DNA from: a virus
Strand: one strand, 5' to 3'
IMG/VR virus record: IMGVR_UViG_3300032331_003707
Coordinates: 1 to 64,000 of that record
DNA: 64,000 nt
Part shown: one piece after another, positions 1 to 64,000 of the stretch
Numbering within the stretch: position 1 is the stretch's first letter
Layout of the letters: each line of letters opens with the position of its first letter
Program-made: the position numbers and the translations under genes
The notes under the pieces: model-generated
The model's database searches: none
What the model saw: the letters and a program-made list of their open reading frames with translations, nothing else
What the model was told of the DNA's origin: nothing

Positions 1-1
1 A

Positions 2-628
2 GCTGATTTCTTAACCATACAAGCACAGGCCTCACTTCGAAATATTATTGAGACATATTCTCGTACTACTAGATTTATCTTAACATGCAATTATCTTGAA
101 CGTATCATTGACCCACTTCAATCTAGATGCCAGGTATTAAAAATTACACCCCCATCTAAAAAAGAAGTAGCACAACATATATCTGTTATTTTAGATAAAG
201 AAGATATTCACTACACACTAGAAGATCTAGTTTTAGTAGTTAATAAACATTACCCTGATGTTAGAAAAATACTTAATACTTGCCAAGTAAATACTATTCA
301 TGGGGAAGCAAATAGTTTTCTTAAAATAGATAAAACAGTATTAACAGGTGGTTATAAAGATGGATTATTAAAGGAACTTAAATCACCATCTAAAGATAGT
401 TTTAAAAACATTAGACAAATACTTGCTGACAGTAATTTGGATGATTTTGAAGATGTTTATAGATTTATGTATGATACTTTAGATGAATATGGAAATAATG
501 ATTTATCTAAAGCAATGATTATTATCGAAATAGAAAATTATATGTACCATGCTAATTTTAGAATCGATAAAGAAATCAATATAATGGCTTTATTAGCCTC
601 AGTTTTAAAAATAATTAATCAACAATAA
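2..628 (+). CDS. Sliding-clamp loader large subunit, gp44-like (5' truncated)
   Basis: The reading frame is open from the left edge (base 2) to a TAA at 628; 208 residues are visible and the N-terminal Walker A and B region lies outside the window. The visible part has the AAA+ clamp-loader sensor-1 segment (FILTCN, about residues 25-30) and an SRC arginine-finger motif (residues 41-43), followed by an all-helical lid and collar. Family knowledge: T4 gp44 forms the ATPase core that loads the sliding clamp and works with gp62. The gp62-like gene follows 230 bases later, which supports the call. An internal TTG at 437 is not the gene start. Confidence 0.85.
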   Translation, partial: ADFLTIQAQASLRNIIETYSRTTRFILTCNYLERIIDPLQSRCQVLKITPPSKKEVAQHISVILDKEDIHYTLEDLVLVVNKHYPDVRKILNTCQVNTIHGEANSFLKIDKTVLTGGYKDGLLKELKSPSKDSFKNIRQILADSNLDDFEDVYRFMYDTLDEYGNNDLSKAMIIIEIENYMYHANFRIDKEINIMALLASVLKIINQQ

Positions 629-630
629 AA

Positions 631-873
631 ATGGAAAACACCAGTAACCGCCCAAATCTTAATATCGATTTGGCATCAACCCAACCCCTATCATCACCTG
701 AAGGAAATCATATTTTCGCTGAAGGAATGATTTTACGTAAAGTATCAAAATTTGTAGCAGGAACCCCTGAAGATGCTATTATTCCTATCCCAGTAGTATA
801 TGATATTAAAACTGGAAAGATTTTAGCTGAAATGCTTCCTAAAGAACTTAGAGAAGAATATGCAAATATTTGA
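631..873 (+). CDS. Hypothetical protein between the clamp-loader genes
   Basis: 80 residues, starting 2 bases after the clamp-loader stop and overlapping the gp62-like gene by 14 bases. No family recognised. The N-terminal third is polar and proline/serine rich (likely disordered); the rest contains a beta-rich segment (IPIPVVYDIKTGKILAEML). Position between the two clamp-loader subunits suggests a replication-linked role, but that is only inference. Confidence 0.65.
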   Translation: MENTSNRPNLNIDLASTQPLSSPEGNHIFAEGMILRKVSKFVAGTPEDAIIPIPVVYDIKTGKILAEMLPKELREEYANI

Positions 874-1276
874 TTGGTTAAAAGCATTAACTGTTAGTAA
901 ACCAAAATGGGAGTCATTTACTGAGGAAGAACAAGCAACATTTAACCCATATATGTTGCACCGCTTCCTCAGTATGAACCCCGAATACATAGAGTTTGTA
1001 AATTTAGTGCAGACTTTTCCATATTCCGATAAAAAGAAAATATATGAGATATATTTATATATGATACCCAAAAAGAATATGTTCCACAAATACATTAAAC
1101 CCTCTAGAAAGAAAAAGCAAGAACCATTGCTTAAACACATTGCTAATTATTATGAATGTTCATTAGGCGAAGCTGAAGAATATGTTGATATATTAAGAGA
1201 AGTAGGTATAAAAAGTATCCTTACTAAACTAGGTGTTGAGGAAAAAGAACAAAAAAAGTTATTAAAAAATGGATAG
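860..1276 (+). CDS. Clamp-loader small subunit, gp62-like
   Basis: 138 residues. The pattern of helices around YLYMIPKKNMFHKYIKP followed by KHIANYYECSLGEAEEYVDIL resembles the central part of T4 gp62 (187 residues), where a MAAVPRGKRYGKWAK-type segment is followed by LLAKRYQVNTNDAINY. It is shorter than T4 gp62. gp62 is the non-ATPase clamp-loader subunit that completes the ring with gp44. Immediate linkage to the gp44-like gene supports the assignment. The call rests on motif-level resemblance and order. Confidence 0.7.
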   Translation: MQIFDWLKALTVSKPKWESFTEEEQATFNPYMLHRFLSMNPEYIEFVNLVQTFPYSDKKKIYEIYLYMIPKKNMFHKYIKPSRKKKQEPLLKHIANYYECSLGEAEEYVDILREVGIKSILTKLGVEEKEQKKLLKNG

Positions 1277-1460
1277 TATAGTTACATCAATAATCAAACA
1301 ATTCGAAGAACGAAGTGTTAAGGGGAAAGAAAAGTATGGTACTGATTTAGATAGAACTGATTTGTCTTTATTAGATTGGATTGAACATGCTAAACAAGAG
1401 CATATGGATGCTATTCTGTATCTTGAAAAGCTTAAACAACAATTCATCCAAGAAAAATAA
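1269..1460 (+). CDS. Small MazG/pyrophosphohydrolase-like protein
   Basis: 63 residues, overlapping the preceding stop by 8 bases. It shows the signature of small phage nucleotide-pyrophosphohydrolase-like proteins: RSVKGKEKYG, then a helical WIEHAKQEHMDAILYLEKL in which the acidic and His residues correspond to the E-x-x-D metal-binding helix of MazG-like families. Only one helical half is present, so a dimer or a regulatory relic is possible. Enzyme activity is inference. Confidence 0.5.
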   Translation: MDSIVTSIIKQFEERSVKGKEKYGTDLDRTDLSLLDWIEHAKQEHMDAILYLEKLKQQFIQEK

Positions 1461-1463
1461 GTT

Positions 1464-2399
1464 TTGAATAAAAAAATCCCACAAATAATTAAGGAGATAA
1501 GACAATTTACTCCTTTAGAAATAGATTATTCTTACCAAAAATCTATCTCTTACTCTCAATATGCTATATGGAAACAATGTCCTCATAAGTGGGAGTTAAT
1601 GTATAAGGATGGGCATTCTGCTTATACCCCTACAATTCATACTGTATTTGGAACAGCAATGCATGAAGCACTTCAAAATTATTTAACAGTAATGTATGAA
1701 GAAAGTGCTGCTGCTGCTGATAGAATTGATATAGAAGAATACTTTGAAAGTAAATTTAGAGAAACATATTTAAAAGAATACCAAGCAAACAAATCAGTTC
1801 ATTTTAGTTCACCAACCGAAATGAGAGAGTTTTTTGATGATGGAATGAATATTTTAAATTTCTTCAAAAAGAAAAAAGGCGGTTATTTTAGTAAGAAAAA
1901 CTGGCATTTAGTAGGATGTGAACTACCACTATCTATACGCCCAGATGAACGTTATAAAAATGTTATATTAAAAGGGTATATTGATTTAGTAATGTATAAT
2001 CAAGAAGAAAATACATTAAAGATATACGATTTTAAAACGTCTACACGAGGTTGGAATGATAGTGCTAAAAAAGATGAAGATAAACAATTTCAAATTATTT
2101 TTTATAAGCATTATTATAGTAAACAATTTGGTATTCCTGAAGATAATATTGAGGTAGAGTTTTTTATATTAAAGAGAAAAATATGGGAAGAAAGTGAATT
2201 CCCACAAAGTAGAATCCAAACATTCTCACCTGCAAGTGGTAAAATTAAAACCAAAAAAGCAGTCGACTCAATGACACAATTTATAGAGGAATGTTTTGAT
2301 ATTACAGGAGGATACAAACATACCACCCATAAGATTAACCCTAACAAAAATTGCCAGTATTGTCCTTTCAATGACAATAAAGAATTGTGTATAAAATAA
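1464..2399 (+). CDS. PD-(D/E)XK nuclease, Cas4/RecB-like with Fe-S cysteines
   Basis: 311 residues from a TTG start 3 bases after the preceding stop; there is no early in-frame ATG before the conserved N-terminus, so TTG is the best start. The core is visible: SQYAIWKQCPHKW near residue 39, an early His (TAMHEAL), GYIDLVMY near 171, YDFKTS near 188 (the D-x-K part of the motif) and QFQIIFY. The C-terminus has C-x2-C-x8-C, which with the Cys near 39 makes the four-cysteine iron-sulfur set typical of Cas4/AddB-like exonucleases. Likely a DNA exonuclease in replication or recombination; its position after the clamp loader fits. Confidence 0.8.
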   Translation: MNKKIPQIIKEIRQFTPLEIDYSYQKSISYSQYAIWKQCPHKWELMYKDGHSAYTPTIHTVFGTAMHEALQNYLTVMYEESAAAADRIDIEEYFESKFRETYLKEYQANKSVHFSSPTEMREFFDDGMNILNFFKKKKGGYFSKKNWHLVGCELPLSIRPDERYKNVILKGYIDLVMYNQEENTLKIYDFKTSTRGWNDSAKKDEDKQFQIIFYKHYYSKQFGIPEDNIEVEFFILKRKIWEESEFPQSRIQTFSPASGKIKTKKAVDSMTQFIEECFDITGGYKHTTHKINPNKNCQYCPFNDNKELCIK

Positions 2400-2444
2400 C
2401 ATATTTTTTAAATCCGTATATATTTATATGAAAAAATAAATTCT

Positions 2445-2639
2445 ATGGATAAAAAAGATATGACATTAACTAGTGTAAAGATACAAAGTGAATTATTTGA
2501 AAATTTCAAAATAGCTTGTGTTAGACATAAATTTTCTTTACAAAAACTTGCCGATAGGTGTATTCATTTGTACCTTACGGATGAAGAGTTTAAAAAACAA
2601 GTTCACAACCACATAAATCTAGAAATAAAAGAAAAATAA
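2445..2639 (+). CDS. Small DNA-binding protein, ribbon-helix-helix-like
   Basis: 64 residues. TLTSVKIQSELFENFKIAC reads as a beta strand followed by a helix, then a second helix (SLQKLADRCIHLYL), the layout of MetJ/Arc repressors. A TATATTTATAT promoter-like stretch lies 20-30 bases upstream (about 2417-2429). Probably a DNA-binding regulator; its target is unknown. Confidence 0.5.
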   Translation: MDKKDMTLTSVKIQSELFENFKIACVRHKFSLQKLADRCIHLYLTDEEFKKQVHNHINLEIKEK

Positions 2640-2653
2640 ATAAATAAGTTTTT

Positions 2654-4087
2654 ATGAATTCAAGTTTTGCCTATTTACCTCAAAATGAGAGGAAAAAAAT
2701 CCTATTAATTTGTGATGACATCCGAGTTCCATCTGGTGTAGCAACTGTAGGAAGAGAATTAGTATTAAATACTGCTCAACATTTTAATTGGGTAAATATT
2801 GGAGGAGCTCTCCAACACCCTGATCAAGGAAAAAGACTTGATCTTTCTCAAGACACAGATATTAATACTGGATTAACTGATTCATCAGTATATATGTATC
2901 CTGTAAGTGGTTATGGGGATGCTAATTTAATTAGGCAACTCATTAAGATTGAAAAACCAGATGCCATTTTCTTAATTACTGATCCTAGATATTTTATATG
3001 GTTGTTTCAAATTGAAGGTGAAATCCGTAAACAAATTCCTATTGTGTATTTAAACATCTGGGATGATTATCCGGCGCCTATGTACAACCAGGCATTTTAT
3101 GAGTCATGTGATGCATTATTAGCTATTTCAAAACAAACAAAAAATATTAATGAATTAGTATTAGGTGATAAGGCTAAGAATAAAATAATTGAGTATGTAC
3201 CTCATGGTTTAAATCATGATACATTCAAACCACTTAATAAAACTGATAAAAATCTAACTGAATTTAAGAAAAAATTATTTGGTAATAAAGAATATGATTT
3301 TGTTTTATTCTTTAACTCAAGAAATATCCGCCGCAAACAAATCCCAGATACAATGCTTGCGTATAGATTATTTATAGATCAATTACCTATTGAAAAAGCT
3401 AAAAAATGTGCTCTTGTTTTACACACTCATGTAGTAGATGAAAATGGGACAGATTTAGCAGCTGTACAAGAATTGCTTTTAAATGGAGACCAATATAATA
3501 TCATCTTTACTCCAGGTAATATGGATTCAAATGATATGAATTTATTGTATAATTGTTCTGATGCTCAAATATTATTAACTAACAATGAAGGTTGGGGATT
3601 AAGTTTAACAGAAGCTATATTAGTAGGTAATCCAATTATTGCTAATGTAACTGGTGGAATGCAAGATCAAATGCGCTTTAGTATTAATGGAAAATGGATT
3701 GATTTTGATGCTGATTTTCCTTCAAACCATAATGGTACTATTAAAGAACATGGAGAATGGGCATTCCCAGTCTACCCAACTAATAGATCAATTCAAGGAT
3801 CACCATTAACCCCATATATCTGGGATGATAGATGTAATGCTGAAGATGCAGCAGAGCAAATTATGAATGTTTATAATTTAGATAAGGAAGAAAGAAAAGC
3901 ACGTGGGCTAAAAGGACGCGAATGGGCTTTATCAGATGAAGCGGGGCTTACAGGTGAAAAAATGGGTCAAAGAGTTATAAAAACCTTAGATACATTATTT
4001 AAAACTTGGAAACCAAGAGAAAAATATGAATTTATAAATGTAAATGAAGTTAAAGACAAAACAATCCCTCACAAATTAGTATATTAA
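2654..4087 (+). CDS. Glycosyltransferase, GT4-like (GT-B fold)
   Basis: 477 residues. The N-terminal Rossmann-like half has the GVATVGRELV loop (about residues 28-37) that binds acceptor in GT-B enzymes. The C-terminal half carries NNEGWGLSLTEAILVGNPIIA at about 309-330, the E-x7-E nucleotide-sugar binding region of GT4. Transfers a sugar from a nucleotide donor; donor and acceptor cannot be read from sequence. It is the first gene of a 21-kb carbohydrate operon and is followed 7 bases later by another GT-B enzyme. Confidence 0.85.
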   Translation: MNSSFAYLPQNERKKILLICDDIRVPSGVATVGRELVLNTAQHFNWVNIGGALQHPDQGKRLDLSQDTDINTGLTDSSVYMYPVSGYGDANLIRQLIKIEKPDAIFLITDPRYFIWLFQIEGEIRKQIPIVYLNIWDDYPAPMYNQAFYESCDALLAISKQTKNINELVLGDKAKNKIIEYVPHGLNHDTFKPLNKTDKNLTEFKKKLFGNKEYDFVLFFNSRNIRRKQIPDTMLAYRLFIDQLPIEKAKKCALVLHTHVVDENGTDLAAVQELLLNGDQYNIIFTPGNMDSNDMNLLYNCSDAQILLTNNEGWGLSLTEAILVGNPIIANVTGGMQDQMRFSINGKWIDFDADFPSNHNGTIKEHGEWAFPVYPTNRSIQGSPLTPYIWDDRCNAEDAAEQIMNVYNLDKEERKARGLKGREWALSDEAGLTGEKMGQRVIKTLDTLFKTWKPREKYEFINVNEVKDKTIPHKLVY

Positions 4088-4094
4088 TAAAGTT

Positions 4095-5402
4095 ATGAAT
4101 AATCCATTATTTTTTATATCATGCCCTATCGATACCTACTCAGGATACGGAGCACGTTCTAGAGATTTAGTTAAAGCAATCATAGAATTAAACAAATACA
4201 ATGTTAAAATCTTACCAGCACAATGGGGAAATACTCCATGGGGATTTATCCAAAATAACCCAGAATGGGAATTTTTAAATAACCATATGTGGACTCACCC
4301 CCAGTTACCAAAACAACCTGAAATTTGGATGCAAATTACCGTACCAAATGAGTTTCAGCCAATTGGTAAGTATAATATTGGAGTAACAGCTGGAATTGAA
4401 ACTACTCTTTCTCCTGGAGATTTTATTGAGGGGGCAAATAGAATGGATCTAACATTAACTTCCTCAGAACATTCTAAATCTACATTTATAAATACTATTT
4501 TACAAAAAGTAGACCAACGTACAAATCAAGTTGTTGGTGAATTAAAAATTGAAAAACCAATTGAAGTATTATTTGAAGGAGCAGACATTAATGTTTATAA
4601 ACCACTTGACAAAGTATCTTTATTTCCTGAATTAAATAATATTAAAGAAGATTTTGCATTTTTATTTGTAGGGCACTGGATGAATGGTGAATTAGGTGAA
4701 GATAGAAAAAATGTTGGTTTATTAATCAAAGCATTTTATGAGATTTTTAAAAATAAAAAAATCAAACCAGCTTTAATATTAAAAACATCTCATGTTGGGT
4801 CTTCATATGTTGATAGAGAAGAAATTCTTAAAAAGATAAAAAGTATCCGTAAATCTGTAAATTCAAAAAATCTACCTAACATTTATCTATTACATGGTGA
4901 AATGTTAGATACAGAAATGAATGAGTTATACAACCATCCTAAAGTAAAGGCAATGGTTAATTTAACTAAAGGTGAAGGATTTGGAAGACCATTACTTGAA
5001 TTTAGTCTAGTTAAAAAACCTATTATAACTACCAACTGGAGTGGACACACAGATTTCCTCAACCCAGAGTTTACAACAATGTTGCCTGGTCAATTAACAA
5101 ACGTTCACCCGAGTGCTGCTAACCAATTCCTACTAAAAGAATCTCAATGGTTTTCAGTAGACCAAGCACAATCTGGAGTTTATATTAATGATATGTTTGA
5201 AAATTATAAAAATTATATTGATGGAGCAAAACGTCAAGCATATAAAAATAAAAATGAGTTTAGTTGGGAAAAGATGAAAGAAAAATTAGACGGGATTTTA
5301 ACCCAATATATTCCTGAGTTTCCAAAACAGGTTCAACTTAAATTACCTAATTTAAAGAAAATAGAATTACCTAAACTTAAAAAAGTAGAAAACAATGATT
5401 GA
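4095..5402 (+). CDS. Glycosyltransferase, GT4-like (GT-B fold)
   Basis: 435 residues. N-terminal SGYGARSRDLVKAI matches the glycine-rich donor/acceptor loop of GT-B enzymes, and TKGEGFGRPLLEFSLVKKPII near residue 292 is the C-terminal E-x7-E motif. The last 25 residues are a Lys/Leu-rich repeat-like tail (LKLPNLKKIELPKLKKVE). It overlaps the next gene by 8 bases, indicating translational coupling. Paralogous in fold to the preceding gene but clearly diverged. Confidence 0.85.
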   Translation: MNNPLFFISCPIDTYSGYGARSRDLVKAIIELNKYNVKILPAQWGNTPWGFIQNNPEWEFLNNHMWTHPQLPKQPEIWMQITVPNEFQPIGKYNIGVTAGIETTLSPGDFIEGANRMDLTLTSSEHSKSTFINTILQKVDQRTNQVVGELKIEKPIEVLFEGADINVYKPLDKVSLFPELNNIKEDFAFLFVGHWMNGELGEDRKNVGLLIKAFYEIFKNKKIKPALILKTSHVGSSYVDREEILKKIKSIRKSVNSKNLPNIYLLHGEMLDTEMNELYNHPKVKAMVNLTKGEGFGRPLLEFSLVKKPIITTNWSGHTDFLNPEFTTMLPGQLTNVHPSAANQFLLKESQWFSVDQAQSGVYINDMFENYKNYIDGAKRQAYKNKNEFSWEKMKEKLDGILTQYIPEFPKQVQLKLPNLKKIELPKLKKVENND

Positions 5403-5871
5403 TAATTTAACTATATGCTCTAAATGTGGGTCTAATGCTTGTTATCATACTCAAATTAATACTCCAAACCCTGATAACCCAATAATAAATTCTTATTGGT
5501 GTTATGGGTGTGGGTTTACTTCAAATGATCTTTTAGTTAAAGATTCTGAGTATTATAATGCTCAAACTGAATTATTTCCTGAACTATATAAAGATCTTAT
5601 TTATGAGGATGAGAGTGGGAAATGTTGGATTCCTTCAAGTATAAATGTACCTGAAAAAGGAATGGTTTTTATTAATGGGAATAATTCTAATAACTGGAAA
5701 TGGGCAGGAGTAAAAGCTGTTCCAATACTAGAAAAAGAAAAACACAAATTCCCTATCCCTAAAAAACCAGGAGAATTTTATGAATGGAGAATGGATATGA
5801 GTACACTACAACATTTTGAACCCCAAGATTATATGGAGGCTTTAAGTTATATAGGAGTACTTCCTGAATAA
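5395..5871 (+). CDS. Zinc-ribbon protein of unknown function
   Basis: 158 residues. Two cysteine pairs (CSKCGSNAC near residue 8 and WCYGCG near 36) form a four-Cys zinc ribbon. The remainder is rich in aromatic residues (YEWRMDMSTLQHFEPQDYMEAL) and unrecognised. It lies inside the glycosylation operon, overlapping the previous gene. Could be a nucleic-acid- or protein-binding accessory; no enzyme motif seen. Confidence 0.6.
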   Translation: MIDNLTICSKCGSNACYHTQINTPNPDNPIINSYWCYGCGFTSNDLLVKDSEYYNAQTELFPELYKDLIYEDESGKCWIPSSINVPEKGMVFINGNNSNNWKWAGVKAVPILEKEKHKFPIPKKPGEFYEWRMDMSTLQHFEPQDYMEALSYIGVLPE

Positions 5872-5873
5872 AA

Positions 5874-5909
5874 TTTGGGTTTTTAAATTAAAGTTATTAT
5901 ATTCATAGT
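5874..5909 (+). promoter_or_regulatory. Promoter, TTTGG class, leaderless start
   Basis: TTTGG at 5874-5878, 19 nt spacer, then TATATTCATAG from 5898, running straight into the ATG at 5910 (AGTATG). Matches Bacteroidota -33/-7 promoters; the transcript would have almost no leader. Sits directly after a stop codon inside the sugar operon. Confidence 0.65.
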
Positions 5910-6536
5910 ATGAAAATTAGTTATGCAATTACTGTTTGTAATGAATTAGATGAAGTTAAGCGTTTACTTGATCTTCTTCTTGAAAGCAAACGAGAACAAG
6001 ATGAAATTGTTGTGTTGGTTGATGAACCAAAAGCAGACCAACTTTTATTAATAATGCTTCAAAATTATGAAACACACCATAATAATGTGTGTGTTATTGA
6101 AGATAACTTTAATGATCATTTTGCTGATTGGAAAAATAAACTTACTGCACATTGCAGAGGAGATTATATTTTTCAAATTGATGCTGATGAATTTCCTCAC
6201 CCTTATTTTATAGAAAATTTACCCTCTATTCTAGAACACAACTCAGCAGTTGAATTATATGCTGTACCTAGAATAAACACAGTTGAGGGTTTAACCCAAG
6301 AACATATTCAAAAATGGGGTTGGAAAGTTGATGATAATGGATGGGTAAATTGGCCTGATTTTCAAACAAGAATTTATAAAAACAATCCTGATATTAAATG
6401 GAAAAATAAAGTTCATGAAGTATTAGATGGGCATAAGGAATTTGCTTATTTGCCTATGAGTGAAGAGTATGCTTTATTTCATCCTAAATCAATAAAAAGA
6501 CAAGAAAAACAAAACAATTATTATAATACATTATGA
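5910..6536 (+). CDS. Glycosyltransferase family 2
   Basis: 208 residues with a GT-A fold start (ISYAITVCNELDEVKRLLDLLL), the nucleotide-binding acidic residue region, and a D-x-D type motif FQIDADEF near residue 90. It is short for GT2 enzymes but covers the catalytic core, ending in a W-rich acceptor region. An internal promoter (5874-5909) immediately precedes it, so it can be expressed separately from the upstream genes. Confidence 0.8.
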   Translation: MKISYAITVCNELDEVKRLLDLLLESKREQDEIVVLVDEPKADQLLLIMLQNYETHHNNVCVIEDNFNDHFADWKNKLTAHCRGDYIFQIDADEFPHPYFIENLPSILEHNSAVELYAVPRINTVEGLTQEHIQKWGWKVDDNGWVNWPDFQTRIYKNNPDIKWKNKVHEVLDGHKEFAYLPMSEEYALFHPKSIKRQEKQNNYYNTL

Positions 6537-6937
6537 GTGAAAGAAAGTATCTACCAACATTAAGTGAATTAATTGATCGTTTATCAATTACACAATTAAA
6601 AGAAGTATTCATTACAGACCATAAAGCAGAATATGCTGCTGAGATAGCTGATATAGTACATGATATTCAACTACATTTAAATGAATGTAAAGAACCAATT
6701 ACTGCTGAAACAATTCGTGCTATTGTAGTTTTATCACAAATGAATCTCCATATTTGGCACAATGAATCAAATGTTAGAAGTGGCAAATCAGGCCCAAATG
6801 CTTTAGCTTTAACTCATGGTCTAAATGGTATTCGTAACACAGCTAAAAATCAAATCCAAGAAGTAATGGGTGGTCGTAAAGACTATAAAATTGATTGTTT
6901 AGCAGCTGATTTTAAAGATTGGGAAATATCATGGTAA
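6533..6937 (+). CDS. Hypothetical protein of the sugar operon
   Basis: 134 residues, mostly helical, overlapping the previous stop (ATGA-type junction) and the next start. Contains SELIDRLSITQLKEVF and AEIADIVHDIQLHL helices. I recall similar small helical proteins beside glycan genes in other phages but cannot name a family. No catalytic motif visible. Confidence 0.6.
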   Translation: MSERKYLPTLSELIDRLSITQLKEVFITDHKAEYAAEIADIVHDIQLHLNECKEPITAETIRAIVVLSQMNLHIWHNESNVRSGKSGPNALALTHGLNGIRNTAKNQIQEVMGGRKDYKIDCLAADFKDWEISW

Positions 6938-7713
6938 AAAAACCAATGAAAGTAGTTATATTAGCTGGAGGATTCGGAACCAGACTATCAGAACATACTG
7001 ATTCTATTCCTAAACCTATGGTAGAAATTGGTGGTAAACCAATTTTATGGCATATAATGAAAATTTATTCTCATTATGGGTATAATGATTTTATTATTTG
7101 TTTAGGATATAAAGGTAATATTATTAAAGAATATTTTCTAAATAAACTAAAATATGACTCAGATGTAACTATTGATTTTACTACTAATGAAATTCAAACC
7201 TATAATCATATTGTTGAACCTTGGAAAGTATCATTAATAGATACTGGAGCAGATTCATTGACTGGTGGAAGGATAAAAAGAATACAACAACATATAGACG
7301 GCCCATTTTTATTAACCTATGGAGATGGAGTATCTGATATTAACATCCCAGAATTAATTAATCATCATAATAAACATAAAAGAAAAGTAACTGTTACAGC
7401 TGTCCAACCAGCAGGAAGATTTGGAGGGTTGGAAATTCAAGATAATGTATTAGTTAAATCATTTGTTGAGAAAAAAAGAAGTGATAGTCCTTGGATTAAT
7501 GGTGGATTTTTTGTTTGTGAGCCTGAAGTTTTTGATTATATTAAAGATGATAATACTATTTTTGAATCTGATGTTCTTGAAAAAATGGCTAGTGAAAACG
7601 AATTAACTAGTTACAAACATGATGGATTCTGGGAATGTATGGATACTATTAAAGATAAAAATAATTTAAATAATTTGTGGAATAATAATAAAGCATTATG
7701 GAAAACATGGTAA
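6931..7713 (+). CDS. rfbF: Glucose-1-phosphate cytidylyltransferase
   Basis: 260 residues from ATG 6931, chosen over an upstream TTG (6919) because ATGGTAA overlaps the previous stop. The N-terminus has the nucleotidyltransferase signature VVILAGGFGTRL with SIPKPMVEIGGKPILWHIM, and the body follows RfbF closely (YGDGVSD, GGFFVCEPEVFDYI, WECMDT). It makes CDP-glucose from glucose-1-phosphate and CTP, the entry step to CDP-3,6-dideoxyhexoses. It is followed by an SDR dehydratase-like gene through the same ATGGTAA-type overlap. Confidence 0.9.
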   Translation: MVKKPMKVVILAGGFGTRLSEHTDSIPKPMVEIGGKPILWHIMKIYSHYGYNDFIICLGYKGNIIKEYFLNKLKYDSDVTIDFTTNEIQTYNHIVEPWKVSLIDTGADSLTGGRIKRIQQHIDGPFLLTYGDGVSDINIPELINHHNKHKRKVTVTAVQPAGRFGGLEIQDNVLVKSFVEKKRSDSPWINGGFFVCEPEVFDYIKDDNTIFESDVLEKMASENELTSYKHDGFWECMDTIKDKNNLNNLWNNNKALWKTW

Positions 7714-8765
7714 ATGATGTTATTAAGCAAGACATTGCTGAAATTGTTAGTAGAGTTGATAACTCTAGATTTAGTGGTAAAAAAATACTTTTAACTGGGG
7801 GTGGTGGTTTTATTGGAACATACTTTGTTCATTATTTCACTGCGCTAAATGATTTAGGTATTTTACAAGAGCCATGTAAATTATGTATTGTAGAAAATTT
7901 TATTAGAGGAGTACCTAGTTGGTATGAGTATATCAAAGACAGATCAGATGTTGAAGCTATAGAAGCAGATATTAATTACCCTTTAACTCTTCCTAAGTCA
8001 GACTTTATTATACACGCTGCTACTATAGCTTCACCTACATATTACAGAATGCACCCTATAGAAACAATGGATGCTAATGTAATAGGACTTAGAAATTTAT
8101 TAGATTTCGCAAAAGATAACCCATGTGAGAGCTTATTATTTTTCTCCACTAGTGAAGTATACGGTGACCCAGACCCAGACAATATCCCAACAAAAGAAAC
8201 ATATAGAGGAAATGTTAGTTTCACAGGTCCTAGAGCATGTTATGATGAATCTAAAAGATACGGAGAAACACTATGTGTTAACTTTTATCAACAACATAAC
8301 ATCCCCATTAAAGTAGCTAGACCATTTAACAATTATGGACCTGGGTTAAGAATAACAGATAAACGAGTTATACCAGATTTCTTTAATAATATATTAAATA
8401 ATGAAAAAATAACTATATTATCAGATGGTAAAGCAACTAGAACATTTTGTTATATAGCAGACGCAGTTACCGGATATATTCAAATATTACTTTCAAACCA
8501 TAATGGAGAAGCATTTAATATAGGAACATCTTACCCTGAGATAACAATGTTAGAATTAGCTCAAACTATATCAGAAGTTGTAACTGGTAATAAAAATTTT
8601 GAACATGAATATAAAATAAGTACAGATACTGAATATTTAACTGATAATCCTCAAAGAAGATGTCCTGATCTTACTAAATCAAAATCATTATTAGGGTATG
8701 AACATAATATCAGTCTTAAGGAAGGTTTAACTAGAATTTATAATTACTATAAAAGTAGCATCTAA
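7698..8765 (+). CDS. NAD-dependent sugar-nucleotide dehydratase/decarboxylase (SDR), UDP-glucuronate decarboxylase-like
   Basis: 355 residues; ATG 7698 or, equally plausible, ATG 7707, which forms an ATGGTAA overlap with the previous stop. Extended SDR: TGGGGFIGTYF binds NAD, STSEVYGDP and the Y-x3-K site (ACYDESKRYGE) are intact, and RPFNNYGPG follows. The GPRACYDESKR segment is typical of UDP-glucuronate decarboxylases (UXS), and Ugd, the maker of UDP-glucuronate, is the next gene. CDP-glucose 4,6-dehydratase is the main alternative because RfbF precedes it. Confidence 0.75.
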   Translation: MENMVNDVIKQDIAEIVSRVDNSRFSGKKILLTGGGGFIGTYFVHYFTALNDLGILQEPCKLCIVENFIRGVPSWYEYIKDRSDVEAIEADINYPLTLPKSDFIIHAATIASPTYYRMHPIETMDANVIGLRNLLDFAKDNPCESLLFFSTSEVYGDPDPDNIPTKETYRGNVSFTGPRACYDESKRYGETLCVNFYQQHNIPIKVARPFNNYGPGLRITDKRVIPDFFNNILNNEKITILSDGKATRTFCYIADAVTGYIQILLSNHNGEAFNIGTSYPEITMLELAQTISEVVTGNKNFEHEYKISTDTEYLTDNPQRRCPDLTKSKSLLGYEHNISLKEGLTRIYNYYKSSI

Positions 8766-10096
8766 TGAATATAACAATTATAGGAACAGGTTATGTAGGG
8801 TTAGTTTCTGGAGTATGTTTAGCTTCTAAACAACATAATGTAACTTGTGTAGATATTAGAGAAGAAGTTGTAGATTTACTTAATAATAATAAGCCTCATA
8901 TACATGAAAATGGTTTATCTGAGTTATTAGATCAAACACTTAAAAGTGGTCATTTTAAAGCTACAACAGATTTAAATAACGCTTTAGAACAAAGTGAATT
9001 AGTGATTATTGCTGTTGGAACACCTTCTAAAAATGGTAAAATTAATCTAACCCAAATTAAAAATGCTTGTACCAGCATAGGTAATTTTATTAAGACTAAT
9101 GATAAATTTATATCTGTAGTTGTTAAAAGCACTGTAGTGCCAGGGACTACAGATACATTTGTTAAAGATATAATAGAATCAACAAGTGGTAAGAAATTAG
9201 GAGAATTTGGACTAGGAATGAACCCAGAGTTTTTACGTGAAGGAGAAGCAATAGCAGACTTTCAATACCCAGATAGAATTGTTATAGGATATGAAGATCA
9301 AAAAACTAAAAATTTATTAGAGGAAATATATTCTCCTTGGGATTGTGATAAGATAGCAGTTAATACTAGAACAGCTGAGATGATAAAGTATTCAAACAAT
9401 ACTCTTTTAGCATGTTTAATCTCTATGAATAATGAATTAGCTAATTTAGCGTTTGAATTAGGTAATATTAATTACAATGATGTTATTAAAGGTGTAATTA
9501 GTGATAAAAGATGGAGTCCAATTATTGATAAAACTAGAATTACTCCTACAATAACTACTTATTTTACTCCTGGAGCTGGGTTTGGTGGAAGTTGCTTCCC
9601 AAAAGATGTCCAAGCAATAAGAGCTCAAGGAGAATATTTAGGCTTAAGTATGAATATGACTGATGCAGTTCTATCAGTGAATGATATTCAGCATTATAGA
9701 GTTTTACATTACTTAAAAAAGTATTTTGGAAAATTAACAGATAAAAAAATACTACTATTAGGATTAGCTTTTAAACCTGATACAGATGATATTAGGGAAT
9801 CCAGTGCTTTAAAAATACTATCAGTACTATTAGAAAATAATTGTCAAGTTAAAGCTCATGATCCTATTTCAATGCCTAATACTAAAAAGGAATTTAACAA
9901 TTCTAATTTAGAATTTATAGAAAATTGGAGAGAAGAAATAAACAATGTTGATGCTATTATAATTGGTACAAATTGGCCTGAGTATAAGGATATTAAAGAT
10001 AAAACTAATGTTTTAATATTTGATTCAAAACAATTATTTTCAATTGATGAAGTAAAAAATCATAAATACGCTACTTTTAGTTATAATAAAAAATAA
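8765..10096 (+). CDS. ugd: UDP-glucose 6-dehydrogenase
   Basis: 443 residues, full family length. N-terminal GTGYVGLVSG binds NAD; the catalytic segment GFGGSCFPKD (Cys near residue 276) and the C-terminal LGLAFKPDTDDIRESSA are all present. Oxidises UDP-glucose to UDP-glucuronate with two NAD. Its start overlaps the stop of the preceding SDR by one base, so the two are coupled and probably make UDP-glucuronate and UDP-xylose. Confidence 0.92.
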   Translation: MNITIIGTGYVGLVSGVCLASKQHNVTCVDIREEVVDLLNNNKPHIHENGLSELLDQTLKSGHFKATTDLNNALEQSELVIIAVGTPSKNGKINLTQIKNACTSIGNFIKTNDKFISVVVKSTVVPGTTDTFVKDIIESTSGKKLGEFGLGMNPEFLREGEAIADFQYPDRIVIGYEDQKTKNLLEEIYSPWDCDKIAVNTRTAEMIKYSNNTLLACLISMNNELANLAFELGNINYNDVIKGVISDKRWSPIIDKTRITPTITTYFTPGAGFGGSCFPKDVQAIRAQGEYLGLSMNMTDAVLSVNDIQHYRVLHYLKKYFGKLTDKKILLLGLAFKPDTDDIRESSALKILSVLLENNCQVKAHDPISMPNTKKEFNNSNLEFIENWREEINNVDAIIIGTNWPEYKDIKDKTNVLIFDSKQLFSIDEVKNHKYATFSYNKK

Positions 10097-10101
10097 ACAA
10101 T

Positions 10102-11289
10102 ATGACAATTAACACTTGTGAGGTTTGTGGAAACACAGAGTTAACACCTGTTTTAGATTTAGGAAATCATCCTATATGTGATGACTTAATTAAAATAGGA
10201 GATGAAAGAAAAAATAAAACATATCCTATTCTAATTAAATACTGTGAAAAATGTGGAACAGCCCATCATACTTACCAAATACCTAAACATCAACTTTTCC
10301 CATCTGATTACCACTACAGAGCAAGATTTACAGCTGATGTATTAGATGGAATGAAAAATTTAGTTAATTATTTATCTAAAAATTTTATTAATTTAAAGGA
10401 TAAAAAAGTATTAGATGTAGGATGTAATGATGGAAGTTTATTAGATTTCTTTAGAGAAAAAGGAGCATCTACTTATGGAATTGATCCAACTGATGCCGCT
10501 TATGAAGCTAAAGAAAAAGAACATGATATCATATGTGATTATTTTAGCCCTGAGTTAGTAAAAGATTATACTAAAGTCGATGTTATAACATTTACCAATG
10601 TGTTTGCTCATATTGAAGATTTAAACCACCTACTTAAAGCAGTATCTACAGTATCTAACCCAGATACTTTATTGGTAATTGAAAATCATTACTTAGGTGG
10701 AGTATTACATCAAAATCAATTTGATACCTTCTATCATGAACACCCAAGAACATATAGTCTAAATAGTTTTGTACACATAGCTAAAACATTAGGATTAGAT
10801 ATACTTTCAGTAGAATTTCCATCTCGTTATGGAGGTAATATTAGAGTAGTCATAGGAGATAAAAAATATCATACTCCAATTGAATCAAATATTGATGAGA
10901 TACTAGAAAAAGAAAAACAATTTATTCATAAATTCAATGAAATGAATGAGTTTATTAAAAATTGGTCTCAAACAAAACGAGATGAAATTTTAGAATTCAT
11001 TAAAGAAAATGGAAAAATAGAAGCAAAAGCATTCCCAGCTAGAGCAGCTATTCCATTAACATTATTAGGATTAGATGAAAATCATATTAAATGTGTATAT
11101 GAAAAACCTGGATCATTAAAAATAGGATATTATGTTCCTGGCACTCGTATTCCTATTGTGAGTGATGATGAGATGGGAGATATATCTATTAAAAATGGAT
11201 TATTAAATAATGCATGGCATATATCAACTGAGATTGGAACTTATTTAAGAAAATTAGGCTTTAACGGAGAGATTATTAATATTATATAG
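10102..11289 (+). CDS. Sugar C-methyltransferase, SAM-dependent
   Basis: 395 residues with the three-part layout of NovU/TylCIII-type C-methyltransferases: N-terminal zinc site (CEVCGN near residue 6, CEKCGT near 50), central SAM domain (KVLDVGCNDGSLLDFF near 112, then ENHYLGG), and a C-terminal domain (RAAIPLTLLGLDENHIKCVYEKPGSLKIGYYVPGT broken over about 310-350). These act on nucleotide-4-keto-6-deoxysugars. Fits a pathway making a branched-chain sugar. Confidence 0.85.
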   Translation: MTINTCEVCGNTELTPVLDLGNHPICDDLIKIGDERKNKTYPILIKYCEKCGTAHHTYQIPKHQLFPSDYHYRARFTADVLDGMKNLVNYLSKNFINLKDKKVLDVGCNDGSLLDFFREKGASTYGIDPTDAAYEAKEKEHDIICDYFSPELVKDYTKVDVITFTNVFAHIEDLNHLLKAVSTVSNPDTLLVIENHYLGGVLHQNQFDTFYHEHPRTYSLNSFVHIAKTLGLDILSVEFPSRYGGNIRVVIGDKKYHTPIESNIDEILEKEKQFIHKFNEMNEFIKNWSQTKRDEILEFIKENGKIEAKAFPARAAIPLTLLGLDENHIKCVYEKPGSLKIGYYVPGTRIPIVSDDEMGDISIKNGLLNNAWHISTEIGTYLRKLGFNGEIINII

Positions 11290-12216
11290 ATGAATATAAA
11301 ATTAACAATACATTTAATGCCTTGGGAAATTGATAATGCATTATTAACATTTACCCAACTTAAAAAATCATTTTATCATATATCTAAAGATGCCAATGTA
11401 ATTATAGAATCAGTTTTAAATCTATCTTCTAAATTTACTGATTGGGATAAAAGCCAATTACCTAAAGAATTCTTTATAGATAAATACAATGATATATCTT
11501 TATTATTAAATGATTATACTCATATAAAAAGAATATATGATGGAGATGAAGTATATGGTTATTTAAATCTCCAACGTGAAAGTTTATCTAAAGAGATAGA
11601 TTATTATATTGGGGTATGTCCTGATTTTTATTTTAGTGAACATTTACTAGCACTACTAATTGAATCAGCTAAATTAATTTCTAATAAATACTTTGTAATA
11701 ACACCCCAAATATATAAAAGATGGGATCATACCTGGGATGAAATTACTGATAGTAACTATTTAGATGTTCCGTATAGTGAATGGGAAAATTATGATGTAT
11801 ATAAAGTTAGACATCAATTAAAAATGAACAATGAAGACGCATCATTAATACCTGTTCAAAAAAGTAAATGGGCTTGGTGGTTTGATTTATATAATAAAGA
11901 ATTCTATGAAAATTTATGTCCTGTTCATGATGATTGGAAGGGGTATGGTCCTTGGGATTGGTACTCTATGATGTTAAGTGAATATGCTAAACACAATATG
12001 GGATTAGATTTCCAACAATACTTGCTAAAAGAACAAACAATCTTAGACCTATCAGGAGGACCTCTTAAAGATATGGGATTTACATCATACTATAAAAAGT
12101 TTTTAACCCTAATACCAGATGATGCACCCCCAGCCCAAAGAAAGGTATTTGAAAGTAAAATGCAACATTATTTAAATGAAGGAATTAAACAACTTAAAAT
12201 TAAAAAAATAATTTAA
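11290..12216 (+). CDS. Glycosyltransferase-like protein of unknown family
   Basis: 308 residues beginning immediately after the previous stop. Rich in Trp/Tyr with GYGPWDWYSMML and KWAWWFDLYN segments, and an acidic YIGVCPDFYFSEHLL region that could be a GT-A nucleotide-binding core. No definite D-x-D family match. Context (between a methyltransferase and a GT10-like enzyme) favours sugar transfer. Confidence 0.55.
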   Translation: MNIKLTIHLMPWEIDNALLTFTQLKKSFYHISKDANVIIESVLNLSSKFTDWDKSQLPKEFFIDKYNDISLLLNDYTHIKRIYDGDEVYGYLNLQRESLSKEIDYYIGVCPDFYFSEHLLALLIESAKLISNKYFVITPQIYKRWDHTWDEITDSNYLDVPYSEWENYDVYKVRHQLKMNNEDASLIPVQKSKWAWWFDLYNKEFYENLCPVHDDWKGYGPWDWYSMMLSEYAKHNMGLDFQQYLLKEQTILDLSGGPLKDMGFTSYYKKFLTLIPDDAPPAQRKVFESKMQHYLNEGIKQLKIKKII

Positions 12217-13106
12217 TGCACATATTTGCCAATTTTAGAAACCCTGAAAATGATCCTTACTTAGTATTTTTAAAAGAAAAATACCAGGATTATCCTTTTA
12301 CTTTTTGGTATGATAAGTTTCCTGAATCTCAAGACCAATTAAATATAAATCCTTATAATTTTTTATTCATACATGAACCAAATGAATTTTTTGGATATGC
12401 CGCACCTGCTATAAAACTTCAAGATATATACACTGCTATACTATCTTGGGATCAAAATGTTTTAGATAACTGCCAAAATGGAGTTAAATTTACATATAAT
12501 GGTGTTACATTAGATAATACATTTGTAGATCAAATGAAAGATAAAGAAAAAGCATTTGAAATAAGTTTTTTATGTGGTACAAAAAATCTTGTTGAAGGAC
12601 ACATGTTAAGACATAAAGCATATTCTATAAAGGAACAAATTAATATTCCTAACAAATGGTTTTATGTCCTAGATGATTATGATCATGAAAATGGAGTTCG
12701 CCCAGGTTATGGTAACTATAGTAAAGATTTATCTCATATTCCCCCTGGAGTAGACATTATAGGATATGGACGTAGAGTTTTATTTAAAGATAGTATGTTT
12801 AATGTTGTTATTGAAAATGTGAATCAAAAAAACTGGTATAATAAAATAGGAGATGCTTTTTTAAGTAAAACAATTCCATTATATTGGGGATGTTCTAATA
12901 TTAGTGATTTTGGTTATGATGAAAGAGGAATAATTAGATTTAAAGATGAAAATGAACTACTAAATATCACAAATAATCTAACCCCAGATCTATACAACGA
13001 AATGAAACCTTATATTGATTATAATTATGAGATTGCATTGTTAGATTATTTTGAAACTAGAATAAGTGAGTTTTTTGACACATTTATTCAAATAAACAAC
13101 ATATGA
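12216..13106 (+). CDS. Fucosyltransferase-like enzyme (GT10-like)
   Basis: 296 residues, one-base overlap with the upstream gene. The C-terminal half shows FNVVIENVNQKNWYNKIGDAFLSKTIPLYWG, matching the GT10 FUT motif (EN-x-Y-x2-EK-x2-x2-A-x6-P-x3-G) in order and spacing. Would transfer fucose or a similar GDP-sugar; a GDP-mannose 4,6-dehydratase and a fucose-synthase-like gene are in the same operon. Confidence 0.75.
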   Translation: MHIFANFRNPENDPYLVFLKEKYQDYPFTFWYDKFPESQDQLNINPYNFLFIHEPNEFFGYAAPAIKLQDIYTAILSWDQNVLDNCQNGVKFTYNGVTLDNTFVDQMKDKEKAFEISFLCGTKNLVEGHMLRHKAYSIKEQINIPNKWFYVLDDYDHENGVRPGYGNYSKDLSHIPPGVDIIGYGRRVLFKDSMFNVVIENVNQKNWYNKIGDAFLSKTIPLYWGCSNISDFGYDERGIIRFKDENELLNITNNLTPDLYNEMKPYIDYNYEIALLDYFETRISEFFDTFIQINNI

Positions 13107-13585
13107 TATTCCCAGAAGTAAAAATATACACACCCGACGTTTACACTGATTTTAGAGGTGACTTATGGACGTTATGGAAACAAGATGAATTTGAACCTAA
13201 ATTAAATTTTAATCATGATAAAGTTTCTACATCAAGAAAAGATGTTTTAAGAGGTATTCATGGTGATAATAAATCTTGGAAATTAATAACATGTTTATAT
13301 GGTGAAATGTATTTTGTAGTTGTAGATAATAGACCTGATTCCCCAAATTATCTAAAATGGGACTGGGTTATATTAGATGACAGAACTAGAAAATCAGTCT
13401 TAGTACCACCTCAATTTGGAAATGGATTCTATGTCCTAAGTAACCACTCAGTATTTCATTATAAATGGTCATACACAGGGTCATACCCAGACGTAAAAGA
13501 TCAATTTACTTTAAAATGGAATGATTCTAAAATAGGAATAGAATGGCCTAATGACAATCCAATTTTACAAAAAAGAGATAAATAA
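13103..13585 (+). CDS. RmlC-like sugar-nucleotide epimerase (cupin)
   Basis: 160 residues, ATGA-type overlap with the upstream gene. Follows dTDP-4-dehydrorhamnose 3,5-epimerase: DFRGDLWTLW, VLRGIHGD (the His of the RGxH motif), WKLITCLYGEMYFVVVD, and VPPQFGNGFYVLSN. It is shorter than RmlC (about 180). Probably epimerises a 4-keto-6-deoxysugar nucleotide; the nucleotide is not readable and GDP or CDP sugars are plausible here. Confidence 0.8.
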   Translation: MIFPEVKIYTPDVYTDFRGDLWTLWKQDEFEPKLNFNHDKVSTSRKDVLRGIHGDNKSWKLITCLYGEMYFVVVDNRPDSPNYLKWDWVILDDRTRKSVLVPPQFGNGFYVLSNHSVFHYKWSYTGSYPDVKDQFTLKWNDSKIGIEWPNDNPILQKRDK

Positions 13586-13622
13586 TTTGGATTATTATAA
13601 AAATTATATTATATTAAATTAT
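13586..13622 (+). promoter_or_regulatory. Promoter, TTTGG class, leaderless start
   Basis: TTTGG at 13586-13590 immediately after a stop codon, exactly 19 nt, then TATATTAAATT from 13610, with the ATG of the next gene at 13623. A possible longer reading frame starting at 13551 would run across this promoter, which is why the ATG at 13623 is preferred. Confidence 0.6.
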
Positions 13623-14249
13623 ATGAAAATATTATCACAATACACTAAAGTTAGAGATGTTAAAATAACACCTCAAGAACTTATTGCTTTTGAAGATAGA
13701 GTAAAAGATGCATACGAAGCAGGACAGGTAAAAGGCCCTGTTCATCTATCTAAAAATAATGAAGAACAACTAATAGAATTATTCCAACACATCCACCCAG
13801 ATGATTGGGTTTTTTCAGCTTGGAGAAATCACTATCATGCTTTACTTCATGGGGTTGATCCTGAAAAATTATTCTCATGGATATCTGAGGGTAGAAGTAT
13901 GGGTACTAATAACATTAGTCCTAATTTTTATGCTTCATCTATTGTAGGTGGAATAATTCCCTTATCATTAGGAGCAGCTATGGGATTAAAACGTAAAAAC
14001 TCACCTCGTAGAGTTTGGTGTTTTATAGGAGACATGACTATGGAAACAGGGGTATTTCATGAAGCATATAAATACTCCCAAAATTTTAATTTACCATTAC
14101 AATTCGTAGTTGAGGATAATAACCTAAGCGTTCATACTCCTACTGATATTGCTTGGGGTAAAAGAATGGAAGTGCCTGAGAATGTTATTTATTATTCTTA
14201 TAAGATGTCATATCCTCATCATGGAACAGGTAAATGGGTTAATTTTTAA
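13623..14249 (+). CDS. Thiamine-diphosphate enzyme, E1 alpha-like subunit
   Basis: 208 residues from ATG 13623. Contains the E1-alpha/transketolase ThDP-binding layout: SIVGGIIPLSLGAAMGLK, then the diphosphate/metal motif GDMTMETGVFHEAYKYS (the GDG-type GD start) ending about 28 residues later in VVEDNNLS. E1 alpha subunits of 2-oxoacid or acetoin dehydrogenases are usually 320-370 residues, so this is a minimal version. The following gene supplies the matching pyrimidine-binding half. In a sugar operon it probably makes or transfers a two-carbon ketol unit; that is inference. Confidence 0.75.
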   Translation: MKILSQYTKVRDVKITPQELIAFEDRVKDAYEAGQVKGPVHLSKNNEEQLIELFQHIHPDDWVFSAWRNHYHALLHGVDPEKLFSWISEGRSMGTNNISPNFYASSIVGGIIPLSLGAAMGLKRKNSPRRVWCFIGDMTMETGVFHEAYKYSQNFNLPLQFVVEDNNLSVHTPTDIAWGKRMEVPENVIYYSYKMSYPHHGTGKWVNF

Positions 14250-14254
14250 TTATT

Positions 14255-14791
14255 ATGAAATACAAAGACGAATTAGTTAGAGCAATGGAATGGCTTGGAG
14301 CCAAACCAAATACAGTATTTACAGGGCAAGCAATCGGTTTTAGTGGTCATGCTATCTCAAATACAATGGAAAAAGTACCTCAAGATAAAAGAATTGAGTT
14401 ACCTGTACTAGAAGAAACCCAATTAGGAATGGCTACAGGAATGGCTATGACGGGGTGGGTTCCTATTACTTGTTATCCTCGGTTTGATTTTTTTATCTTA
14501 GGTTTAAATCAATTAGTTAATCATTTAGATAAAATGCAAGACATGTCTAAAGGAGATATGAAACCAAAAGTTATTATTCGAGTAGCTGTTGGTTCAAAAC
14601 TTCCATTTAGTGCTGGTCCTCAACATACTCAAAACCATACTGAAGCTATAAGAAAAATGCTCACAGAAGTTGAAGTTGTTGAGTTAATAGAGCCTGAACA
14701 AATATTTGAAGCATTCAAAACTGCTTATGAAAGAGAAGATGGTAAGTCAACATTAATTATTGAACACGCAGAGTATTATGGGACAAAATAA
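14255..14791 (+). CDS. Thiamine-diphosphate enzyme, E1 beta-like pyrimidine domain
   Basis: 178 residues, 5 bases after its partner. Aligns with the pyrimidine-binding domain of E1-beta/transketolase: ELPVLEETQLGMATGMAMTGWVPITCYPRFDFFILGLNQLVNHL with the activating Glu in the LEETQ segment, then SAGPQHTQNHTEA. The C-terminal transketolase domain found in E1 beta (about 330 residues in total) is missing. Together with the upstream gene it makes a split mini-transketolase. Confidence 0.75.
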   Translation: MKYKDELVRAMEWLGAKPNTVFTGQAIGFSGHAISNTMEKVPQDKRIELPVLEETQLGMATGMAMTGWVPITCYPRFDFFILGLNQLVNHLDKMQDMSKGDMKPKVIIRVAVGSKLPFSAGPQHTQNHTEAIRKMLTEVEVVELIEPEQIFEAFKTAYEREDGKSTLIIEHAEYYGTK

Positions 14792-15950
14792 TTTTAATTG
14801 GCCTCTTATTAATGATAATATTTCTAAAACAGATAGAGAAGTATTAGCTGATTTTTGTTTAAACGGAGAACGTTTTACAAACGGACCTAAAGTAAAAGAA
14901 TTCGAAAAAATATGGTCTGAATGGTTAGGAGTCAAACACAGTGTAATGGTCAATTCAGGTGCCTCAGCTAATTATATTTCAATAGCTATGGTTAAAGAAT
15001 TACTAGGTGAAGGAGAAGTTATAGTACCACCTCTAGGATGGACGTCTGATATCTCATCTGTAGCTCAGTTAGGAATGATACCAGTATTTGTGGATATAAG
15101 TTTTAGTAATTTAGCTATTACAGCCGAAAATATTAAACGTGCTATAACTCCTAAAACAAAAGCAATTGTGTTAGTGCACTGTCTAGGTTTTAATGGTATC
15201 AATGATGAAATTATTAAAATAGCTAAAGATAATAATTTAATATTAATTGAAGATTGTTGTGAATCTCATGGTGCTATGTTTGGAGATAAAAAAATAGGCT
15301 CAATAGGAGATATTTCATTATTTTCATTTTATTTTGGCCACCATATAACAACTATTGAAGGTGGAATGGTTTGTATTAATGATTCTAAACTATACGATCT
15401 AGCCAAATTATTCCGCTCACACGGAATGACCAGAGAAGCATCCCCTGAATTGCAGAAACAATATCAAGACTTATACCCTAAACTAAATCCACTATTTACT
15501 TTTGCTGTAGCTGGATTTAATATGAGAAGTACAGAATTAAATGCTGTGTTAGGTATAGAGCAAATGAAACGTATAGATTATAATATTAATAAACGTGTTG
15601 AGAATCTTAAAACATGGCTAGATCATTTAAATTCAAGTAAATTTATGACTAGTTTTACAACCCAAGGAAACAGTAGTTTTGCTTTACCCTTAATACTACA
15701 GTGGTCTAATGTTGATAAATTAAAAGACGTTTGTAGACTATTAGAAGAAGAAAAAGTAGAATATAGACTAGGAACAGCTGGAGGTGGGAATCAAGCACTT
15801 CAACCATACTTAAAAAAGTTTAACCACAGAATTAATGATAATTTACCTGTAGTTGATTATATCCACTCAAATTCACTTTATATTGGTAATCATCCTGAAT
15901 TAGAAAATGAGCAAATTATTAACCTTTGTAATAAATTAAATAATGTTTAA
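14778..15950 (+). CDS. PLP-dependent sugar 3-dehydratase, ColD/RfbH-like (DegT family)
   Basis: 390 residues from ATG 14778 (preferred over TTG 14760; overlaps the previous stop by 14 bases). DegT/DnrJ fold: VNSGASANYISIAM, EDCCESHG, and FYFGHHITTIEGG near residue 187, where the usual PLP-binding Lys is replaced by His. This HHIT signature marks the 3-dehydrases RfbH and ColD. The C-terminal Fe-S cysteines of RfbH are not seen, so a ColD-like (GDP-4-keto-6-deoxymannose) reaction fits better, and gmd lies downstream. Likely removes the 3-hydroxyl of a 4-keto-6-deoxysugar nucleotide. Confidence 0.8.
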   Translation: MGQNNFNWPLINDNISKTDREVLADFCLNGERFTNGPKVKEFEKIWSEWLGVKHSVMVNSGASANYISIAMVKELLGEGEVIVPPLGWTSDISSVAQLGMIPVFVDISFSNLAITAENIKRAITPKTKAIVLVHCLGFNGINDEIIKIAKDNNLILIEDCCESHGAMFGDKKIGSIGDISLFSFYFGHHITTIEGGMVCINDSKLYDLAKLFRSHGMTREASPELQKQYQDLYPKLNPLFTFAVAGFNMRSTELNAVLGIEQMKRIDYNINKRVENLKTWLDHLNSSKFMTSFTTQGNSSFALPLILQWSNVDKLKDVCRLLEEEKVEYRLGTAGGGNQALQPYLKKFNHRINDNLPVVDYIHSNSLYIGNHPELENEQIINLCNKLNNV

Positions 15951-16914
15951 AAATCAAAAAGTTTTAGTAACTGGTGGAGGAGGAATGATTGGTCGCTCAC
16001 TAGTAAAATTTTTATTAAAAAAAGGAGCTAAAGTAACCATAGCAGACTTAACCCAACCCTCAGACTTACCTAAAAAAGTAAAGTATAAAAAAATAGATTT
16101 AAGATACTTTGATCAATGTGAAAAGATCTGTAATGGAATGGATTATGTTTTTAATTTAGTAGGTATTAAAGGCTCACCTAAAATGTGTGCTGAACAACCA
16201 GCAGATTTTATGGTACCGATGCTTCAATTTAATACTAACATGATGGAAGCAGCTCGTAGAGCAGACGTTAAATGGTATTTATATACTAGTTCTGTTGGCG
16301 TTTATGCACCTGCTGACGTATTCAAAGAAGATGATGTGTTAAATACTGTTCCATCTCCTAATGATCGATTTGCGGGTTGGGCTAAAAGAATGGGTGAAAT
16401 GCAAGCTGAAGCATATTCTATTCAATACGGATGGGATAAGGTTTCTATTGTAAGACCTGCTAATGTATATGGAGCATATGACAATTTTAATCCTGCTAAT
16501 GCAATGGTTGTTCCTTCATTAATTAGAAAAGCCCAAGAAAATGATATATTAGAAGTTTGGGGAGATGGCTCAACAATTAGAGATTTTATTCATGCTGATG
16601 ATGTAGCATTAGGTATGTTATTTGCTGTTGAAAACCAAATTACCCAACCACTAAACTTAGGCTCAGGAGAAGGTTACTCAATTAAAGAAGTAGTAGATAT
16701 GGTAGTTAAATACTCTAATAAACCTCTAAAAGTAAAATGGTTAACAGATAAGCCTGCAGGAGATAAAATCCGTTTATTCGATATGACCAGAGCTAAATCA
16801 CATGGATTTAACATCTCAGTATCATTAGAAGAAGGAATTAAAAAAACTACTAAATGGTTTTTAAATAATAAAGAAATTTTAGATAAACGTTATAATGCAT
16901 TTGTAAACCACTAA
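15943..16914 (+). CDS. NAD-dependent epimerase/dehydratase-like (SDR)
   Basis: 323 residues, 8-base overlap with the upstream gene. Extended SDR with TGGGGMIGRSL at the NAD site, VGIKGSP, TSSVGVYAP and RPANVYGAYDNFNPANA. At the catalytic position the Y-x3-K motif reads AGWAK, so the Tyr is replaced by Ala while the Lys stays. Either another residue (a nearby Tyr) takes over or the protein has changed function. Closest in style to GDP-fucose synthase/UDP-glucose epimerase-like proteins. Confidence 0.7.
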   Translation: MFKNQKVLVTGGGGMIGRSLVKFLLKKGAKVTIADLTQPSDLPKKVKYKKIDLRYFDQCEKICNGMDYVFNLVGIKGSPKMCAEQPADFMVPMLQFNTNMMEAARRADVKWYLYTSSVGVYAPADVFKEDDVLNTVPSPNDRFAGWAKRMGEMQAEAYSIQYGWDKVSIVRPANVYGAYDNFNPANAMVVPSLIRKAQENDILEVWGDGSTIRDFIHADDVALGMLFAVENQITQPLNLGSGEGYSIKEVVDMVVKYSNKPLKVKWLTDKPAGDKIRLFDMTRAKSHGFNISVSLEEGIKKTTKWFLNNKEILDKRYNAFVNH

Positions 16915-17600
16915 TGAAAGATTTTTTAATAACTGGAATTAATAGTGGATTAGGAAAATATCTATATGATAATTTACCTAACTCATTAGGATTAAATAGA
17001 GATAACTTTGCTGCTATAAAAGATGAAAGTTATCAAACTATAATACACTGCGCATTTAATAAAGAAAATACTATTACTGATTATAAGAAGTATTTAGATG
17101 ATAATATTTTTCTTACTCAACGTCTTAAAAATTTAAAATATAATAAATTTATCTATATATCAACTGTAGATGTTTACCAAGAATATCACAATGTGTATTC
17201 TTCTTTTAAGAAATTTGCAGAAACATTATTAGATGAAAACGATTTAATTTTAAGATGTCCTATGATGTTAGGTGACACTATGAAACCTAACCATGCTACA
17301 AAAATAAAAGACAATATCGAATCAATAGGACTATCAGGAAAATCTAAATTTAATTATCTATTAATGGATGATTTAGTTGAGTTTTTTATTAGTGATGATT
17401 ATAAACAATATAAAGGAGTAATTGATTTTGTAGCTAATAGTTTAGTTGAATTAGAAGATGTAAAACAATATTTTAACTCAACTACTAAATTAGGAGAATA
17501 TGTTTATGAGAATAACTTGGAATTTACAAATCCTATTTTTATATTAAATGAAAAGTATAATAAATCATCTTTAGACAATCTAAAACAATATTTTAAATGA
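16914..17600 (+). CDS. Short SDR, sugar-nucleotide reductase-like
   Basis: 228 residues, one-base overlap with its neighbour. N-terminal LITGINSGLGKYL fits an NAD(P) loop, IIHCAFN and YISTVDVYQEYHNVYSSFKKFAE give the Ser and Y-x3-K catalytic set, and RCPMMLGDTM follows. Shorter than RmlD (about 290), lacking part of the substrate domain. Probably reduces a 4-keto group. Confidence 0.65.
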   Translation: MKDFLITGINSGLGKYLYDNLPNSLGLNRDNFAAIKDESYQTIIHCAFNKENTITDYKKYLDDNIFLTQRLKNLKYNKFIYISTVDVYQEYHNVYSSFKKFAETLLDENDLILRCPMMLGDTMKPNHATKIKDNIESIGLSGKSKFNYLLMDDLVEFFISDDYKQYKGVIDFVANSLVELEDVKQYFNSTTKLGEYVYENNLEFTNPIFILNEKYNKSSLDNLKQYFK

Positions 17601-18547
17601 AAAAACGCATATTAATCTGTGGAGCAACAGGTTTTATTGGTAGAAACTTATTAGATTTCTACCACCAGAAAGATAATTATAATATCAGAGCAACACATTT
17701 TAATCGTCCCGCTATTGAAGGATATGATGGAGTTGAATGGGTTAAAGTTGATTTACGTAATCCCGAAGCCGTAAAACAAACATTGCAAGACGTAGATATT
17801 GTTTTACAATTTGCTGCTACAACATCTGGAGCTAAAGATATCATGACTCGTCCTTATATTCATGTTACAGATAATGCTGTTATGAATAGTTTATTATTAA
17901 GAGAATGTTATGAGCAAAATATTGAACATTTTGTATTCCCAAGTTGTACAGTAATGTATCAACCATCTTCATGTGCTTTAGCAGAATGTGATTTTAATGG
18001 AAATGAAGAATTATTTCCTACTTATTTTGGTGTAGGTAATACTAAAATTTATATTGAGAAAATGTGTGAATTCTTTTCTCGTTTAGGTAAAACTAAACAT
18101 ACTGTTATGAGACATTCAAACATGTATGGACCTTATGATAAATATGATTTAGAACGATCTCATATGTTTGGAGCTACCATTACAAAAGTAATGACTTCTA
18201 CTGATGGGAAGATTAATGTTTGGGGAACCGGAGAAGAAGCACGTGATTTACTTTATGTGGAAGATTTAGTTAAATTTGTTAATTGTGCTCTTGAAAAACA
18301 AGAAAACCTATATGAATTATTTAATGTAGGTGTAGGTAAGGCAATCCAAGTAAAAGATGTAGTTAATAAAATTATTACCCACTCAGGTAAAAATTTAGAA
18401 ATAGTTCATGATTTATCCAAACCAACAATCCCTACATCATTATTTTTAGATTGCACTAAAGCTAAAGAATTATTAGATTGGGAATCAGAAACAGACTTAG
18501 ACACAGGTATTATTAAAACTTTAAATTGGTATAAAGAAAACTTATGA
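17597..18547 (+). CDS. GDP-fucose synthase-like SDR
   Basis: 316 residues, ATGA overlap with both neighbours. ICGATGFIGRNL NAD loop, LQFAATTSGAKD, FPSCTVMYQPS and RHSNMYGPYDKYDLERSHMFGATITKV, the last being strongly fucose-synthase/colitose-synthase-like. The Tyr of the catalytic Y-x3-K is not at its usual place (GVGNTK). With Gmd next and the ColD-like dehydratase upstream, it could complete GDP-fucose or GDP-colitose synthesis. Confidence 0.7.
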   Translation: MKKRILICGATGFIGRNLLDFYHQKDNYNIRATHFNRPAIEGYDGVEWVKVDLRNPEAVKQTLQDVDIVLQFAATTSGAKDIMTRPYIHVTDNAVMNSLLLRECYEQNIEHFVFPSCTVMYQPSSCALAECDFNGNEELFPTYFGVGNTKIYIEKMCEFFSRLGKTKHTVMRHSNMYGPYDKYDLERSHMFGATITKVMTSTDGKINVWGTGEEARDLLYVEDLVKFVNCALEKQENLYELFNVGVGKAIQVKDVVNKIITHSGKNLEIVHDLSKPTIPTSLFLDCTKAKELLDWESETDLDTGIIKTLNWYKENL

Positions 18548-19554
18548 TTAATGCTTTTATAACAGGTATAACAGGGATGGTTGGCTCACATTTAGCTGAT
18601 TTCCTATTAGAAAATACAGATTGGAAAATTTATGGTTTAGCTAGATGGAATGATTCATTAGAAAATATTGAGCATTTGTCTGAGGAAATTAATAAACGAG
18701 AACGTATTGAACTTATTTATGGAGATTTAAATGATTTAGCTTCCCTTATCACATCAATAGATAAAGCTAAACCAGACTATATTTTTCATTTAGCGGCTCA
18801 ATCGTACCCACAAACAAGTTTTGATGTACCTATAGAAACGCTTCAAACAAATATATTAGGGACGGCTAATTTATTAGAGGCATTGCGTAAATCACCATAT
18901 AAAAATGCTATAACACACGTATGTGCATCTAGTGAAGTATTTGGTAGAGTACCTGCTGATAAACTACCTATTGGGGAAGAAACAAACTTCCACCCAGCAT
19001 CACCTTATGCTATATCTAAAGTTGGAACTGATTTAGTAGGTCGTTATTATGCTGAAGCATACGGAATGACTATTATGACTACTAGAATGTTTACCCATAC
19101 CGGTCCTAGACGTGGAGATGTATTTTCAGAATCAACATTTGCTAAACAAATTGCAATGATTGAAGCGGGGCTGCAAGAACCTAAAATTTATGTAGGTAAT
19201 TTAGATTCACTTAGAACATATGCTGATGTTAGAGATGCTGTTAAAGCATATTATATGTTAGTTACCCATGATCCTAAAGGTGGTGAGTATTATAATATTG
19301 GAGGAACATATACTTGTAAAATTGCAGACATGCTTAACTATTTGATTAGCCAATCAACAATTAAAAATATTGAAATTGTAACAGACCCTGAACGTTTAAG
19401 ACCAATTGATGCTGATTTACAAGTACCTGATACTACAAAATTTCAAACCCATACAGGGTGGTCCCCCGAATACACATTTGAACAGACAATGAATGATCTT
19501 CTCCAATACTGGAGAGATAGAGTTAATTCAGGTCGTAGATTTTTAAGACGATAA
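18544..19554 (+). CDS. gmd: GDP-mannose 4,6-dehydratase
   Basis: 336 residues, near full length for Gmd. GITGMVGSHLADFL NAD loop, HLAAQSYPQTSFDVP (the family substrate loop), SSEVFG, SPYAISKVGTDLVGRYY with intact Y-x3-K near residue 153, and RMFTHTGPRRGDVF. Converts GDP-mannose to GDP-4-keto-6-deoxymannose, the substrate of fucose synthases and of ColD. Starts 4 bases within the preceding stop region. Confidence 0.88.
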   Translation: MINAFITGITGMVGSHLADFLLENTDWKIYGLARWNDSLENIEHLSEEINKRERIELIYGDLNDLASLITSIDKAKPDYIFHLAAQSYPQTSFDVPIETLQTNILGTANLLEALRKSPYKNAITHVCASSEVFGRVPADKLPIGEETNFHPASPYAISKVGTDLVGRYYAEAYGMTIMTTRMFTHTGPRRGDVFSESTFAKQIAMIEAGLQEPKIYVGNLDSLRTYADVRDAVKAYYMLVTHDPKGGEYYNIGGTYTCKIADMLNYLISQSTIKNIEIVTDPERLRPIDADLQVPDTTKFQTHTGWSPEYTFEQTMNDLLQYWRDRVNSGRRFLRR

Positions 19555-19557
19555 AAT

Positions 19558-20241
19558 ATGCAAGGTATAGTAATTCAAGGCCCTACAACTTATTGTAAAC
19601 AAATAGTTGAACATTATAAACATATTAAACATATTGTTTGGTCAACTTGGGATGATGAACCTGTTGAGAATTTAGAGTATATTAAACAACATATACCTTT
19701 AATAGTTAATGAAAAACCTTCATTTAGCGGGTATTTAAATGTTAATCTACAAGTATTATCTACTTTTAAAGGTATTGAATACCTAAAAAATAAAGAAGTA
19801 ACAGAAATCTTTAAAATTAGAGGAGATGTTATCATTACAGAGATTGATAAAATGTTAGGTCTTCTTAAAGGAAAACAACTTTCATTTTTACAAATGTGTA
19901 AACCCGAAACACGAAAAGATATATACTATGAATTAGTTTACTCTCATTTCTCTCATGATTACCCAGCAGATGTTGTAATTTATGGTTCTACAGATGTTTT
20001 ATATAATGGTTTTAATTTTTATATAGATCAAATGTATGCAATTCCCCCTGAATCTTTAGTAGCTTATAGTTTATTAGGTTATATGGGAGTAGAATTTTTA
20101 TTAGAATATAATCATTTAATTAATAATGGGGTTACTTTTTTCATGGAAGATTGTTTAGCCAATAATATTGATATTCTTTGGTTAAAAAGAAATACAAGTA
20201 TTGTTAATGATACAAAAGATAAAAACATATATGAGTATTAA
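19558..20241 (+). CDS. WavE-like lipopolysaccharide/glycan synthesis protein
   Basis: 227 residues. Begins GIVIQGPTTYCKQIVEHY and continues with IVWSTWDDE and KIRGDVII, the conserved start and middle of WavE-family proteins, which are found in LPS core gene clusters and are thought to be glycosyltransferases. Reaction unknown. Overlaps the following gene by 11 bases. Confidence 0.65.
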   Translation: MQGIVIQGPTTYCKQIVEHYKHIKHIVWSTWDDEPVENLEYIKQHIPLIVNEKPSFSGYLNVNLQVLSTFKGIEYLKNKEVTEIFKIRGDVIITEIDKMLGLLKGKQLSFLQMCKPETRKDIYYELVYSHFSHDYPADVVIYGSTDVLYNGFNFYIDQMYAIPPESLVAYSLLGYMGVEFLLEYNHLINNGVTFFMEDCLANNIDILWLKRNTSIVNDTKDKNIYEY

Positions 20242-21592
20242 ATTAATTATATTTGATTTAGATGGTGTTTTAGTTGAAGCAAAAAATATTCATTTTGAAG
20301 CACTTAATAAAGCTTTAGGTAAATATTCTATAACTTGGGATGAACATTTATCTATATATGATGGTTTAAAAACTAATCAAAAATTAGAAATACTAAATGA
20401 ACGAAAAGGTTTACCAAAAGAATCTTTTAATGAAATATGGACAAATAAACAAAAATACACTCTAGAAGCTTTAAGGAATTTAAAATCAAATCCACAACTT
20501 CAAGTATGTATGGACTTGCTAATTAATGATGGTTATAAATTAGCTGTTTGTTCTAATAGTATTCGTAAAACAGTCTTAACTGTATTATCTAAATTTGATA
20601 TTATAGATCGTTTTGATTTAATTTTATCAAATGAGGATATTAAAAACAGTAAACCCCACCCTGAGATTTACTGGAAAGCAATCTCAGAAATGGGTTGCCT
20701 TCCAGAAGAAACACTAATCATAGAAGATTCCCCATATGGTTTATTATCAGCATCAAGAAGTAAATCTCATATTTTTAGAGTTGGCAGTCCAAAAGATGTT
20801 ATTTATCTTAACATAAAGAATAAAATTAATAAAATTAAAGAAAATTATAATATGAAATCACCTGCTTGGAGAGATGAAAAATTAAATGTTTTAATTCCTA
20901 TGGCTGGTGCTGGTTCACGTTTTGAACAAGCTGGTTATACATTTCCTAAACCTCTTATAGATGTTAAAAATAAACCAATGATTCAAGTAGTTGTTGATAA
21001 TTTAAATATTAAAGCCAACTACATATACATTGTTCAAAAATCACATAGAGAAAAATACAATCTAGATACTCTACTTAACCTAATCACTCCCGATTGTAAA
21101 ATAGTAGAAGTTGATGGTTTAACTGAAGGAGCTGCTTGTACAGCATTATTAGCAAAAGAATACATAAATACAAATTCACCTTTATTTTTTGCTAACTCAG
21201 ACCAATTTGTTGAATGGGATTCAAATGAATTTATGTATAAAATGAATGAAACTAATGCTGATGGAGGTATTGTTACATTTGAAGCAACTCACCCTAAATG
21301 GTCATTTGTTAAAGTAAATGAAAAAGGTTTAGTAACAGAAGTAGCTGAGAAAAATCCAATCTCAAATATTGCTACTGTTGGTTATTATTACTGGAAACAT
21401 GGTTCTGATTTTGTTAAATATGCTGAACAGATGATTGATAAAAATATTAGAATAAATAATGAATTCTATGTTTGCCCAGTATTTAACGAAGCTATAGGTG
21501 ATAATATGAAAATTAGAACTTTTAATGTAGAAGGAATGTGGGGTTTAGGTACTCCTGAAGATTTGAAATATTATTTAGAAAATTACAAATGA
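20231..21592 (+). CDS. Fusion of HAD phosphatase and sugar nucleotidyltransferase
   Basis: 453 residues from ATG 20231 (a start at 20201 would lie inside the previous gene). Domain 1 (about 1-195) is a HAD hydrolase: FDLDGVL nucleophile Asp, AVCSNS motif II, SKPHPEIY Lys motif and IIEDSPYG motif IV. Domain 2 (about 217-450) is a nucleotidyltransferase: VLIPMAGAGSRF, TFPKPLIDV and ANSDQFVEW. Such pairs occur in heptose and related activated-sugar pathways. The linked Hld-like kinase two genes on fits a sequence of kinase, phosphatase and nucleotidyl transfer. Confidence 0.8.
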   Translation: MSIKLIIFDLDGVLVEAKNIHFEALNKALGKYSITWDEHLSIYDGLKTNQKLEILNERKGLPKESFNEIWTNKQKYTLEALRNLKSNPQLQVCMDLLINDGYKLAVCSNSIRKTVLTVLSKFDIIDRFDLILSNEDIKNSKPHPEIYWKAISEMGCLPEETLIIEDSPYGLLSASRSKSHIFRVGSPKDVIYLNIKNKINKIKENYNMKSPAWRDEKLNVLIPMAGAGSRFEQAGYTFPKPLIDVKNKPMIQVVVDNLNIKANYIYIVQKSHREKYNLDTLLNLITPDCKIVEVDGLTEGAACTALLAKEYINTNSPLFFANSDQFVEWDSNEFMYKMNETNADGGIVTFEATHPKWSFVKVNEKGLVTEVAEKNPISNIATVGYYYWKHGSDFVKYAEQMIDKNIRINNEFYVCPVFNEAIGDNMKIRTFNVEGMWGLGTPEDLKYYLENYK

Positions 21593-22029
21593 TATTAATT
21601 AGTCACAGAGGAAATATTGTTGGTCGTTTTGAATCATATGAAAATGAACCCAATTATATTGACTTAGCGTTATCAGAAGGATATGATGTTGAAGTTGATG
21701 TTTGGGTAATTGAAGGAATTTTTTATTTAGGACATGATAAACCACAATATGGAATTACTTTAGATTGGTTAAATGAACGAAAAGATAAACTTTGGATTCA
21801 TTGTAAGAATACAGAAGCCGTTGAATGGTTTAATACTTTATGTAATACATACAACTATTTTTGGCATCAAGAAGATACACTTACTCTAACATCAAAAGGT
21901 TATATTTGGGTATACCCTGGAAAGCAACCTATAAATAATAGCATAGCTGTGATGCCCGAGATTAATAATGATGATACCTCCCATTGCTTAGGTATCTGTT
22001 CAGATTTTATTCAAAATTATAAACAATGA
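21589..22029 (+). CDS. Glycerophosphodiester phosphodiesterase-like (short)
   Basis: 146 residues, ATGA overlap upstream and downstream. SHRGNIVG (catalytic His-Arg-Gly), ENEPNYIDLAL, YDVEVDVWV and YLGHDKPQYG reproduce the N-terminal active-site half of GDPD enzymes; the C-terminal half of the TIM barrel is reduced (families are 230-350 residues). Similar short GDPD-like proteins sit in glycan loci. Substrate may be a sugar phosphodiester. Confidence 0.65.
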   Translation: MILISHRGNIVGRFESYENEPNYIDLALSEGYDVEVDVWVIEGIFYLGHDKPQYGITLDWLNERKDKLWIHCKNTEAVEWFNTLCNTYNYFWHQEDTLTLTSKGYIWVYPGKQPINNSIAVMPEINNDDTSHCLGICSDFIQNYKQ

Positions 22030-22763
22030 AAATATTAGTTATAGGAGATAGTTGTAAAGATGTTTTTAGATATGGAAGAGTAACTCGGATCGCACCTGAA
22101 GCCCCAGTTCCTATTATCATACCAGAAAAAGAAACATCAAACCCAGGTATGGCTGGTAATGTAGTAGCTAATTTAAAAAAATTAGACTCAACAGTAGATT
22201 TTATTACTAACCGAAATGAAATCTTTAAAATTAGATATGTTTGTTCAAAATATAATTATTTACTTTTAAGAGTAGATGAAAATGATACTTGTGAACATAT
22301 ATCTCATGATGTGTTAGAAAACATAAAATGGGATGAATATGATGCTGTTGTTATAAGTGATTACTGTAAAGGATTTTTAAATGAAGATGATATTAAGTAT
22401 ATTTCTTTATCTCACCCACTTACATTTTTAGATAGTAAAAAATTATTAGGAGATTGGGCTCACAATATTAGCTTTATAAAAATTAATTTTCATGAGTATG
22501 AAAGAAATAAAGAAATTTTAGATAGTGACTCTATTTTAAAAAATAAAACAATAGTAACTAGGGGTAAGTATGGATGTGATTACCAAGAAAAAAATTATCC
22601 TACAGAAGAAGTACCAGTAAAAGACGTCTCAGGAGCAGGAGACACATTCCTAGCAGGGTTGGTTTGTGATTATGCTAAAACTAAAAACATAGAATTGGCT
22701 ATTAATTTTGCTCAACTATGTACAACTATAGTAATCCAAAAAACAGGAGTATCAACAATATGA
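22026..22763 (+). CDS. PfkB-family sugar kinase, HldE kinase-domain-like
   Basis: 245 residues. VIGDSCKDVFRYGRVTRIAPEAPVPII is the D-glycero-D-manno-heptose-7-phosphate kinase signature start, PGMAGNVVANLKKL the GG-x-x-N substrate loop, and VSGAGDTFLAGL (near 203) the PfkB catalytic/anion-hole motif. Hld kinase domains are about 315 residues, so this copy is shortened internally. Supports a heptose-type activated sugar with the HAD/nucleotidyltransferase fusion. Confidence 0.78.
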   Translation: MKILVIGDSCKDVFRYGRVTRIAPEAPVPIIIPEKETSNPGMAGNVVANLKKLDSTVDFITNRNEIFKIRYVCSKYNYLLLRVDENDTCEHISHDVLENIKWDEYDAVVISDYCKGFLNEDDIKYISLSHPLTFLDSKKLLGDWAHNISFIKINFHEYERNKEILDSDSILKNKTIVTRGKYGCDYQEKNYPTEEVPVKDVSGAGDTFLAGLVCDYAKTKNIELAINFAQLCTTIVIQKTGVSTI

Positions 22764-23614
22764 AAACAGCAGCATTATTATATGGAAGAAATGATGGTTA
22801 TAAAGAAGATGACCGAGTAATAGTTTGTTTAGAATCAATGTTAGATTCATTTGATGAAGTGTGGTTTTTAGATTGGAATTCACCTAAAGATAAAAACCCA
22901 TTATTGTGGGATTTAAAGGATAGATTACCTAAAACAGGGCGTTTAAAACATATTGTTATTTCATCTGAGATAGCATCTATACTAACCAACAATGATTCTA
23001 AAGTACAAGCATGTTTGCAAACATTATCAACTAATATAATGTTAAGAAGATGTAATGCCGATTGGATTGTAGCCACAACTATTGACATTATAGCTCCTAA
23101 AAAAGAAACATTAAATAACTTTTTATCATTAGCTGATAAGTCTACTTTTTATACTTTATCTAGAAGAGAAGCTAAAATGGAGGATTTAGAAAATATAGGA
23201 ATGGAAAATTGGAAGCAATTTAGAGATAACTTAGATACTATTTCAGAACCTAGGTATTTCCCAGCACAAGTAACACCTAATGATAAATACAGTTTAATTA
23301 ATTGCTGTGGGGATTTTCAGTTAGCTCATAAAGATATTTGGAATACTATTAAAGGGTTTGAAGAAGGAATGACCTATGCATGTTATCAAGATACCAATGT
23401 TCAAAAGAAATCAGTATTAAATGGTTTTAATTTACAAGCTATTTTTGATGTTCCTTTATATCATTTATCTCATAAAGGTATGGGTAATGATGGTTCATCA
23501 CCTTCAAAACAATACTATAATGATGCTTTAGACTGGGTTGAATTTTTTACAAAATCTGAAAATGAAGATGATTGGGGGTTAGCTAATACTGAAATTGAGT
23601 ATGAATTAATTTAA
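22760..23614 (+). CDS. Glycosyltransferase-like protein (GT-A)
   Basis: 284 residues from ATG 22760 (ATGA overlap with the kinase stop; an upstream ATG at 22718 lies inside the kinase). DEVWFLDWNSP near residue 30 and DWIVATTIDII near 100 resemble the GT-A donor-binding and D-x-D regions. The C-terminal LYHLSHKGMGNDG contains a His often metal-binding in GT2. Last gene of the sugar operon. Confidence 0.65.
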   Translation: MKTAALLYGRNDGYKEDDRVIVCLESMLDSFDEVWFLDWNSPKDKNPLLWDLKDRLPKTGRLKHIVISSEIASILTNNDSKVQACLQTLSTNIMLRRCNADWIVATTIDIIAPKKETLNNFLSLADKSTFYTLSRREAKMEDLENIGMENWKQFRDNLDTISEPRYFPAQVTPNDKYSLINCCGDFQLAHKDIWNTIKGFEEGMTYACYQDTNVQKKSVLNGFNLQAIFDVPLYHLSHKGMGNDGSSPSKQYYNDALDWVEFFTKSENEDDWGLANTEIEYELI

Positions 23615-23622
23615 TATGTATC
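23609..23622 (+). promoter_or_regulatory. Possible late promoter (AATTTAATATGTAT)
   Basis: Shares TTTAATATGTAT with two exact 16-base copies before 30772 and 31228. Lies 12 bases before the ATG at 23634 and after the end of the sugar operon. Recognition by the gp55-like sigma is inference. Confidence 0.35.
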
Positions 23623-23633
23623 AATAAAACGTT

Positions 23634-23948
23634 ATGAGCAAATCAGAATCACCACAAAAACCCCTTGCTTTAGAGATACTATTCCAGCAGATAGAAGATT
23701 TGCAAGATTTAGTTAATAATAAAGAATATGCATCTTTCATACTAAAAGAAAGTTATAAAATTATAACTAATGCTATTAAAAAAAAGCAACCTACTGTTCA
23801 ATTATTTAATATATCAAACTTAGGATTTATTGTTTCTGTTAAAAAAGAAAATTATAAACCATGTTTACAAAGTATTCTTAAATGTTATGAAGAAATAGAA
23901 GATTATAAAACATGTTCTCAAATTAATAAACTAATAAGTAAATTATAA
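23634..23948 (+). CDS. Small helical protein, three-member paralogue family
   Basis: 104 residues, helical, no known family. The C-terminal pattern LxxCxxxYExxExYxxCxxIxxxI is shared with the proteins at 25728-26054 and 60959-61399, suggesting a phage-specific paralogue family. The N-terminal half also matches in layout (QFQQIEDLQDLVNNKEYASFILK style helix pair). Function unknown. Confidence 0.65.
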   Translation: MSKSESPQKPLALEILFQQIEDLQDLVNNKEYASFILKESYKIITNAIKKKQPTVQLFNISNLGFIVSVKKENYKPCLQSILKCYEEIEDYKTCSQINKLISKL

Positions 23949-23949
23949 T

Positions 23950-24108
23950 ATGGAATTTTATTTTTATCATAAGAACGATACACATAAGGAACCTATAAAT
24001 AGAAAAAAATTAAGTTCATATAATGAGGCCCTTAATTACTTTTCAACATCAAAGAAACTTACCCCAAATGAATTTTTAAATGTGTTTAAAATAGATAGAT
24101 ATGAGTGA
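23950..24108 (+). CDS. Small hypothetical protein
   Basis: 52 residues (MEFYFYHKNDTHKEP...), starting 2 bases after the preceding stop and overlapping the next start (ATGAGTGA). Aromatic-rich start, no domain recognised. Tight spacing on both sides supports it being real. Confidence 0.6.
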   Translation: MEFYFYHKNDTHKEPINRKKLSSYNEALNYFSTSKKLTPNEFLNVFKIDRYE

Positions 24109-24520
24109 AGATGTTCCAACACAAGGATTTGATGATGTAAATGAAATTAAAAAAGCTTTTGAAACAATTTTAGGAGCAACAGTTGATATAGAATTTACTT
24201 TAAATAATCTTGCTTCTAAACAACTTTTTATAGACGTTATTGAAGATATAATCACAGTTTCATCTCAAGGTGAACTGGTGTTTTCAGCAACCGGAATAGA
24301 TCTTGATACTATCACTAATCCTTATTTATCTATTATAGAAAAATTATTTGTGTTGCATTTTGGAGAGGAAGCATTTGAAGTAATAGCATGGTATATTAGT
24401 AAACAAATAACTCCAAATACTATAAAAACTAAACTTGAGGATAATGATGGTAATCTCCATAAACTAGATACTCCTGAAGATTTATGGGAGTTTTTAGTAA
24501 CAAAATTCTTTAGCGAATAA
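24101..24520 (+). CDS. Hypothetical protein, acidic helical
   Basis: 139 residues, acidic, predicted mostly helical (EIKKAFETIL, PYLSIIEKLFVLHFGEEAFEVIAWYISKQI). No family recognised. Followed immediately by a TTTGG promoter at 24521. Confidence 0.65.
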   Translation: MSEDVPTQGFDDVNEIKKAFETILGATVDIEFTLNNLASKQLFIDVIEDIITVSSQGELVFSATGIDLDTITNPYLSIIEKLFVLHFGEEAFEVIAWYISKQITPNTIKTKLEDNDGNLHKLDTPEDLWEFLVTKFFSE

Positions 24521-24560
24521 TTTGGAGATCGGAAAATTTTTTCATACATTTATAGAAAAT
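24521..24560 (+). promoter_or_regulatory. Promoter, TTTGG class
   Basis: TTTGG at 24521-24525 right after a stop codon, 19 nt spacer, TACATTTATAG at 24545. Drives the zinc-finger gene at 24569. Confidence 0.65.
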
Positions 24561-24568
24561 TAAAACAT

Positions 24569-24934
24569 ATGATGATGAGAAAATGTTCAGTTTGCAATGA
24601 GGATATCAATCCTAAACGTTTAGAAATTCTTCCAAACACCCAAACATGTGTTCAACACTCTACTGTTGAGAAGAAAGTAGCAATAACAGTTCAAATGGGT
24701 ACTGGTGACCACACATGGACTGAAACATTTGCTGTTGAGCGAGAAGAATATGATCGTTTAGAGGAGATGAAGGGAAACTTTAAAAAAGCAACAGCATCTG
24801 AAACCAAATCAGAATCTACATTTATTAATGTTAATGAACTTAATGAATGGGATTTAGCGATATTGGATAATTTAGATGATGAAGATGAGCCTGAAAAAGA
24901 AGAACAAGACCTAGACGATATTACAGGAGAATAA
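24569..24934 (+). CDS. DksA/TraR-type zinc-finger protein with acidic tail
   Basis: 121 residues; three consecutive ATGs (24569, 24572, 24575) leave the exact start open. N-terminal CSVCNEDINPKRLEILPNTQTC resembles the C4 zinc finger of DksA/TraR. The C-terminal 40 residues are strongly acidic (DDEDEPEKEEQDLDDITGE), a possible RNA-polymerase or DNA-mimic contact. DksA-like phage proteins modulate RNA polymerase; that role here is inferred. Confidence 0.65.
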   Translation: MMMRKCSVCNEDINPKRLEILPNTQTCVQHSTVEKKVAITVQMGTGDHTWTETFAVEREEYDRLEEMKGNFKKATASETKSESTFINVNELNEWDLAILDNLDDEDEPEKEEQDLDDITGE

Positions 24935-24935
24935 T

Positions 24936-25571
24936 ATGCCAAAATCAAAACCACTTACTAAAGAACAAATTTTAGCAGCGATGGGTAAAACCAAATCTAA
25001 TCGTGCCGCTGCTAGATATCTTAATGTAAGTTACATACACTATAAAGGCTGGGCTAAACTATACCATGAGGAAGAAGGAGGGGTATCTTTATTTGAAAAG
25101 CATAAAAACCCTTCAGGTAAAGGTATTCCTAAATTCCTTAGTAATGGGAAGAAAGACCCAGCTTTAATGGATGTTATTGAAGGAAGAGTAGATTCTTCTC
25201 ACTTCAACCCTCAAAAAATAAAATATCGTTTGATAGAAGAAGGTTATCTAAAAGAAGAATGTAATTCATGTGAATTCCAAGAACGTCGTGTTTTGGATTA
25301 TAAAATGCCACTCATTTTACATTTTAAAGATAACAACAAAAAGAACTACAGGGTAGAAAATTTACAAATGTTGTGTTATAATTGTTATTTTTTAACAATT
25401 GGAGATATATTTACTGGAAAACAGATTGAAGGACTTGAAGATCATAAACCTGTAAATGAAGGTCAAGTAGATTGGGAGGTTGATGATTATACCACCCAAC
25501 GGCTAGCTGAGTTAGGTTTAGGAGATTCTATTCCTAGAGATGATGGGAGTGAATTTATTAGTAGAGTTTAG
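24936..25571 (+). CDS. HNH-like protein with N-terminal helix-turn-helix
   Basis: 211 residues, starting 1 base after the upstream stop. Residues 10-40 (EQILAAMGKTKSNRAAARYLNVSYIHYKGWAKLY) look like a HTH. The later part has CNSCEF, LILHFKDNNKKNYRVENLQMLCYNCYF, the two Cys pairs and N/NL spacing of HNH nucleases, but the last motif His is replaced (NCYF). It may be a DNA-binding protein derived from an HNH endonuclease rather than an active one. Confidence 0.65.
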   Translation: MPKSKPLTKEQILAAMGKTKSNRAAARYLNVSYIHYKGWAKLYHEEEGGVSLFEKHKNPSGKGIPKFLSNGKKDPALMDVIEGRVDSSHFNPQKIKYRLIEEGYLKEECNSCEFQERRVLDYKMPLILHFKDNNKKNYRVENLQMLCYNCYFLTIGDIFTGKQIEGLEDHKPVNEGQVDWEVDDYTTQRLAELGLGDSIPRDDGSEFISRV

Positions 25572-25587
25572 CAATATTTATAAATAA

Positions 25588-25746
25588 ATGAAAAGAAGCA
25601 AAAAACACCAAAATATAGTAAATGATTATTCTAAACAAAAGAATAAACATCTGGAAAATCTTGCTTCTCAACTACTTAAAAATGATGAAAAGGCAAGCCA
25701 ATTGAAAGCATATGATCTTGATGACAAATGGCTAAACCTATTCTAA
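25588..25746 (+). CDS. Small basic hypothetical protein
   Basis: 52 residues, Lys-rich, helical; overlaps the next gene by 19 bases. A TATTTATAAATA stretch directly precedes the ATG. No family recognised. Confidence 0.55.
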   Translation: MKRSKKHQNIVNDYSKQKNKHLENLASQLLKNDEKASQLKAYDLDDKWLNLF

Positions 25747-26054
25747 CCACCCCAACCCAGTTTCAAGTAGAAACATTTGATGATTTTCTTCAACTAGCTG
25801 AAAATCACGATTTTCGCCTTGCTGAAACAATAGTGAGAGTAATTCTAGCTAACCTAAAAACCAGAAAAAGATTTATAAATGTAATGTCTATATCAGTAAT
25901 AGCTACTAATGAAGTTATTGAGTTAACTGCAGATAGACGAGAATTTATAGAAATATTAAATAAAAATATAGTTCATTTTGAAAAACAAGAGTTATATGAG
26001 GATTGTATAAAAATAAAAAAAGCCATAGAGTATCTAGTTTCTAAGAAAAAATAG
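25728..26054 (+). CDS. Small helical protein, paralogue of 23634-23948
   Basis: 108 residues. C-terminal half follows IEILNKNIVHFEKQELYEDCIKIKKAIEYL, matching the spacing in the 23634 and 60959 proteins. N-terminal region (FDDFLQLAENHDFRLAETIVRVIL) is a helix pair. Function unknown; duplicates imply a structural or regulatory role. Confidence 0.65.
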   Translation: MAKPILTTPTQFQVETFDDFLQLAENHDFRLAETIVRVILANLKTRKRFINVMSISVIATNEVIELTADRREFIEILNKNIVHFEKQELYEDCIKIKKAIEYLVSKKK

Positions 26055-26097
26055 ATTATGTATTATAGACAACCAAACTTAATACAATTTATACAAC

Positions 26098-26247
26098 ATG
26101 GCAGCAAAATTAAAAACCTCACAAACTAAAACTCACATAGCAAAACCAAAAAGAAAAAGACCGGGAGTGCACAGTAAGAAAAAAATTTCAAAATCTAAAA
26201 ATAGTAAAAACTATAAAAAAGCATATCGCGGACAAGGAAAAAAATAA
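26098..26247 (+). CDS. Small very basic protein, PGVHSK type
   Basis: 49 residues with about 40 per cent Lys/Arg: KPKRKRPGVHSKKK followed by a Ser/Lys/Asn stretch ending KKAYRGQGKK. Short basic proteins with a KRPGVH motif recur in Bacteroidota phage genomes (from memory). Likely nucleic-acid binding, possibly packaged with DNA. Confidence 0.65.
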   Translation: MAAKLKTSQTKTHIAKPKRKRPGVHSKKKISKSKNSKNYKKAYRGQGKK

Positions 26248-26261
26248 AATAAAACAAAGTT

Positions 26262-26423
26262 ATGAGTAAAAACACCAATCTACAACGTTACGAATGTCTT
26301 AAGACATATATTCAAGTAATGGAGGGAAAAAAGAAACGAAAGGCTACTAGCCAAAAACAATTCGCCCAAAATTACAAATACCACCCAGCTTTAGAATATG
26401 TTGACCGGAGGAAGTCTAGCTAA
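26262..26423 (+). CDS. Small basic hypothetical protein
   Basis: 53 residues (MSKNTNLQRYECLKTYI...), basic with a KKKRKATSQKQF segment. 14 bases after the preceding stop and overlapping the next ORF by 26 bases. No family recognised. Confidence 0.55.
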   Translation: MSKNTNLQRYECLKTYIQVMEGKKKRKATSQKQFAQNYKYHPALEYVDRRKSS

Positions 26424-26565
26424 TTATTTTAATAGTATCCCTGATACGGATTTAGTAAAATTAGCTCTAAGCAATAGAAAGGGGTTAGAGGAATTTTGTA
26501 TTCTTCTTACTTTAGATGCACAGATGTATGAAGAAGAAAATTCTTCCCCCCAATTCTTTTGTTAG
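26398..26565 (+). CDS. Small hypothetical protein
   Basis: 55 residues (MLTGGSLANYFNSIPD...), helical, acidic end. Overlaps the upstream gene; the stop lies inside the next promoter's -33 box. No family recognised. Confidence 0.5.
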   Translation: MLTGGSLANYFNSIPDTDLVKLALSNRKGLEEFCILLTLDAQMYEEENSSPQFFC

Positions 26566-26600
26566 GATTTTAAAACTTATGTTAGTATATTTATAGAAAA
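26562..26600 (+). promoter_or_regulatory. Promoter, TTAGG variant of the TTTGG class
   Basis: TTAGG at 26562-26566, 19 nt, TATATTTATAG at 26586. Overlaps the preceding stop codon and lies 11 bases before the ATG at 26611. Confidence 0.55.
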
Positions 26601-26610
26601 TAATAAAGGT

Positions 26611-26838
26611 ATGCAATTTACATTAAATCAAGCGATTAAGAATCATTGGAGAACCGCAAATGAGCTGTTGAAAGAAAACCAATTAGAAGAAGCAAACGAA
26701 TACTTAGATAGGTGTTTAGTAGTTTTAGCTAAAGCCACAAGTAATAACCAAAATGAGTTAGCTGGGGTTAGAGTTGAACTATGGAAAGAACGAGTATGGT
26801 ATGCTTTAGAAAACAATGGATTATTAAATGACGCATGA
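26611..26838 (+). CDS. Small helical hypothetical protein
   Basis: 75 residues, a helix pair resembling one TPR/MIT-like hairpin (HWRTANELLKENQLEEANEYLDRCLVVLAKA). Stop overlaps the next start (ATGA). Function unknown. Confidence 0.6.
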   Translation: MQFTLNQAIKNHWRTANELLKENQLEEANEYLDRCLVVLAKATSNNQNELAGVRVELWKERVWYALENNGLLNDA

Positions 26839-26981
26839 AAACCCCCCAAAATCAAATAAACGGTTTAAATGAAAGGCATGTTGCTCAAATCATTAGAAGA
26901 AAAATGATTCAGCAAGTAGTCCCTTCAGGGAAAGTTTACTCAAGAAAAAACAATAAAAATATAATTAACAATGAGGAATAA
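26835..26981 (+). CDS. Small basic hypothetical protein
   Basis: 48 residues (MKTPQNQINGLNERHVAQIIRRK...), basic, ATGA overlap with the previous gene and 11-base overlap with the next. Unrecognised. Confidence 0.55.
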   Translation: MKTPQNQINGLNERHVAQIIRRKMIQQVVPSGKVYSRKNNKNIINNEE

Positions 26982-27171
26982 TATCCGAACACCCCAAATC
27001 TCTAGAACAATTTATACTAGAGATACAGTGACCCCACAAATTGCACCCCCCTCACCACCCAGTGAAGAACCAATACCTGTTGAAACTCCAACTGTAACAG
27101 ATGAAACAACCCCAAATGTACAACTCCCAACCACTGAGCCAAAAAATCCAGCTACTGGAAACAGTAAATAA
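26971..27171 (+). CDS. Pro/Thr-rich disordered protein
   Basis: 66 residues, 21 per cent Pro and many Thr, with the repeat-like PIPVETPTVTDETTP; almost certainly disordered. Could be a linker or tail-fibre-like fragment, but no partner is visible. Confidence 0.55.
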   Translation: MRNNIRTPQISRTIYTRDTVTPQIAPPSPPSEEPIPVETPTVTDETTPNVQLPTTEPKNPATGNSK

Positions 27172-27325
27172 GTTTTTAGTAGTATTAGGAGAAGAAAAAT
27201 TTACCTTACATTTTTGTCAAAGTAAAGATGAGGATGAATGGTTTGAAGTGTTTGATTCTTCTAACAATTCTGTAGATGATAATACTTTTGATGAAGTAAT
27301 AAATTACTGGGAAGAAAATTTTTAA
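27101..27325 (+). CDS. Small acidic hypothetical protein (start uncertain)
   Basis: Reading frame of 74 codons that overlaps the Pro-rich gene by 71 bases if the first ATG (27101) is used. The protein-like part starts near codon 18 (LETVNKFLVVLGEEKFTLHF), so a non-ATG start around 27150 is likely. Ends in an acidic helix. Function unknown. Confidence 0.45.
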   Translation: MKQPQMYNSQPLSQKIQLLETVNKFLVVLGEEKFTLHFCQSKDEDEWFEVFDSSNNSVDDNTFDEVINYWEENF

Positions 27326-27347
27326 TGTAAAATAATAAATTAAGGTT

Positions 27348-27551
27348 ATGAAGAAACTCCTTCAATTAGAAGAGGATAATGAAAAATCTTTTTATGTAAT
27401 GAATGATTGGGCCGAGTATTGGTCTGGGTTAAAGCTTGGGAAAGCAGCCTTTAGTGATAATTTTGAAGATGCTAAAACTTTAGAAAGAGATACGCAATTC
27501 AAAACTCTTCAAATATTAAGTGATTATCCAATAGAAAAAATTTATTTATAA
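27348..27551 (+). CDS. Small hypothetical protein
   Basis: 67 residues, mixed, Trp-containing (NDWAEYWSGLKLGKAAF). AAGGTT precedes the ATG. No family recognised; followed directly by the next gene. Confidence 0.6.
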   Translation: MKKLLQLEEDNEKSFYVMNDWAEYWSGLKLGKAAFSDNFEDAKTLERDTQFKTLQILSDYPIEKIYL

Positions 27552-27842
27552 ATGGGAAAATTAAAATTAAAATATGATTTTGATACTTCAAAATGTCTTG
27601 AAGTAGAGTATGAACCCGGAGCATGGAATAGGGTTACGTGTAATACCTTTAGATCATACAATGGAAATAGAAGAATAATAACATGGGATAAAAATAAAAA
27701 TCCTATATATACTGAATTTAATCATCCTTTATATTACTTTGAGACAAATACTATAGTAGAAACTCCAATTAATGACGGAACTCAATACATTCATGGAAAA
27801 AGAACCGAATCACAACCTAGAAAATATGAAAATTTCTCCTAA
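27552..27842 (+). CDS. Small hypothetical protein
   Basis: 96 residues, starts at the base after the previous stop. Beta-rich with many Asn/Tyr; overlaps the next gene by 17 bases. No family recognised. Confidence 0.6.
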   Translation: MGKLKLKYDFDTSKCLEVEYEPGAWNRVTCNTFRSYNGNRRIITWDKNKNPIYTEFNHPLYYFETNTIVETPINDGTQYIHGKRTESQPRKYENFS

Positions 27843-28038
27843 AAGTTATCTAACTGTAACTTCATATGAAGTAGAATATGAAGATAAAAAATACCTAATG
27901 AGTATCGACTATGATAATATCCACAACCTAACCCGGCTATACTTAGAAGATGAAGATGGTAATGAAATAAATGATTTTAAATTAGTAGATAAGTTTCTTC
28001 AAGAAATCAAAATCCAGTCTGCTCCTTACACAACCTAG
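27826..28038 (+). CDS. Small beta-rich hypothetical protein
   Basis: 70 residues from ATG 27826 (an earlier ATG at 27772 lies deep in the upstream gene). SYLTVTSYEVEYEDKKYLMSIDYD suggests a beta sheet. Unrecognised. Confidence 0.55.
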   Translation: MKISPKSYLTVTSYEVEYEDKKYLMSIDYDNIHNLTRLYLEDEDGNEINDFKLVDKFLQEIKIQSAPYTT

Positions 28039-28072
28039 TTATATTTATTAATATAAATTAAAACCATGGAAG

Positions 28073-28366
28073 GTGTCACGGAAATCAAATATAATACAGT
28101 TTATACTTGCCTGGGCACTTTCGGGGCTATACACTTTTGGGTTTAGTTTCATAGTGATATATACATTTTCACTGTCTATAGGTTTATTTATAGTATCTTT
28201 GTTTGTTTGGATATTTTTATTTATAATGTTTATGGGAATAACATCTGAATCATTAAAAGTTATGAAGGCCAAATTGAAAAAAAGCAAAACTGAGGAAACA
28301 ACTGAAAATCCTCTCCCTATAAGGAAAAAACCAAAGTATAGAGACGTATGTAATAATAGAGGTTAA
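28073..28366 (+). CDS. Small membrane protein with two hydrophobic segments (GTG start)
   Basis: 97 residues from GTG 28073; the only nearby ATG (28066) is in another frame and gives a 26-residue peptide. Two long hydrophobic stretches (about residues 8-31 and 34-55), then a basic tail (KKSKTEETTENPLP). Inner-membrane protein of unknown role. Preceded by TATATTTATTAATATAAATT, a possible late promoter. Confidence 0.55.
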   Translation: MSRKSNIIQFILAWALSGLYTFGFSFIVIYTFSLSIGLFIVSLFVWIFLFIMFMGITSESLKVMKAKLKKSKTEETTENPLPIRKKPKYRDVCNNRG

Positions 28367-28390
28367 TAGGATTAATCAATATTTATGGTC

Positions 28391-28669
28391 ATGGAAAACG
28401 AGATTAAATCTAGCAGTTATGGTGAGACTTTCCTAAGTAAGCTTAAAGAGCAATCATTCACAATCATTATCTTAGTTGGCATAATGTACTACCAAAACAC
28501 TCTGTTCAATAAGCAGATGGATGAGTATAGACAGATGATTCAAGAGAAGGAAGAGTTGGTACTAAAGCTAACAGACGAAGAAAGAGCTCGTTTGGTTGAA
28601 CGTGAAAAGTACTTAATTGGCCAACGAGATATATTCATAGAAGACCTCAAAGAAAGAGCAAACAAATAA
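28391..28669 (+). CDS. Single-TM protein with coiled coil, holin-like
   Basis: 92 residues (ATG 28385 possible, two residues longer). One transmembrane segment (FTIIILVGIMYYQN), then a charged coiled coil (KQMDEYRQMIQEKEELVLKL) and a second helix. This layout resembles small BhlA/UviB-type holin-like proteins. Function as a holin is inference. Confidence 0.55.
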   Translation: MENEIKSSSYGETFLSKLKEQSFTIIILVGIMYYQNTLFNKQMDEYRQMIQEKEELVLKLTDEERARLVEREKYLIGQRDIFIEDLKERANK

Positions 28670-28703
28670 GTTGTTTTTCTTAAAAAAAGATTGTATATTT
28701 AAG
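28670..28703 (+). promoter_or_regulatory. Promoter, TTG/TATATTTAAG
   Basis: GTTGT at 28670, then TATATTTAAG at 28694, 3 bases before the ATG at 28706. Spacing matches the TTTGG class, but the -33 box is weaker. Confidence 0.45.
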
Positions 28704-28705
28704 TT

Positions 28706-29143
28706 ATGGAATTAATCACAACTTATATCTGTAAGAAAGGAGATATAGGTGTTCACGATAATATGTTTGGTGGCACTATTCTTTCACTTATAGATGATGC
28801 AGCTGCTTCATATGCATCACAGATCTGCGATACACAGAAAATAGTTACTCGAAAAATTGACTCTCTTGAGTTTAAAAAACCAGTCAAAATAGGTACAATC
28901 CTTAAAGTATATGGTGAAGTAGTTAAATTTGGTAACACATCAGTAACAATAACAATTGACGTACGGAAACATAGTGTGTATACTGGGGATCAAGAAACTG
29001 TTACCCACACACAAATGGTATTTGTAAGAATTGATGATAGTGGAAAACCAAGACCTATTCACCAACACGTAAAAGATAGGTACTGGGATAGGGTTGAAAA
29101 ATATGGGAGAGGGTTGTTAGATGAGAGGGAAAGAAATCAATAG
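28706..29143 (+). CDS. Hotdog-fold acyl-CoA thioesterase-like protein
   Basis: 145 residues. Contains NMFGGTILSLIDDAAASYASQICDTQKIVTRKIDSLEF broken by turns, the hotdog helix flanked by strands typical of YciA/cytosolic acyl-CoA hydrolases; the catalytic Asp sits in LIDDAAA. Would hydrolyse acyl-CoA thioesters. Unusual for a phage; it may modify host lipid or acyl pools. Has its own promoter. Confidence 0.75.
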   Translation: MELITTYICKKGDIGVHDNMFGGTILSLIDDAAASYASQICDTQKIVTRKIDSLEFKKPVKIGTILKVYGEVVKFGNTSVTITIDVRKHSVYTGDQETVTHTQMVFVRIDDSGKPRPIHQHVKDRYWDRVEKYGRGLLDERERNQ

Positions 29144-29157
29144 ATTTTTAAGAAAAA

Positions 29158-29196
29158 TTTGGATTTTTTAAAAAGATATATTATCTTTAGAGTATA
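29158..29196 (+). promoter_or_regulatory. Promoter, TTTGG class
   Basis: TTTGG at 29158-29162, exactly 19 nt, TATCTTTAGAGTATAA at 29182. Same -7 element as the CCGAG array but with the host-like -33 box. Confidence 0.7.
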
Positions 29197-29214
29197 ATTA
29201 AAAAAATAAAGGTT

Positions 29215-29538
29215 ATGAGCAAATCAGTCACACTCGAAAACAGCTTTGAACTACAATTAGTTCCAGACACTTATGAAAAAACTGTCACTGTGTATTTGTT
29301 TGATATAAACAATGGTACACGAGTAACATTAACCACATTTGAAGGTGGTAAGTGGAAATCAATTTCAAGAGAACATATTGATAAATTCTTTGAATTAATT
29401 AGAATACACCCTAAAATTAAAATTGCCTTGAAAAAAGTATTTGGGGAATTAAAAGAAGAAACCACTGGTGAATTTATTACTTCAATGAAATGTTTACGTC
29501 GTAGACTTACTATTCAAATTAAAAGATATCTAATTTAA
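29215..29538 (+). CDS. Hypothetical protein
   Basis: 107 residues. N-terminal half beta-rich (TVTVYLFDINNGTRVTL), C-terminal half basic helices (KIKIALKKVFGEL, KCLRRRLTIQIKRYL). Unrecognised; has a good promoter at 29158. Confidence 0.6.
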   Translation: MSKSVTLENSFELQLVPDTYEKTVTVYLFDINNGTRVTLTTFEGGKWKSISREHIDKFFELIRIHPKIKIALKKVFGELKEETTGEFITSMKCLRRRLTIQIKRYLI

Positions 29539-29548
29539 AACAAATACT

Positions 29549-29827
29549 ATGCCAACAATTACAGCCTATCATGTTGATGTTGATGTAGACATTGACGTTG
29601 AGGATTTCCTAACAGAATGTTCAAGTGGAGAGATTAATGATTTAATTAATGCTCTTGCTAAGGATGGACATTTATCCTCTAAACAAACCATCAAAGCATC
29701 TTCTAAAGGACTATCAGTACTAGAGGAAGAATTCTTTAATAAATGCACAGAATTAGCTCTTAAATTCCATTCTATAAGTAATGAAGAATTAGAATTAATT
29801 GAGAATTTACATAAAAAATATTGTTAA
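29549..29827 (+). CDS. Acidic helical hypothetical protein
   Basis: 92 residues with the Val/Asp run HVDVDVDIDVED near the start. Unrecognised. Its stop overlaps the next start by one base (TAATGA). Confidence 0.6.
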   Translation: MPTITAYHVDVDVDIDVEDFLTECSSGEINDLINALAKDGHLSSKQTIKASSKGLSVLEEEFFNKCTELALKFHSISNEELELIENLHKKYC

Positions 29828-30225
29828 TGAAAAAAATAACAGCAACGCTTTTATTAACCCTATCATTAGTGGTAGGATACGCTCAAAGTGCAGTGTATGC
29901 AAGAGCAACTACCCTAAATGTAGGAGTTAAAAACAACTGGACGGGAGAATTTGAATGGATGGGTCCTCAAGTTACTGAGGGTGAAGTAACTGTAAAAATC
30001 GAACCAACAGTTATATCTATTAATTCCCAAACACCCCAACACTACACGATCTACTCAAACTCTGAGAATGTTGAAACAGAGGGTTCAGCGGTGTATTGGT
30101 ATGCCTATGATTCAACTGGCCAGCGGTGTAGGCTTTATTTAATAGAAAACGAAGTAGGAGATGATTTTCTCGCTATTGAGTATAACGACTTTGCTTGGAT
30201 ATATGGTTTAGTACCTTTAAAATAA
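29827..30225 (+). CDS. Secreted hypothetical protein with signal peptide
   Basis: 132 residues from ATG 29827 (upstream TTG 29821 rejected). Signal peptide MKKITATLLLTLSLVVGYAQSA with likely cleavage after VYA or SA; no lipobox Cys. The mature domain is beta-rich (Ig-like strands: VYWYAYDSTGQRCRLYLIE). Probably periplasmic; function unknown. Confidence 0.65.
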   Translation: MKKITATLLLTLSLVVGYAQSAVYARATTLNVGVKNNWTGEFEWMGPQVTEGEVTVKIEPTVISINSQTPQHYTIYSNSENVETEGSAVYWYAYDSTGQRCRLYLIENEVGDDFLAIEYNDFAWIYGLVPLK

Positions 30226-30241
30226 AATAAAATAAAAAGTT

Positions 30242-30490
30242 ATGGCAGAATTTAGTAAACAATGGGTCGAATTAAACGACAATGAAATGGGTTGGGATTT
30301 TGATATTGAAAAAGTAGCATCCGAATTACCCAAAAGCACAATGATTCCTTATATTTGTGAAGGATTTGGATTCCTTGCAATTGGAAAAGACGAAAACGAT
30401 CAAATCTACTTAGCAATGCCTACAGGTAACTCCAATAAAGAAGGATCTGAAGTAGAATGGAAGAAAATGGAGGAGGTGACCAATGGATAA
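30242..30490 (+). CDS. Small acidic hypothetical protein
   Basis: 82 residues, acidic, Trp-rich. GGAGG occurs near the 3' end (GAGGAGGTGACC), an unusually good SD site for the next gene. Unrecognised. Confidence 0.6.
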   Translation: MAEFSKQWVELNDNEMGWDFDIEKVASELPKSTMIPYICEGFGFLAIGKDENDQIYLAMPTGNSNKEGSEVEWKKMEEVTNG

Positions 30491-30749
30491 GATGATGTCA
30501 CTATTCGAATACCTAGGTAAACCAGCAGGAGGAGATTTAGGTAAAAAAGTATACCTTGCTGCACGAGCAAAAAATGTTAACCACTCACAACGAGAAGTAT
30601 CTACTAAGACTTACACAGGTATGGTAATGTTATATCCTGAATCATTTTTGGGTGAATATTTCAAAAGTGAAGCAGATAAACATAAAGCAAAAGAACTTCA
30701 AAAGATGGATTTACCTCCTATTGAAAATGAAAGTAGTACTCCTTTTTAA
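30483..30749 (+). CDS. Small hypothetical protein
   Basis: 88 residues, 8-base overlap with the upstream gene; preceded by GGAGG at 30471-30475, one of the few Shine-Dalgarno-like sites in the window. Gly-rich loop (EYLGKPAGGDLGKKVYLAARAK). Unrecognised; possibly related to phage ssDNA- or head-associated proteins, not demonstrable. Confidence 0.6.
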   Translation: MDKMMSLFEYLGKPAGGDLGKKVYLAARAKNVNHSQREVSTKTYTGMVMLYPESFLGEYFKSEADKHKAKELQKMDLPPIENESSTPF

Positions 30750-30756
30750 TATGTAT
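30741..30756 (+). promoter_or_regulatory. Possible late promoter CCTTTTTAATATGTAT
   Basis: 16 bases identical to 31189-31204. Overlaps the end of the upstream gene and lies 16 bases before the ATG at 30772. Confidence 0.4.
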
Positions 30757-30771
30757 AATCATTAAAACATA

Positions 30772-31170
30772 ATGATGAAAAATACTCAACTTACTAATAT
30801 TTTTAAATCTATATTATCTGAAGGTAAAAAAATAGATCAAGATGGAGATGGAGACAAAGACTTTGCAGATGTGATGATCGCAAGACTAACCGCTTCAGGA
30901 AAGGATAAAGATGATGCTATCAAATTTACCAAAAACAAGAAATATAATAAAAAATCAGTAAAAGAAGGTGGTGACAATATGACGGAAAACTATATGTTTT
31001 TCAGTAATCTAAAACAAATGCACCGCCAAATTGAGTTTTTAATGCAAATTGATCCTCAAGTTATTGAATCAATTCTCCAAAACGGACACGATTGGGCTGA
31101 TGACCATGTTACAGTTGCTAAGGAAAATATGGATCAAGTATTTGATTTCATAATGAACAAAACTAAATAA
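30772..31170 (+). CDS. Hypothetical protein with DQDGDGDKDFAD calcium-loop-like motif
   Basis: 132 residues (ATG 30772 or 30775). IDQDGDGDKDFADVMI is a dockerin/EF-hand-like Asp-rich loop found in many phage proteins; then a Lys-rich segment and a helical C-terminus (LKQMHRQIEFLMQIDPQVIESIL). Role unknown. Confidence 0.6.
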   Translation: MMKNTQLTNIFKSILSEGKKIDQDGDGDKDFADVMIARLTASGKDKDDAIKFTKNKKYNKKSVKEGGDNMTENYMFFSNLKQMHRQIEFLMQIDPQVIESILQNGHDWADDHVTVAKENMDQVFDFIMNKTK

Positions 31171-31188
31171 TTTTACGACGATAATTAT

Positions 31189-31204
31189 CCTTTTTAATAT
31201 GTAT
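31189..31204 (+). promoter_or_regulatory. Possible late promoter CCTTTTTAATATGTAT
   Basis: Exact 16-base copy of 30741-30756; 24 bases before the endolysin ATG at 31228. Confidence 0.4.
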
Positions 31205-31227
31205 TAGTAACAAACTAGTTTAAAATT

Positions 31228-32061
31228 ATGTTACTTAAAAACGGATCAAAAGGAGAAGAAGTAAAGTTACTTCAAGAAAAATTAGGTTTAGGTATTGATG
31301 GTATATTTGGACCAGGCACTGAAGCTAAAGTAAAAGAATGGCAAGCTGCAAATGGATTAGCAGCGGATGGTATAGTAGGACCAGGAACATGGGGTAAGAT
31401 GTTTGGAACAGCAGCTCCAGTAGTTACACCTGCATCTGCTCCAGTAGCAATCCCACCAAGTTCATTTAAATTAGCTGCCTTAAAGGGACATATCCCTGAT
31501 GCTGTAATAGCTCAAATACCTGAAACAGCAGCTAAATTCAATATAACAAATTCACTACGTTTAGCTCATTTCTTAGCACAATGTGGACATGAGTCAGGTG
31601 GATTTAAAGCAATAAGTGAAAACTTAAACTACTCAGCTGATGGTTTAAAAAGAATATTTGGAAAATATTTCCCTGGTGATCTAGCTGCTTCATACGCTCG
31701 CCAACCAGAAAAAATTGCATCTCGTGTTTACGGAGCAAGAATGGGTAATGGTGATGAATCAACAGGTGAAGGATATAAATATCGTGGACGTGGTTATATC
31801 CAATTAACTGGAAAGTCTAATTATACTGGTTTTGCTAAATTCATAGGTGAAGACACAGTTGCAAACCCTGATTTAGTAGCAAATAAATACCCGCTAGCAT
31901 CAGCGGCATTTTTCTTCGATTCAAATAAATTATGGTCAATATGTGATAAAGGAGCTGATGAAGCAACTGTCACTGCGGTTACTAAACGAGTTAACGGCGG
32001 TACAATTGGTTTACCAGATCGTATAAAGCATTTTAACGAGTACTATAATTTATTGAAATAA
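31228..32061 (+). CDS. Endolysin: peptidoglycan-binding domain plus GH19 lysozyme/chitinase
   Basis: 277 residues. Residues 1-56 are a PG_binding_1 repeat (GSKGEEVKLLQEKLG, DGIFGPGTEAKVKEWQ, DGIVGPGTWGKMF). An Ala/Pro linker (about 60-82) leads to a GH19 domain with catalytic Glu in CGHESGGF (near 121) and the family loop GYKYRGRGYIQLTG near 190. No signal peptide, so release needs a holin. Two membrane sensor-like genes follow immediately. Confidence 0.92.
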   Translation: MLLKNGSKGEEVKLLQEKLGLGIDGIFGPGTEAKVKEWQAANGLAADGIVGPGTWGKMFGTAAPVVTPASAPVAIPPSSFKLAALKGHIPDAVIAQIPETAAKFNITNSLRLAHFLAQCGHESGGFKAISENLNYSADGLKRIFGKYFPGDLAASYARQPEKIASRVYGARMGNGDESTGEGYKYRGRGYIQLTGKSNYTGFAKFIGEDTVANPDLVANKYPLASAAFFFDSNKLWSICDKGADEATVTAVTKRVNGGTIGLPDRIKHFNEYYNLLK

Positions 32062-32069
32062 TACATTGA

Positions 32070-33176
32070 ATGAAAAATCTACCTAAAGAAGAATTATTAA
32101 GTAGACTTGAAGCGATTAATAGAAGTAATGCTATTATATACTTTGACCTTAATGGAGTTATATTAGGAGTTAATGACATTTTTTTAGAAGCAATGGGTTA
32201 TGGTAAAGGCAACCATGACGATTTAGTCGGTAAACACCATAGTATTTTTGTATGTGATGATTACGCAAGATCACTTGAATATGAAAAGTTTTGGGACATC
32301 TTAAGAAGCGGTAAACACTATCAAGGTGAGTTTGAAAGAAGAAAAAAGGATGGAAGTCTTATTAATCTTCAAGCAACTTACAATCCTATTTTTAATGAGG
32401 ATAATAAGATTACCAAGATAATGAAGATTGCTACTGACATTAGTTTAATTGTTAAAAGCAAGAATCAAATAGATGCAATCAACAGAAGCACAGCCCTTAT
32501 TAATTTTAACACTGATGGGTTTATAACAGAAGTTAATTCTATATTTTTAGAAACCATGGGATATAAATCCAATGAAAAGTCTAAAGTCATTGGAAAACAT
32601 CATAGTGTTTTTGTTAGTTATGAGTATTCTAAATCTGATGAATATGTTAAGTTTTGGGAGAATTTAAAAAAAGGTAAGTACTTTGATGGGATATTTGAAA
32701 GAAAAAAAGTAGATGGTTCCACTGTCTATCTACAAGCATCTTATAATCCTGTATTTGATAGTAAAGGAAATATTACTGATGTAGTTAAGATTGCTACTGA
32801 TGTTACGGATGCTGTGAACAATAAAAAGAAAATAGATGATCTTTCAAAGAACCTACAAACAGAATTAGATAACTCCCAGAAACTCAAGAACGCAATTGAG
32901 ATTGAAAAGGATGCTGCTTTGAACGACTTGGATGTGATGATGAAGAAAAGTCAAAGTGAATTAATACGAACTATTGTTAAAGTTGCATTGGCTGTCATAG
33001 TTGGAGTTGGAGTTGTGACAACAGCCTTATATTGGATGGCCATTATAACAAATCAAGACACACAAATTATTGGCTCTACTTGGAGCAACATGTTTAGTGT
33101 ACTGCTAACAAACGCATTTTCAATAGTTGGAACAATTATGGGTATTAAGTACGCAACACAAGATGGAAAAAAATAA
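32070..33176 (+). CDS. Tandem-PAS sensor with C-terminal membrane anchor
   Basis: 368 residues, 8 bases after the endolysin stop. Two PAS domains (about 10-120 and 127-240) of the chemoreceptor type, each with GKHHS near the middle, a FW-x2-L-x2-G segment, ER+KDG, and a final KIATD. A coiled coil (about 245-300) leads to two transmembrane helices (about 303-325 and 338-357). There is no methyl-accepting signalling tip, kinase or cyclase domain. Two C-terminal TM helices recall a holin; the PAS pair would sense a small ligand, redox state or heme. Function as a lysis sensor is inference. Confidence 0.75.
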   Translation: MKNLPKEELLSRLEAINRSNAIIYFDLNGVILGVNDIFLEAMGYGKGNHDDLVGKHHSIFVCDDYARSLEYEKFWDILRSGKHYQGEFERRKKDGSLINLQATYNPIFNEDNKITKIMKIATDISLIVKSKNQIDAINRSTALINFNTDGFITEVNSIFLETMGYKSNEKSKVIGKHHSVFVSYEYSKSDEYVKFWENLKKGKYFDGIFERKKVDGSTVYLQASYNPVFDSKGNITDVVKIATDVTDAVNNKKKIDDLSKNLQTELDNSQKLKNAIEIEKDAALNDLDVMMKKSQSELIRTIVKVALAVIVGVGVVTTALYWMAIITNQDTQIIGSTWSNMFSVLLTNAFSIVGTIMGIKYATQDGKK

Positions 33177-33206
33177 TAAAGAAGAAATAAACGAGAAAGA
33201 GAAATA

Positions 33207-33809
33207 ATGGAAATACTAATCCCAGTCATAATTGCTTTAATTACATCTGTATTTGGTCCTATATTAATGGAATGGGCAAAAAATAAACTCAGCAAAAAAT
33301 CAGCTGATCCAATGCCTGATGCAATTAAATATAATGAGCAAATTGAGCATCAATTAGATATAATGCTTGATGAATTAGACTGTGATCAAATATTCATAGC
33401 CCAATTCCACAATGGTGGTCATTTCTACCCAACTGGAAAATCTATCCAGAAATTTTCTATATTCTATGAGGTATTAAGTCCAAATATTGAATCAGTTAAA
33501 AACGTTTATCAAAATATACCTGTATCATTATTTAATAAACCATTATCTGAATTATACGAAAATGGTGAGGTAATAATAGAGGATGCTGAACATAACCCAT
33601 CATATCTTCTTAATATGACTACTGGTGGTAAATGTAAATCAATTTATTTATTAGCATTAACTGACTTAGATGGACGTATTGTAGGTGTTATGGGTATCCA
33701 CTATATTGAAAATAAACATAAACTGGTTAAAGACGAGTGGATATTTGTTCGTCAAAAGGTAGGTGCAATTGGTAATATTATTAGTAATTACTTACATAGT
33801 AAAAAATAA
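33207..33809 (+). CDS. Membrane-anchored GAF-domain-like sensor
   Basis: 200 residues, 30 bases after the PAS protein. N-terminal TM helix (ILIPVIIALITSVFGPIL), short basic stretch, then a GAF-like domain (about 45-195): DQIFIAQFHNGGHFYPTGKSI broken by turns, KCKSIYLLALTDLDGRIVGVMGIHYI. Small-ligand binding at the membrane is expected from the fold. Linked to the endolysin and PAS gene. A promoter-terminator unit follows at 33834. Confidence 0.7.
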   Translation: MEILIPVIIALITSVFGPILMEWAKNKLSKKSADPMPDAIKYNEQIEHQLDIMLDELDCDQIFIAQFHNGGHFYPTGKSIQKFSIFYEVLSPNIESVKNVYQNIPVSLFNKPLSELYENGEVIIEDAEHNPSYLLNMTTGGKCKSIYLLALTDLDGRIVGVMGIHYIENKHKLVKDEWIFVRQKVGAIGNIISNYLHSKK

Positions 33810-33833
33810 AATATATAATTTTCTTAAATAACA

Positions 33834-33869
33834 TTTGGCCTTCGGGTCATTTTTTATTATATTACGGGT
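33834..33869 (+). promoter_or_regulatory. Terminator hairpin nested in a TTTGG promoter
   Basis: TTTGG at 33834, 19 nt, TATATTACGGG at 33858, ATG at 33870. The spacer holds the hairpin GGCC-TTCG-GGTC (33837-33848) followed by a T run, so the same bases should end transcription of the lysis genes and start the next transcript. A second copy is on the minus strand at 58655-58692. Confidence 0.6.
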
Positions 33870-33950
33870 ATGAATAAAAAACAAGATAGAGAAGAAATTA
33901 TATTTGTTGTATTAGCATTATTAACAACTCTGTGGATGGTTTTTTGCTAA
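33870..33950 (+). CDS. 26-residue membrane peptide
   Basis: MNKKQDREEIIFVVLAL..., one TM helix with a charged N-terminus, leaderless start at the promoter. A second promoter starts 19 bases after its stop. Role unknown. Confidence 0.5.
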   Translation: MNKKQDREEIIFVVLALLTTLWMVFC

Positions 33951-33968
33951 ATTACCCCAATTCTTTAT

Positions 33969-34008
33969 CCGAGATTCTGAAATTAGATTTTGTATCTTTA
34001 TAGTATAA
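33969..34008 (+). promoter_or_regulatory. CCGAG promoter copy 1
   Basis: CCGAG at 33969, 19 nt, TATCTTTATAG at 33993. First of 28 copies with identical spacing; preceded by CCCCAATTCTTTAT. Drives 34021. Confidence 0.7.
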
Positions 34009-34020
34009 GATTTAAAACAT

Positions 34021-34293
34021 ATGAAATACTCAAGAGAATTTAAAAATGCAGATGGTACTGCAAGTACTTGGTTCTATGACACAGAACGTTTCCCAAATGG
34101 TCCTTACCGTGTTGAAATCGGTTATGCAAAAGATACCGATTACGATAAGGTATTTGAAGAGGAATATGATGAAGATAAAGATACTTCAACTGATACCTCA
34201 GTACCAATTACAAAACGTAGATGGACCAACCCAGCAAATGGTAAGCTTGTAGGTTATACTAGAGCTAAAAACCTTGGATTAGTAAAAAGTTAA
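34021..34293 (+). CDS. Hypothetical protein
   Basis: 90 residues; acidic middle (EEEYDEDKDTSTDTS) and a C-terminal basic segment (KRRWTNPANGKLVGYTRAKNLGLVKS). Unrecognised; first gene of the CCGAG-promoter array. Confidence 0.6.
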   Translation: MKYSREFKNADGTASTWFYDTERFPNGPYRVEIGYAKDTDYDKVFEEEYDEDKDTSTDTSVPITKRRWTNPANGKLVGYTRAKNLGLVKS

Positions 34294-34302
34294 AATAAAA
34301 TT

Positions 34303-34563
34303 ATGTCTATATCACCAAGAGCAATTAGAAATAATATTACTATCAAATTTGATGGTAAAACAGTTGATAAAAAAACTGTGCTAGAAGCAAGTGAAGCATG
34401 GGAACCTAAACACGAATCATTATTCGTAAAACTATTAAAACAGGGTGGTAAATTTACTGCTAACGGAGTAGTAGTAGAAGTGTTTCCTGCAGATCAAATG
34501 TTAACTTCACGAGGTGAAAAAGATAGTGGTATCATCACTTCAGATCCTTTAGCACGATTTTAA
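34303..34563 (+). CDS. Hypothetical protein
   Basis: 86 residues, 9 bases after the preceding stop. Short strands and helices (ITIKFDGKTVDKKTVLEASEAW); unrecognised. Confidence 0.6.
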   Translation: MSISPRAIRNNITIKFDGKTVDKKTVLEASEAWEPKHESLFVKLLKQGGKFTANGVVVEVFPADQMLTSRGEKDSGIITSDPLARF

Positions 34564-34574
34564 ATTAAATAACT

Positions 34575-34703
34575 ATGAAAAAACTAATTAAAAGATTTCA
34601 CCAGGAAATGGAGGAAGCTTGTTATCCAATAGATCCATTCCCGGTTTATTTATTTATGGTAATAGCGTTATTATGTCCTGTTATAGTTAACTTATTAAAA
34701 TAA
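34575..34703 (+). CDS. 42-residue membrane peptide
   Basis: MKKLIKRFHQEMEEACYPID then a C-terminal TM helix (VYLFMVIALLCPVIVNLL). Tight spacing to both neighbours. Unrecognised. Confidence 0.55.
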   Translation: MKKLIKRFHQEMEEACYPIDPFPVYLFMVIALLCPVIVNLLK

Positions 34704-34705
34704 TT

Positions 34706-34960
34706 ATGGAAGCAAAAGAAAAAGCAGAACAGTTAGTAAACAAAATGTTTAATTGGATTCAAGGCGGAAGTGTAATAGAATATGAAACAGCTAAAGAATG
34801 TGCCTTGATAGCAGTAGATGAAATATTAAATACTTTGCCAATTTTGAGACCTGCGCAAGATGCTGTAAATTATTTAGAAAATTATTCTGCTATACAAACT
34901 CAATTAGATAATCTAAGTTATTATTGGCAAGATGTAAAAGGAGAAATAGAAAATCTTTAA
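34706..34960 (+). CDS. Helical hypothetical protein
   Basis: 84 residues, helical (KAEQLVNKMFNWIQGG, AKECALIAVDEILNTL). This phage-typical small helical layout is common (ECALIAVDEIL), but no function is known. Confidence 0.6.
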   Translation: MEAKEKAEQLVNKMFNWIQGGSVIEYETAKECALIAVDEILNTLPILRPAQDAVNYLENYSAIQTQLDNLSYYWQDVKGEIENL

Positions 34961-34963
34961 ATT

Positions 34964-35059
34964 ATGGAAAAATACGAAAAGAGTTTTTTATTAGGATTTT
35001 TTGTAGGTGGAATAATTGGTATAATAGTACTCGATCTAGTCCAAAGAGGAATAATTTAA
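34964..35059 (+). CDS. 31-residue membrane peptide
   Basis: MEKYEKSFLLGFFVGGIIGI..., one glycine-rich TM helix. Spaced 3 bases from the preceding stop. Unrecognised. Confidence 0.5.
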   Translation: MEKYEKSFLLGFFVGGIIGIIVLDLVQRGII

Positions 35060-35063
35060 AAAT

Positions 35064-35234
35064 ATGGAAGGTAAATACGTAATCATAGATCTTAGAACTA
35101 TGGATTTTATGAAGGATGAACATGGTATTATAAAGTACTATGACACCGAGGAAGAAGCAGGTCTTACCTGTGGTATACAAGAGCTTGAAAATGCTTGGGT
35201 AATGAAATTAGTGTTTAATCATATAGAAGAATGA
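35064..35234 (+). CDS. 56-residue hypothetical protein
   Basis: MEGKYVIIDLRTMDFMKDEHG..., a beta/alpha layout similar to other small phage 'YVVIDLxT' proteins. Stop overlaps the next start (ATGATGG). Confidence 0.6.
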   Translation: MEGKYVIIDLRTMDFMKDEHGIIKYYDTEEEAGLTCGIQELENAWVMKLVFNHIEE

Positions 35235-35494
35235 TGGATCAAATAGGTTATGTCTTATTATACACCATTAATGGATTAGCAATAGCGTTTGTAGTATATA
35301 TTGGGGTTTGGATGCCTAAAGAAAAAATGAAAGGCCACGCCGGTAGAGGTAAATGTAAATGTTGTAATGAGAAAGTAGTATATCATGAAGACGATAATGG
35401 GAATTGGTTCAAAACTACACGTGACAAAGATGGGAACCGAATCTACATGGAAAGTAATGATGGAGTAATTTTTGATAATAGAAAAAATAATTAG
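35231..35494 (+). CDS. TM protein with CxCC motif
   Basis: 87 residues: N-terminal TM helix (YVLLYTINGLAIAFVVYIGVW), then KCKCCNEKVVYHEDDNGNWF, a possible half zinc knuckle facing the cytoplasm. Its stop is inside the first helix of the following structured RNA. Confidence 0.55.
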   Translation: MMDQIGYVLLYTINGLAIAFVVYIGVWMPKEKMKGHAGRGKCKCCNEKVVYHEDDNGNWFKTTRDKDGNRIYMESNDGVIFDNRKNN

Positions 35495-35750
35495 CCCCGC
35501 TCGCGAGGGGATCGTAAAACACAGTAAGCCTCTGAGATCGTACCAGCTATACTATTATGGTATAGGCGAACCTCAAGTAACTGTTCTCATCGTATAGGAG
35601 ATAGGGTGTTAGTTAGCCTTTTCAAACACCCGACGTCGTATCCAGACTTTAAAAGGCAACTATTAGTGAACTTCGGTACCCATACCGCTGACGATGGGCT
35701 AAGTAAGATACAATTCCGTGCTGCGGGGAGTAGAATGCCGAAGAGCTAAT
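35490..35750 (+). ncRNA. Structured RNA of unknown class (about 260 nt)
   Basis: No ORF, and GC content well above its surroundings. Ends pair: ATTAG (35490-35494) with CTAAT (35746-35750), then CCCCGC (35495-35500) with GCGGGG (35723-35728). Inside: CTATAC/GTATAG hairpin (35547-35565), GGGTGTT (35604-35610) with AACACCC (35625-35631), and GCCTTTT (35616-35622) with AAAAGGC (35651-35657); the last two helices interleave, pointing to a pseudoknot or two alternative folds. TCGTA occurs four times. It lies just before two tRNA-like RNAs. Known large phage RNAs near tRNAs (GOLLD, ROOL) are a comparison, but it is shorter. Confidence 0.6.
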
Positions 35751-35758
35751 AGTAACAT

Positions 35759-35858
35759 AGTCAGGTGGTGTAATTGGGTAGCACAACGAAACGGGAGTAA
35801 CCGAAAGGCCAGTACCAATCTACTTGCGTTGATATAGGTTCGAATCCTGTCCTGACTA
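35759..35858 (+). ncRNA. tRNA-like RNA 1 with enlarged anticodon domain
   Basis: Acceptor stem AGTCAGG/CCTGACT (7 bp, 8 with the flanking T-A), D arm GTG...CAC with GGGTAG loop, and canonical T arm ATAGG-TTCGAAT-CCTGT. The anticodon position has a stem CAACG/CGTTG but closes a 38-nt loop instead of 7 nt, with an internal CC-GAAA-GG hairpin. No anticodon can be assigned. No CCA is encoded (ends A-CA). Not a group I intron by size. Confidence 0.65.
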
Positions 35859-35873
35859 CAAAATTAAATAGGA

Positions 35874-35978
35874 ATGACACAGGAGGAAATAAAACATTGG
35901 GTCGATAGGTGGTCGAAACTAAAGCCATCTCCTCAAAGAGATATGGTAATTAAGATTTGGTCTAGGTTATTGAAATAA
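35874..35978 (+). CDS. 34-residue ORF between the tRNA-like RNAs
   Basis: MTQEEIKHWVDRWSKLKPSP..., with AGGA before the ATG and a Trp-rich amphipathic helix. It fits exactly between the two tRNA-like RNAs. Small, so it may be chance, but codon use and Trp content look protein-like. Confidence 0.4.
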   Translation: MTQEEIKHWVDRWSKLKPSPQRDMVIKIWSRLLK

Positions 35979-35983
35979 AACAT

Positions 35984-36137
35984 AGTCAGGTGGTGGAATG
36001 GTAGACACATAATGACACGCACGGCAACCTTGAATAAGTGCACTTTGAAAAGGCAATGCGAATGATGAAGAACACTACCTCACAGTGCGTAGGTAAAATT
36101 CAAAGTGTTCATACAGGTTCGATTCCTGTCCTGACTA
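35984..36137 (+). ncRNA. tRNA-like RNA 2 with large insertion
   Basis: Same acceptor stem (AGTCAGG/CCTGACT), tRNA-Leu-like D arm (GTGGAATGGTAGACAC) and perfect T arm ACAGG-TTCGATT-CCTGT. Between D and T arms are about 105 nt instead of about 40. Pairing there includes ACGCAC/GTGCGT and CACTTTGAA/TTCAAAGTG, which may be alternatives. 17 bases at the 5' end (AACATAGTCAGGTGGTG) are identical to tRNA-like RNA 1. No clear anticodon. Confidence 0.65.
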
Positions 36138-36153
36138 CTAAAGAGGATAAAAC

Positions 36154-36193
36154 GCGTAGTAACCTCAGGGGTCTGCAGCCCCACTACGCTCCA
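36154..36193 (+). ncRNA. tRNA-like minihelix ending in CCA
   Basis: GCGTAGT pairs with ACTACGC (7 bp acceptor-like), enclosing AACCTCA and the hairpin GGGG-TCTGCAG-CCCC (T-arm-like, 7-nt loop), then T-CCA. This is the acceptor/T half of a tRNA with no D or anticodon arm. It ends 3 bases before tRNA-CAU. It may be a tRNA relic or a charged minihelix; also compatible with a simple processing hairpin. Confidence 0.45.
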
Positions 36194-36196
36194 TTA

Positions 36197-36270
36197 GCGC
36201 CCTTAGCTCATTAGGTTAGAGCAACTGACTCATAATCAGTAGGTACCTGGTTCGATCCCAGGAGGGCGCA
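36197..36270 (+). tRNA. tRNA with CAU anticodon (Met or Ile2)
   Basis: 74 nt with normal cloverleaf: acceptor GCGCCCT/AGGGCGC, D arm GCTC...GAGC, anticodon stem ACTGA/TCAGT with loop CTCATAA (anticodon CAT), T arm CCTGG-TTCGATC-CCAGG. CCA not encoded. CAU may read AUG or, if lysidine-modified, AUA; AUA is common in this AT-rich genome. Confidence 0.92.
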
Positions 36271-36289
36271 CAAAATTTTTTTAACTATA

Positions 36290-36331
36290 GGTTGGCTTTA
36301 CTACTATAGTTATTATATTTCGGATATAATT
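36290..36331 (+). promoter_or_regulatory. Probable promoter before the HTH gene
   Basis: TTGG at 36292, then TATATTTCGGATATAA at 36314. Weaker than the arrays; spacing two bases different. Lies between tRNA-CAU and the ATG at 36353. Confidence 0.4.
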
Positions 36332-36352
36332 AAAAACCAAATAAATAAAGTT

Positions 36353-36598
36353 ATGAACAAAATGTCAACAACCCCAAGTGCACGTTCTTACCGTCGCTTG
36401 AACCGTACTGCTAAATTAGCATTTTACAATGCTCGTCAACGTAAAGGTGACACTACCCGCTTAGCAGAAACTACTGGTTACTCAGCTAGCCATGTATCAA
36501 ATATTATTAATGGTCGCCGTTCGGTGAATCAGGATGTAGCAAACGCTATGTACAATATGTCTCGTCGTCGTATGAGAACAATCGAGCTAGTAGGTTAA
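36353..36598 (+). CDS. Helix-turn-helix DNA-binding protein
   Basis: 81 residues, strongly basic. DTTRLAETTGYSASHVSNIINGRRSVNQDVANAMYNM is a complete XRE/Cro-type HTH; flanked by Arg-rich ends (RSYRRLNRTAK, MSRRRMRTIE). Probably a transcription regulator of the neighbouring promoter array. A strong terminator follows at 36626. Confidence 0.75.
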   Translation: MNKMSTTPSARSYRRLNRTAKLAFYNARQRKGDTTRLAETTGYSASHVSNIINGRRSVNQDVANAMYNMSRRRMRTIELVG

Positions 36599-36625
36599 TT
36601 ACCTAAGCCATGTTGTGTGTTGGAG

Positions 36626-36657
36626 AGCATATCCTAAAGAGGATATGCTTTTCTTCT
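36626..36657 (+). terminator. Intrinsic terminator
   Basis: AGCATATCCT-aaag-AGGATATGCT, a perfect 10-bp stem, followed by TTTTCTTCT. Ends the HTH gene transcript. Confidence 0.85.
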
Positions 36658-36684
36658 CACTAAAGATATCCCCCAATTCTTTAT

Positions 36685-36722
36685 CCGAGATTATAAAATT
36701 ATCTTTACTATATTTACAGTAT
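36685..36722 (+). promoter_or_regulatory. CCGAG promoter copy 2, leaderless
   Basis: CCGAG at 36685, 19 nt, TATATTTACAG at 36709, ATG at 36723. Drives the operon from 36723 with essentially no leader. Confidence 0.7.
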
Positions 36723-37196
36723 ATGAATATTTTTTACGTACATAAAGACCCAATAGTTGCAGCACAAATGCTAGCAGATGATCACATTCGCAAAATGCAA
36801 ATTGAAAGCGCTCAGATGCTTTGTACAGCACATTGGGAAACAGGAGGTGAAGCACCTTATAAGCGAGCTCATAAAAATCACCCCTCAACTATTTGGGCTA
36901 GACAATCACTGCAACATTATAGATGGTTGCTGAAGCATGGTTTAGAAATTTGTTATGAGTTTGAGAAACGTTATGGTAAACGCCATGCAACACAAGCTGT
37001 ACTTGAATGGTGTGAATTGAATATACCCAATATACCAAATGTTGAGTTCGTTGAACCACCATTGTGTATGCCTGAGGAATTTAAGATTGATGATACTATT
37101 GGTTCGTATAGAAACTTTTACATCAATGATAAAGTAAAAATTAAAAAATTGGATTGGAAGAAAAATCCTGAAAGAAAACCGAATTGGATATTATGA
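36723..37196 (+). CDS. Conserved phage protein, MNIF-KMxxExAQML family
   Basis: 157 residues from ATG 36723. The start MNIFYVHKDPIVAAQMLADDHIRKMQ with IESAQML is a widespread phage family, often labelled pyrimidine-dimer DNA glycosylase-like by rough similarity; the real function is uncertain. His and Lys residues in the ADDHIRKM helix are conserved. Stop overlaps the next start (ATGA). Confidence 0.65.
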   Translation: MNIFYVHKDPIVAAQMLADDHIRKMQIESAQMLCTAHWETGGEAPYKRAHKNHPSTIWARQSLQHYRWLLKHGLEICYEFEKRYGKRHATQAVLEWCELNIPNIPNVEFVEPPLCMPEEFKIDDTIGSYRNFYINDKVKIKKLDWKKNPERKPNWIL

Positions 37197-37798
37197 GGAA
37201 TAATTTTGAGCAAATACGTAATATGTTGAAATTTGAGGATGATTATTTTTATTTCATTCAGATTATTCAACGTAAAAAAGAAAACCCTGAATTATGTTCT
37301 AGTAATAGAGTTATTCGTTCATATAATATCTCCAGTTTAGAGAAGTTTGATAAAGACAAAGATGAAATTATCACATTATGTGAAACATTTAATGCTCGTG
37401 CTTACATTCACTTGAATAGAAGAAAGTGGAGTAAGATTGCTTTAGAGTGTTTAAGACACAATGCTGAATTAATTGCAAATGAGCAGTACTATGGTATTAA
37501 ATCTAGTTTTGAAACTATCATTGGGCGTAACAATGGTGAATCAAGTAGAACCAAAACATGGATTATTGATGTTGATATGAATGATTTGGAGGTTGTAAAT
37601 AAAATTGAACGTATTATTAACAGTATAGAACCTATAGATAGGACTGTAACCAAATTAATGCATATTATTCCTACCAAGAATGGATATCATATGATTACTA
37701 CACCCTTCGATAGAGCTGAATTTAACAAATATATGCAATTACAAGGTGATGTACCTGATGTACACACCGATAATCCAACAATATTATACGCAATATGA
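37193..37798 (+). CDS. AEP primase-like domain protein (possible)
   Basis: 201 residues from ATG 37193. FNARAYIHLNRRKW, then TWIIDVDMND (hhD-h-D-like metal motif) and IIPTKNGYHMITTPFD (the s-x-H motif) occur in the order and spacing of archaeo-eukaryotic primase/PrimPol and ligase-associated nucleotidyltransferases. It is followed by an RNA kinase and an RNA ligase, so it may act with them on RNA ends. Activity is inference. Confidence 0.55.
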   Translation: MRNNFEQIRNMLKFEDDYFYFIQIIQRKKENPELCSSNRVIRSYNISSLEKFDKDKDEIITLCETFNARAYIHLNRRKWSKIALECLRHNAELIANEQYYGIKSSFETIIGRNNGESSRTKTWIIDVDMNDLEVVNKIERIINSIEPIDRTVTKLMHIIPTKNGYHMITTPFDRAEFNKYMQLQGDVPDVHTDNPTILYAI

Positions 37799-38184
37799 AA
37801 GATTTAATATTATTAAGAGGGTTACCTGGAGCAGGTAAGTCAACATTAGCTAAGTCATTAAGTTGTTGTGTATTTGAGGCGGATCAATATTTTATTGACT
37901 CTGAAACTGGCGAATATAAATTTGATATGTCAAAAATAAAACTAGCTCATGATTGGTGTAAATTGCGTGTTGGACATAGTATGGAAGATGGGTTAGGTAC
38001 GATTGTAGTTGCTAATACTTTTACCCGAGAATGGGAAATGGATGCTTATTATGAGTTAGCCGAAAAGTATGGATATCGAGTGCATTCTGTTATTGTGGAG
38101 AATAGACACGATGGAGTGAATGAACATGGATGCCCAGATGATAAAATAAAACAAATGAAAAATCGTTTTGAAATAAAGTTATAA
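37795..38184 (+). CDS. Polynucleotide kinase-like P-loop kinase
   Basis: 129 residues, ATGA overlap with the upstream gene. Walker A GLPGAGKST (residues 9-17), FEADQYF with the catalytic Asp, and a lid-region NTFTREWEMDAYY. Lacks the phosphatase domain of T4 Pnkp (301 residues). Phosphorylates 5'-OH ends of RNA/DNA in this family. An RNA ligase starts one base after the stop. Confidence 0.75.
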   Translation: MKDLILLRGLPGAGKSTLAKSLSCCVFEADQYFIDSETGEYKFDMSKIKLAHDWCKLRVGHSMEDGLGTIVVANTFTREWEMDAYYELAEKYGYRVHSVIVENRHDGVNEHGCPDDKIKQMKNRFEIKL

Positions 38185-38185
38185 T

Positions 38186-39328
38186 ATGGAAAATAATAAT
38201 TCAGTGTGCTACGTAGCACGCATAAACGAAATCAAAGAAATCCCAGGAGCAGATAATATCGAGCAAGGTGTTATCGGTGGATGGAATTGTATTATCAAGA
38301 AAGGAGAATACAAAGTAGATGACTTGGTTGTAGTGGCAACAACCGATGCAGTCATTCCTGTAGAGTTGTCAGATGCAATGAATGTAACCAATTACTTACG
38401 TAAAGGTCAACGTGTGCGTACTGTTAAGTTGAGGGGAGTATATTCTGAGTGTTTGATTATACCTTTAAGATATGCTCGTCAATCTGCTAAGTACACTAAA
38501 TTGGAGTGGGATGAAGGTAAGGATATAATGGAATTGTTGGGTGTCTACAAGTATGAACCACCAGTACGCCAAGTACAATTGGCTGGGGGTCGTAAAATTA
38601 AATATAAAGACAATCCTAACTTCACAGTATATCACAAGTTCCCTAACATTAAGAATGTAACTGGAATGTTTACTGAAGAAGATTATGTACAAATTACTCG
38701 TAAGATACATGGTACAAATGCTCGTTACGGTATTGTTAAGAAACATAAATTATCGTTTTGGGATAAAGTTAAAAAACTCTTTACTAACAATATATGGGCT
38801 GAATATGAGTTTATATATGGGTCCCATAACGTTGAGAAAGGTTCAGATACACAAGGTTTTTATGATACTGATGTTTGGAGGGAAGTAGCTGATAAATATG
38901 ATATCAAAAACAAGTTATGGGAGTTTGCTAAAAAAATCTCACCAGCTGTAATTGGGTCTGGGGTAGTAGTTTATGGTGAAGTATATGGTCCTGGTATCCA
39001 AAAGAACTATGATTATGGGTTAAAGGAGTTAGAGTTTGCTGGGTTTGATATTACAGTCAATGGTACATACCAAACCACATTCGCTACTAGACATATTATG
39101 GTTGGTGCATTCGAATTACCACACGTACCTGAATTATGTGAACATACATCTTGGTCACAAGAGATTCAAGACCAATTCACATTCAACAACTTCATTGAAG
39201 GAACTAAAGTACCACATGAAGGTATTGTAATCAAACATATAAGTGGACAAAGAGAAAAAATAGCCAAAGTAATCAACCCAGACTACCTCATCTATGGAGA
39301 GAAACACGATGTAGGAGATAGCCACTAA
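38186..39328 (+). CDS. RNA ligase, DraRnl (Rnl5)-like
   Basis: 380 residues. N-terminal OB-like domain (about 1-125), then the ligase core: motif I TRKIHGTNARYG (Lys that becomes adenylated), motif III/IIIa VVVYGEVYG, motif IV HEGIVIK and motif V AKVINPDYL. This order with an N-terminal OB fold matches DRB0094-type nick-sealing RNA ligases. With the kinase it would repair cleaved tRNA. Confidence 0.85.
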   Translation: MENNNSVCYVARINEIKEIPGADNIEQGVIGGWNCIIKKGEYKVDDLVVVATTDAVIPVELSDAMNVTNYLRKGQRVRTVKLRGVYSECLIIPLRYARQSAKYTKLEWDEGKDIMELLGVYKYEPPVRQVQLAGGRKIKYKDNPNFTVYHKFPNIKNVTGMFTEEDYVQITRKIHGTNARYGIVKKHKLSFWDKVKKLFTNNIWAEYEFIYGSHNVEKGSDTQGFYDTDVWREVADKYDIKNKLWEFAKKISPAVIGSGVVVYGEVYGPGIQKNYDYGLKELEFAGFDITVNGTYQTTFATRHIMVGAFELPHVPELCEHTSWSQEIQDQFTFNNFIEGTKVPHEGIVIKHISGQREKIAKVINPDYLIYGEKHDVGDSH

Positions 39329-39337
39329 ACTCTTTAT

Positions 39338-39373
39338 CCTAGGCTTTTAAATAAAATTTATTATCTTTATAGT
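39338..39373 (+). promoter_or_regulatory. CCGAG promoter copy 3 (CCTAG variant), leaderless
   Basis: CCTAG at 39338, 19 nt, TATCTTTATAG at 39362, running into the ATG at 39374. Confidence 0.65.
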
Positions 39374-40024
39374 ATGAAAATAGAGTTAAAACAACATCAA
39401 AGATTATGGTTTACGAGTGATACTCACTACAACCACTCCAATATTTGTAGAGCAACTACACGTTGGACTGATGCTGATAGTGTGACTCGTGATTTTGCTT
39501 CATTAGAGAAGATGAATGAGGAGTTAGTGTACTGGATAAATAGGAGAGTAGCGCAGGATGATATCTTGATTCACTTAGGTGATTGGTCGTTTGGTGGTTT
39601 TGAAAGTATCCAAACATTTAGAGATAGAATTGTATGTCAAAACATACATTTAGTGTTAGGCAATCACGACCACCACATTCAGAATAACAGAGATAACATC
39701 CAATCTATATTCAGCTCAGTAAACCAATACTTGGACTTAGGTGTTAGTTGGTGGATTGCTGGCAAGAAAAAGGAACACGCTCGTTTCATTTGTATGCACT
39801 ACCCAATCGCAAGTTGGAATGGGATGAATGATGGTGCAGTGCATTTACACGGACACGTTCACTTACCTAAACATTTAAGAATGGCAGCAGGTAAAGCAAT
39901 GGATGTAGGAGTTGATGGAAATGACTTGGAGCCAATTGAAATGGATGATATATTAATAAAGATGGTATCTAGGCCAATTGCTAAATTAGCATTACCAAAG
40001 GATCACCACGAAAAAAGATTATAA
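39374..40024 (+). CDS. Calcineurin-like metallophosphoesterase 1
   Basis: 216 residues with the five motifs: FTSDTHYNH (D-x-H), HLGDWSF (GD), VLGNHDHH (GNHD), CMHYP (H) and HLHGHVH (GH-x-H). Phage-type phosphoesterase. Gene order after kinase and ligase suggests processing of RNA 2',3'-phosphate ends, as the metallophosphoesterase module of bacterial Pnkp does; that is inference. Confidence 0.82.
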   Translation: MKIELKQHQRLWFTSDTHYNHSNICRATTRWTDADSVTRDFASLEKMNEELVYWINRRVAQDDILIHLGDWSFGGFESIQTFRDRIVCQNIHLVLGNHDHHIQNNRDNIQSIFSSVNQYLDLGVSWWIAGKKKEHARFICMHYPIASWNGMNDGAVHLHGHVHLPKHLRMAAGKAMDVGVDGNDLEPIEMDDILIKMVSRPIAKLALPKDHHEKRL

Positions 40025-40025
40025 C

Positions 40026-40733
40026 ATGAAAACAATAGTATTAGGAGATACACATGGTCGTAACATTTGGAAAGAGATTGTGTTTCAAGAAAAAGCAGAT
40101 CGAGTTATTTTTATTGGAGACTATTTTGATAGCTTTGATATCGGTCCTGCTGAGCAGATGTTTAACTTTAGAGAGATTATTGACTTTAAAGAGAAGGGTG
40201 AGTGCGAAGTTATTTTACTAATCGGTAATCATGACTTCCACTACTACCCAGGTGGTGAAACATACTCAGGATATAAAGCAGGCGCGGCACCAGCTATTAG
40301 ACAAATACTACAAGAAAATAATCACCACATACAAATGTGTTATCAACTTGATAATGTTTTGTTTACACATGCTGGTATTGGTCATGATTGGTTAGTATAC
40401 CAAAATAAATATGAAAGTGGCTCAATTGCTGATTTTGTAAATGATATTTGGAAATATCAGCCTAATCGCTTTATGTTTTATGGTATTGACCAATATGGTA
40501 ATACTAAAACACAAACACCAATTTGGATTAGACCTCAAGCATTAATGGCTGGTAATAGAGATACATTCTTGAAAAAAGAGTATATTCAAGTAGTAGGACA
40601 TACTGCTGTAAGAAAGATTGATATCGAAGGTAAAGCAACAGGAGGCAGATATTACTTTATCGACACATTTGACACATCAGGCCAATTCCTGATTTATGAG
40701 AATGGAGAATTTAGATTAGGAGAATACCCTTAA
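40026..40733 (+). CDS. Calcineurin-like metallophosphoesterase 2
   Basis: 235 residues, 1 base after its neighbour. Motifs VLGDTHGRN, FIGDYFDSF, LIGNHDFHYY, FTHAGIGHDW and VVGHTAV follow PPP/PrpE-type phosphatases. Not closely similar to copy 1, so likely a different substrate. Ser/Thr protein phosphatase or Ap4A-type hydrolase are alternatives. Confidence 0.82.
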   Translation: MKTIVLGDTHGRNIWKEIVFQEKADRVIFIGDYFDSFDIGPAEQMFNFREIIDFKEKGECEVILLIGNHDFHYYPGGETYSGYKAGAAPAIRQILQENNHHIQMCYQLDNVLFTHAGIGHDWLVYQNKYESGSIADFVNDIWKYQPNRFMFYGIDQYGNTKTQTPIWIRPQALMAGNRDTFLKKEYIQVVGHTAVRKIDIEGKATGGRYYFIDTFDTSGQFLIYENGEFRLGEYP

Positions 40734-40747
40734 CACTTATATAAATT

Positions 40748-40990
40748 ATGGCAAAAGTAATAATTGAATTTGATTGCGTTGAAGAAGCAGATGGAATACA
40801 CTCTGCATTATACGGATACAAGTATAGAAATATACTTTGGGAGTTAGACCAAAAACTACGTAGTGTGCATAAGTATGGTGCTGCTCTTGAAGGTAATGGA
40901 GAAGCTACAGATGCAGAAATGGATGTATGTTATAGACTGAGAGATGTTATCAGAAAAATGCTACAAGAAGATAACTTGACAATAGAGTAA
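40748..40990 (+). CDS. Small phage protein (IEFDCVEEADGI family)
   Basis: 80 residues, with DCVEEADGIHSALYGYKYRNILWELDQKLR broken by turns; similar small proteins are common next to thyA in phages (from memory). Function unknown. Confidence 0.6.
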   Translation: MAKVIIEFDCVEEADGIHSALYGYKYRNILWELDQKLRSVHKYGAALEGNGEATDAEMDVCYRLRDVIRKMLQEDNLTIE

Positions 40991-40992
40991 CT

Positions 40993-42063
40993 ATGAACAA
41001 TTTAGATAAAGAATACCAAATGCTCCTAGAGTATATTCTAGGTAATGGAGTAGAAAAGAAAGACCGAACTGGTACTGGGACTAAATCAATCTTTGGTTGG
41101 CAGATTCGTCACAACATGAGCGAAGGATTTCCTTTACTCACAACCAAGAAGATGGCTTGGAAGCAGATTGTAACCGAGTTATTATGGTTTTTAAGAGGTG
41201 ATACCAACATCAAATACCTTGTTGATAACAATTGTCATATTTGGGATGGCGATGCGTATAATAATTACCTTAAAGGTGGTGATGTGAAGTGGTTAAAATT
41301 TACAGAAGTAGATACACCAATAGGTAAAATGAACATTCCAACACCGTATTCAAAAGAAGAATTCATCAACAAAATCAAAACTGATGATGAGTTTGCTTAT
41401 AAGTGGGGTGATTTAGGTCCTGTGTATGGTGCACAATGGAGAGGTTGGCATTGGAGAAGTGAACCATTCCTACCAGAAGAAAAAGATGTGATTTACACAA
41501 CCGAAGGTAAACCAGTAACTTGGTCAAAAGAAAAGTATATTGACCAAATCGCAAACCTAATCAACGACCTTAAAACAAACCCAGACTCAAGACGATTAAT
41601 GGTTAATGCTTGGAATGTTGGAGAATTAGACCAAATGGTTCTCCCACCTTGTCATTATGGATTTCAAGTTTATACAAGAGAGTTGACTCAATATGAAAAA
41701 TATAGTTGGGGGATGTTAAATGAAGATAATCCTAACATCCCAACCCGAGCAATTTCTTTAATGTGGAATCAACGTTCAGTAGACACATTTTTAGGTTTAC
41801 CATTCAACATCGCAAGTTATGGATTGTTATTAACTATGATTGCAGATGAGGTAAATATGGTTCCTGATGAATTGATTGGTAACTTAGGTGATGTGCATTT
41901 GTACAACAACCACATTGAGCAAGCGGAGTTGCAATTAACTAGAGAGCCATTTGAGTTACCTAAAGTAATAGTTCAAGATGGGATATTCTGTAGCTCAGTT
42001 AATGATGTCATTTTAGAAAATTACCAATCACACCCAGCAATTAAAGCACCATTAAGTAATTAA
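40993..42063 (+). CDS. thyA: Thymidylate synthase
   Basis: 356 residues, longer than the usual 264 because of an insertion about residues 150-185 and a second near 230. Catalytic LPPCHYGFQVY with the nucleophile Cys, DRTGTGTKSIFGWQIR, RRLMVNAWN and GLPFNIASYGLL are intact. Converts dUMP to dTMP using methylene-tetrahydrofolate, for phage DNA synthesis. Confidence 0.93.
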   Translation: MNNLDKEYQMLLEYILGNGVEKKDRTGTGTKSIFGWQIRHNMSEGFPLLTTKKMAWKQIVTELLWFLRGDTNIKYLVDNNCHIWDGDAYNNYLKGGDVKWLKFTEVDTPIGKMNIPTPYSKEEFINKIKTDDEFAYKWGDLGPVYGAQWRGWHWRSEPFLPEEKDVIYTTEGKPVTWSKEKYIDQIANLINDLKTNPDSRRLMVNAWNVGELDQMVLPPCHYGFQVYTRELTQYEKYSWGMLNEDNPNIPTRAISLMWNQRSVDTFLGLPFNIASYGLLLTMIADEVNMVPDELIGNLGDVHLYNNHIEQAELQLTREPFELPKVIVQDGIFCSSVNDVILENYQSHPAIKAPLSN

Positions 42064-42066
42064 ACT

Positions 42067-42222
42067 ATGACCATAACTTTAGAACCCATAACTCATATTA
42101 ACACATTAGATGTTATATATGATACAAAACTAAAGCAATTTTGTGTTTACCCACAAGGTGTAACTAACTTTGACGAGGATTATATTAAAAAGAATTGTTT
42201 AAGATTACCTTTACCGAATTAA
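42067..42222 (+). CDS. 51-residue hypothetical protein
   Basis: MTITLEPITHINTLDVIYD..., 3 bases after the thyA stop. Beta-rich; unrecognised. A CCGAG promoter follows. Confidence 0.5.
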   Translation: MTITLEPITHINTLDVIYDTKLKQFCVYPQGVTNFDEDYIKKNCLRLPLPN

Positions 42223-42244
42223 ATTATTATCCCTAATTCCTTAT

Positions 42245-42284
42245 CCGAGGCTCTTTAATTATCTTTATTATCTTTATAGTATAA
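42245..42284 (+). promoter_or_regulatory. CCGAG promoter copy 4
   Basis: CCGAG at 42245, 19 nt, TATCTTTATAGTATAA at 42269. Drives the small-gene operon from 42295. Confidence 0.75.
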
Positions 42285-42294
42285 GAAAAAAATT

Positions 42295-42441
42295 ATGATT
42301 ATATCAATTGTTATTTCAATTTCATTAGCAGCAATAGTTGCATTATTAATGGTTCGAGGATTGACCTATATGGAAAAAAATCACCCCGATTATAAAGGTG
42401 AGGATTTGTTTGACGAAGATAAAGATAATTTAATAAAATAA
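42295..42441 (+). CDS. 48-residue membrane protein
   Basis: One N-terminal TM helix (IISIVISISLAAIVALLMV), acidic C-terminus (GEDLFDEDKDN). First gene after promoter copy 4. Confidence 0.55.
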   Translation: MIISIVISISLAAIVALLMVRGLTYMEKNHPDYKGEDLFDEDKDNLIK

Positions 42442-42446
42442 AGGTT

Positions 42447-42566
42447 ATGAAAAATAAATTAAGCAATAAAGCAACAGATTTATTCGTAAGTTTTGCTATT
42501 GTATTTGGAGTATTCACATGCGTGTTTGCATTTTTAGGAATGTTTCTTAAATTAATATTTGGATAA
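42447..42566 (+). CDS. 39-residue membrane peptide
   Basis: MKNKLSNKATDLFVSFAIV..., one TM helix; AAGGTT before the ATG. Unrecognised. Confidence 0.5.
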   Translation: MKNKLSNKATDLFVSFAIVFGVFTCVFAFLGMFLKLIFG

Positions 42567-42567
42567 T

Positions 42568-42960
42568 ATGGAAGATAGAATACAAATAAATGGGGTATGG
42601 TACACTCGAGAAGATAACCAACCAACACAAGAAATAAAACCATTAAAGAGAGAAGATGTAACTGGCTTTAAAGGGTTTGTATATGAAACAGATAAATTTT
42701 GTTATGAAGTAACTATTATAGCAAAAGATGGTTTATTTGAAGAAGGTGAATACCATGATAATATTGATATTAAGTTCACTGACAAACGTATTAAACCATG
42801 GGTAGAAGATCACTGGGATAGTATGTTTTGGTTTAAAGGAGTACTTGAAAATAACCCAGACTCAATTAACTCATTAATAAATGAAAATGAAATGGAGGCT
42901 GAAGATATATTAGAGTTTAGATCATTTTTAGCATTTTTAAAACAACAAGGATGGCTGTAA
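42568..42960 (+). CDS. Acidic hypothetical protein
   Basis: 130 residues from ATG 42568. Beta-rich start (DRIQINGVWYTRED), acidic helices at the end. Overlaps the next gene by 10 bases. Unrecognised. Confidence 0.6.
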   Translation: MEDRIQINGVWYTREDNQPTQEIKPLKREDVTGFKGFVYETDKFCYEVTIIAKDGLFEEGEYHDNIDIKFTDKRIKPWVEDHWDSMFWFKGVLENNPDSINSLINENEMEAEDILEFRSFLAFLKQQGWL

Positions 42961-43301
42961 TAACATATATAAGAGTAACATACGTAGCATTATCACACTA
43001 CGGCAAACCCATAGCAACTGCTCATACAGAGAAAGATCTCAAAGATGGTATAGATGAATACTATGGGATAGGAACAGACAATAAAGCTAAGTATATCGAA
43101 TGGGTACCATACAACTGCAAATACCCAGATGAACTTGAAGGACATCATGTATATGAAGTAGATGATTTCAATGGTGGGTTAGAGTTTGAGCGGGTAAAGG
43201 TGTATTGTGTAGAATTTTATCCACATACAAAATATGAAGTCGATACTCAAAAAGAAGCACTTATTGAACTAACAAATATAAATTTAGAAGATGAAAACTA
43301 A
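42951..43301 (+). CDS. Hypothetical protein
   Basis: 116 residues, Tyr-rich beta layout with a TAHTEKDLKDGIDEYYG turn. Overlaps both neighbours. Unrecognised. Confidence 0.6.
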   Translation: MAVITYIRVTYVALSHYGKPIATAHTEKDLKDGIDEYYGIGTDNKAKYIEWVPYNCKYPDELEGHHVYEVDDFNGGLEFERVKVYCVEFYPHTKYEVDTQKEALIELTNINLEDEN

Positions 43302-43548
43302 AACAGTAGAGCGTCTAATGAACGAGACACCAGAGCATATCAAACAACAAGTTAGTGAGTATGCTGATAATGTAGTTCAAAACAACGCATCATTTGTATT
43401 TACTCCATTTCCTAAATATGTGGGTTGTTATTGTTTAGGAGGTAAGACAGGAGTATGTATTTATTTTAAAACTAAACCTAACTGGTTTCATAGAACAATG
43501 ATGAAATTATGTTTAGGTTGGGAATGGAAAGATGATAATAGAATATAA
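43291..43548 (+). CDS. Hypothetical protein
   Basis: 85 residues, 11-base overlap upstream. Contains GCYCLGGKTGVCIYFKTKPN, two Cys close together. Unrecognised. Confidence 0.6.
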   Translation: MKTKTVERLMNETPEHIKQQVSEYADNVVQNNASFVFTPFPKYVGCYCLGGKTGVCIYFKTKPNWFHRTMMKLCLGWEWKDDNRI

Positions 43549-43551
43549 GTT

Positions 43552-43923
43552 ATGAAAAGAGATACACCCGTTTTTAATATAATTGTAATGCTAGCAATAA
43601 TAGTAGGTATAGCATGGTCACTATCAAAAGTAGGAGAAGTTATAACTTCTAGTAAACAATATCCTGAACAACCTGTTAAGCCTACTATCTCAGACTCGGT
43701 AAAACCAGTCCCGGAACAACCATATGAATCAAAGGAAGATAGTTTAATAAAACAACTATATCCTATTTGTGTGATTGAAATAAATAAATCTACTTATAAA
43801 GGATATAAGTGGGAAGTAATAGCAGAGAACGGTTTAATGTATTATACTAATAATAAACCAAAAATTGGTGACCCTGCTTTTTATATTGGTAGTGATAGTG
43901 AAACATTATATTGGACTAAATAA
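43552..43923 (+). CDS. TM protein with Pro-rich linker
   Basis: 123 residues: TM helix (FNIIVMLAIIVGIAWSLS), Pro/Ser linker, and a small globular C-terminal domain (YKGYKWEVIAENGLMYYTN). Bitopic membrane protein of unknown role. Confidence 0.6.
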   Translation: MKRDTPVFNIIVMLAIIVGIAWSLSKVGEVITSSKQYPEQPVKPTISDSVKPVPEQPYESKEDSLIKQLYPICVIEINKSTYKGYKWEVIAENGLMYYTNNKPKIGDPAFYIGSDSETLYWTK

Positions 43924-43926
43924 GTT

Positions 43927-44154
43927 ATGAGTAAACAAACAGCAGTACATTGGTTAATGGAACAAGTAGCCGATGAAGAAAACCAAAGAACACTCTCAGG
44001 AGATCAGTGGAGGGATATAATTGATCGAGCCGTTCAGATGGAAAAAGAACAACTAATAAAAGCAGTATATGACTCTATGGGAACTAACTTTGATCCTAAT
44101 ATGGGTAGAGCAGAACTATACTACAACAAAACTTACGGAGGTAACGATGAGTAA
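43927..44154 (+). CDS. MSKQTA-family small protein, copy A
   Basis: 75 residues: MSKQTAVHWLMEQ, AVQMEKEQLIKAV and ELYYNKTYGG. Tandem paralogue of the next gene. The family is common in Bacteroidota phages (from memory) and of unknown function. Confidence 0.65.
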   Translation: MSKQTAVHWLMEQVADEENQRTLSGDQWRDIIDRAVQMEKEQLIKAVYDSMGTNFDPNMGRAELYYNKTYGGNDE

Positions 44155-44419
44155 GCAAACTGCGGTTGAATGGTTGGTGCAAGAAATTCATAAAAATGGC
44201 AATTGGATTCCTACTCATATGATTGACCAAGCCAAGCAAATGGAAAAGGAGCAGATAAATAAAACAGCTCAAGATAACTTTTATGCAGGTCAAGATTTAG
44301 CAAATGGTTATAAAATTGATTGGGATTCTTCAGAACAATACTACAACGAAACTTACGGAGGCCAAGAAGAACCCAACCCAAAACCAGACCAAAACTACAA
44401 ATTCGAAGACGGCGTATGA
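44147..44419 (+). CDS. MSKQTA-family small protein, copy B
   Basis: 90 residues from ATG 44147 (an earlier ATG at 44069 lies inside copy A). MSKQTAVEWLVQEI, AKQMEKEQINKT and EQYYNETYGG align with copy A, with a longer middle. Stop overlaps the next start (ATGA). Confidence 0.65.
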   Translation: MSKQTAVEWLVQEIHKNGNWIPTHMIDQAKQMEKEQINKTAQDNFYAGQDLANGYKIDWDSSEQYYNETYGGQEEPNPKPDQNYKFEDGV

Positions 44420-44682
44420 GTGAAGAACAGGAAGAACTACCAAACGAGACTTATGAACAACGCTGGAGGGACACTCAAGCATACAATACAAAACATAATA
44501 AGACTTGGGTAGAATGCCCTGGATATGATAAGGCTTGGATCGCTTGTGAAACAGACAGTTCGTATCACATAACTAAACTCAAAAACGTATACGATGATAA
44601 GGGAAATGTCCGACGTCCTCGAACATGGGGACTTGAAGGTGAATGGGTAAAAAAAACTAAATTTAATTATAGAAAGTTATGA
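44416..44682 (+). CDS. Hypothetical protein
   Basis: 88 residues from ATG 44416. Trp-rich (WRDTQAYNTKHNKTWVECPGYDKAWIACETD broken by turns). Unrecognised. Confidence 0.55.
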   Translation: MSEEQEELPNETYEQRWRDTQAYNTKHNKTWVECPGYDKAWIACETDSSYHITKLKNVYDDKGNVRRPRTWGLEGEWVKKTKFNYRKL

Positions 44683-44909
44683 GCAACATTAAATTTTATA
44701 CAAACAGACAAATAGCCCTACAGATGGCTATGGAACATACTAAACAAGAAGGAACATTACGTTATAGTCAAGGTATAGGAAGCGTATGTAAAATAGCAGA
44801 TGAGTATTATAAATGGTTACAAGACGCACCACAATCCGATAAAGATGAAAATAAGTGGTATTATGATGTTACAACTACTAAACCTAAAGGGAAGTCTGAT
44901 TCAAAATAA
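44679..44909 (+). CDS. Small helical hypothetical protein
   Basis: 76 residues, ATGA-type overlap. Helices QIALQMAMEHTKQEG and VCKIADEYYKWLQ. Unrecognised. Confidence 0.6.
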   Translation: MSNIKFYTNRQIALQMAMEHTKQEGTLRYSQGIGSVCKIADEYYKWLQDAPQSDKDENKWYYDVTTTKPKGKSDSK

Positions 44910-44931
44910 TTTTCACTCCCTAACTCTTTAT

Positions 44932-44971
44932 CCGGGGCTCTTAAACATTCTATATTATCTTTAGAGTATAA
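44932..44971 (+). promoter_or_regulatory. CCGAG promoter copy 5 (CCGGG variant)
   Basis: CCGGG at 44932, 19 nt, TATCTTTAGAGTATAA at 44956. Drives the DUF932 gene. Confidence 0.75.
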
Positions 44972-44989
44972 TTAAAAACAATAAAAGTT

Positions 44990-45796
44990 ATGTTAGAAAT
45001 CAAAAACACATCATTTCTCGACAAAGTTGAGATTAAAAAACGCGCCGCGTCAGTATTCACATCTGTAAAAGGCGAAGCAACAAGTGAAAAATACACTCAT
45101 ATTCCAACAGACCGTGTTATTGAAGACATGGAAAAGTTAGGATGGGGTGTAGTAGATGCTAAAGAAGTACGTGCTCGTAAAGGAGTAGGGTTTCAAAAGC
45201 ATTTGGTAGTATTTCGAAACCCAAGCATTGCCATTACAGGTGATGATGGTGATGATGTATTTCCACAAATTCTATTAACAAATAGTCATGATGGTAAAAA
45301 TGCATTTACATTTACGGCTGGTTTGTTTAGATTGGTTTGTGAGAATGGTTTAGTTATTTCAACTCAAGAGTTTGAAAACCTAAAGATTCGTCACATGGGT
45401 TATAACTTTGAAGAGCTACAAACAACAATCACAGCGTTAGTAGAAAAACTACCACTGACAGTTGATAGCATGAACAAGTTGAAAGCAACCAAACTGAATC
45501 AGAAACAGAAAGAAGACTTTGCTAAGCGTGCCCTAGAAACACGATTTGGTAAGGAAGATGTTCAAAACATTACTATTGATGTTAAGTCACTATTAGAACC
45601 AACTCGTAAGGAAGACAGTGGTGATGACATTTGGAGTGTGTTTAACGTGATTCAAGAGAAATTGATTCACGGTATGTTCGAGTATAAATTTGGTACTAAG
45701 GTACGTAAAGCTCGTAAAATCAAGAATTTCAAACAAGACATAAAGGTAAATGAAGATTTGTTTGAATTAGCACTTGATTATGTAACAGCGGCGTAA
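44990..45796 (+). CDS. DUF932-family protein
   Basis: 268 residues. FPQILLTNSHDGKNAFTFTAGLFRLVCENGLVIS split across about 85-118 is the hallmark of DUF932 (phage/plasmid LGT-type protein). The C-terminal part is helical and basic (KVRKARKIKNFKQD). Function unknown; common in plasmids and phages. Downstream hairpins at 45817-45895 end the transcript. Confidence 0.82.
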   Translation: MLEIKNTSFLDKVEIKKRAASVFTSVKGEATSEKYTHIPTDRVIEDMEKLGWGVVDAKEVRARKGVGFQKHLVVFRNPSIAITGDDGDDVFPQILLTNSHDGKNAFTFTAGLFRLVCENGLVISTQEFENLKIRHMGYNFEELQTTITALVEKLPLTVDSMNKLKATKLNQKQKEDFAKRALETRFGKEDVQNITIDVKSLLEPTRKEDSGDDIWSVFNVIQEKLIHGMFEYKFGTKVRKARKIKNFKQDIKVNEDLFELALDYVTAA

Positions 45797-45816
45797 ACGC
45801 CAACGGTAGAAACAAA

Positions 45817-45864
45817 ACATCCCCAGTTTCTTGCAGTGGGCCCACTGAGACTTTATAAGGATGT
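45817..45864 (+). ncRNA. Structured RNA hairpin element
   Basis: ACATCC (45817-45822) with GGATGT (45859-45864) closes an imperfect hairpin whose tip is the palindrome CAGTGGGCCCACTG. More GC-rich than its surroundings. May protect or process the DUF932 mRNA. Confidence 0.45.
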
Positions 45865-45868
45865 ACAT

Positions 45869-45900
45869 GGCCTCGACTCTGATCAAGTCGGGGCCTTCTT
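45869..45900 (+). terminator. Intrinsic terminator
   Basis: GGCCTCGACT (45869-45878) with AGTCGGGGCC (45886-45895), followed by TTCTT. Follows the DUF932 gene. Confidence 0.75.
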
Positions 45901-45916
45901 GATCCAAATTTTTTAT

Positions 45917-45956
45917 CCGAGATTATAGATTATTTGTTTGTATCTTTATATTAAAT
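45917..45956 (+). promoter_or_regulatory. CCGAG promoter copy 6
   Basis: CCGAG at 45917, 19 nt, TATCTTTATATTAAAT at 45941. Drives 45967. Confidence 0.7.
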
Positions 45957-45966
45957 AATAAAACAT

Positions 45967-46101
45967 ATGACTAATAAAGAGCTAGCAAAACAGATCCAAG
46001 ACCTAAATGCGTATTTGGATAAAAATCCATGGGATGTTCAGCAACGTCAATTGCGTTACGATCTTGTTGACCAATTGTGTAATAAGATCCTTAATCCTTA
46101 A
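45967..46101 (+). CDS. 44-residue helical peptide
   Basis: MTNKELAKQIQDLNAYLDKN..., helical; its stop overlaps the CCGAG region of promoter copy 7. Unrecognised. Confidence 0.55.
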   Translation: MTNKELAKQIQDLNAYLDKNPWDVQQRQLRYDLVDQLCNKILNP

Positions 46102-46102
46102 T

Positions 46103-46143
46103 CCGAGATCATCAATTAACTTATATTATCTTTATACTATAAA
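46103..46143 (+). promoter_or_regulatory. CCGAG promoter copy 7
   Basis: CCGAG at 46103 one base after a stop codon, 19 nt, TATCTTTATACTATAA at 46127. Confidence 0.7.
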
Positions 46144-46152
46144 TTAAAACAC

Positions 46153-46614
46153 ATGATTAAATTTACAGAAACAGATTCAGGGCGTGTCAGAGCCGGATTC
46201 ACAGATGAAAACAATGACTGCGCAGTTAGAGCATTAGCTGAAGTAACTGGAACAAGTTATTCAAATGCACACATGTTTTGGGGGCAGTTAGGTCGAAAAA
46301 GAGGTGGTGGTTCGTTTATGGTGTGGTTAGATAAGTATTTGTTTAATAATGACGACAAAGTATTTGGTATGAAAGTAAAGCGACACAAAATGCCATATCA
46401 CGATCATGAACGTCAACCCGACCCTGTTACTCGTAAACCAACATTGAAGCGATTAAATGTTAAAACGTTTATACAACAAAACCCAACAGGTAGGTTCATG
46501 ATTATTACTTGTAATCATGCTAAGGCCATTGTTGATAGTGAGATACGTGATTTTGAACAAGGTGTTTACAGTGAGGTAGCATTAGTATATGAATTTATAT
46601 CCCCAACTTCTTAG
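46153..46614 (+). CDS. C39/papain-like cysteine protease (phage type)
   Basis: 153 residues. NDCAVRALAEVTG with the nucleophile Cys (near residue 23), then near the end GRFMIITCNHAKAIVDSEIRDF with His and Asp, the catalytic order of C39-like phage papain-fold proteins. May cleave a host or phage protein; the target is unknown. Confidence 0.65.
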   Translation: MIKFTETDSGRVRAGFTDENNDCAVRALAEVTGTSYSNAHMFWGQLGRKRGGGSFMVWLDKYLFNNDDKVFGMKVKRHKMPYHDHERQPDPVTRKPTLKRLNVKTFIQQNPTGRFMIITCNHAKAIVDSEIRDFEQGVYSEVALVYEFISPTS

Positions 46615-46654
46615 CCGAGATTTTAGAACAAATGATATTATCTTTATAGTATAA
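46615..46654 (+). promoter_or_regulatory. CCGAG promoter copy 8
   Basis: CCGAG starts on the base after the TAG stop of the protease; 19 nt; TATCTTTATAGTATAA at 46639. Confidence 0.75.
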
Positions 46655-46671
46655 TTAAAAACACAAAACAC

Positions 46672-47394
46672 ATGGAAAAAATTAGAATTGTTTGTGGTAA
46701 AGATTTGAATTTCAATAATTCAATCCTTCAACCAATGAAAACCAAATCAGAATTAGATGTAATTCTATCTGAAAGTGGTGGTTTAATGCCTGCAACTAAC
46801 ATGGTTATTGCTGGTGGTGCTGGGTCAGGTAAAACAACGTTAACATTAGATATGTTAGCTCGACTCACCACTGAGGGGTATAAAACATTGTTTATATCTG
46901 CTGAGATGGATGAGATTGGTTATTTCAAGTATTGCAAACGCTTACCTGCCATCGCATCTGTTCCCGTATTTTTTGTTAAAAATCATGTTGATACGTTAGC
47001 TCAAACATTGCTAACAGTGTTAGATGAGGGTTATGATGTGGTTGCTATTGATAGTGTTGCTGAGATATTAGGCATGTTCAAAGATGTATATAAAACTACG
47101 GAAGTAGCTGGTGAGAGATGGTTATTGGAGTTACAAGACAAACATAAAATGGGTCGTAACAAAACATCTACACATACATGTTTCATTAACATTCAACAAG
47201 TAACCAAACAAGGTACGTTTGCTGGTAGTAACCGATTGAAACATATGACTGATGCTATGGCCATTATCAAACGTGATGTGGATACAGCAGAGCGTAGTCT
47301 ACAGTTTGAGAAGAATCGTGATGGTAACACAGATCAGGTAGTAACATTTAGAATTACATCTGATAGTGTAGCATATGGTTTTGAGAGTATATAA
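46672..47394 (+). CDS. RecA-fold ATPase, RadA/Sms-like
   Basis: 240 residues. Walker A GGAGSGKTT (near 48), Walker B VVAIDSVAE (near 124), INIQQVTKQGTFAGSNRLKH (RecA-like loop 2 region) and FEKNRDGNTDQ, close to the KNRFG motif of RadA. No N-terminal zinc finger or C-terminal Lon-like domain. Likely helps recombination or DNA-end processing; a reduced UvsX is the alternative. Confidence 0.75.
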   Translation: MEKIRIVCGKDLNFNNSILQPMKTKSELDVILSESGGLMPATNMVIAGGAGSGKTTLTLDMLARLTTEGYKTLFISAEMDEIGYFKYCKRLPAIASVPVFFVKNHVDTLAQTLLTVLDEGYDVVAIDSVAEILGMFKDVYKTTEVAGERWLLELQDKHKMGRNKTSTHTCFINIQQVTKQGTFAGSNRLKHMTDAMAIIKRDVDTAERSLQFEKNRDGNTDQVVTFRITSDSVAYGFESI

Positions 47395-47464
47395 TGTGTG
47401 TGTGTTTTAACATAGGTATGAATTAGGGTGAAGAGTAAAAAAAGCAGTAGCCCTAATTTCTTAC

Positions 47465-47504
47465 CCTTGGTTTTAAAAGTATTTTTATTATCTTTATAGT
47501 ATAA
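47465..47504 (+). promoter_or_regulatory. CCGAG promoter copy 9 (CCTTG variant), for tRNA-Leu
   Basis: CCTTG at 47465, 19 nt, TATCTTTATAGTATAA at 47489, 12 bases before tRNA-Leu. Confidence 0.65.
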
Positions 47505-47515
47505 GAAAAAATAAT

Positions 47516-47601
47516 GGCCGGATGGTGAAACAGGTAGACACGCAGGACTTAAAATCCTGTTGCCCGAAACGGCAGTGTGGGTTCGATTCCCACTCCGGCT
47601 A
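47516..47601 (+). tRNA. tRNA-Leu (UAA)
   Basis: 86 nt class II tRNA. Acceptor GGCCGGA/TCCGGCT (G1-U72 wobble), D arm TGGTGAAACAGGTAGACAC, anticodon stem CAGGA/TCCTG with loop CTTAAAA (anticodon TAA), long variable arm TGCCCGAAACGGCA, T arm GTGGG-TTCGATT-CCCAC. CCA not encoded. TTA is the main Leu codon here, so it likely boosts phage translation. Confidence 0.93.
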
Positions 47602-47616
47602 CTAAAAAGGATTGTT

Positions 47617-47805
47617 ATGCTACCCACACCTAGGGTTAGTGAGTTACTTAAAGAGGTACAGTCTGACGAGGCAGACCATAACAATAATACAATGAGGAAG
47701 GCCCTTAGGCAAGGCTATGTCAACTGGAACGTATGCCGGAAGATGAATAACCACTTACTCATGGGTTCGAACGCGATGCAAAGCGCCCCAGAGACCCAGA
47801 CCTGA
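47617..47805 (+). CDS. 62-residue basic/helical ORF after tRNA-Leu
   Basis: From ATG 47617 with AAGGA upstream (a longer frame would run over the tRNA and is rejected). MLPTPRVSELLKEVQSDEAD, then a basic Trp-rich helix RQGYVNWNVCRKMNNHLL. Its stop lies in a terminator stem. Unrecognised. Confidence 0.5.
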   Translation: MLPTPRVSELLKEVQSDEADHNNNTMRKALRQGYVNWNVCRKMNNHLLMGSNAMQSAPETQT

Positions 47806-47826
47806 TCAGTCTGGGTCTTACCTTTT
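47792..47826 (+). terminator. Intrinsic terminator
   Basis: AGACCCAGAC-ctgatca-GTCTGGGTCT, perfect 10-bp stem, then TACCTTTT. The stop codon of the small ORF is in the loop. Confidence 0.85.
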
Positions 47827-47847
47827 AAAATTACCATAATTTTTTAT

Positions 47848-47887
47848 CCGAGGTTCTGAAATTGAATTTTATATCTTTATAGTATAA
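47848..47887 (+). promoter_or_regulatory. CCGAG promoter copy 10
   Basis: CCGAG at 47848, 19 nt, TATCTTTATAGTATAA at 47872. Drives 47897-48736. Confidence 0.75.
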
Positions 47888-47896
47888 GAAAAAAAT

Positions 47897-48073
47897 ATGA
47901 GTAAGTTTCAAGTAAAGTATTCAGGTAAGATGATGGATCAATTCCCACAGAATAGATTCAATCAATACCCAGCAACAGCACCTGCTTATGAGGTATTAGA
48001 TGAAAACGGAACATCTAGGTTTGTTGGTTCATATCAAGCATGTTGGAATTTTATTCAAATATTCGCTAATTAA
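47897..48073 (+). CDS. 58-residue hypothetical protein
   Basis: MSKFQVKYSGKMMDQFPQNR..., ends in ACWNFIQIFAN. Unrecognised; first of three genes behind promoter copy 10. Confidence 0.55.
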   Translation: MSKFQVKYSGKMMDQFPQNRFNQYPATAPAYEVLDENGTSRFVGSYQACWNFIQIFAN

Positions 48074-48085
48074 ACAATACATAAT

Positions 48086-48238
48086 ATGAAATATACACCA
48101 GCAATGCAACAAGTAGTAATGACACTCCAACAATATGGAATTGTCAACCCATCACCAAACCAAGTAGCATTAATCGCTTCAGATATAGGTGAGAATTTAA
48201 CCAGCGCTCAAATAGTATACATATCAAATAATGTCTAA
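48086..48238 (+). CDS. 50-residue helical peptide
   Basis: MKYTPAMQQVVMTLQQYG..., two helices (QVALIASDIG, SAQIVYISNN). Unrecognised. Confidence 0.5.
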   Translation: MKYTPAMQQVVMTLQQYGIVNPSPNQVALIASDIGENLTSAQIVYISNNV

Positions 48239-48250
48239 ATAAAACACAAC

Positions 48251-48736
48251 ATGAACGTAGCAGAAATTAAACACAAAGTAGCAGAGCTAATGCTCGAATC
48301 AAAGACAAAATGGGAAAAAACATTTAATGGTATTGAACCCGCTACAAAAGAAGAACGAGATGCTTATGAACAGCATTTGAAGCTCACCAACAGCAAAATC
48401 AAACAAATCGTTCCACGAGAACTACAACTATGCATAGGCTTAACTGGATGTGCTAAGACAGTATGGAATGGTGATGTTGATAGAGAGATTGAAGCAGAGT
48501 TTGGTAAGGGTAATGGTGTGTATTGTGATAGTGAGTCAGGTATGTTTTATGCTAAGGCATCACCTAGGATGGTTCATAAGTTGATTCGATTCATTGATTA
48601 TAAGTTTCCAAACGAACTTGAACTAAGCATATCACCAACAGGCGATTGGGATGATAATGGTAATCCATGGTTTTACAACTGGAATGGTATTGAACGTTAT
48701 TTTAAGGAGTTAGAACAAGATGCCGAAAACTCTTGA
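48251..48736 (+). CDS. Hypothetical protein
   Basis: 161 residues; helical N-terminus (MNVAEIKHKVAELMLESK), then a mixed domain with CIGLTGCAK and ELSISPTGDWDDNGNPWFYNW broken by turns. Unrecognised. Stop overlaps the CCGAG of the next promoter region. Confidence 0.6.
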   Translation: MNVAEIKHKVAELMLESKTKWEKTFNGIEPATKEERDAYEQHLKLTNSKIKQIVPRELQLCIGLTGCAKTVWNGDVDREIEAEFGKGNGVYCDSESGMFYAKASPRMVHKLIRFIDYKFPNELELSISPTGDWDDNGNPWFYNWNGIERYFKELEQDAENS

Positions 48737-48737
48737 G

Positions 48738-48777
48738 CCGAGGTTATTAAATGAACATTATTATCTTTATAGTATAA
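48738..48777 (+). promoter_or_regulatory. CCGAG promoter copy 11
   Basis: CCGAG at 48738, one base after a stop codon, 19 nt, TATCTTTATAGTATAA at 48762. Confidence 0.75.
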
Positions 48778-48792
48778 TTAAAAAATACACAC

Positions 48793-49128
48793 ATGAGTAA
48801 AAAAACAAGCAAAATCATCACAGTATCCTTCAATGAAGGTAAAGAGCGAGTTAGAACAATGATTAGCGAGACATTCTCCCATATGATAGGTGATGTTGTA
48901 CTTGATCTACAACAACTCAAAGATAGTGGTGATTTAGATGAATTACAATCAACCACAAGCATGTTACAAACATTTCTAAGCATGCAAAAATCTATGTTGC
49001 TAAGCTTAGATAAGTGTTATTGCTTAGCAGAGATTGTAGGTTTAAGTAGTGAGTATGATATATTTGAGGAGTGTGAAGAGCAATTGGTTGGGGCGTTTTT
49101 AGGACAAAACATAATCATAATACAATAA
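48793..49128 (+). CDS. Helical hypothetical protein
   Basis: 111 residues, helical with a coiled-coil-like middle (VVLDLQQLKDSGDLDELQ). N-terminus MSKKTSKIITVSFNEGKE is like that of the 51461 protein (MSKKTIKINLN). Unrecognised. Confidence 0.6.
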   Translation: MSKKTSKIITVSFNEGKERVRTMISETFSHMIGDVVLDLQQLKDSGDLDELQSTTSMLQTFLSMQKSMLLSLDKCYCLAEIVGLSSEYDIFEECEEQLVGAFLGQNIIIIQ

Positions 49129-49148
49129 TAAATTCCCTAACTTCTTAG

Positions 49149-49188
49149 CCGAGATTTTCAAGTATTATATATTATCTTTATAGTATAA
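49149..49188 (+). promoter_or_regulatory. CCGAG promoter copy 12
   Basis: CCGAG at 49149, 19 nt, TATCTTTATAGTATAA at 49173. Confidence 0.75.
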
Positions 49189-49205
49189 ATTAAAAACATA
49201 AACAT

Positions 49206-49436
49206 ATGAAATTTCAATGTATTAAAGGTTTCGCAACATCAGATAATATATCTGTAATTGCAATGGAAGGTGATGTGGTTGAATTAATTTCAACTGATGA
49301 AGGTGAAGTTGTAGTGAATGGGATAGCAGGATGGTGTAATGGGTTTGAATTAAACTTCACACCAAGAGAATTCACTACACACTTCAGAACACTTGGAATC
49401 ACATATACTATTTGGGATAAGGATAAAGTAAAATAA
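49206..49436 (+). CDS. Small beta-rich hypothetical protein
   Basis: 76 residues, SH3/OB-like strand pattern (FQCIKGFATS, DVVELISTDEGEVVVNG). Unrecognised. Confidence 0.6.
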   Translation: MKFQCIKGFATSDNISVIAMEGDVVELISTDEGEVVVNGIAGWCNGFELNFTPREFTTHFRTLGITYTIWDKDKVK

Positions 49437-49447
49437 AAACAAACAAT

Positions 49448-49990
49448 ATGAAAACAGTAGAAGAACAAATCGCAGAGTTACAAGACCGATTAAATAAACT
49501 TGAAAACAACTTAACAGAACGCTCTGAAGAGTATGAGCCGTGTTGTATTGAGGAGTGTACTTGTGAAGAACCTGAAACAGAAACGAATGAAGAAAAAGTC
49601 ATATTAAGACGAGGTGAGGTTTTAACAGAAGATGATAATGGACCTGAGTTTGACAGTGCAGGGTTTAGCGAAGCAGACCGCGAACCAGACCCAGAACAAA
49701 CAATATCATTCAATAGAGAAGAACTAATCACACTTGCTGCTAAACTAATGGAGCGAGCCTTAAAAGCAGCTAAAGAAGCAGTGGCAGATACTGAGTTTGA
49801 TGTTGATTCGTTAGTTTCATTAGAGTTAAATACGTGGAGTGGTAATACAATTGAAGTTGAGTTAGACAAAGACACAATTGTTGATAATATATGTAGTGAG
49901 ATTAGTGATACTATTTATTTAGATAATGACTCAGTTGAAGATGAATTACATGATATTTTAGTAGAAATAGGTAAAATAAAAATAAGTTAA
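49448..49990 (+). CDS. Acidic coiled-coil protein
   Basis: 180 residues with very high Glu/Asp content. N-terminal coiled coil (EEQIAELQDRLNKLENNLTER), a Cys cluster CCIEECTCEEPE, an acidic linker, then a helical domain (ELITLAAKLMERALKAAKEA). A DNA-mimic or partner-binding role is possible but not shown. A terminator follows. Confidence 0.6.
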   Translation: MKTVEEQIAELQDRLNKLENNLTERSEEYEPCCIEECTCEEPETETNEEKVILRRGEVLTEDDNGPEFDSAGFSEADREPDPEQTISFNREELITLAAKLMERALKAAKEAVADTEFDVDSLVSLELNTWSGNTIEVELDKDTIVDNICSEISDTIYLDNDSVEDELHDILVEIGKIKIS

Positions 49991-50019
49991 TTATGTGTGT
50001 GTTTTATATGTGTGCGATT

Positions 50020-50045
50020 GTGGGGACTTAGGTCCCCACTCTTGT
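50020..50045 (+). terminator. Intrinsic terminator
   Basis: GTGGGGAC-ttag-GTCCCCAC, perfect 8-bp stem, then TCTTGTT; it abuts the next CCGAG element. Confidence 0.8.
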
Positions 50046-50046
50046 T

Positions 50047-50086
50047 CCGAGGTAAAAAAACATTCGATATTATCTTTATAGTATAA
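50047..50086 (+). promoter_or_regulatory. CCGAG promoter copy 13
   Basis: CCGAG at 50047 directly after the terminator T run, 19 nt, TATCTTTATAGTATAA at 50071. Confidence 0.75.
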
Positions 50087-50103
50087 TTAAAAAATATACA
50101 CAT

Positions 50104-50280
50104 ATGAATCTAATTAAAGTAGAAAGAATCATTGCTCTAAAACAAAGACAAAAACAACTTGCAACACATTATGGCGAGCCAGATTGGGACCTTGAATGGG
50201 AATTGTCAGAACTAGAAGGGTCATTAACAAAACAGGAAGCATCAAAACTAATTGAACTCGAAACAGCAATACTATTTTAG
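50104..50280 (+). CDS. 58-residue helical protein
   Basis: MNLIKVERIIALKQRQKQL..., two helices, acidic end. Single gene between promoters 13 and 14. Unrecognised. Confidence 0.55.
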   Translation: MNLIKVERIIALKQRQKQLATHYGEPDWDLEWELSELEGSLTKQEASKLIELETAILF

Positions 50281-50302
50281 TATTGTTGCCTTAACTCCTT
50301 AT

Positions 50303-50342
50303 CCGAGGTTATTAAGCAGATTATATTAAATTTATAGAAATA
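50303..50342 (+). promoter_or_regulatory. CCGAG promoter copy 14
   Basis: CCGAG at 50303, 19 nt, TAAATTTATAG at 50327. Confidence 0.7.
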
Positions 50343-50358
50343 ATAAAAACATACAATT

Positions 50359-50601
50359 ATGACAGTAAAAGAATTAAGAGAAGTATTAGCAGATTTCGAC
50401 GCAGACATGGAAGTACGATTCGCATACAACTATGGCGATTATTGGAATAGCGAAGTAGCAGCAGACATAACTGATGCAGAAATAGGTCAAGTTCAATACT
50501 CAGCATATCATAGATCAGACAAGGTTGTTGATCCTGACAGAGATAATGATGACGATAGCATAAATGCCTTAACCGCTCCACACGTAGTGATTTTAAGATA
50601 A
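50359..50601 (+). CDS. TVKELxExL-family small protein
   Basis: 80 residues: MTVKELREVLADFDADMEVRF, acidic loop, HVVILR end. Same layout as the protein at 55059 (MTISEMIEQL...DIEVVL). Common small phage family of unknown function. Confidence 0.65.
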   Translation: MTVKELREVLADFDADMEVRFAYNYGDYWNSEVAADITDAEIGQVQYSAYHRSDKVVDPDRDNDDDSINALTAPHVVILR

Positions 50602-50614
50602 TACAACTCCTTAG

Positions 50615-50654
50615 CCGAGATTCTAAAATGAACGATATTATCTTTAGAGTATAA
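50615..50654 (+). promoter_or_regulatory. CCGAG promoter copy 15
   Basis: CCGAG at 50615, 19 nt, TATCTTTAGAGTATAA at 50639. Confidence 0.75.
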
Positions 50655-50671
50655 TTAAAAATAACACACAT

Positions 50672-51049
50672 ATGAAAATCTTATTAACACAAATCGAATC
50701 AGAAGATTATTTCTTGAATGCATTATGTAATGGCCTACATGAATTAGGTAATTACGGAGTTGAACTCGATTACAACGAGGATGAATATAAATTATCACGA
50801 GCATCATTAGGACCAAATGCACCGTGTTTTGAAGATGTATTGATGCAAATGTTACGTGATGGTTACAAATTAGATTTTACTGATACTGAAGCAGAAGAAA
50901 CCACATCTATTACAATGCATGACGTTTACGCTAAGGTACAGGAAACAGATATACGTCATTTATTAGATATGATAAATGAACGAGACGATGCTATAACAGC
51001 AGATGCTATATTACAAACAGTTATATATGGTGAGGTTATCTTCGGATAA
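50672..51049 (+). CDS. Hypothetical protein
   Basis: 125 residues, mixed alpha/beta, acidic (LDYNEDEYKLSRASLG). Unrecognised; single gene with own promoter. Confidence 0.6.
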   Translation: MKILLTQIESEDYFLNALCNGLHELGNYGVELDYNEDEYKLSRASLGPNAPCFEDVLMQMLRDGYKLDFTDTEAEETTSITMHDVYAKVQETDIRHLLDMINERDDAITADAILQTVIYGEVIFG

Positions 51050-51062
51050 CCTTACCTTTTAG

Positions 51063-51102
51063 CCGAGGTTATTCAACATTTGTTATTACTTTTATAGTAT
51101 AA
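51063..51102 (+). promoter_or_regulatory. CCGAG promoter copy 16
   Basis: CCGAG at 51063, 19 nt, TACTTTTATAGTATAA at 51087. Confidence 0.7.
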
Positions 51103-51119
51103 GAAAAAATAACACACAT

Positions 51120-51389
51120 ATGAAAAAGTATCAAGACATACCCGAAATTACCGAGTATATACAAGCCCAAGAACTAATGATGTTAGCAGATTTAGCTAGG
51201 TTTGGTATTAGTGAAGGTAAGTTTCAACTTGAATTGTGTAAAGAAGAATTGAAAGCAACACCAGACATGGATGAACGGGAAGAAATTCTATTACAAGCTA
51301 AAGATATACAACATCATATCGATACATGTAATGAAACACTAAAATTCTTCAAAACGGAATTAAAATCATTAGTGTATATATTTAATTAA
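51120..51389 (+). CDS. Helical hypothetical protein
   Basis: 89 residues, three helices (YIQAQELMMLADLARFG, REEILLQAKDIQHHI). Unrecognised. Confidence 0.6.
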   Translation: MKKYQDIPEITEYIQAQELMMLADLARFGISEGKFQLELCKEELKATPDMDEREEILLQAKDIQHHIDTCNETLKFFKTELKSLVYIFN

Positions 51390-51403
51390 CCCTAATTCCT
51401 TAC

Positions 51404-51443
51404 CCGAGATAAGGGAATAAATGATATTATCTTTAGAGTATAA
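51404..51443 (+). promoter_or_regulatory. CCGAG promoter copy 17
   Basis: CCGAG at 51404, 19 nt, TATCTTTAGAGTATAA at 51428. Confidence 0.75.
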
Positions 51444-51460
51444 TTAAAAAATATACACAC

Positions 51461-51718
51461 ATGAGTAAAAAAACAATCAAAATTAACCTAAACGCAAACA
51501 CAGAAAAAGAATTGTTGTATAGACATTCATACGATTTAGGAACACTAATCGGAACAATGAGTGGTATATTAAAATACACAGATACTACTGACGAAGTGAA
51601 ACGTTTAATACTTAGATCACTACGTGAAATTGAACACGGTGATTCAGAATATAGTAAAAGTAAGATTAAACAGTTAGAAGCATTGGCGGATAGTTTTGGA
51701 TTCGAATTCGAATCCTAA
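51461..51718 (+). CDS. Hypothetical protein
   Basis: 85 residues; MSKKTIKINLNANTEKELLYR start, then helices (GTMSGILKYTDTTDEVKRLILRSL broken by a turn). Unrecognised. Confidence 0.6.
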   Translation: MSKKTIKINLNANTEKELLYRHSYDLGTLIGTMSGILKYTDTTDEVKRLILRSLREIEHGDSEYSKSKIKQLEALADSFGFEFES

Positions 51719-51727
51719 ACTCTTTAT

Positions 51728-51767
51728 CCGAGGTTTTAAGATAGATATTCATATTTTTATAGTATAA
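51728..51767 (+). promoter_or_regulatory. CCGAG promoter copy 18
   Basis: CCGAG at 51728, 19 nt, TATTTTTATAGTATAA at 51752. Confidence 0.7.
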
Positions 51768-51794
51768 GAAAAAATAATAAACACATAAAAGCAT

Positions 51795-51995
51795 ATGAAC
51801 GCAGATATCCACTTCACAGACGACCAAGGTAATGAGTTTTATGTTGGGATAAGAAATGGTGAATTAAGTCAAGTTTGGAAAAATAAAATGGACCTACATG
51901 ATTTTAGAGTTTATTATGAAGAATTAGATAAAATAGAACCTAACCATGGTATGTTTATAGATAGTGATGAATGGGAGAAAGAAATGGGTAGATAG
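51795..51995 (+). CDS. Small hypothetical protein
   Basis: 66 residues, acidic (MNADIHFTDDQGNEFYVGIR). Unrecognised; single gene with own promoter. Confidence 0.55.
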   Translation: MNADIHFTDDQGNEFYVGIRNGELSQVWKNKMDLHDFRVYYEELDKIEPNHGMFIDSDEWEKEMGR

Positions 51996-52011
51996 TACCC
52001 TAACTGTTTAG

Positions 52012-52051
52012 CCGAGATTATTGAGTAAAATATATTATCTTTATATCATAA
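52012..52051 (+). promoter_or_regulatory. CCGAG promoter copy 19
   Basis: CCGAG at 52012, 19 nt, TATCTTTATATCATAA at 52036. Confidence 0.7.
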
Positions 52052-52083
52052 GAAAAAATAATAATCAAATAAAACACACAATT

Positions 52084-52260
52084 ATGCAAAGCGAATTACA
52101 GAAAATCATCAGTAACTTACTTCAATGTGGTATCAGTCAAAGTCAAATCGATGCGTTCGCAGCATTATATAGCGAAGCAGAAAAATTGAAAATTGAATTT
52201 GAAGAATTTGATCAATACGAAAAGGACGGACCATTGTACATCACATTGAAAATAAAATAA
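52084..52260 (+). CDS. 58-residue hypothetical protein
   Basis: From ATG 52084 (an earlier ATG at 52021 would be upstream of the promoter's -7 box). MQSELQKIISNLLQCGISQS..., helical then a short strand. Unrecognised. Confidence 0.55.
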   Translation: MQSELQKIISNLLQCGISQSQIDAFAALYSEAEKLKIEFEEFDQYEKDGPLYITLKIK

Positions 52261-52279
52261 TAATTAAAAATAAAAAATT

Positions 52280-52435
52280 ATGTATAGTTTAGATTGTTCC
52301 TACTACACAAAATCATTTACAACATTAAATGAGTTAATAGATGATGTGACAATATCAGGCATGGACCCAAATTATGAGATAACACGTGACGGAAAAGGAA
52401 TAGGGGAAAATGCAATTGATTACCTAGTATTTTAA
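52280..52435 (+). CDS. 51-residue protein, MYSLxC family copy A
   Basis: MYSLDCSYYTKSFTTLNELI then a TISGMDPNYEIT segment; about 70 per cent identical by eye to the protein at 54147-54302. Duplicate small genes, function unknown. Confidence 0.65.
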   Translation: MYSLDCSYYTKSFTTLNELIDDVTISGMDPNYEITRDGKGIGENAIDYLVF

Positions 52436-52436
52436 T

Positions 52437-52476
52437 CCGAGATAAGAAAGCAGATTATATTAAATTTATAGTATAA
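52437..52476 (+). promoter_or_regulatory. CCGAG promoter copy 20
   Basis: CCGAG at 52437, one base after a stop codon, 19 nt, TAAATTTATAGTATAA at 52461. Confidence 0.7.
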
Positions 52477-52505
52477 GAAAAAATAAAATATAATACCAGA
52501 AAAAC

Positions 52506-52805
52506 ATGAAGACACAGAACGAATTATTCAAAACATTCCTAAACGAGAATATCAATGAATTGAAAGATGTATTGGTGGATACGTTTGAATTAGATGAGGA
52601 TAATGTGAATGATATTGTTGGGTTTGACGGAAACAATTATGATGGGTATTATGGAGTAGATAAAGAAGGAGAATGTGTAACGTTTGGATGTGATATATTT
52701 GAATCATTAGATGATGATTTTGAAGAAGATAATGGTGATGATGTATCGATTGGAACAGATGTGATTGGTGGGAAAGAAATATATTTTGTATGTTACGATT
52801 TCTAA
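52506..52805 (+). CDS. Acidic hypothetical protein
   Basis: 99 residues, over 30 per cent Asp/Glu, few basic residues (LVDTFELDEDNVNDIVGFD; DDDFEEDNGDDVSIG). Possible DNA mimic; unrecognised. Confidence 0.6.
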   Translation: MKTQNELFKTFLNENINELKDVLVDTFELDEDNVNDIVGFDGNNYDGYYGVDKEGECVTFGCDIFESLDDDFEEDNGDDVSIGTDVIGGKEIYFVCYDF

Positions 52806-52821
52806 AATCCTAACTCATTGT

Positions 52822-52857
52822 CCGTGATAAAGAAAGAAAATATATTATCTTTATAGT
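52822..52857 (+). promoter_or_regulatory. CCGAG promoter copy 21 (CCGTG variant), leaderless
   Basis: CCGTG at 52822, 19 nt, TATCTTTATAG at 52846 running into ATG 52858. Confidence 0.7.
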
Positions 52858-53028
52858 ATGAAAGGAAAAATAACAGAAATGATAGTATCAATCATCACAA
52901 TGTATTTGATTGGTAGTTGTATGTTTTTATCGTTTAATCCATATGAATGGAGTATAACGGGAATAATCATATTAACATTAGTATTAGGAAAAGTATTAGG
53001 AGATTTGTATTATGGGACAAAAGAATAA
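52858..53028 (+). CDS. 56-residue two-TM protein
   Basis: MKGKITEMIVSIITMYLIG... with two TM helices. Leaderless start; its end overlaps the next gene by 17 bases. Unrecognised. Confidence 0.55.
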   Translation: MKGKITEMIVSIITMYLIGSCMFLSFNPYEWSITGIIILTLVLGKVLGDLYYGTKE

Positions 53029-53263
53029 ATTTAGTTCGTATAAACATTATCTAACATATCTAACTAATCATGGAGATGTGGAGAGTGATATGATAGAGAA
53101 ATTCATTGAAACGGGATTGTTGATAAAAGAGAAACAAGTGACGGTGGATGGGTATGAAGCGATTGGGTTTCGTGTGATGACGGAACGTGAATTTAACGGA
53201 TCTAAGATGAAGAGAAATGATATTTTTAGTCGTGTTGAGAGATGGTTAATTGGTGACAAATAA
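53012..53263 (+). CDS. Small winged-helix-like hypothetical protein
   Basis: 83 residues: helices then a beta hairpin (KEKQVTVDGYEAIGFRVMT) and a basic helix (KMKRNDIFSRVERWL). Possible DNA-binding wing; unrecognised. Confidence 0.5.
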   Translation: MGQKNKFSSYKHYLTYLTNHGDVESDMIEKFIETGLLIKEKQVTVDGYEAIGFRVMTEREFNGSKMKRNDIFSRVERWLIGDK

Positions 53264-53426
53264 AGATAGTGTGTGTTGTTTTAGGAATGGGAATTGGTGG
53301 TATGTGACATACGTATATATCAATGATATTACGGAATTATGAACACATGCTACCTTCCCCCCATCGCCTTCCAAATTTAGATAAGTAAAAAGAGGATATT
53401 TGTATATATTTTCCCTAACTCCTTAT

Positions 53427-53466
53427 CCGAGGTTCCAAAAAGAAGGAATATATCTTTAGAGTATAA
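53427..53466 (+). promoter_or_regulatory. CCGAG promoter copy 22
   Basis: CCGAG at 53427, 19 nt, TATCTTTAGAGTATAA at 53451. The 163 bases before it (53264-53426) hold no gene. Confidence 0.75.
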
Positions 53467-53496
53467 GTAAAAAGATATAAATTAAAAACAACAACT

Positions 53497-53697
53497 ATGT
53501 TAAGATGGATGTGGGATATGTATGGTATGTTTTCTTTAATGAAACTACTAATGTGGGACCTACCATTTATGTCCCTGAAGTTTACATATTACATGTTTAA
53601 GTACACTATCATAACGATGTATTATGTTATGAAGGGTTGTTTTGAAATGTTTAAGCTTTTTTATGTATTCATAAAGTTTTTAACAGGTATTTTTTAA
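53497..53697 (+). CDS. Hydrophobic Met/Trp/Phe-rich membrane protein
   Basis: 66 residues, extremely hydrophobic, 10 Met and many aromatics (MLRWMWDMYGMFSLMKLLMW). Likely inserts in the membrane; possible toxic or membrane-active early protein. Terminator follows. Confidence 0.55.
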   Translation: MLRWMWDMYGMFSLMKLLMWDLPFMSLKFTYYMFKYTIITMYYVMKGCFEMFKLFYVFIKFLTGIF

Positions 53698-53705
53698 GAG
53701 ATAAA

Positions 53706-53737
53706 AAGGGAACTTGAATAAGATTCCCTTCTCTTTA
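53706..53737 (+). terminator. Intrinsic terminator
   Basis: AAGGGAA-loop-TTCCCTT followed by CTCTTT; overlaps the next promoter's upstream part. Confidence 0.7.
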
Positions 53738-53738
53738 T

Positions 53739-53775
53739 TCGAGATAAGAAGAAAAATGAACGTATTTTTACAGAA
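53739..53775 (+). promoter_or_regulatory. CCGAG promoter copy 23 (TCGAG variant)
   Basis: TCGAG at 53739, 19 nt, TATTTTTACAG at 53763. Weaker -7. Confidence 0.6.
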
Positions 53776-53787
53776 AAAAGAAAACAA

Positions 53788-54099
53788 ATGATTAAGATAA
53801 ATAAACACCCAGAATCAATCGACAACATGAGTAACCTAATAGAATCAGGGTTCACCATGAAATTCGAGAACGGAAATACTATCAGTGTTCAGTTCGGTGA
53901 TTTTAATTACAGTAGTAATAAAGATAAAGGAACAAAGAACACTGCAACATCAGCAGAAGTAGCAATATGGAACAGTGATGGGACGTGGTACGATTTTGGT
54001 GATGAGTTATATATTAAGGGATGGTGTGGTGTTGATGAGGTAGCGAAGTGGGTTTCATTTGCTGCTACCAATGTTTTTAGCCAAGGCTCTGAAGCATGA
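53788..54099 (+). CDS. Hypothetical protein
   Basis: 103 residues, Ser/Asn rich beta layout (NTISVQFGDFNYSSNKD), with DELYIKGWCGVDEVAKWVSF at the end. Unrecognised. Confidence 0.6.
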   Translation: MIKINKHPESIDNMSNLIESGFTMKFENGNTISVQFGDFNYSSNKDKGTKNTATSAEVAIWNSDGTWYDFGDELYIKGWCGVDEVAKWVSFAATNVFSQGSEA

Positions 54100-54120
54100 T
54101 ATCGTACATTTATAGTATAA
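54081..54120 (+). promoter_or_regulatory. CCGAG promoter copy 24 (CCAAG variant)
   Basis: CCAAG at 54081 inside the preceding gene's end, 19 nt, TACATTTATAGTATAA at 54105. Confidence 0.6.
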
Positions 54121-54146
54121 GAAAAAATAATTAAACACACACAATT

Positions 54147-54302
54147 ATGTATAGCTTAAACTGCCATTACTACACAAAGCAATTCCCAGCATTAAACGAA
54201 TTGATAGAGGATATAACTATATCAGGTATGGATCCAAATTATGAGATAACACTTGATGGAGAAGGAACAGGAGAAGAAGCAATTGATTTCATTACTTTCT
54301 AG
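54147..54302 (+). CDS. 51-residue protein, MYSLxC family copy B
   Basis: MYSLNCHYYTKQFPALNELI with TISGMDPNYEIT; paralogue of 52280-52435, each behind its own CCGAG promoter. Function unknown. Confidence 0.65.
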   Translation: MYSLNCHYYTKQFPALNELIEDITISGMDPNYEITLDGEGTGEEAIDFITF

Positions 54303-54341
54303 CCGAGACTCTAGAACATGATATATTATATTTACATAAAA
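54303..54341 (+). promoter_or_regulatory. CCGAG promoter copy 25
   Basis: CCGAG begins on the base after the TAG stop, 19 nt, TATATTTACAT at 54327. Confidence 0.65.
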
Positions 54342-54351
54342 AATAAAGGTT

Positions 54352-54456
54352 ATGAAAAACAACAACACAGCACATTTGGGTAAGTATGTAGTGGTGAACA
54401 ATGTCCCACACAAGTTCGTAAACGGAAAATTAATAGCGCTAACCAAGAAGGGTTAA
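54352..54456 (+). CDS. 34-residue basic peptide
   Basis: MKNNNTAHLGKYVVVNNVPH...KKG; stop inside a terminator stem. Similar to other short phage 'YVVVNNxPH' peptides; unrecognised. Confidence 0.5.
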   Translation: MKNNNTAHLGKYVVVNNVPHKFVNGKLIALTKKG

Positions 54457-54468
54457 GCGCTATTTTTT
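54435..54468 (+). terminator. Intrinsic terminator
   Basis: AGCGCTAACC pairs with GGTTAAGCGCT (one bulge), then ATTTTTT. Abuts promoter copy 26. Confidence 0.8.
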
Positions 54469-54470
54469 AT

Positions 54471-54510
54471 CCGAGACAACACATTGTTTAGTCGTATATT
54501 TAGCTTGTAA
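54471..54510 (+). promoter_or_regulatory. CCGAG promoter copy 26
   Basis: CCGAG at 54471, 19 nt, TATATTTAGCTTGTAA at 54495. Confidence 0.65.
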
Positions 54511-54525
54511 TAAAAAAACACACAC

Positions 54526-54984
54526 ATGAAAATTACAGCATCAACCCCAATCACATCGCTCACCAGCAAAGAATTAACAACGGTAGTGATAAACACAGTA
54601 CAGTGGTGTTTCGATAATTTGAAACAACCACGTCGTCACAGAGTGTTCAACGGTATAAAATTAACCATGCCTGAGATGCATGTGTTCATTTCACGTAAAC
54701 GTGGTTATGATTTGAATCCGAAAAACAATTGTCGTGGTGAATACAATCCATTCATCAACCAAATCATCATTGTTAAAAACAACATTGATAGTTTCGAGGA
54801 TTTGGTCGACACAATCATTCATGAGTATACTCACTCAACACAAACATTAGGTAGCTATGCTAAGAAGAGCCTAAAATATGGTTATTATGATAACCCGTTT
54901 GAGGTTGAGGCACGTACTGTTGCTGCCATTCATACTGATGATTGTGTGTTTGATGTTTGTAAATTGTTAAATCCTAACTATTGA
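54526..54984 (+). CDS. SprT-like zinc metalloprotease
   Basis: 152 residues. Zincin motif IIHEYTHSTQ (about residue 105) with a downstream Glu-containing NPFEVEARTVAA. Similar to small SprT/ImmA-type peptidases. Could cleave a host DNA-bound protein; target unknown. Confidence 0.65.
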   Translation: MKITASTPITSLTSKELTTVVINTVQWCFDNLKQPRRHRVFNGIKLTMPEMHVFISRKRGYDLNPKNNCRGEYNPFINQIIIVKNNIDSFEDLVDTIIHEYTHSTQTLGSYAKKSLKYGYYDNPFEVEARTVAAIHTDDCVFDVCKLLNPNY

Positions 54985-54985
54985 T

Positions 54986-55025
54986 CCGAGATTACAAAGC
55001 GTATTGTCGTATTTTTATAGTATAA
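54986..55025 (+). promoter_or_regulatory. CCGAG promoter copy 27
   Basis: CCGAG at 54986, one base after the stop, 19 nt, TATTTTTATAGTATAA at 55010. Confidence 0.7.
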
Positions 55026-55058
55026 GAAAAAATAATAACAACACATAAACACACGATT

Positions 55059-55253
55059 ATGACAATTTCAGAAATGATTGAACAATTGACCGAGTTAAAA
55101 GCACAACACGGTGACATCGAAGTAGTATTGAACGTTACTGATCACACTGATTGGGATTACAATTTTGAACACCCCGGTTTTGATGTTGGTGAGGTGTATG
55201 AAGAGGGGTTTGATGAAGATACTAACTATTGTATCTGTAGTATACAAATATAG
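55059..55253 (+). CDS. TISEMIEQL-family small protein
   Basis: 64 residues: MTISEMIEQLTELKAQHGDI then EVVLNVTDHTDWDYNF; same layout as 50359-50601. Small phage family, function unknown. Confidence 0.65.
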   Translation: MTISEMIEQLTELKAQHGDIEVVLNVTDHTDWDYNFEHPGFDVGEVYEEGFDEDTNYCICSIQI

Positions 55254-55267
55254 TCGTAGTTACCTAT

Positions 55268-55307
55268 CCGAGATTAGAAGACAAATGTTCGTATTTTTAT
55301 AGTATAA
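55268..55307 (+). promoter_or_regulatory. CCGAG promoter copy 28
   Basis: CCGAG at 55268, 19 nt, TATTTTTATAGTATAA at 55292. Last copy of the array; drives the AT-hook gene. Confidence 0.7.
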
Positions 55308-55344
55308 GAAAAAAATAATAAACACAAAAACAAAACACACAGTT

Positions 55345-55701
55345 ATGAAAAAGAAAAACACAACAACCCCAGCTCCAGTAGTAGTAACAGTTCAATTAGG
55401 TCGTCCAGTTAACCCGACCAGTGAGCGTCAAAAGCGTTTAGCAGCATTTGCAGAGCGTGAAAAGTTAGGTGTAACAGTTAAGCGTGGTCGTCCTGTAGTG
55501 AGTGACAGTGACCGTCAAAAGCGCCTTGCCGAGCAAGCACAACGTGCAGCAGCAAACGGTGGTGTAGCGAAGCGCGGCCGTCCAATTAAAACTGACAGTG
55601 CACGTCAAGCGCGTTTAGCAGAGCGTGAAGCCAAAATTGCTAGCGGTGCAGAAATTAAGCGCGGTCGCCCTGCAATTGCGAAGTTGCCCGAAGTTAAGTA
55701 A
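55345..55701 (+). CDS. AT-hook repeat DNA-binding protein
   Basis: 118 residues with four repeats: LGRPVNPTSERQKRLA, KRGRPVVSDSDRQKRLA, KRGRPIKTDSARQARLA and KRGRPAI. The R/K-G-R-P core is the AT-hook that grips the AT minor groove. GC content is clearly higher than in neighbours. Likely a nucleoid-like or promoter-binding protein in this AT-rich genome. A terminator follows. Confidence 0.75.
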   Translation: MKKKNTTTPAPVVVTVQLGRPVNPTSERQKRLAAFAEREKLGVTVKRGRPVVSDSDRQKRLAEQAQRAAANGGVAKRGRPIKTDSARQARLAEREAKIASGAEIKRGRPAIAKLPEVK

Positions 55702-55724
55702 TTGTAGAGTGCGATTAGTAAGTA

Positions 55725-55747
55725 GTGGGTCCCGTAGTGGGGCCCAC
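55725..55747 (+). terminator. Terminator-like hairpin
   Basis: GTGGGTCCC pairs with GGGGCCCAC over 9 bp, without a long T run. Ends the accessory region. Confidence 0.6.
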
Positions 55748-56065
55748 TGTGTTCGTACTTAGTGCGCCATATATACGCCATATATAACGCGGTATAACTG
55801 CCGTACCTACCACGCGCACCGCTGTCACTCGATGCCGCGTACCGGGCAAAAAGGAGTTGGATTAACAACTATATAGTATATAACTATACAAGCCGATGAA
55901 GTATATACTTATATAACCACTAGCCACCCTGCGTCTCCAAAAAATAACCCATTTTTAACTATAGGCATTTTGGGAAAAATCCAACGGATCGCAAATCGTA
56001 GAGACTAACAATCTTTTGCGTCGATGAAGGATATACGTATATTTCATTTGACTACCAGTAGACAA
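55748..56065. other. Non-coding junction with repeats, possible replication or packaging site
   Basis: No gene. Contains tandem CGCCATATATA units (about 55763-55785), a GC-rich CCACGCGCACCGCTG stretch, and two GATGAAG(G)TATAC-type repeats (about 55895 and 56022) each followed by TATAT. Unlike the AT-rich flanks. Lies where plus-strand and minus-strand transcription meet. Confidence 0.4.
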
Positions 56066-56069
56066 CAAA

Positions 56070-56090
56070 AGAGACCCATTACGGGTCCCT
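56070..56090. terminator. Bidirectional terminator
   Basis: GAGACCC-attac-GGGTCCC stem with T-rich ends on both strands; stops transcription of the minus-strand gene 56116-56478 and read-through from the left. Confidence 0.65.
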
Positions 56091-56115
56091 TTCATGTTTC
56101 ACCAGAAATCCTAAC

Positions 56116-56478
56116 TTACTTTGATGATGATGGTGTGTTAGGACTCTTTTTTGGTGATTTTTTGTAGTACTTTTTAGTAGCTACCTTTGGAGTCGTCGGT
56201 TGACCACTTGTGGTCCCATTCTGAGAAGATGGTTTAACCTCGTCCTTTTGCATCTTGAGTTTATCAAGTGCTTGTTTTAAATCAAGATTGAGCGAGTAAA
56301 CTTTCAGTTTGAACTCCTCCGCTTGGACACCAATTTTGTTTAGTGCTTCTTGCGTTCTTTGATTTGTTGTTTTAAGCGCGTCTGTGAGGTTCATGCTGTG
56401 TTTTACGTTTCTGTAAAGCAATACGTTTACCACCAATGATAACGCGAATAAAACTGATAATGATGTTAATAAAATCAT
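56116..56478 (-). CDS. TM protein with coiled coil and basic tail
   Basis: 120 residues: TM helix (LLTSLSVLFALSLVVNVLL), coiled coil, then a Ser/Thr/Lys-rich tail (KKYYKKSPKKSPNTPSSSK). Inner-membrane, periplasmic or cytoplasmic tail. Spanin-like layout possible; unrecognised. Confidence 0.6.
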   Translation of the reverse strand: MILLTSLSVLFALSLVVNVLLYRNVKHSMNLTDALKTTNQRTQEALNKIGVQAEEFKLKVYSLNLDLKQALDKLKMQKDEVKPSSQNGTTSGQPTTPKVATKKYYKKSPKKSPNTPSSSK

Positions 56479-56584
56479 AATATATTATTTAATAATTATA
56501 CCCCAATATAATAAAAGTATATACGTAGGCACGTTTAGGGGGTGAAGTTTTCAAGGAGTTTTTAATATTTATTGTAAAAATAAT

Positions 56585-56917
56585 ATGGTAGAGAAATTTT
56601 TGAAGGAATATTGGTTAAGAATATTCCCTTGGTTTACAACTGTAGTCTTGTTAACGCTGTTAGTAATTGTTTTAAATCGACCCAAATACGTTTCCCCACC
56701 ACCTCCTGTAGATAATCGTATAGATAGTTTACAACAAATAGTAAACCAATTACACATTGATTTATTGGATGCACGACATGATTATGATAGTGCACAATCA
56801 AACATAAAAACAGATATAGTAACAATAAGAATACAAAATGCGAAAGACGTTAGCAATATTAGCAATTTTAGTACTAAGCAGCTTGACAGCGCTTGGTCAG
56901 CCATCACTATCCCCTAA
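56585..56917 (+). CDS. Inner-membrane spanin-like protein
   Basis: 110 residues: N-terminal TM helix (FTTVVLLTLLVIVL), Pro-rich neck (SPPPPVDNR), then a coiled coil (IDSLQQIVNQLHIDLLDA). This is the i-spanin layout. Its last 80 bases overlap the next gene in another frame, as in many spanin pairs. Confidence 0.55.
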   Translation: MVEKFLKEYWLRIFPWFTTVVLLTLLVIVLNRPKYVSPPPPVDNRIDSLQQIVNQLHIDLLDARHDYDSAQSNIKTDIVTIRIQNAKDVSNISNFSTKQLDSAWSAITIP

Positions 56918-57293
56918 ACGTATAATATATAACGGTGACACGGGTGTGTTCTTTATACGCACACAAGAAGTAGCTTTGTTACAACTTATAAAACAAGGTG
57001 AAGGACTTAAGAAAGAGAATGCACGTTTACTTGATTATCAAATCAATTGTGATAAACAAACTATATTAGAACGTAAAGCGTATGATACTCTTTATACTAA
57101 ATTCGGTGAGATGACTAGTTTAGCTAATGAGTATAAGGTTAAGTATGAGAAAGAATGGTCTTTACATAAAGAAACCCAAAATGAGTTAGATACTCAAATT
57201 GGGTTAACCACTAAGTGGAAAAAACGGGCTATTGGTTTAGGTGTAGGTAATTTAATTTTAGGTGGAACTATATATTTAATTATTACCTATTAA
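56838..57293 (+). CDS. Secreted coiled-coil protein, spanin-like partner
   Basis: 151 residues: signal peptide MRKTLAILAILVLSSLTALGQ (no lipobox Cys), coiled-coil middle, and a C-terminal TM helix (GLGVGNLILGGTIYLIITY). Resembles a unimolecular-spanin layout apart from the missing lipobox. Convergent with the minus-strand gene ending at 57290. Confidence 0.55.
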   Translation: MRKTLAILAILVLSSLTALGQPSLSPKRIIYNGDTGVFFIRTQEVALLQLIKQGEGLKKENARLLDYQINCDKQTILERKAYDTLYTKFGEMTSLANEYKVKYEKEWSLHKETQNELDTQIGLTTKWKKRAIGLGVGNLILGGTIYLIITY

Positions 57294-57838
57294 TCCCACC
57301 AACCTCTAATTCCTGAACCATCGAATTGGTCTAGGAACTCTGATTTTTTATTAAATTTAGAATAGTCTTGTCCATTAAGTAAGTGCATAAGCTCTTTCCA
57401 ACCTTTCTTTTGCATATCGTGAGCTCTTCTTAATATTCGTTCATTAATCTTTTTCTCTTTTTTCGTAACGTCATTCACCATCTCGTATAGATCTGGTCTA
57501 TCCTCTAAAGGTACAAAGTGAGTATTGAGAATCATTTCTAATCCTAACTCCTTCTCTGCTTCTTCTATAAAGTCGTCATTAGCAAATAGGTTAAGTAGAT
57601 ATACACATCTCTTCATTGCTTCTACTTTCTTTTCTTTAGATATCCACTCCTCAATACCACGTTCTTCTATGTTGGTATGCATATCTTTTACAGCATCTGC
57701 CATAAGCGTAAACACTGAATGGTGTCCTCCATACCAACGATATTTCCATAAGGCTTTACGGAATATCCATAGGTTTCTAAAAAATGTAGGTAGGTCGTAT
57801 CTAAATAACTCCCATATACGTTGTAATTTATATCTCAT
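57290..57838 (-). CDS. Conserved hypothetical protein
   Basis: 182 residues, aromatic start (LFRYDLPTFFRNLWIFRKALWKYRWYGGHHSVF broken by turns), helical body. A GGHHS core and WxxMxHLL end suggest a conserved family, perhaps a membrane-linked or nucleotide enzyme, but I cannot name it. Confidence 0.65.
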   Translation of the reverse strand: MRYKLQRIWELFRYDLPTFFRNLWIFRKALWKYRWYGGHHSVFTLMADAVKDMHTNIEERGIEEWISKEKKVEAMKRCVYLLNLFANDDFIEEAEKELGLEMILNTHFVPLEDRPDLYEMVNDVTKKEKKINERILRRAHDMQKKGWKELMHLLNGQDYSKFNKKSEFLDQFDGSGIRGWWD

Positions 57839-57942
57839 AATTTTCCAAACATTTGTTTACTTTGAATTTCATTAGTGGTTTGTTGGACTTCCAATAACCA
57901 TCTCCAAATTTTTTTAATTATAATTTTAGTAGGCGTTCTCAT
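57835..57942 (-). CDS. 35-residue basic peptide
   Basis: MRTPTKIIIKKIWRWLLEVQ..., amphipathic basic helix, ATGA overlap with the downstream gene. Unrecognised. Confidence 0.5.
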   Translation of the reverse strand: MRTPTKIIIKKIWRWLLEVQQTTNEIQSKQMFGKL

Positions 57943-57951
57943 GGGTTAATA

Positions 57952-58347
57952 TTATCCTTTTATTACTTGTTTAGCACCTAATGTGCCTGTTACTTTATCG
58001 ATGCGTGAATCGATATATGAGTGGGTATGCTTTATTTCTTCACATATATCTTTAAATCGTAAGTCTAAATCGCGATCATGTCTTTCAAATTCAGAGTATA
58101 TATTTCGCTCATTTTTTCCAAATTCAGAACTTATATCGCGTTCTAATTCCTTAAATCTACGATCAAACTCTTCACGTGTGTCGTGGGTTGTTTCCCAAAA
58201 CGTTCGGCTGACTTCTGATATTCTTTCTTCATTGGTTTTAACTTCTTTTAACAAATTGTTAATCTTAACTACACCCCAAACAATCGTTGCTAACATAATA
58301 GCACCAACAATCGAGAGCATACCTAAAACAAAATACATTGTTTCCAT
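57952..58347 (-). CDS. TM protein with long coiled coil
   Basis: 131 residues: N-terminal TM (YFVLGMLSIVGAIMLATIVW) and an uninterrupted charged coiled coil of about 85 residues. Possible scaffold or spanin-like protein. Confidence 0.6.
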   Translation of the reverse strand: METMYFVLGMLSIVGAIMLATIVWGVVKINNLLKEVKTNEERISEVSRTFWETTHDTREEFDRRFKELERDISSEFGKNERNIYSEFERHDRDLDLRFKDICEEIKHTHSYIDSRIDKVTGTLGAKQVIKG

Positions 58348-58388
58348 AATTTATTTCTCCTTATAATTTTTATTTCAAAGAACGCCTA

Positions 58389-58484
58389 CTAAAACATATC
58401 ATCTAACTCGGGTGGACATGTGTCAATAATATGATTTTTGACAAATCTTTTCCACCAATCAGTTATCTTTCGAATAATTTTCAT
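58389..58484 (-). CDS. 31-residue basic peptide
   Basis: MKIIRKITDWWKRFVKNHII..., amphipathic helix. Overlaps the next upstream gene (58459-58656) by 26 bases. Unrecognised. Confidence 0.45.
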   Translation of the reverse strand: MKIIRKITDWWKRFVKNHIIDTCPPELDDMF

Positions 58485-58656
58485 AACGACAAATAGAGGT
58501 ATAATAATTAATTATTTGATCCTTATTAAATTTTAAATTTTTATTTTCTTTATTATTTAATACAACCCACAATTCTTTTACAGCACTATCTACTAATGGA
58601 GATTTTTTCTCCTTAATTAAAAATTGCTCTAATTGTTCGATATTATCTAATTTCAC
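58459..58656 (-). CDS. 65-residue hypothetical protein
   Basis: Helical (NIEQLEQFLIKEKKSP, AVKELWVVLNN). Immediately downstream of the nested terminator-promoter. Unrecognised. Confidence 0.6.
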   Translation of the reverse strand: MKLDNIEQLEQFLIKEKKSPLVDSAVKELWVVLNNKENKNLKFNKDQIINYYTSICRYENYSKDN

Positions 58657-58692
58657 TATATAAAGATAATAAAAAATGGCCCGAAGGCCAAA
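58655..58692 (-). promoter_or_regulatory. Terminator hairpin nested in a TTTGG promoter (minus strand)
   Basis: Reading the minus strand: TTTGG (58692-58688), 19 nt spacer containing GGCC-TTCG-GGCC and a T run, then TATCTTTATATAG from 58668. Same design as 33834-33869 in another region, so it is a reusable unit. Confidence 0.65.
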
Positions 58693-58719
58693 TTTATTAT
58701 TTAAAAAAAGATTAAGATT

Positions 58720-58986
58720 TTATAATAATGGCTCTTCGTCTTTAGGTTTTTCGTTTTTAGCCTGTTGTTTCATTTTAACAACATTTTCAATTACTGTTAA
58801 ACCTAATCCACCTCCCGCGATAAGCGCTATAGAGTCAAACATAAATTCTGGTGTGATGTGTTCTTCGTTTTTATAGGTAGCGATATATGCTAACGATATA
58901 ACAACAAATAAAGCTAATAATGAAGCAAAACGCTTGCTTGAAGTATCAGAAGAACCTGATAGTAAGTCTTTAAAAAATTTTTTCAT
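58720..58986 (-). CDS. Putative holin (two TM helices)
   Basis: 88 residues from ATG 58986 (an upstream start would add 31 residues without a hydrophobic N-terminus). Short amphipathic start (MKKFFKDLLSG), TM1 FASLLALFVVISLAYIATY, TM2 MFDSIALIAGGGLGLTVIENVV, charged end. This layout is frequent in Bacteroidota phage holins. Lysis holin activity is inferred. Confidence 0.6.
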   Translation of the reverse strand: MKKFFKDLLSGSSDTSSKRFASLLALFVVISLAYIATYKNEEHITPEFMFDSIALIAGGGLGLTVIENVVKMKQQAKNEKPKDEEPLL

Positions 58987-59021
58987 GGTTGTATGTGTTT
59001 TCTCATACATATCACATGATG

Positions 59022-59594
59022 TTACATAATTTCGTCTACCATCATTAATTTTAAAGCTTCTTCTGCTGTAATATACCAATCACGTCTTGATTTTTTAACA
59101 TCATCTAATTGTTTTTGAGATACAGATGATTTTAATAATAAAATTGTATCATATTGTTTCATTATACGATTACATTCATCTAAATCATCTTTAATAATAG
59201 ATAATTTATCAAATTGAGGATAATTATTTAGAGCCTCATGATACATAAATGTAGCATATTTGCTAGCAAATCGTTTATGGCCTGAAATAAAGATGGGTAA
59301 TCCCATTGACATAGCGTAACCATAACAATAAGTATGGATTGGGGTTATAGAATTTTCAATTACACCTATTAAAGCAAAACCATCATAAATCACCCCACCA
59401 AAACTATTAATAATTAATTTAATGGGTTTACGTTCGTAATCTTTAGTTACTGATTCTTGTTCATCATCATATTCATTAGCGTCTAATATGAATTGAATAA
59501 TTTCTTCAACTGATTCATTATCAATGTCATTACTTAGAATAATACTCCTAAATTGATCTTCCCTATCAAAATATCTACTTTTTCTATTCGTCAT
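59022..59594 (-). CDS. ClpP-type serine protease
   Basis: 190 residues. Ser nucleophile in GYAMSMGLPIF, His in TFMYHEALNN, and the Asp in the later helix, matching ClpP. The N-terminal region is acidic and short. In phages such enzymes act as prohead proteases or as ClpP-like proteases; the first is more likely if head genes lie beyond the window. Confidence 0.78.
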   Translation of the reverse strand: MTNRKSRYFDREDQFRSIILSNDIDNESVEEIIQFILDANEYDDEQESVTKDYERKPIKLIINSFGGVIYDGFALIGVIENSITPIHTYCYGYAMSMGLPIFISGHKRFASKYATFMYHEALNNYPQFDKLSIIKDDLDECNRIMKQYDTILLLKSSVSQKQLDDVKKSRRDWYITAEEALKLMMVDEIM

Positions 59595-59797
59595 ATGATA
59601 ACTTTTACTACTGTTTTTCTAGGCACTCCTGGATAGTAGGCATCTATCATATTATGGTAATGTTCTATAGGTAAAATAGATTCTATCCCTACACCAAAAT
59701 CTAATATATCAAACATTGAATAAGACTTCTCAGCTAATTCAAGTCGTTGTTCTAACGTTAGATCAATTTCTATACTATAACTAGATATTAATTCCAT
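59591..59797 (-). CDS. Hypothetical protein
   Basis: 68 residues; ATGA overlap with the ClpP gene. Ile/Val-rich strands (ELISSYSIEIDLTLEQRLEL). Unrecognised. Confidence 0.55.
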   Translation of the reverse strand: MELISSYSIEIDLTLEQRLELAEKSYSMFDILDFGVGIESILPIEHYHNMIDAYYPGVPRKTVVKVII

Positions 59798-59976
59798 TAT
59801 CTATGTTTTTTAGGTGAACACTGGTGTTGGAGTTGGTTTTTACCTTTATTAACTCGTTTGGTTTGTTTATACATTTTCTGCTGTCTATTACTATGGTGTT
59901 TATAGTTATAGCCTTTTTGAGGGGCTGAGCAGGAAGCAAATATAATTACGATTAAAAAGAAAATTAATTTTTTCAT
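59797..59976 (-). CDS. Small lipoprotein
   Basis: 59 residues from ATG 59976: MKKLIFFLIVIIFASCSAP has a clear lipobox (FASC), then a basic tail (KQTKRVNKGKNQ). Outer-membrane lipoprotein; o-spanin-like in size and layout, with candidate partners nearby. Confidence 0.65.
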   Translation of the reverse strand: MKKLIFFLIVIIFASCSAPQKGYNYKHHSNRQQKMYKQTKRVNKGKNQLQHQCSPKKHR

Positions 59977-60182
59977 AGTATTTCTACCCATTCGGGTTCT
60001 TTAATTGTTTCGCAAAATAAAAAATGAGAGTCTGTTTTTAATACATGATCCGCATCTAAATATTCCTTCCATCCGTGAAGTAATTCTCTAATAAGTTGTC
60101 CTTCTTTATTAAAGAAATAACTTACTGGGATATTCCTGAGTATTTTGTATACTTCTCCGTTATAAAAATAAAGTGGTTTCAT
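59973..60182 (-). CDS. Hypothetical protein
   Basis: 69 residues, overlapping the lipoprotein gene by 4 bases; aromatic beta layout (KPLYFYNGEVYKIL). Unrecognised. Confidence 0.55.
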   Translation of the reverse strand: MKPLYFYNGEVYKILRNIPVSYFFNKEGQLIRELLHGWKEYLDADHVLKTDSHFLFCETIKEPEWVEIL

Positions 60183-60271
60183 ATTATACCCCGGTTACAT
60201 TCCTACGTTTTTATTTATCACCCTTCCTTCCCGTATTCCCAATATACATAGTGAGAATTTTATTTCCAAAT

Positions 60272-60616
60272 TTATTTAAGAAAGATTTGTACTAAAAGTA
60301 TCATTAAACTTAACCCCAAACATATCCATGTTTTTAGATTAATATTTTCATCAAATATAAAATTAGACATAAGTGTAAATACTATAGTCCCAATTGAGAA
60401 TCCTATTAACCTTCCGGGCCACAATTCTCCATTAAAAGCATGCTGGAAGTTTCTTACTGAGGTAGTAAACAGATATGATATAGGAATCCCCCAAAGTAAC
60501 ACAAACCAGAAATTCTGCTTTAAAAAATTATACTTCAGTGGACCCTGGAGTTGATAGAATGTAACTACTTGAGCTGTTATTCCACTTAAAACCCCTAATA
60601 TTAAATTATAATTCAT
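60272..60616 (-). CDS. Four-TM membrane protein
   Basis: 114 residues with four hydrophobic segments (LILGVLSGITAQVVTF, FVLLWGIPISYLF, LIGFSIGTIVFTLMSN, WICLGLSLMILLVQIF). Conserved-looking; role unknown. Confidence 0.6.
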   Translation of the reverse strand: MNYNLILGVLSGITAQVVTFYQLQGPLKYNFLKQNFWFVLLWGIPISYLFTTSVRNFQHAFNGELWPGRLIGFSIGTIVFTLMSNFIFDENINLKTWICLGLSLMILLVQIFLK

Positions 60617-60840
60617 ACAAAAATAAAATATAATGTGAAGTATATAATTGAGTATAAAACGATAAGTACAATAAATCCTCCTAATACTTCATAAAATTCA
60701 TGTCTAGGACTTACAAAAATATCTCCTTTAGTATAATCTCTTAATCTAAGAAGACATACGATAGTTCCTATTAAGTAAATAGAATTTAAAAATCCTAAAA
60801 ATCCTAATAATCCTTGAATAATTTCAATTGTTGTTTCCAT
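60613..60840 (-). CDS. Two-TM membrane protein
   Basis: 75 residues with TM helices at both ends (LLGFLGFLNSIYLIGTIVCLL; GGFIVLIVLYSIIYFTLYF). Overlaps the downstream gene by 4 bases; first gene after the minus-strand promoter at 60873. Confidence 0.6.
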   Translation of the reverse strand: METTIEIIQGLLGFLGFLNSIYLIGTIVCLLRLRDYTKGDIFVSPRHEFYEVLGGFIVLIVLYSIIYFTLYFIFV

Positions 60841-60872
60841 AACCTTTATTTTTTTATAACCTTAATTTTTAT

Positions 60873-60912
60873 TATACTATAAAGATAATACCCCTAATTA
60901 AAGATTCCAAAT
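60873..60912 (-). promoter_or_regulatory. Promoter, TTTGG class (minus strand)
   Basis: TTTGG at 60912-60908, about 20 nt, TATCTTTATAGTATAA from 60887 on the minus strand. Divergent from the plus-strand gene at 60959. Confidence 0.6.
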
Positions 60913-60958
60913 TTTTTAGTGGAAATCTTCAAAGTTTTTATATATTAATATATTTATA

Positions 60959-61399
60959 ATGATGAATCTAGAAGAAATTTTTTCCCTATTTGATAACCCC
61001 TCAGATAATAATGGAAAATATACTGTTTCTGATGAGGATTTATTTTTTTATCTTAAAATGTTTAAAGGTTATATCTTAAGATTTGATGAGCTTAAAAAAG
61101 GATTCCTCCCATTTATGCATTCGATTAATCCTGAAATAGCAGAAAAACTATCTACTACTACTATTAATCCACTTTGTTATTATAAAGCTTATTCTTTTTT
61201 AAAGAAAATAGACCTAAATGATAAGGATCATTATGAATCTTTCTCTAAAAATATAGACTTAGATTTTATAAAAGCATGTAATAAATCCATAGAATACTTC
61301 ATCAGTACAGAAGAATATGAAAAATGTAACATGCTAAACATATTTCTACAAGAAGGAATGAAAATTCTTAAAGTAAACTTGCTAGATACAAATTATTAA
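60959..61399 (+). CDS. Helical protein, third paralogue
   Basis: 146 residues (ATG 60959 or 60962). Ends CNKSIEYFISTEEYEKCNMLNIFLQEG broken by a turn, matching the 23634 and 25728 proteins. Preceded by TATATTTATAATG, a possible late promoter. Confidence 0.6.
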   Translation: MMNLEEIFSLFDNPSDNNGKYTVSDEDLFFYLKMFKGYILRFDELKKGFLPFMHSINPEIAEKLSTTTINPLCYYKAYSFLKKIDLNDKDHYESFSKNIDLDFIKACNKSIEYFISTEEYEKCNMLNIFLQEGMKILKVNLLDTNY

Positions 61400-61436
61400 T
61401 TACATTATCATATTATTTACTTAAAAAACAACAATT

Positions 61437-61637
61437 ATGAGAAATCGCGACCTAATCTTTAATAAGATTGAACGCGTTGAAGGTGCTTTAAAATCATTAA
61501 AAGTATTCTCAACACGCCCAGGAATTACAGTAGAAGATATTCATGCTATCATTAACGATGCTGAAAATATCCTCTCAGACTTAAAATCTATGATTGAAAG
61601 AGAGCCAATGGGGCCTAATGAAATTAACAGAGTTTAA
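61437..61637 (+). CDS. Small helical hypothetical protein
   Basis: 66 residues, two helices (FNKIERVEGALKSLKVF; IINDAENILSDLKSMIER). Unrecognised; small phage head-linked proteins can look alike. Confidence 0.6.
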   Translation: MRNRDLIFNKIERVEGALKSLKVFSTRPGITVEDIHAIINDAENILSDLKSMIEREPMGPNEINRV

Positions 61638-61656
61638 TTATTAAAAAATAAAAGTT

Positions 61657-62439
61657 ATGAAATTAACAGCAGAAGAAATCCAAAATAATTGGATTGATTT
61701 AGAAGAAACTATTAAATCATATATTAGCGAACCACGTCGTTCTCAATTACTTGGTTTTTATTCTCAATATGCAGAACGCATTATGATGATGCCTGCTTCA
61801 TATAAAAAAGAATATCACAATGCATTCCCAGGAGGATATGTTGATCACATCTTACGAGTAGTAGATTGTGCTCTTAAATTAAATAATGTGTGGATTGAAA
61901 TGGGGGTAGATGATTCTACTTATACTAAAGAAGAATTAGTATTTGCTGCTTTAAATCATGATTTAGGTAAAATGGGTGATGAAGAACATGAATCGTATGT
62001 TCCTCAAACTGATCAATGGCGTAAAGATAAACTTGGTGAAGATTATACCTTCAATACTAAATTAGCATTTGCATCTGTACCTGATAGAGGTTTATATTTA
62101 CTCCAACAACATGGTATCAAATATTCATTCAATGAAATGATTGCTATCCAAACCCATGATGGATTATACGATGAAGGTAACAAAAAATATTTAATGGCTT
62201 GGACCCCAGAACAACGTCCTCGTACATCATTACCGTTTATTGTTCACCAAGCCGATTTAATGGCATCTCGTATCGAATTTGAACGCGAGTGGTTACCTAA
62301 ATTCAAAACCAATACTCCTAAAAATTTCAAATTAGATACTACCTCTACAACCTCTACAGAGAAAAAAACACCTATTAAAACTAAAGCTTTAGGAAATATT
62401 CAAAGTGAAAATTTAAAAAATATGCTTAATAACTTATGA
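61657..62439 (+). CDS. HD-domain phosphohydrolase
   Basis: 260 residues. First motif HNAFPGGYVDHILRVV, central ALNHDLGK (the HD pair), later TH and D residues (IQTHDG, HQADLMA). HD hydrolases act on nucleotides or phosphodiesters. Just upstream of the sigma factor; partner unknown. Confidence 0.75.
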   Translation: MKLTAEEIQNNWIDLEETIKSYISEPRRSQLLGFYSQYAERIMMMPASYKKEYHNAFPGGYVDHILRVVDCALKLNNVWIEMGVDDSTYTKEELVFAALNHDLGKMGDEEHESYVPQTDQWRKDKLGEDYTFNTKLAFASVPDRGLYLLQQHGIKYSFNEMIAIQTHDGLYDEGNKKYLMAWTPEQRPRTSLPFIVHQADLMASRIEFEREWLPKFKTNTPKNFKLDTTSTTSTEKKTPIKTKALGNIQSENLKNMLNNL

Positions 62440-62711
62440 TTTCAATTATTATTATATCAATTTTGAGTTGTCTAGTAGTATTACTAAGTTATACTACTTT
62501 TAATCTTCTTAAAAAGAATGAAAAAGCTGAAGATATTTTAATTTCATATAAAGAATATATTGATAAATTATCTTCTCAAATTGAAGAATCTAATCAAAAA
62601 ATTAAAGAAATTGATGAAAAGGGAGTTTTTGATAGTGATGATGAAATAGGATGGTTTTTTAAAGAGCTTAAGAAAATTCAATCCTCTTTAGAAAAATTTA
62701 AAATAAATTAA
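62436..62711 (+). CDS. TM protein with coiled coil
   Basis: 91 residues: N-terminal TM (IIIISILSCLVVLLSYTTF) and a coiled coil. Sits directly before the sigma factor gene; overlaps the HD gene by 4 bases. Role unknown. Confidence 0.6.
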   Translation: MISIIIISILSCLVVLLSYTTFNLLKKNEKAEDILISYKEYIDKLSSQIEESNQKIKEIDEKGVFDSDDEIGWFFKELKKIQSSLEKFKIN

Positions 62712-62715
62712 TTCT

Positions 62716-63477
62716 ATGACTGTTACAAAAAAAGGAAAAAACTATTTTACCCAAGATACTGAATTAGCAATATTAGAATATAATAATTGTGAGGATTTTT
62801 CACAACGAAGTCAAATTTACGATAAAAAAATCCACTATGCTTTTTTCAAACTAACCGAAAACATTATCCATACCTTTAAATTTTACTATACAGAGGTAAA
62901 TAATCTTGAGGATTTACAACACGAGGTAATTACTTTTTTACTTTCTAAAATCCATCTCTACAACCAGGATAAAGGTAAGGCTTATTCATATTTTGGTACT
63001 ATTGCTAAAAGATATCTTATTATATCTAATACCAAAAATTATAAAAGAAAAATAGATACTATTCCTTTAACCGAACTTGGAAATTCTCATTCGGATAATG
63101 ATGACTTCACCAATCATAATAAAAAATCTATCCATGACGAACCTCAGGGGGAAATTACTATATTTGATGAAGAAAAAAACATATTACCTGAAAAAGATAA
63201 TCTTTCTAGATTTATAGATTTATATGTAGAATATAGTTCTAAAAATTTATATAAATTATTCCCCAAAGAATCAGATGCACGAATAGCAGATGCGGTATTA
63301 GAATTATTTAGAAAAAGAGATCATTTAACTATATTTAATAAAAAGGCTCTTTATATCTATATAAGAGAAATTATAGATGTAAAAACTCCAAAAATTACTA
63401 AAATAGCTCTTCAATTATATGATTTGTTTAAAGAAAAACACGCATTTTATTTAGAAAACGGATATTTTGAGTCCTAA
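62716..63477 (+). CDS. T4 gp55-like late sigma factor
   Basis: 253 residues, somewhat longer than T4 gp55 (185). Region-2-like block ENIIHTFKFYYTEVNNLEDLQHEV followed by YNQDKGKAYSYFGTIAKRYLI is the sigma-70 region 2 signature with NLEDL and the DKG/YF promoter-melting part. The rest is acidic and helical. Would direct RNA polymerase to late promoters, probably the TATATTTATA and TTTAATATGTAT sites. Confidence 0.8.
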   Translation: MTVTKKGKNYFTQDTELAILEYNNCEDFSQRSQIYDKKIHYAFFKLTENIIHTFKFYYTEVNNLEDLQHEVITFLLSKIHLYNQDKGKAYSYFGTIAKRYLIISNTKNYKRKIDTIPLTELGNSHSDNDDFTNHNKKSIHDEPQGEITIFDEEKNILPEKDNLSRFIDLYVEYSSKNLYKLFPKESDARIADAVLELFRKRDHLTIFNKKALYIYIREIIDVKTPKITKIALQLYDLFKEKHAFYLENGYFES

Positions 63478-63503
63478 TTCTTTCTATATTTATAAGAAAA
63501 AAT

Positions 63504-63845
63504 ATGGCTTCTTTAGATGAAATAATATTCGGTAAAAAAAGTTTTTCTAATCTTTTAGAAGAAATATACGATAACCAAAAGAAAAAAGAAAAACAAATCT
63601 CTGCTTTAATTAGTGAACTTAAGCCTCTTATAAGAGAAATAGGTGATGCTACTTTAATTGTTCCTTTAATTAAGGAATATTTGGAAATAGGTGTTAAAAA
63701 TGATGAGCAGTTAATTAAAATGGCTACAATCATTCAAAGAGCACTCCAAACCTCAACATCTACAGATAATTTTTCTATTACTGAAGAAGAAAAACAACAA
63801 CTTCTTAATCAAATTGATCAATTAAAATCCGACGGAAATGGTTAA
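63504..63845 (+). CDS. Conserved phage helical protein
   Basis: 113 residues, helical (SALISELKPLIREIGDATLIVPLIKEYLE broken by a turn). Follows the sigma gene in several far-T4 phages (from memory). TATATTTATAAG precedes it at 63485. Stop overlaps the next start. Confidence 0.6.
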   Translation: MASLDEIIFGKKSFSNLLEEIYDNQKKKEKQISALISELKPLIREIGDATLIVPLIKEYLEIGVKNDEQLIKMATIIQRALQTSTSTDNFSITEEEKQQLLNQIDQLKSDGNG

Positions 63846-64000
63846 TTTTGGTTTTATAAATAATCTAAGACTAGCAGCCCCTACTCCAAATGTAATGAGT
63901 AGTGTAGGAGGAACTGTTACTCCTGTTAGAGTAATAAACACCATGTTAACTGCTCAAGATATTAAAGATTATTATCAAGGAGATTTATATCTTTTACTTA
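63838..64000 (+). CDS. 3'-truncated gene at the window edge
   Basis: 54 codons visible from ATG 63838 (MVNFGFINNLRLAAPTPNV...), overlapping the previous stop. Ser/Gly/Thr-rich start typical of virion structural proteins, but no family is readable. Confidence 0.5.
   Translation, partial: MVNFGFINNLRLAAPTPNVMSSVGGTVTPVRVINTMLTAQDIKDYYQGDLYLLL

Follow-up and report, generated by a model that had tools for sequence, protein, structure and literature searches.

Between positions 33969 and 55307 of a phage contig there are 28 sites that are almost certainly promoters, and in which the TTTG normally found at -33 of a Bacteroidota promoter has given way to the box CCKAG. As judged from comparison of related genomes, these promoters are probably organised like those that depend on MotA, with host sigma-A at the -7 element and an activator in place of the -33 contact. 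The sites lie in the first 64,000 nt (the window) of a contig of about 100 kb, here called G000. We refer to CCKAG-box promoters as X-class and to host-type TTTGG/TTG promoters as H-class.

Seven exact matches to CCGAG-N17..21-TATCTTTATAG were found, with a spacer of 19 nt in all seven, and none in 100 shuffles. A weight matrix trained on 27 seed sites was used to scan both strands of the 100-kb contig with a cut-off score of >20. It returned 29 sites, all on the plus strand: 28 within 33969-55307, the same count as in the original prediction, and a weak outlying X-like site at 26548..26598 (TTAGG, with CCCCCCAATTCTTTTG ahead, at 26562). The minus strand contained no X site (top score 6.6) and 20 simulated genomes gave a top score of 0.5, with no such site arising by chance. 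When CCGAG-like and TATCTTTATAG-like boxes were scored independently they were exactly 19 nt apart in 29/29 pairs, as predicted, and loose regular expressions gave 17 pairs at 19 nt and 0-1 at each other distance from 5 to 44. All the sites are on the coding strand and nearly all lie immediately 5' of an ORF start or tRNA. The prediction that many begin 1-3 bases from a stop codon holds for about six of the 29, at 1-2 nt, the majority lying only within about 25 nt.

The first site in the module (33955..34005, plus strand, as are all that follow) has an upstream repeat, CCGAG, 19 nt and TATCTTTATAG, and would drive the ORF at 34021. The site at 36671..36721 (CCGAG and TATATTTACAG) would drive a pyrimidine-dimer glycosylase-like ORF (36723-37196), that at 39324..39374 (CCTAG and TATCTTTATAG) a near-leaderless phosphoesterase ORF (39374), and that at 44918..44968 (CCGGG) a DUF932-like ORF (44990-45796). 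Variant boxes are also found at 47451..47501 (CCTTG), immediately 5' of tRNA-Leu (47516-47602); at 52808..52858 (CCGTG), before the near-leaderless ORF 52858; at 53725..53775 (TCGAG), before ORF 53788; and at 54067..54117 (CCAAG), before ORF 54147. Sites with CCGAG precede ORF 46153 (46089..46139), a KaiC/RecA-like ATPase ORF, 46672 (46601..46651), and ORFs 48793 (48724..48774), 49206 (49135..49185), 50359 (50289..50339), 50672 (50601..50651), 51120 (51049..51099), 51461 (51390..51440), 51795 (51714..51764), 52084 (51998..52048), 52506 (52423..52473), 54526 (54457..54507, the 28th site of 33969-55307, with TATATTTAGCT as a weak -7), 55059 (54972..55022) and the AT-hook-like 55345 (55254..55304). 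Further CCGAG sites are at 42231..42281, 45903..45953, 47834..47884, 50033..50083 (adjoining a terminator-like hairpin, 50020-50039), 53413..53463 and 54289..54339. An Rfam scan returned two tRNAs and nothing else.

The -33 region of the phages that share this promoter class consists of CCKAG with CC-N3-AAYTYTT ahead of it, the two together forming a direct repeat of about 14 bp between about -50 and -23, and the full upstream site reads CC-N3-AAYTYTT-N4-CCKAGRTT. The predicted element ahead of the box, CCYTAACTCYTTAT, is real, with C at -13 in 27/29 sites, AA at -10/-9, and T at -7 and -4 in 27/29. The repeat, of period 14, is significant in pooled sites (p=0.0005) and in G004 (0/2000), and marginal in G000 or G001 alone (p about 0.03-0.05, best period 13). 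Centres of a possible palindromic operator were weak and inconsistent, and a direct repeat is the better fit. The upstream element carries 20-24 bits of information and the -7 region, which is long and conserved, 18-22 bits. The -7 box, TATCTTTA, at about -12 to -5, fits TAnnTTTG except at the last position, like the ordinary promoters of this phage family, while the -33 TTTG/TTG box is replaced by CCKAG at nearly all X sites. Matches in an enterobacterial sigma-70 scan of the region were rarer than in shuffles.

The large terminase of the phage is of T4 type, similar to those of thousands of T4-like records and 59% identical to that of the cultured relative Flavobacterium phage vB_FspM_immuto_2-6A (MW353175), with which the phage shares homologous early-module genes. 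Ahead of these same genes related phages, immuto included, carry TTTGG- or GTTGC-N19-TATNTTTA, ordinary Bacteroidota sigma-A promoters. X-class promoters are confined to a single module and to one clade (G000, G001, G002, G004, G005 and G007). Where X genes have non-X orthologues, xTTGx-N19 is found there in 11/13 cases for G000, 14/17 for G004 and 7/9 for G001. Orthologues of the phosphoesterase gene in 7 relatives have TTTGG/CTTGG instead, as do those of ORF 54147 and all 11 orthologues of ORF 55059 outside the clade. The DUF932-like gene is preceded elsewhere by TTTGG, CTTGG or GTTGC (TTTGG/CTTGG in about 70 relatives) and, in the X clade only, by CCKAG or CCGGG/CTGGG; in the tree of this gene the X phages form one clade (80/99). 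The proposal that CCGAG stands for TTTG in a promoter of Bacteroidota type is borne out by these orthologues, but the spacer is not specific to the class. Ordinary TTTG pairs are spaced by 19 nt in 25/31 cases in G013 and 22/27 in G017, as are 29/33 GTTGN pairs in immuto; the invariant spacer is therefore a property of the family, no mark of the X class and no evidence for an altered polymerase.

What does favour an activator or altered recognition, still the best if unproven reading, is a change in the box itself. Box position 2 (CCGAG versus CCTAG) is G in 25/29 sites of G000, T in 30/30 sites of G004 and G005, and mixed in G001. Among orthologous promoters of G000 and G004, 11/12 differ at this position, and the -7 is 91% identical. 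A lineage-specific base at nearly every promoter favours a trans-acting reader. Some 30 early promoters appear to have changed together, TTTG, one of two sites of contact with the host polymerase, being exchanged in place for CCGAG/CCTAG. This suggests that a protein now reads them.

It could be argued that this reader belongs to the host: that the X promoters are immediate-early, that CCKAG is recognised by some factor of the particular host of this clade, be it region 4 of its sigma-A, an alternative sigma or an activator, and that the phage has adapted to it. In other phages the counterpart of the X module, a dense early module, has plain sigma-A promoters, so that the genes concerned may be needed at once, and a lineage-specific base change could follow differences between hosts. 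We nevertheless consider this unlikely. The upstream element, at 20-24 bits, exceeds what a -33 hexamer needs, and the host-genome scan that had been suggested disclosed no regulon: 396 Bacteroidota genomes gave 10 matches to the X element against about 22 for a reversed control, and the scan of GTDB genomes gave 9, all scattered singles. On these two scans a host regulon was rejected. Moreover, a few TTTGG-N19 promoters remain outside the X set in the same genomes, for instance at 9323, 17187, 18078 and 84546 in G004, and at 29158 and 94407 in G000. The G000 site at 29158..29192 (plus strand; TTTGG-N19-TATCTTTAGAG, before ORF 29215) is matched by an orthologous site, also TTTGG, in G002, G004 and G007. 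Loose TTG-N19 matches in G000 are barely above background (5 versus 3.4), so it is a small number of strong sites, together with G002, G004 and G007, that shows the two classes to coexist.

In the MotA-like arrangement that we prefer, the roughly 28 strand-specific promoters would constitute the early module of the phage, and their -7 box would be read by host RNA polymerase with its primary sigma-A. The -33 TTTG contact would have been replaced throughout the clade by a putative binding site, the direct repeat, to which an activator, encoded or brought in by the phage, would bind and recruit polymerase. We infer that transcription starts at these sites, that there is an activator, and that it touches either region 4 of sigma or the polymerase. 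A bolder proposal, quite possible though short of probable, is that the recognition box of the entire early regulon, some 30 promoters, was replaced in concert, host sigma-A recognition at -33 yielding to a new phage-specific recogniser unrelated to MotA or AsiA, whose base preference later shifted (CCGAG versus CCTAG), nearly all promoters following.

The candidates first named for this role have not stood up. The "HTH" protein (24936) gave matches to HNH endonuclease families instead of a classical regulator and, like the DksA-like protein (24569), has a homologue in immuto, whose promoters are GTTGC; the AT-hook-like protein 55345 has relatives in phages with TTTG/TTTGG promoters. The leading but equivocal candidate, and the only one that is clearly DNA-binding, is an HTH_3 (Cro/CI-type) protein of 81 aa (36353..36598, plus strand), whose gene has an H-class (TTG) promoter (36290..36324, plus strand) corresponding to a clear TTTGG-N19 in the orthologue at G004:18078. 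The protein is found family-wide, with an N-terminal MNKMSTTPSARSY extension in the X clade only. Sister phages whose promoters are TTTGG share its core at 90-96% identity, which weakens it as sole explanation; if it is the reader, it would have gained this function through the N-terminal arm added in the X clade. Eighteen proteins are exclusive to the X clade, and the scans carried out marked none of them as recognisably DNA-binding. Pfam and/or PHROGs scans of about 35 proteins from the window of this incomplete contig gave no recognisable homologue of MotA or AsiA.

A phage sigma, or an AsiA-like protein that remodels sigma, might alter -33 recognition directly, with no separate activator. 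The replaced box does sit at the very point of DNA contact by sigma region 4, and the family encodes a conserved protein (62716..63477, plus strand) with a sigma-like fold, whose model gives weak but consistent matches to sigma factors. However, many phages that use TTTG promoters have a similar version of this protein, so that its distribution does not track the X class, and it was rejected as the X reader. It is probably a late sigma, gp55-like, and its likelier target is a separate motif, TATTTATA, which is enriched ahead of structural genes, as T4 TATAAATA in coding orientation is not. Small unknown proteins abound, but none was recognised as AsiA-like, and we regard direct alteration of sigma as improbable.

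GC stems adjoin 17-27% of X sites (17% in G001) against 3-4% of control windows, and part of the C-/T-rich upstream element may therefore serve termination of the preceding gene. If the upstream half were mainly such a terminator tail, the true promoter could be an extended -7 needing no -33 box, in keeping with the length and conservation of the -7 region and with some sites that read GGGGG...CCCCCACTTTTTAT ahead of the box. This is very unlikely. Hairpins accompany no more than about one site in four, and the element was rejected as a terminator only; CC at -14/-13 and CCKAGRTT keep their register although most sites lack a stem, and the box, which lies 3' of any T-tract, changes coordinately between lineages. 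Finally, many near-identical copies within one region might suggest a structural element (a recombination, replication or packaging signal) rather than promoters, but placement on the coding strand, nearly always just 5' of an ORF start or tRNA, the -7 geometry of sigma-A, and the TTTG promoters that relatives have in these places make this scarcely credible.

Most of what is known about sigma appropriation and similar takeovers of promoters comes from T4 in enteric bacteria. A comparable box replacement now appears among phages of another phylum, where promoters follow a different grammar. Related phages display the states before and after it at one and the same set of genes, so that rewiring across a regulon, and the co-evolution of some 30 sites with their recogniser, become directly testable. 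The work also provides rules for annotating promoters of three classes (TTTGG, CCKAG and TATTTATA) in a phage family that is large and mostly uncultured.

Flavobacterial sigma-A promoters have TTTG at -33 and TAnnTTTG at -12 to -5 (PMC9723704); the X promoters resemble them in -7 element, geometry and A-rich leader, and differ in having CCKAG and an upstream half-site for TTTG and a -7 that ends in A, not G. The homologous early module of immuto has about 20 GTTGC-N19-TATATTTAGGTATCAATAATTAAAAC promoters which, unlike those of the X class, keep TTG at -33, and no upstream direct repeat was seen there. T4 early promoters are sigma-70 promoters that are strong and carry additional conserved sequence (PMC2988021). 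Like them, the X promoters are strong, one to each small early gene, and more conserved in sequence than those of the host, but the T4 promoters keep an excellent -35 whereas the X promoters lack TTTG. The T4 middle promoters combine a MotA box with a host -10 and, with AsiA, exemplify sigma appropriation (PMC2988021). There too a phage-specific box replaces the host -35/-33 while the host -10/-7 is kept, and there are many copies, which lie among the prereplicative genes of a T4-like phage still using host polymerase. The X box differs in being longer (a direct repeat of about 14 bp) and of other sequence, CCKAG/CC..AAYTYTT at a fixed 19 nt from the -7 where the MotA box, TGCTT, lies 12+-1 bp from the -10; and it is coupled to a Bacteroidota sigma-A -7 element instead of TATAAT.

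Scanning with a weight matrix identified 29 plus-strand sites in the window at which an upstream element and a CCKAG-type box (CCGAG, CCTAG and the like) precede a -7 box, with scores of 22.8–76.6, against at most 0.5 in 20 simulated genomes; the best minus-strand score was 6.6. The original observation of 28 CCGAG-type sites at 33969-55307, for which such a scan was one of the checks named, is borne out, 28 of the 29 sites lying in that range. The spacer, described there as invariant, is 19 nt in 29/29 pairs when the boxes are scored separately, and distances obtained with loose expressions give a single spike, at 19. Most sites lie 2–45 nt before an ORF start, and one precedes tRNA-Leu; at two promoters (39338-39374 and 52822-52858) the ATG is so close that the mRNA would have no leader or almost none. 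If the -7 box spans -12 to -5, the position mapped for it in Flavobacterium psychrophilum (PMC9723704), CCGAG falls at about -36 to -32, with the upstream element ahead of it at about -50 to -37.

The 64-kb window forms the start of a 100,345-bp IMG/VR virus record (G000), whose terminase matches first that of Flavobacterium phage immuto_2-6A (59% identity) and then thousands of T4-like records. Terminase and early gene content place it among T4-like myoviruses with a Flavobacterium-infecting cultured relative. About 20 kb (2654-23614) is occupied by glycosyltransferase, nucleotide-sugar and epimerase-like genes, and a minus-strand block with reversed GC skew (56116-60840) directly follows the promoter-bearing module. 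Phage-encoded PAS-domain proteins adjoin the module start here (32070-33176) and in the related phage G004 (13072-17179), which also has a response-regulator-like receiver protein there.

CCKAG-type sites are present in six contigs from metagenomes, representing about three lineages (G000, G001, G002, G004, G005 and G007; the first, second and last incomplete). The five covering the module have 17–30 forward and no reverse matches, and G007, covering only its edge, has three; none above chance were found in immuto, G013, G014, G015, G017 or G018. In a tree of the DUF932 protein the CCKAG-bearing phages form a single group (support 80/99). A scan with this protein gave 80 loci; ahead of the gene, TTTGG or CTTGG stands exactly 19 nt from TATATTTA in most relatives that could be read, and CCTAG, CCGGG or CTGGG occur only at loci of the window's clade. 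The corresponding module of immuto has some 20 GTTGC-N19-TATATTTAGGTATCAATAATTAAAAC promoters and other family members 10–17 of TTTGG-N19 type, which indicates that the constant spacer is a family-wide feature of sigma-A promoters. Among CCKAG-promoted genes with orthologues in phages lacking the class, those orthologues carry xTTGx-N19 promoters in 11/13 (G000), 14/17 (G004) and 7/9 (G001) cases, so that CCGAG does replace TTTG, as had been proposed. Sequence comparison thus establishes the anatomy and evolution of these promoters, and indicates a regulon rewired at the -33 position with genes, -7 box and spacing kept. Different -33 variants (CGTGC, TTAGG) occur at early promoters of other relatives (L089:9934 and 15955; L160:1264, 1909, 4519 and 5888), so this box may have drifted on several occasions.

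Ordinary TTTGG-N19-TATCTTTATAG promoters persist outside the CCKAG set in G004 (9323, 17187, 18078, 84546), G007 and G000 (29158, 94407), matched by sites at orthologous genes. The loose TTG count of G000 alone barely exceeds background, so coexistence of the two classes rests mainly on G002, G004, G007 and the strong sites.

Several features point to a reader acting in trans. Information content is 20–24 bits in the upstream element, 18–22 in the -7 region and 5–8 in the spacer. At box position 2, 25/29 G000 sites have G, every G004 and G005 site has T, and G001 is mixed; positions -3 to -1 differ between lineages as well; 11 of 12 orthologous G000/G004 promoter pairs differ at box position 2, with 91% identity in the -7 box. 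Upstream element and box together fit a direct repeat of period 14 (CC.tAAcTTTTtAt / CCtAGATT.TaAAA; p=0.0005 pooled), as expected of two tandem protein contacts.

A candidate reader is the HTH_3 protein (36353-36598), whose Pfam match (E=2.8e-5) passes the curated cut-off; it is encoded near the module start behind a host-type promoter, and has homologues across the phage family. Directly after the start codon it bears 12–13 extra residues (MNKMSTT..R.Y), common to both CCKAG lineages in which the protein was found and absent from ten homologues outside the class; the loci of this comparison include L173:8001-8234 and L165:4614-4817. Proteins of the lambda-repressor type touch DNA with their N-terminal arms, so this stretch could alter specificity. 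Counting against the protein as reader, its core is 90–96% identical to that in sister phages without CCKAG-type sites. Its predicted model resembles Aca/SinR/P22 c2-type HTH folds at low significance. In sister phages (L165-L172), the DNA separating the HTH gene from tRNA genes contains GTTGATTATGAGAC-like segments in repeated copies.

The sigma-like protein (62716-63477, plus strand) was rejected as reader, being family-wide and not tracking the class. It probably reads a late promoter, TATTTATA (ATATTTATAA), the reverse complement of T4's TATAAATA. This motif shows strong enrichment ahead of structural genes (9/32 in G000 against 0.4 expected; 19/52 in G004; 14/36 in immuto) and was located in window 1-26000 and 56000-64000, in L008 and L009, and also in G001, G004, G013 and immuto. 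In the lineage of G004 (L072:12440-13400) and G005 (L068:2082-3100) the protein has, just before its region 2-like KAYSYFGTIAKRYLI stretch, a ~55-residue insertion that the other aligned family members lack. The readers originally suggested fare no better: the DksA-like protein and the supposed HTH protein, which is HNH-like, have homologues in immuto, and relatives of the AT-hook-like protein occur in TTTGG phages. A search for the element in 396 Bacteroidota genomes did not support a host regulon.

From these features we infer promoter activity, its timing and an activator: host polymerase bearing sigma-A would bind the -7 box, and an activator on the tandem site would replace the contact that sigma region 4 makes at -33. 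Since neither a MotA box nor its spacing is present, and no MotA/AsiA homologue was recognised among about 35 window proteins scanned with Pfam and/or PHROGs, these promoters are not classed as T4 middle promoters; it is in its role that the proposed activator would resemble MotA at those promoters (PMC2988021).

Follow-up and report, generated by a model that had tools for sequence, protein, structure and literature searches.

The window, meaning the whole 64,000-nt stretch of DNA that was analysed, comprises positions 1-64,000 of a 100,345-bp virus record. It contains an array of RNA elements in which two tRNA-like RNAs, RNA1 and RNA2, are accompanied by conserved non-coding RNAs, a short open reading frame and a tRNA-Met, with two RNA-repair genes downstream (Table 1). 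The tRNA-like part of such an RNA is termed the shell here, and the RNA standing in the place of the anticodon arm is termed the cargo; loci in other phages are designated by L and a number.

Table 1. Features of the RNA array and of the downstream RNA-repair genes, in window positions.
Feature	Position	Strand	Description	Evidence
Conserved non-coding RNA region	35490..35659	+	Upstream of module A	blastn, 68-98% identity in L291, L282, L307, L316, L263 and others
Module A	35660..35752	+	Conserved, free-standing hairpin RNA immediately 5' of RNA1; core GGGCTAAGTnAGATACAATT..GGnAGTAGAATG	118 IMG/VR stretches, alignments
RNA1	35759..35858	+	tRNA-like; acceptor AGTCAGG/CCTGACT, D arm, 4-bp anticodon-type stem, 38-nt loop, T arm, discriminator A	Sequence; Rfam tRNA (RF00005) 24.8 bits; seven-member family
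RNA1 cargo	35789..35826	+	AAAYGGGAGTAACCGAAAGGYCAGTACCAAWCnACTTG replacing the anticodon loop	8 IMG/VR stretches and alignment
34-aa ORF	35874..35978	+	Between RNA1 and RNA2; synteny marker of the slots	About 92% DNA identity in L269, L314, L340 and others
RNA2	35984..36137	+	tRNA-like; acceptor and T arm as RNA1, Leu-type D arm, 104-nt cargo	Sequence; homologous shells
RNA2 cargo (module B)	36009..36112	+	Pseudoknotted structured RNA	18 contigs; covariation
Module B helix 1	36017-36022/36085-36090	+	ACGCAC/GTGCGT	
Module B helix 2	36070-36075/36105-36110	+	GAACAC/GTGTTC	
Small hairpin	36154..36193	+	GCGTAGT..ACTACGC-TCCA, 7-bp stem, between RNA2 and tRNA-Met	Fold z -2.4; kept in L005, L269 and others
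tRNA-Met (CAT)	36197..36271	+	Ordinary tRNA, end of the RNA array	ARAGORN; Rfam 69.3 bits
Polynucleotide-kinase-like AAA_33 protein	37795..38184	+		PHROG 2071/505, Pfam AAA_33
RNA ligase	38186..39328	+	PHA02142 OB fold and RNA_ligase	PHROG 968, Pfam PF21189/PF09414

A 7-bp acceptor stem, a T arm with a TTCRA loop and a D loop with G18G19 are present as in tRNAs, and the 5-bp anticodon stem, 7-nt loop and U33 are absent from RNA1 and RNA2 on inspection. RNA1 is laid out as AGTCAGG-TG-GTGT..GCAC-AACG-[38 nt]-CGTT-GAT-ATAGG TTCGAAT CCTGT-CCTGACT-A and RNA2 as AGTCAGG-TG-GTG..CAC-[104 nt]-ACAGG TTCGATT CCTGT-CCTGACT-A; shells homologous to RNA2 occur in L242, L243, L244, L247, L249, L250 and L255. 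The initial annotation had described two tRNA-like RNAs with oversized anticodon domains, which is confirmed by the sequence, by the covariation of RNA1 and by 41 further IMG/VR stretches in which the joint 5' and 3' pattern encloses an oversized middle. Its term tRNA mimics was also correct, the top half and elbow being tRNA-like and the anticodon arm absent. Near-identical acceptor stems and T arms had been noted, which holds for the acceptors but not quite for the T stems, these being one base apart (ATAGG vs ACAGG); the sizes given for the inserts stand, with the insertion of roughly 100 nt in RNA2 measuring exactly 104 nt and the loop in RNA1 38 nt.

Both RNAs are missed by ARAGORN and by Rfam at the gathering threshold, and the only ordinary tRNAs in the window according to these two tools number two. 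A tRNA search with relaxed settings, as the initial annotation had proposed, aligned RNA1 to RF00005 with 24.8 bits, short of the gathering score (29), and placed the 38-nt insert precisely in the anticodon loop, while RNA2 gave no RF00005 match at gathering or relaxed settings. Neither RNA matches the tmRNA covariance model (RF00023), ARAGORN finds no tmRNA in the window, the GOLLD and ROOL models of Rfam give no match, and the two cargos match no Rfam family at gathering or relaxed thresholds. No copies of an RNA1- or RNA2-type element were found elsewhere in the 100,345-bp record. Minimum free energy folds of single elements were no better than those of shuffled sequences, so that the claims about structure made here are based on covariation.

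The closing stems of module A covary, and this hairpin is found between tRNAs or ahead of shells in phage RNA arrays; it has no Rfam match, and Rfam likewise detects nothing in the region at 35490-35659. The hairpin following RNA2, together with its TCCA, resembles a minihelix with a CCA end. Downstream, the RNA-repair genes that had been pointed out as lying near the two RNAs are indeed present but probably incidental to the shells: of 145 shell-bearing loci, only 14 have a member of the ligase family no more than 4 kb from a shell, and some of those loci were fetched by a ligase query. No protein family is common to the shell neighbourhoods, the best being found on 14 of the 145 loci.

The shell family in phage RNA arrays

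The comparison with related phages, which had likewise been proposed, yielded 203 distinct RNAs with the AGTCAGG/CCTGACT acceptor at 145 phage loci, a set that is partly biased and in which acceptor invariance is somewhat overstated because exact shell patterns were used to fetch the loci. To avoid this bias, length was assessed on the 111 shells retrieved by the 3' end only, whose median is 99 nt. The 3' end pattern alone is present in at least 120 IMG/VR stretches, and ten large phage records carry up to 13 exact 3' ends each on a single strand (a reversed control pattern gave 0). Across approximately 85,000 bacterial and archaeal genomes, an exact match was found in only one, a Bacteroidetes MAG, where the matches are confined to one phage-like 254-kb contig; it is from the name of this one MAG only that we infer Bacteroidetes as the host group. 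Among catalogued phage isolates, BLAST returned no record with both shell ends, and blastn with the shell ends and the whole region returned weak or ordinary tRNA matches only.

A normal 5-bp/7-nt anticodon arm was detected in 3 of the 203 shells vs 240 of the 301 other tRNAs on the same loci, and shells of ordinary tRNA length (68-76 nt) likewise lack the arm. Judged from the sequence, decoding is impossible in nearly all shells. Two AGTCAGG shells have normal anticodon arms, Gln(TTG) and Lys(TTT) (L119:4020-4089 and L170:13032-13101), so the shell can hold a real anticodon arm too. The bases of the tRNA elbow are retained in the family (U8, A14-R15, G18G19 and the TTCGA T loop, with a 15-48 A-U pair in 81%), as are U at position -1 (85% of shells), A73 (88%) and C74 (98%); CCA is not encoded, as is also the case for adjacent ordinary tRNAs. 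Where the acceptor varies, pairing is mostly retained via G-U, and some other members of the family exceed the RF00005 gathering score. It is very probable, as read from these sequences, that the anatomy of the family is that of a fixed tRNA-like shell holding unrelated RNAs in the place of the anticodon arm.

Several further arrangements were observed. One subfamily of shells has a second T-arm-like hairpin right after the D arm (L108:12546-12667, L110:2521, L115:1679, L120:3204, L125:3307), and in some shells (L250:3420-3478 and the L240 element after position 3715) an extra hairpin lies within the D loop, which may thus offer a second place for cargo. Additionally, a small hairpin of the form NNNNG-GAAAGA-CNNNN is often located a few bases upstream of a shell (L096:1000, L096:1600, L126, L146, L194, L252).

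Conserved cargos and their exchange at fixed slots

A scan of IMG/VR for the RNA1 loop retrieved 8 stretches, from which, together with the window, an alignment of seven distinct members was made. Across these seven phages the loop is nearly invariant, and covariation is seen in each of the four stems (acceptor, D, anticodon-type and T), with 96% of cells paired and 11 of the 20 pairs changed on both sides; this was matched in 0 of 500 shuffles, and slid controls scored far lower. One member (L263) has a wholly different acceptor stem and keeps the loop. On these comparative grounds, an unchanging loop atop varying stems marks RNA1 as a functional RNA element.

The cargo of RNA2, module B, is present on 18 further contigs plus additional fetched loci. 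Its 17 pairs in four helices are paired in 100% of cells, with 8 pairs doubly changed (0 of 500 shuffles); the ACGCAC/GTGCGT pseudoknot helix is invariant and is thus supported by pairing, not by covariation. Module B is housed in AGTCAGG shells or, in L245 and L253, in a degenerate shell that lacks a normal T loop, and it also occurs right after a shell 3' end (L126, L146, L194) or outside shells. A permuted HDV-like ribozyme, proposed for module B by eye, was rejected, the putative catalytic C varying to U jointly with its partner. Pairing in trans between module D (TGAGGTAGTG, in L096 and L101) and the complementary CACTACCTCA of RNA2 was dismissed as coincidence, since no copy of module B was found on either locus.

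For 48 of 217 cargos a non-identical relative was found, forming a dozen or more recurrent families, and no motif was common to all cargos among 93 non-redundant middles. Judged by such alignments, a good part of the cargos is demonstrably conserved and structured.

Across phages, 18 distinct elements, representing roughly ten types of cargo, occupy the slot right after module A. L314 and L340, which share 92% and 99% identity on the two sides of this slot, carry elements of 66 nt and 136 nt there with unrelated middles and a common rare TTCTGACT 3' end, and L291, which upstream shares 98% identity with the window, carries a different cargo from it. At the next slot, some phages have only a 25-nt stub, AGTCAGG..CCTGACT (AGTCAGGTGGCAATTGGTCCTGACT). 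These locus comparisons show that related phages exchange cargos at fixed slots while the shell ends and flanks are kept, and exchange within the conserved shell ends accounts for ends that are identical and middles that are not. GIY-YIG-like nuclease genes lie near shells on approximately 12 of the 145 loci, with one immediately downstream of module A in L307 (L307:721 onward; others at L140:4327-5085 and L173:13004-13684), and might drive the cassette exchange.

Interpretation of the shells and cargos

The shells share with tRNAs (RF00005) the acceptor, D and T arms, the 15-48 and 18/19-T-loop contacts, U at -1, A73 and a CCA that is unencoded as in neighbouring tRNAs, but they differ in having no anticodon arm, in cargos of up to about 150 nt, in a near-identical acceptor over unrelated cargos and in cassette replacement. 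Like tmRNA (RF00023), they combine a tRNA-like domain with other RNA in the place of the anticodon arm; however, they are far shorter and occur many per phage, and true tmRNAs are separate in such arrays. In one phage RNA array (L083:7609-8193), matches to a group I intron and to a tmRNA lie side by side. GOLLD and ROOL are also phage-encoded structured RNAs near tRNA islands, but GOLLD members are often longer than 800 nt and form nanocages, whereas the shells are about 100 nt and the tRNA is their outer shell. The stable RNAs C and D of phage T4 are reportedly non-decoding RNAs within the T4 tRNA cluster and are likened to the shells by description only; we know of no multi-copy swappable RNA family in T4. 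Engineered tRNA scaffolds are laboratory constructs in which foreign RNA is placed in the anticodon arm for stable production, and the phage shells would be their natural counterpart. Judged on open-licence papers, the shell family has apparently not been described before.

For the cargos, a functional model by analogy may be the pseudo-ToxI of phage PhiTE, a non-coding phage RNA that mimics an antitoxin RNA and blocks the host toxin (PMC3475682). This likeness would be one of function; pseudo-ToxI consists of tandem repeats, as opposed to the tRNA scaffold seen here. The pseudoknot of the RNA2 cargo, as supported by pairing, is a candidate likeness to type III antitoxins; the cargo has no match among known antitoxins in Rfam.

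RNA1 and RNA2 may belong to a family of tRNA-scaffolded cargo RNAs that is specific to phages and has an effector role, a reading to which slightly less than an even chance is given. Under this proposal, the host's RNase P, its 3'-end processing and its CCA addition would release the RNA from within a long transcript as a stable, capped molecule. Such a role of the shell in maturation is likely: conservation of the elbow and of the 5' context suggests excision and stability. The shell ends, being identical, would likely double as homology for recombination. The cargos would act as RNA effectors in infection, binding host proteins and blocking or distracting them, with defence nucleases or toxins as the most plausible targets. 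Four traits of the cargos favour an effector reading: restriction to phages, structure, presence in multiple copies, and turnover between closely related phages. A documented case of a phage RNA that mimics an antitoxin (PMC3475682) speaks for it too, and targeting of defence nucleases or toxins would account for the turnover. A counter-defence role is nevertheless somewhat doubtful on balance, being weakened by the lack of a shared protein family or linked counter-defence gene near the shells. For modules A and B, which are widespread and strongly conserved, a constant partner fits better than a fast arms race. The combined picture of a modular RNA-effector arsenal, with shells matured by host tRNA enzymes, cargos swapped by recombination at the shell ends and a counter-defence function, is accordingly put forward only tentatively, as a possibility that we hold to be rather less than even.

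Other explanations attribute the middles to processing or to passage. In the reading of the shells as transcript punctuation, they would mark cut sites for host tRNA enzymes in long phage transcripts and the middles would be passengers. This agrees with shells frequently lying in the gap from one gene's stop codon to the start codon of the following gene, with all of them on a single strand, and with a conserved elbow and U(-1) around middles that mostly have no common motif; it is unlikely, however, as covarying cargos and near-invariant loops indicate selection on the middles, several consecutive shells have no intervening genes, and a fixed acceptor sequence is not needed for cutting. Structural constraint alone would not demand a near-universal acceptor sequence either, which is a counterpoint to the scaffold as well. 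The initial annotation had also suggested tRNAs with unknown processing, i.e., intron-bearing tRNAs whose inserts are spliced by an unknown route, perhaps by the phage kinase and ligase, to leave decoding tRNAs. The insert does lie at the anticodon loop, RNA1 retains its 4-bp anticodon-type stem, kinase and ligase genes are nearby, and group I introns and tmRNA are found in such arrays (L083). Introns are disfavoured all the same and highly improbable: they are no general explanation given arm-less members of normal length, the near-invariant RNA1 loop starts with AAA so that no simple excision would give a conserved U33 family-wide, inserts of 38-104 nt match neither group I nor any other known intron family in Rfam, the same slot is occupied by different cargos, and module B is also found outside shells.

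The nearly identical ends, the cassette-like replacement, the empty stubs and the GIY-YIG-like genes near shells (approximately 12 of 145 loci) would suit selfish cassettes, DNA-level units that recombination or homing endonucleases would spread and from which the phage would gain nothing. Against this, covarying stems and conserved cargo loops point to constraint on the RNA, most loci have no nuclease nearby, and tRNA tertiary-contact bases are retained that would be superfluous for a DNA element, making selfish cassettes distinctly improbable. A similarly small probability is given to base-pairing guide or antisense RNAs on a tRNA scaffold: hypervariable middles on a fixed scaffold recall guide arrays, but the recurrent cargos are structured, unlike unstructured spacers, and the longest complementarity of the RNA1 and RNA2 cargos to the rest of the window is 12 nt each, at the level of chance (shuffle means 10.8 and 11.9). 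Decoys for anticodon nucleases in the strict sense, another suggestion of the initial annotation, are very unlikely, since RNA1 and RNA2 are without an anticodon loop and 200 of 203 shells present no normal anticodon arm; the Gln(TTG) and Lys(TTT) arms of two shells and the evasion of tRNA-cleaving defences by phage tRNAs (PMC10264068, PMC11555353) count in their favour. A wider role as RNA decoys or inhibitors is the leading, if tentative, reading.

If the anatomy described here is true, phage tRNA arrays contain hundreds of unrecognised non-decoding RNAs that escape annotation tools or are wrongly called by them as tRNAs with nonsense anticodons. If the proposed effector role is true as well, cassette exchange would be a new route by which viruses evolve RNA effectors, phage RNA arrays would do more than supply codons, and every cargo would be a bait for its host binding protein.
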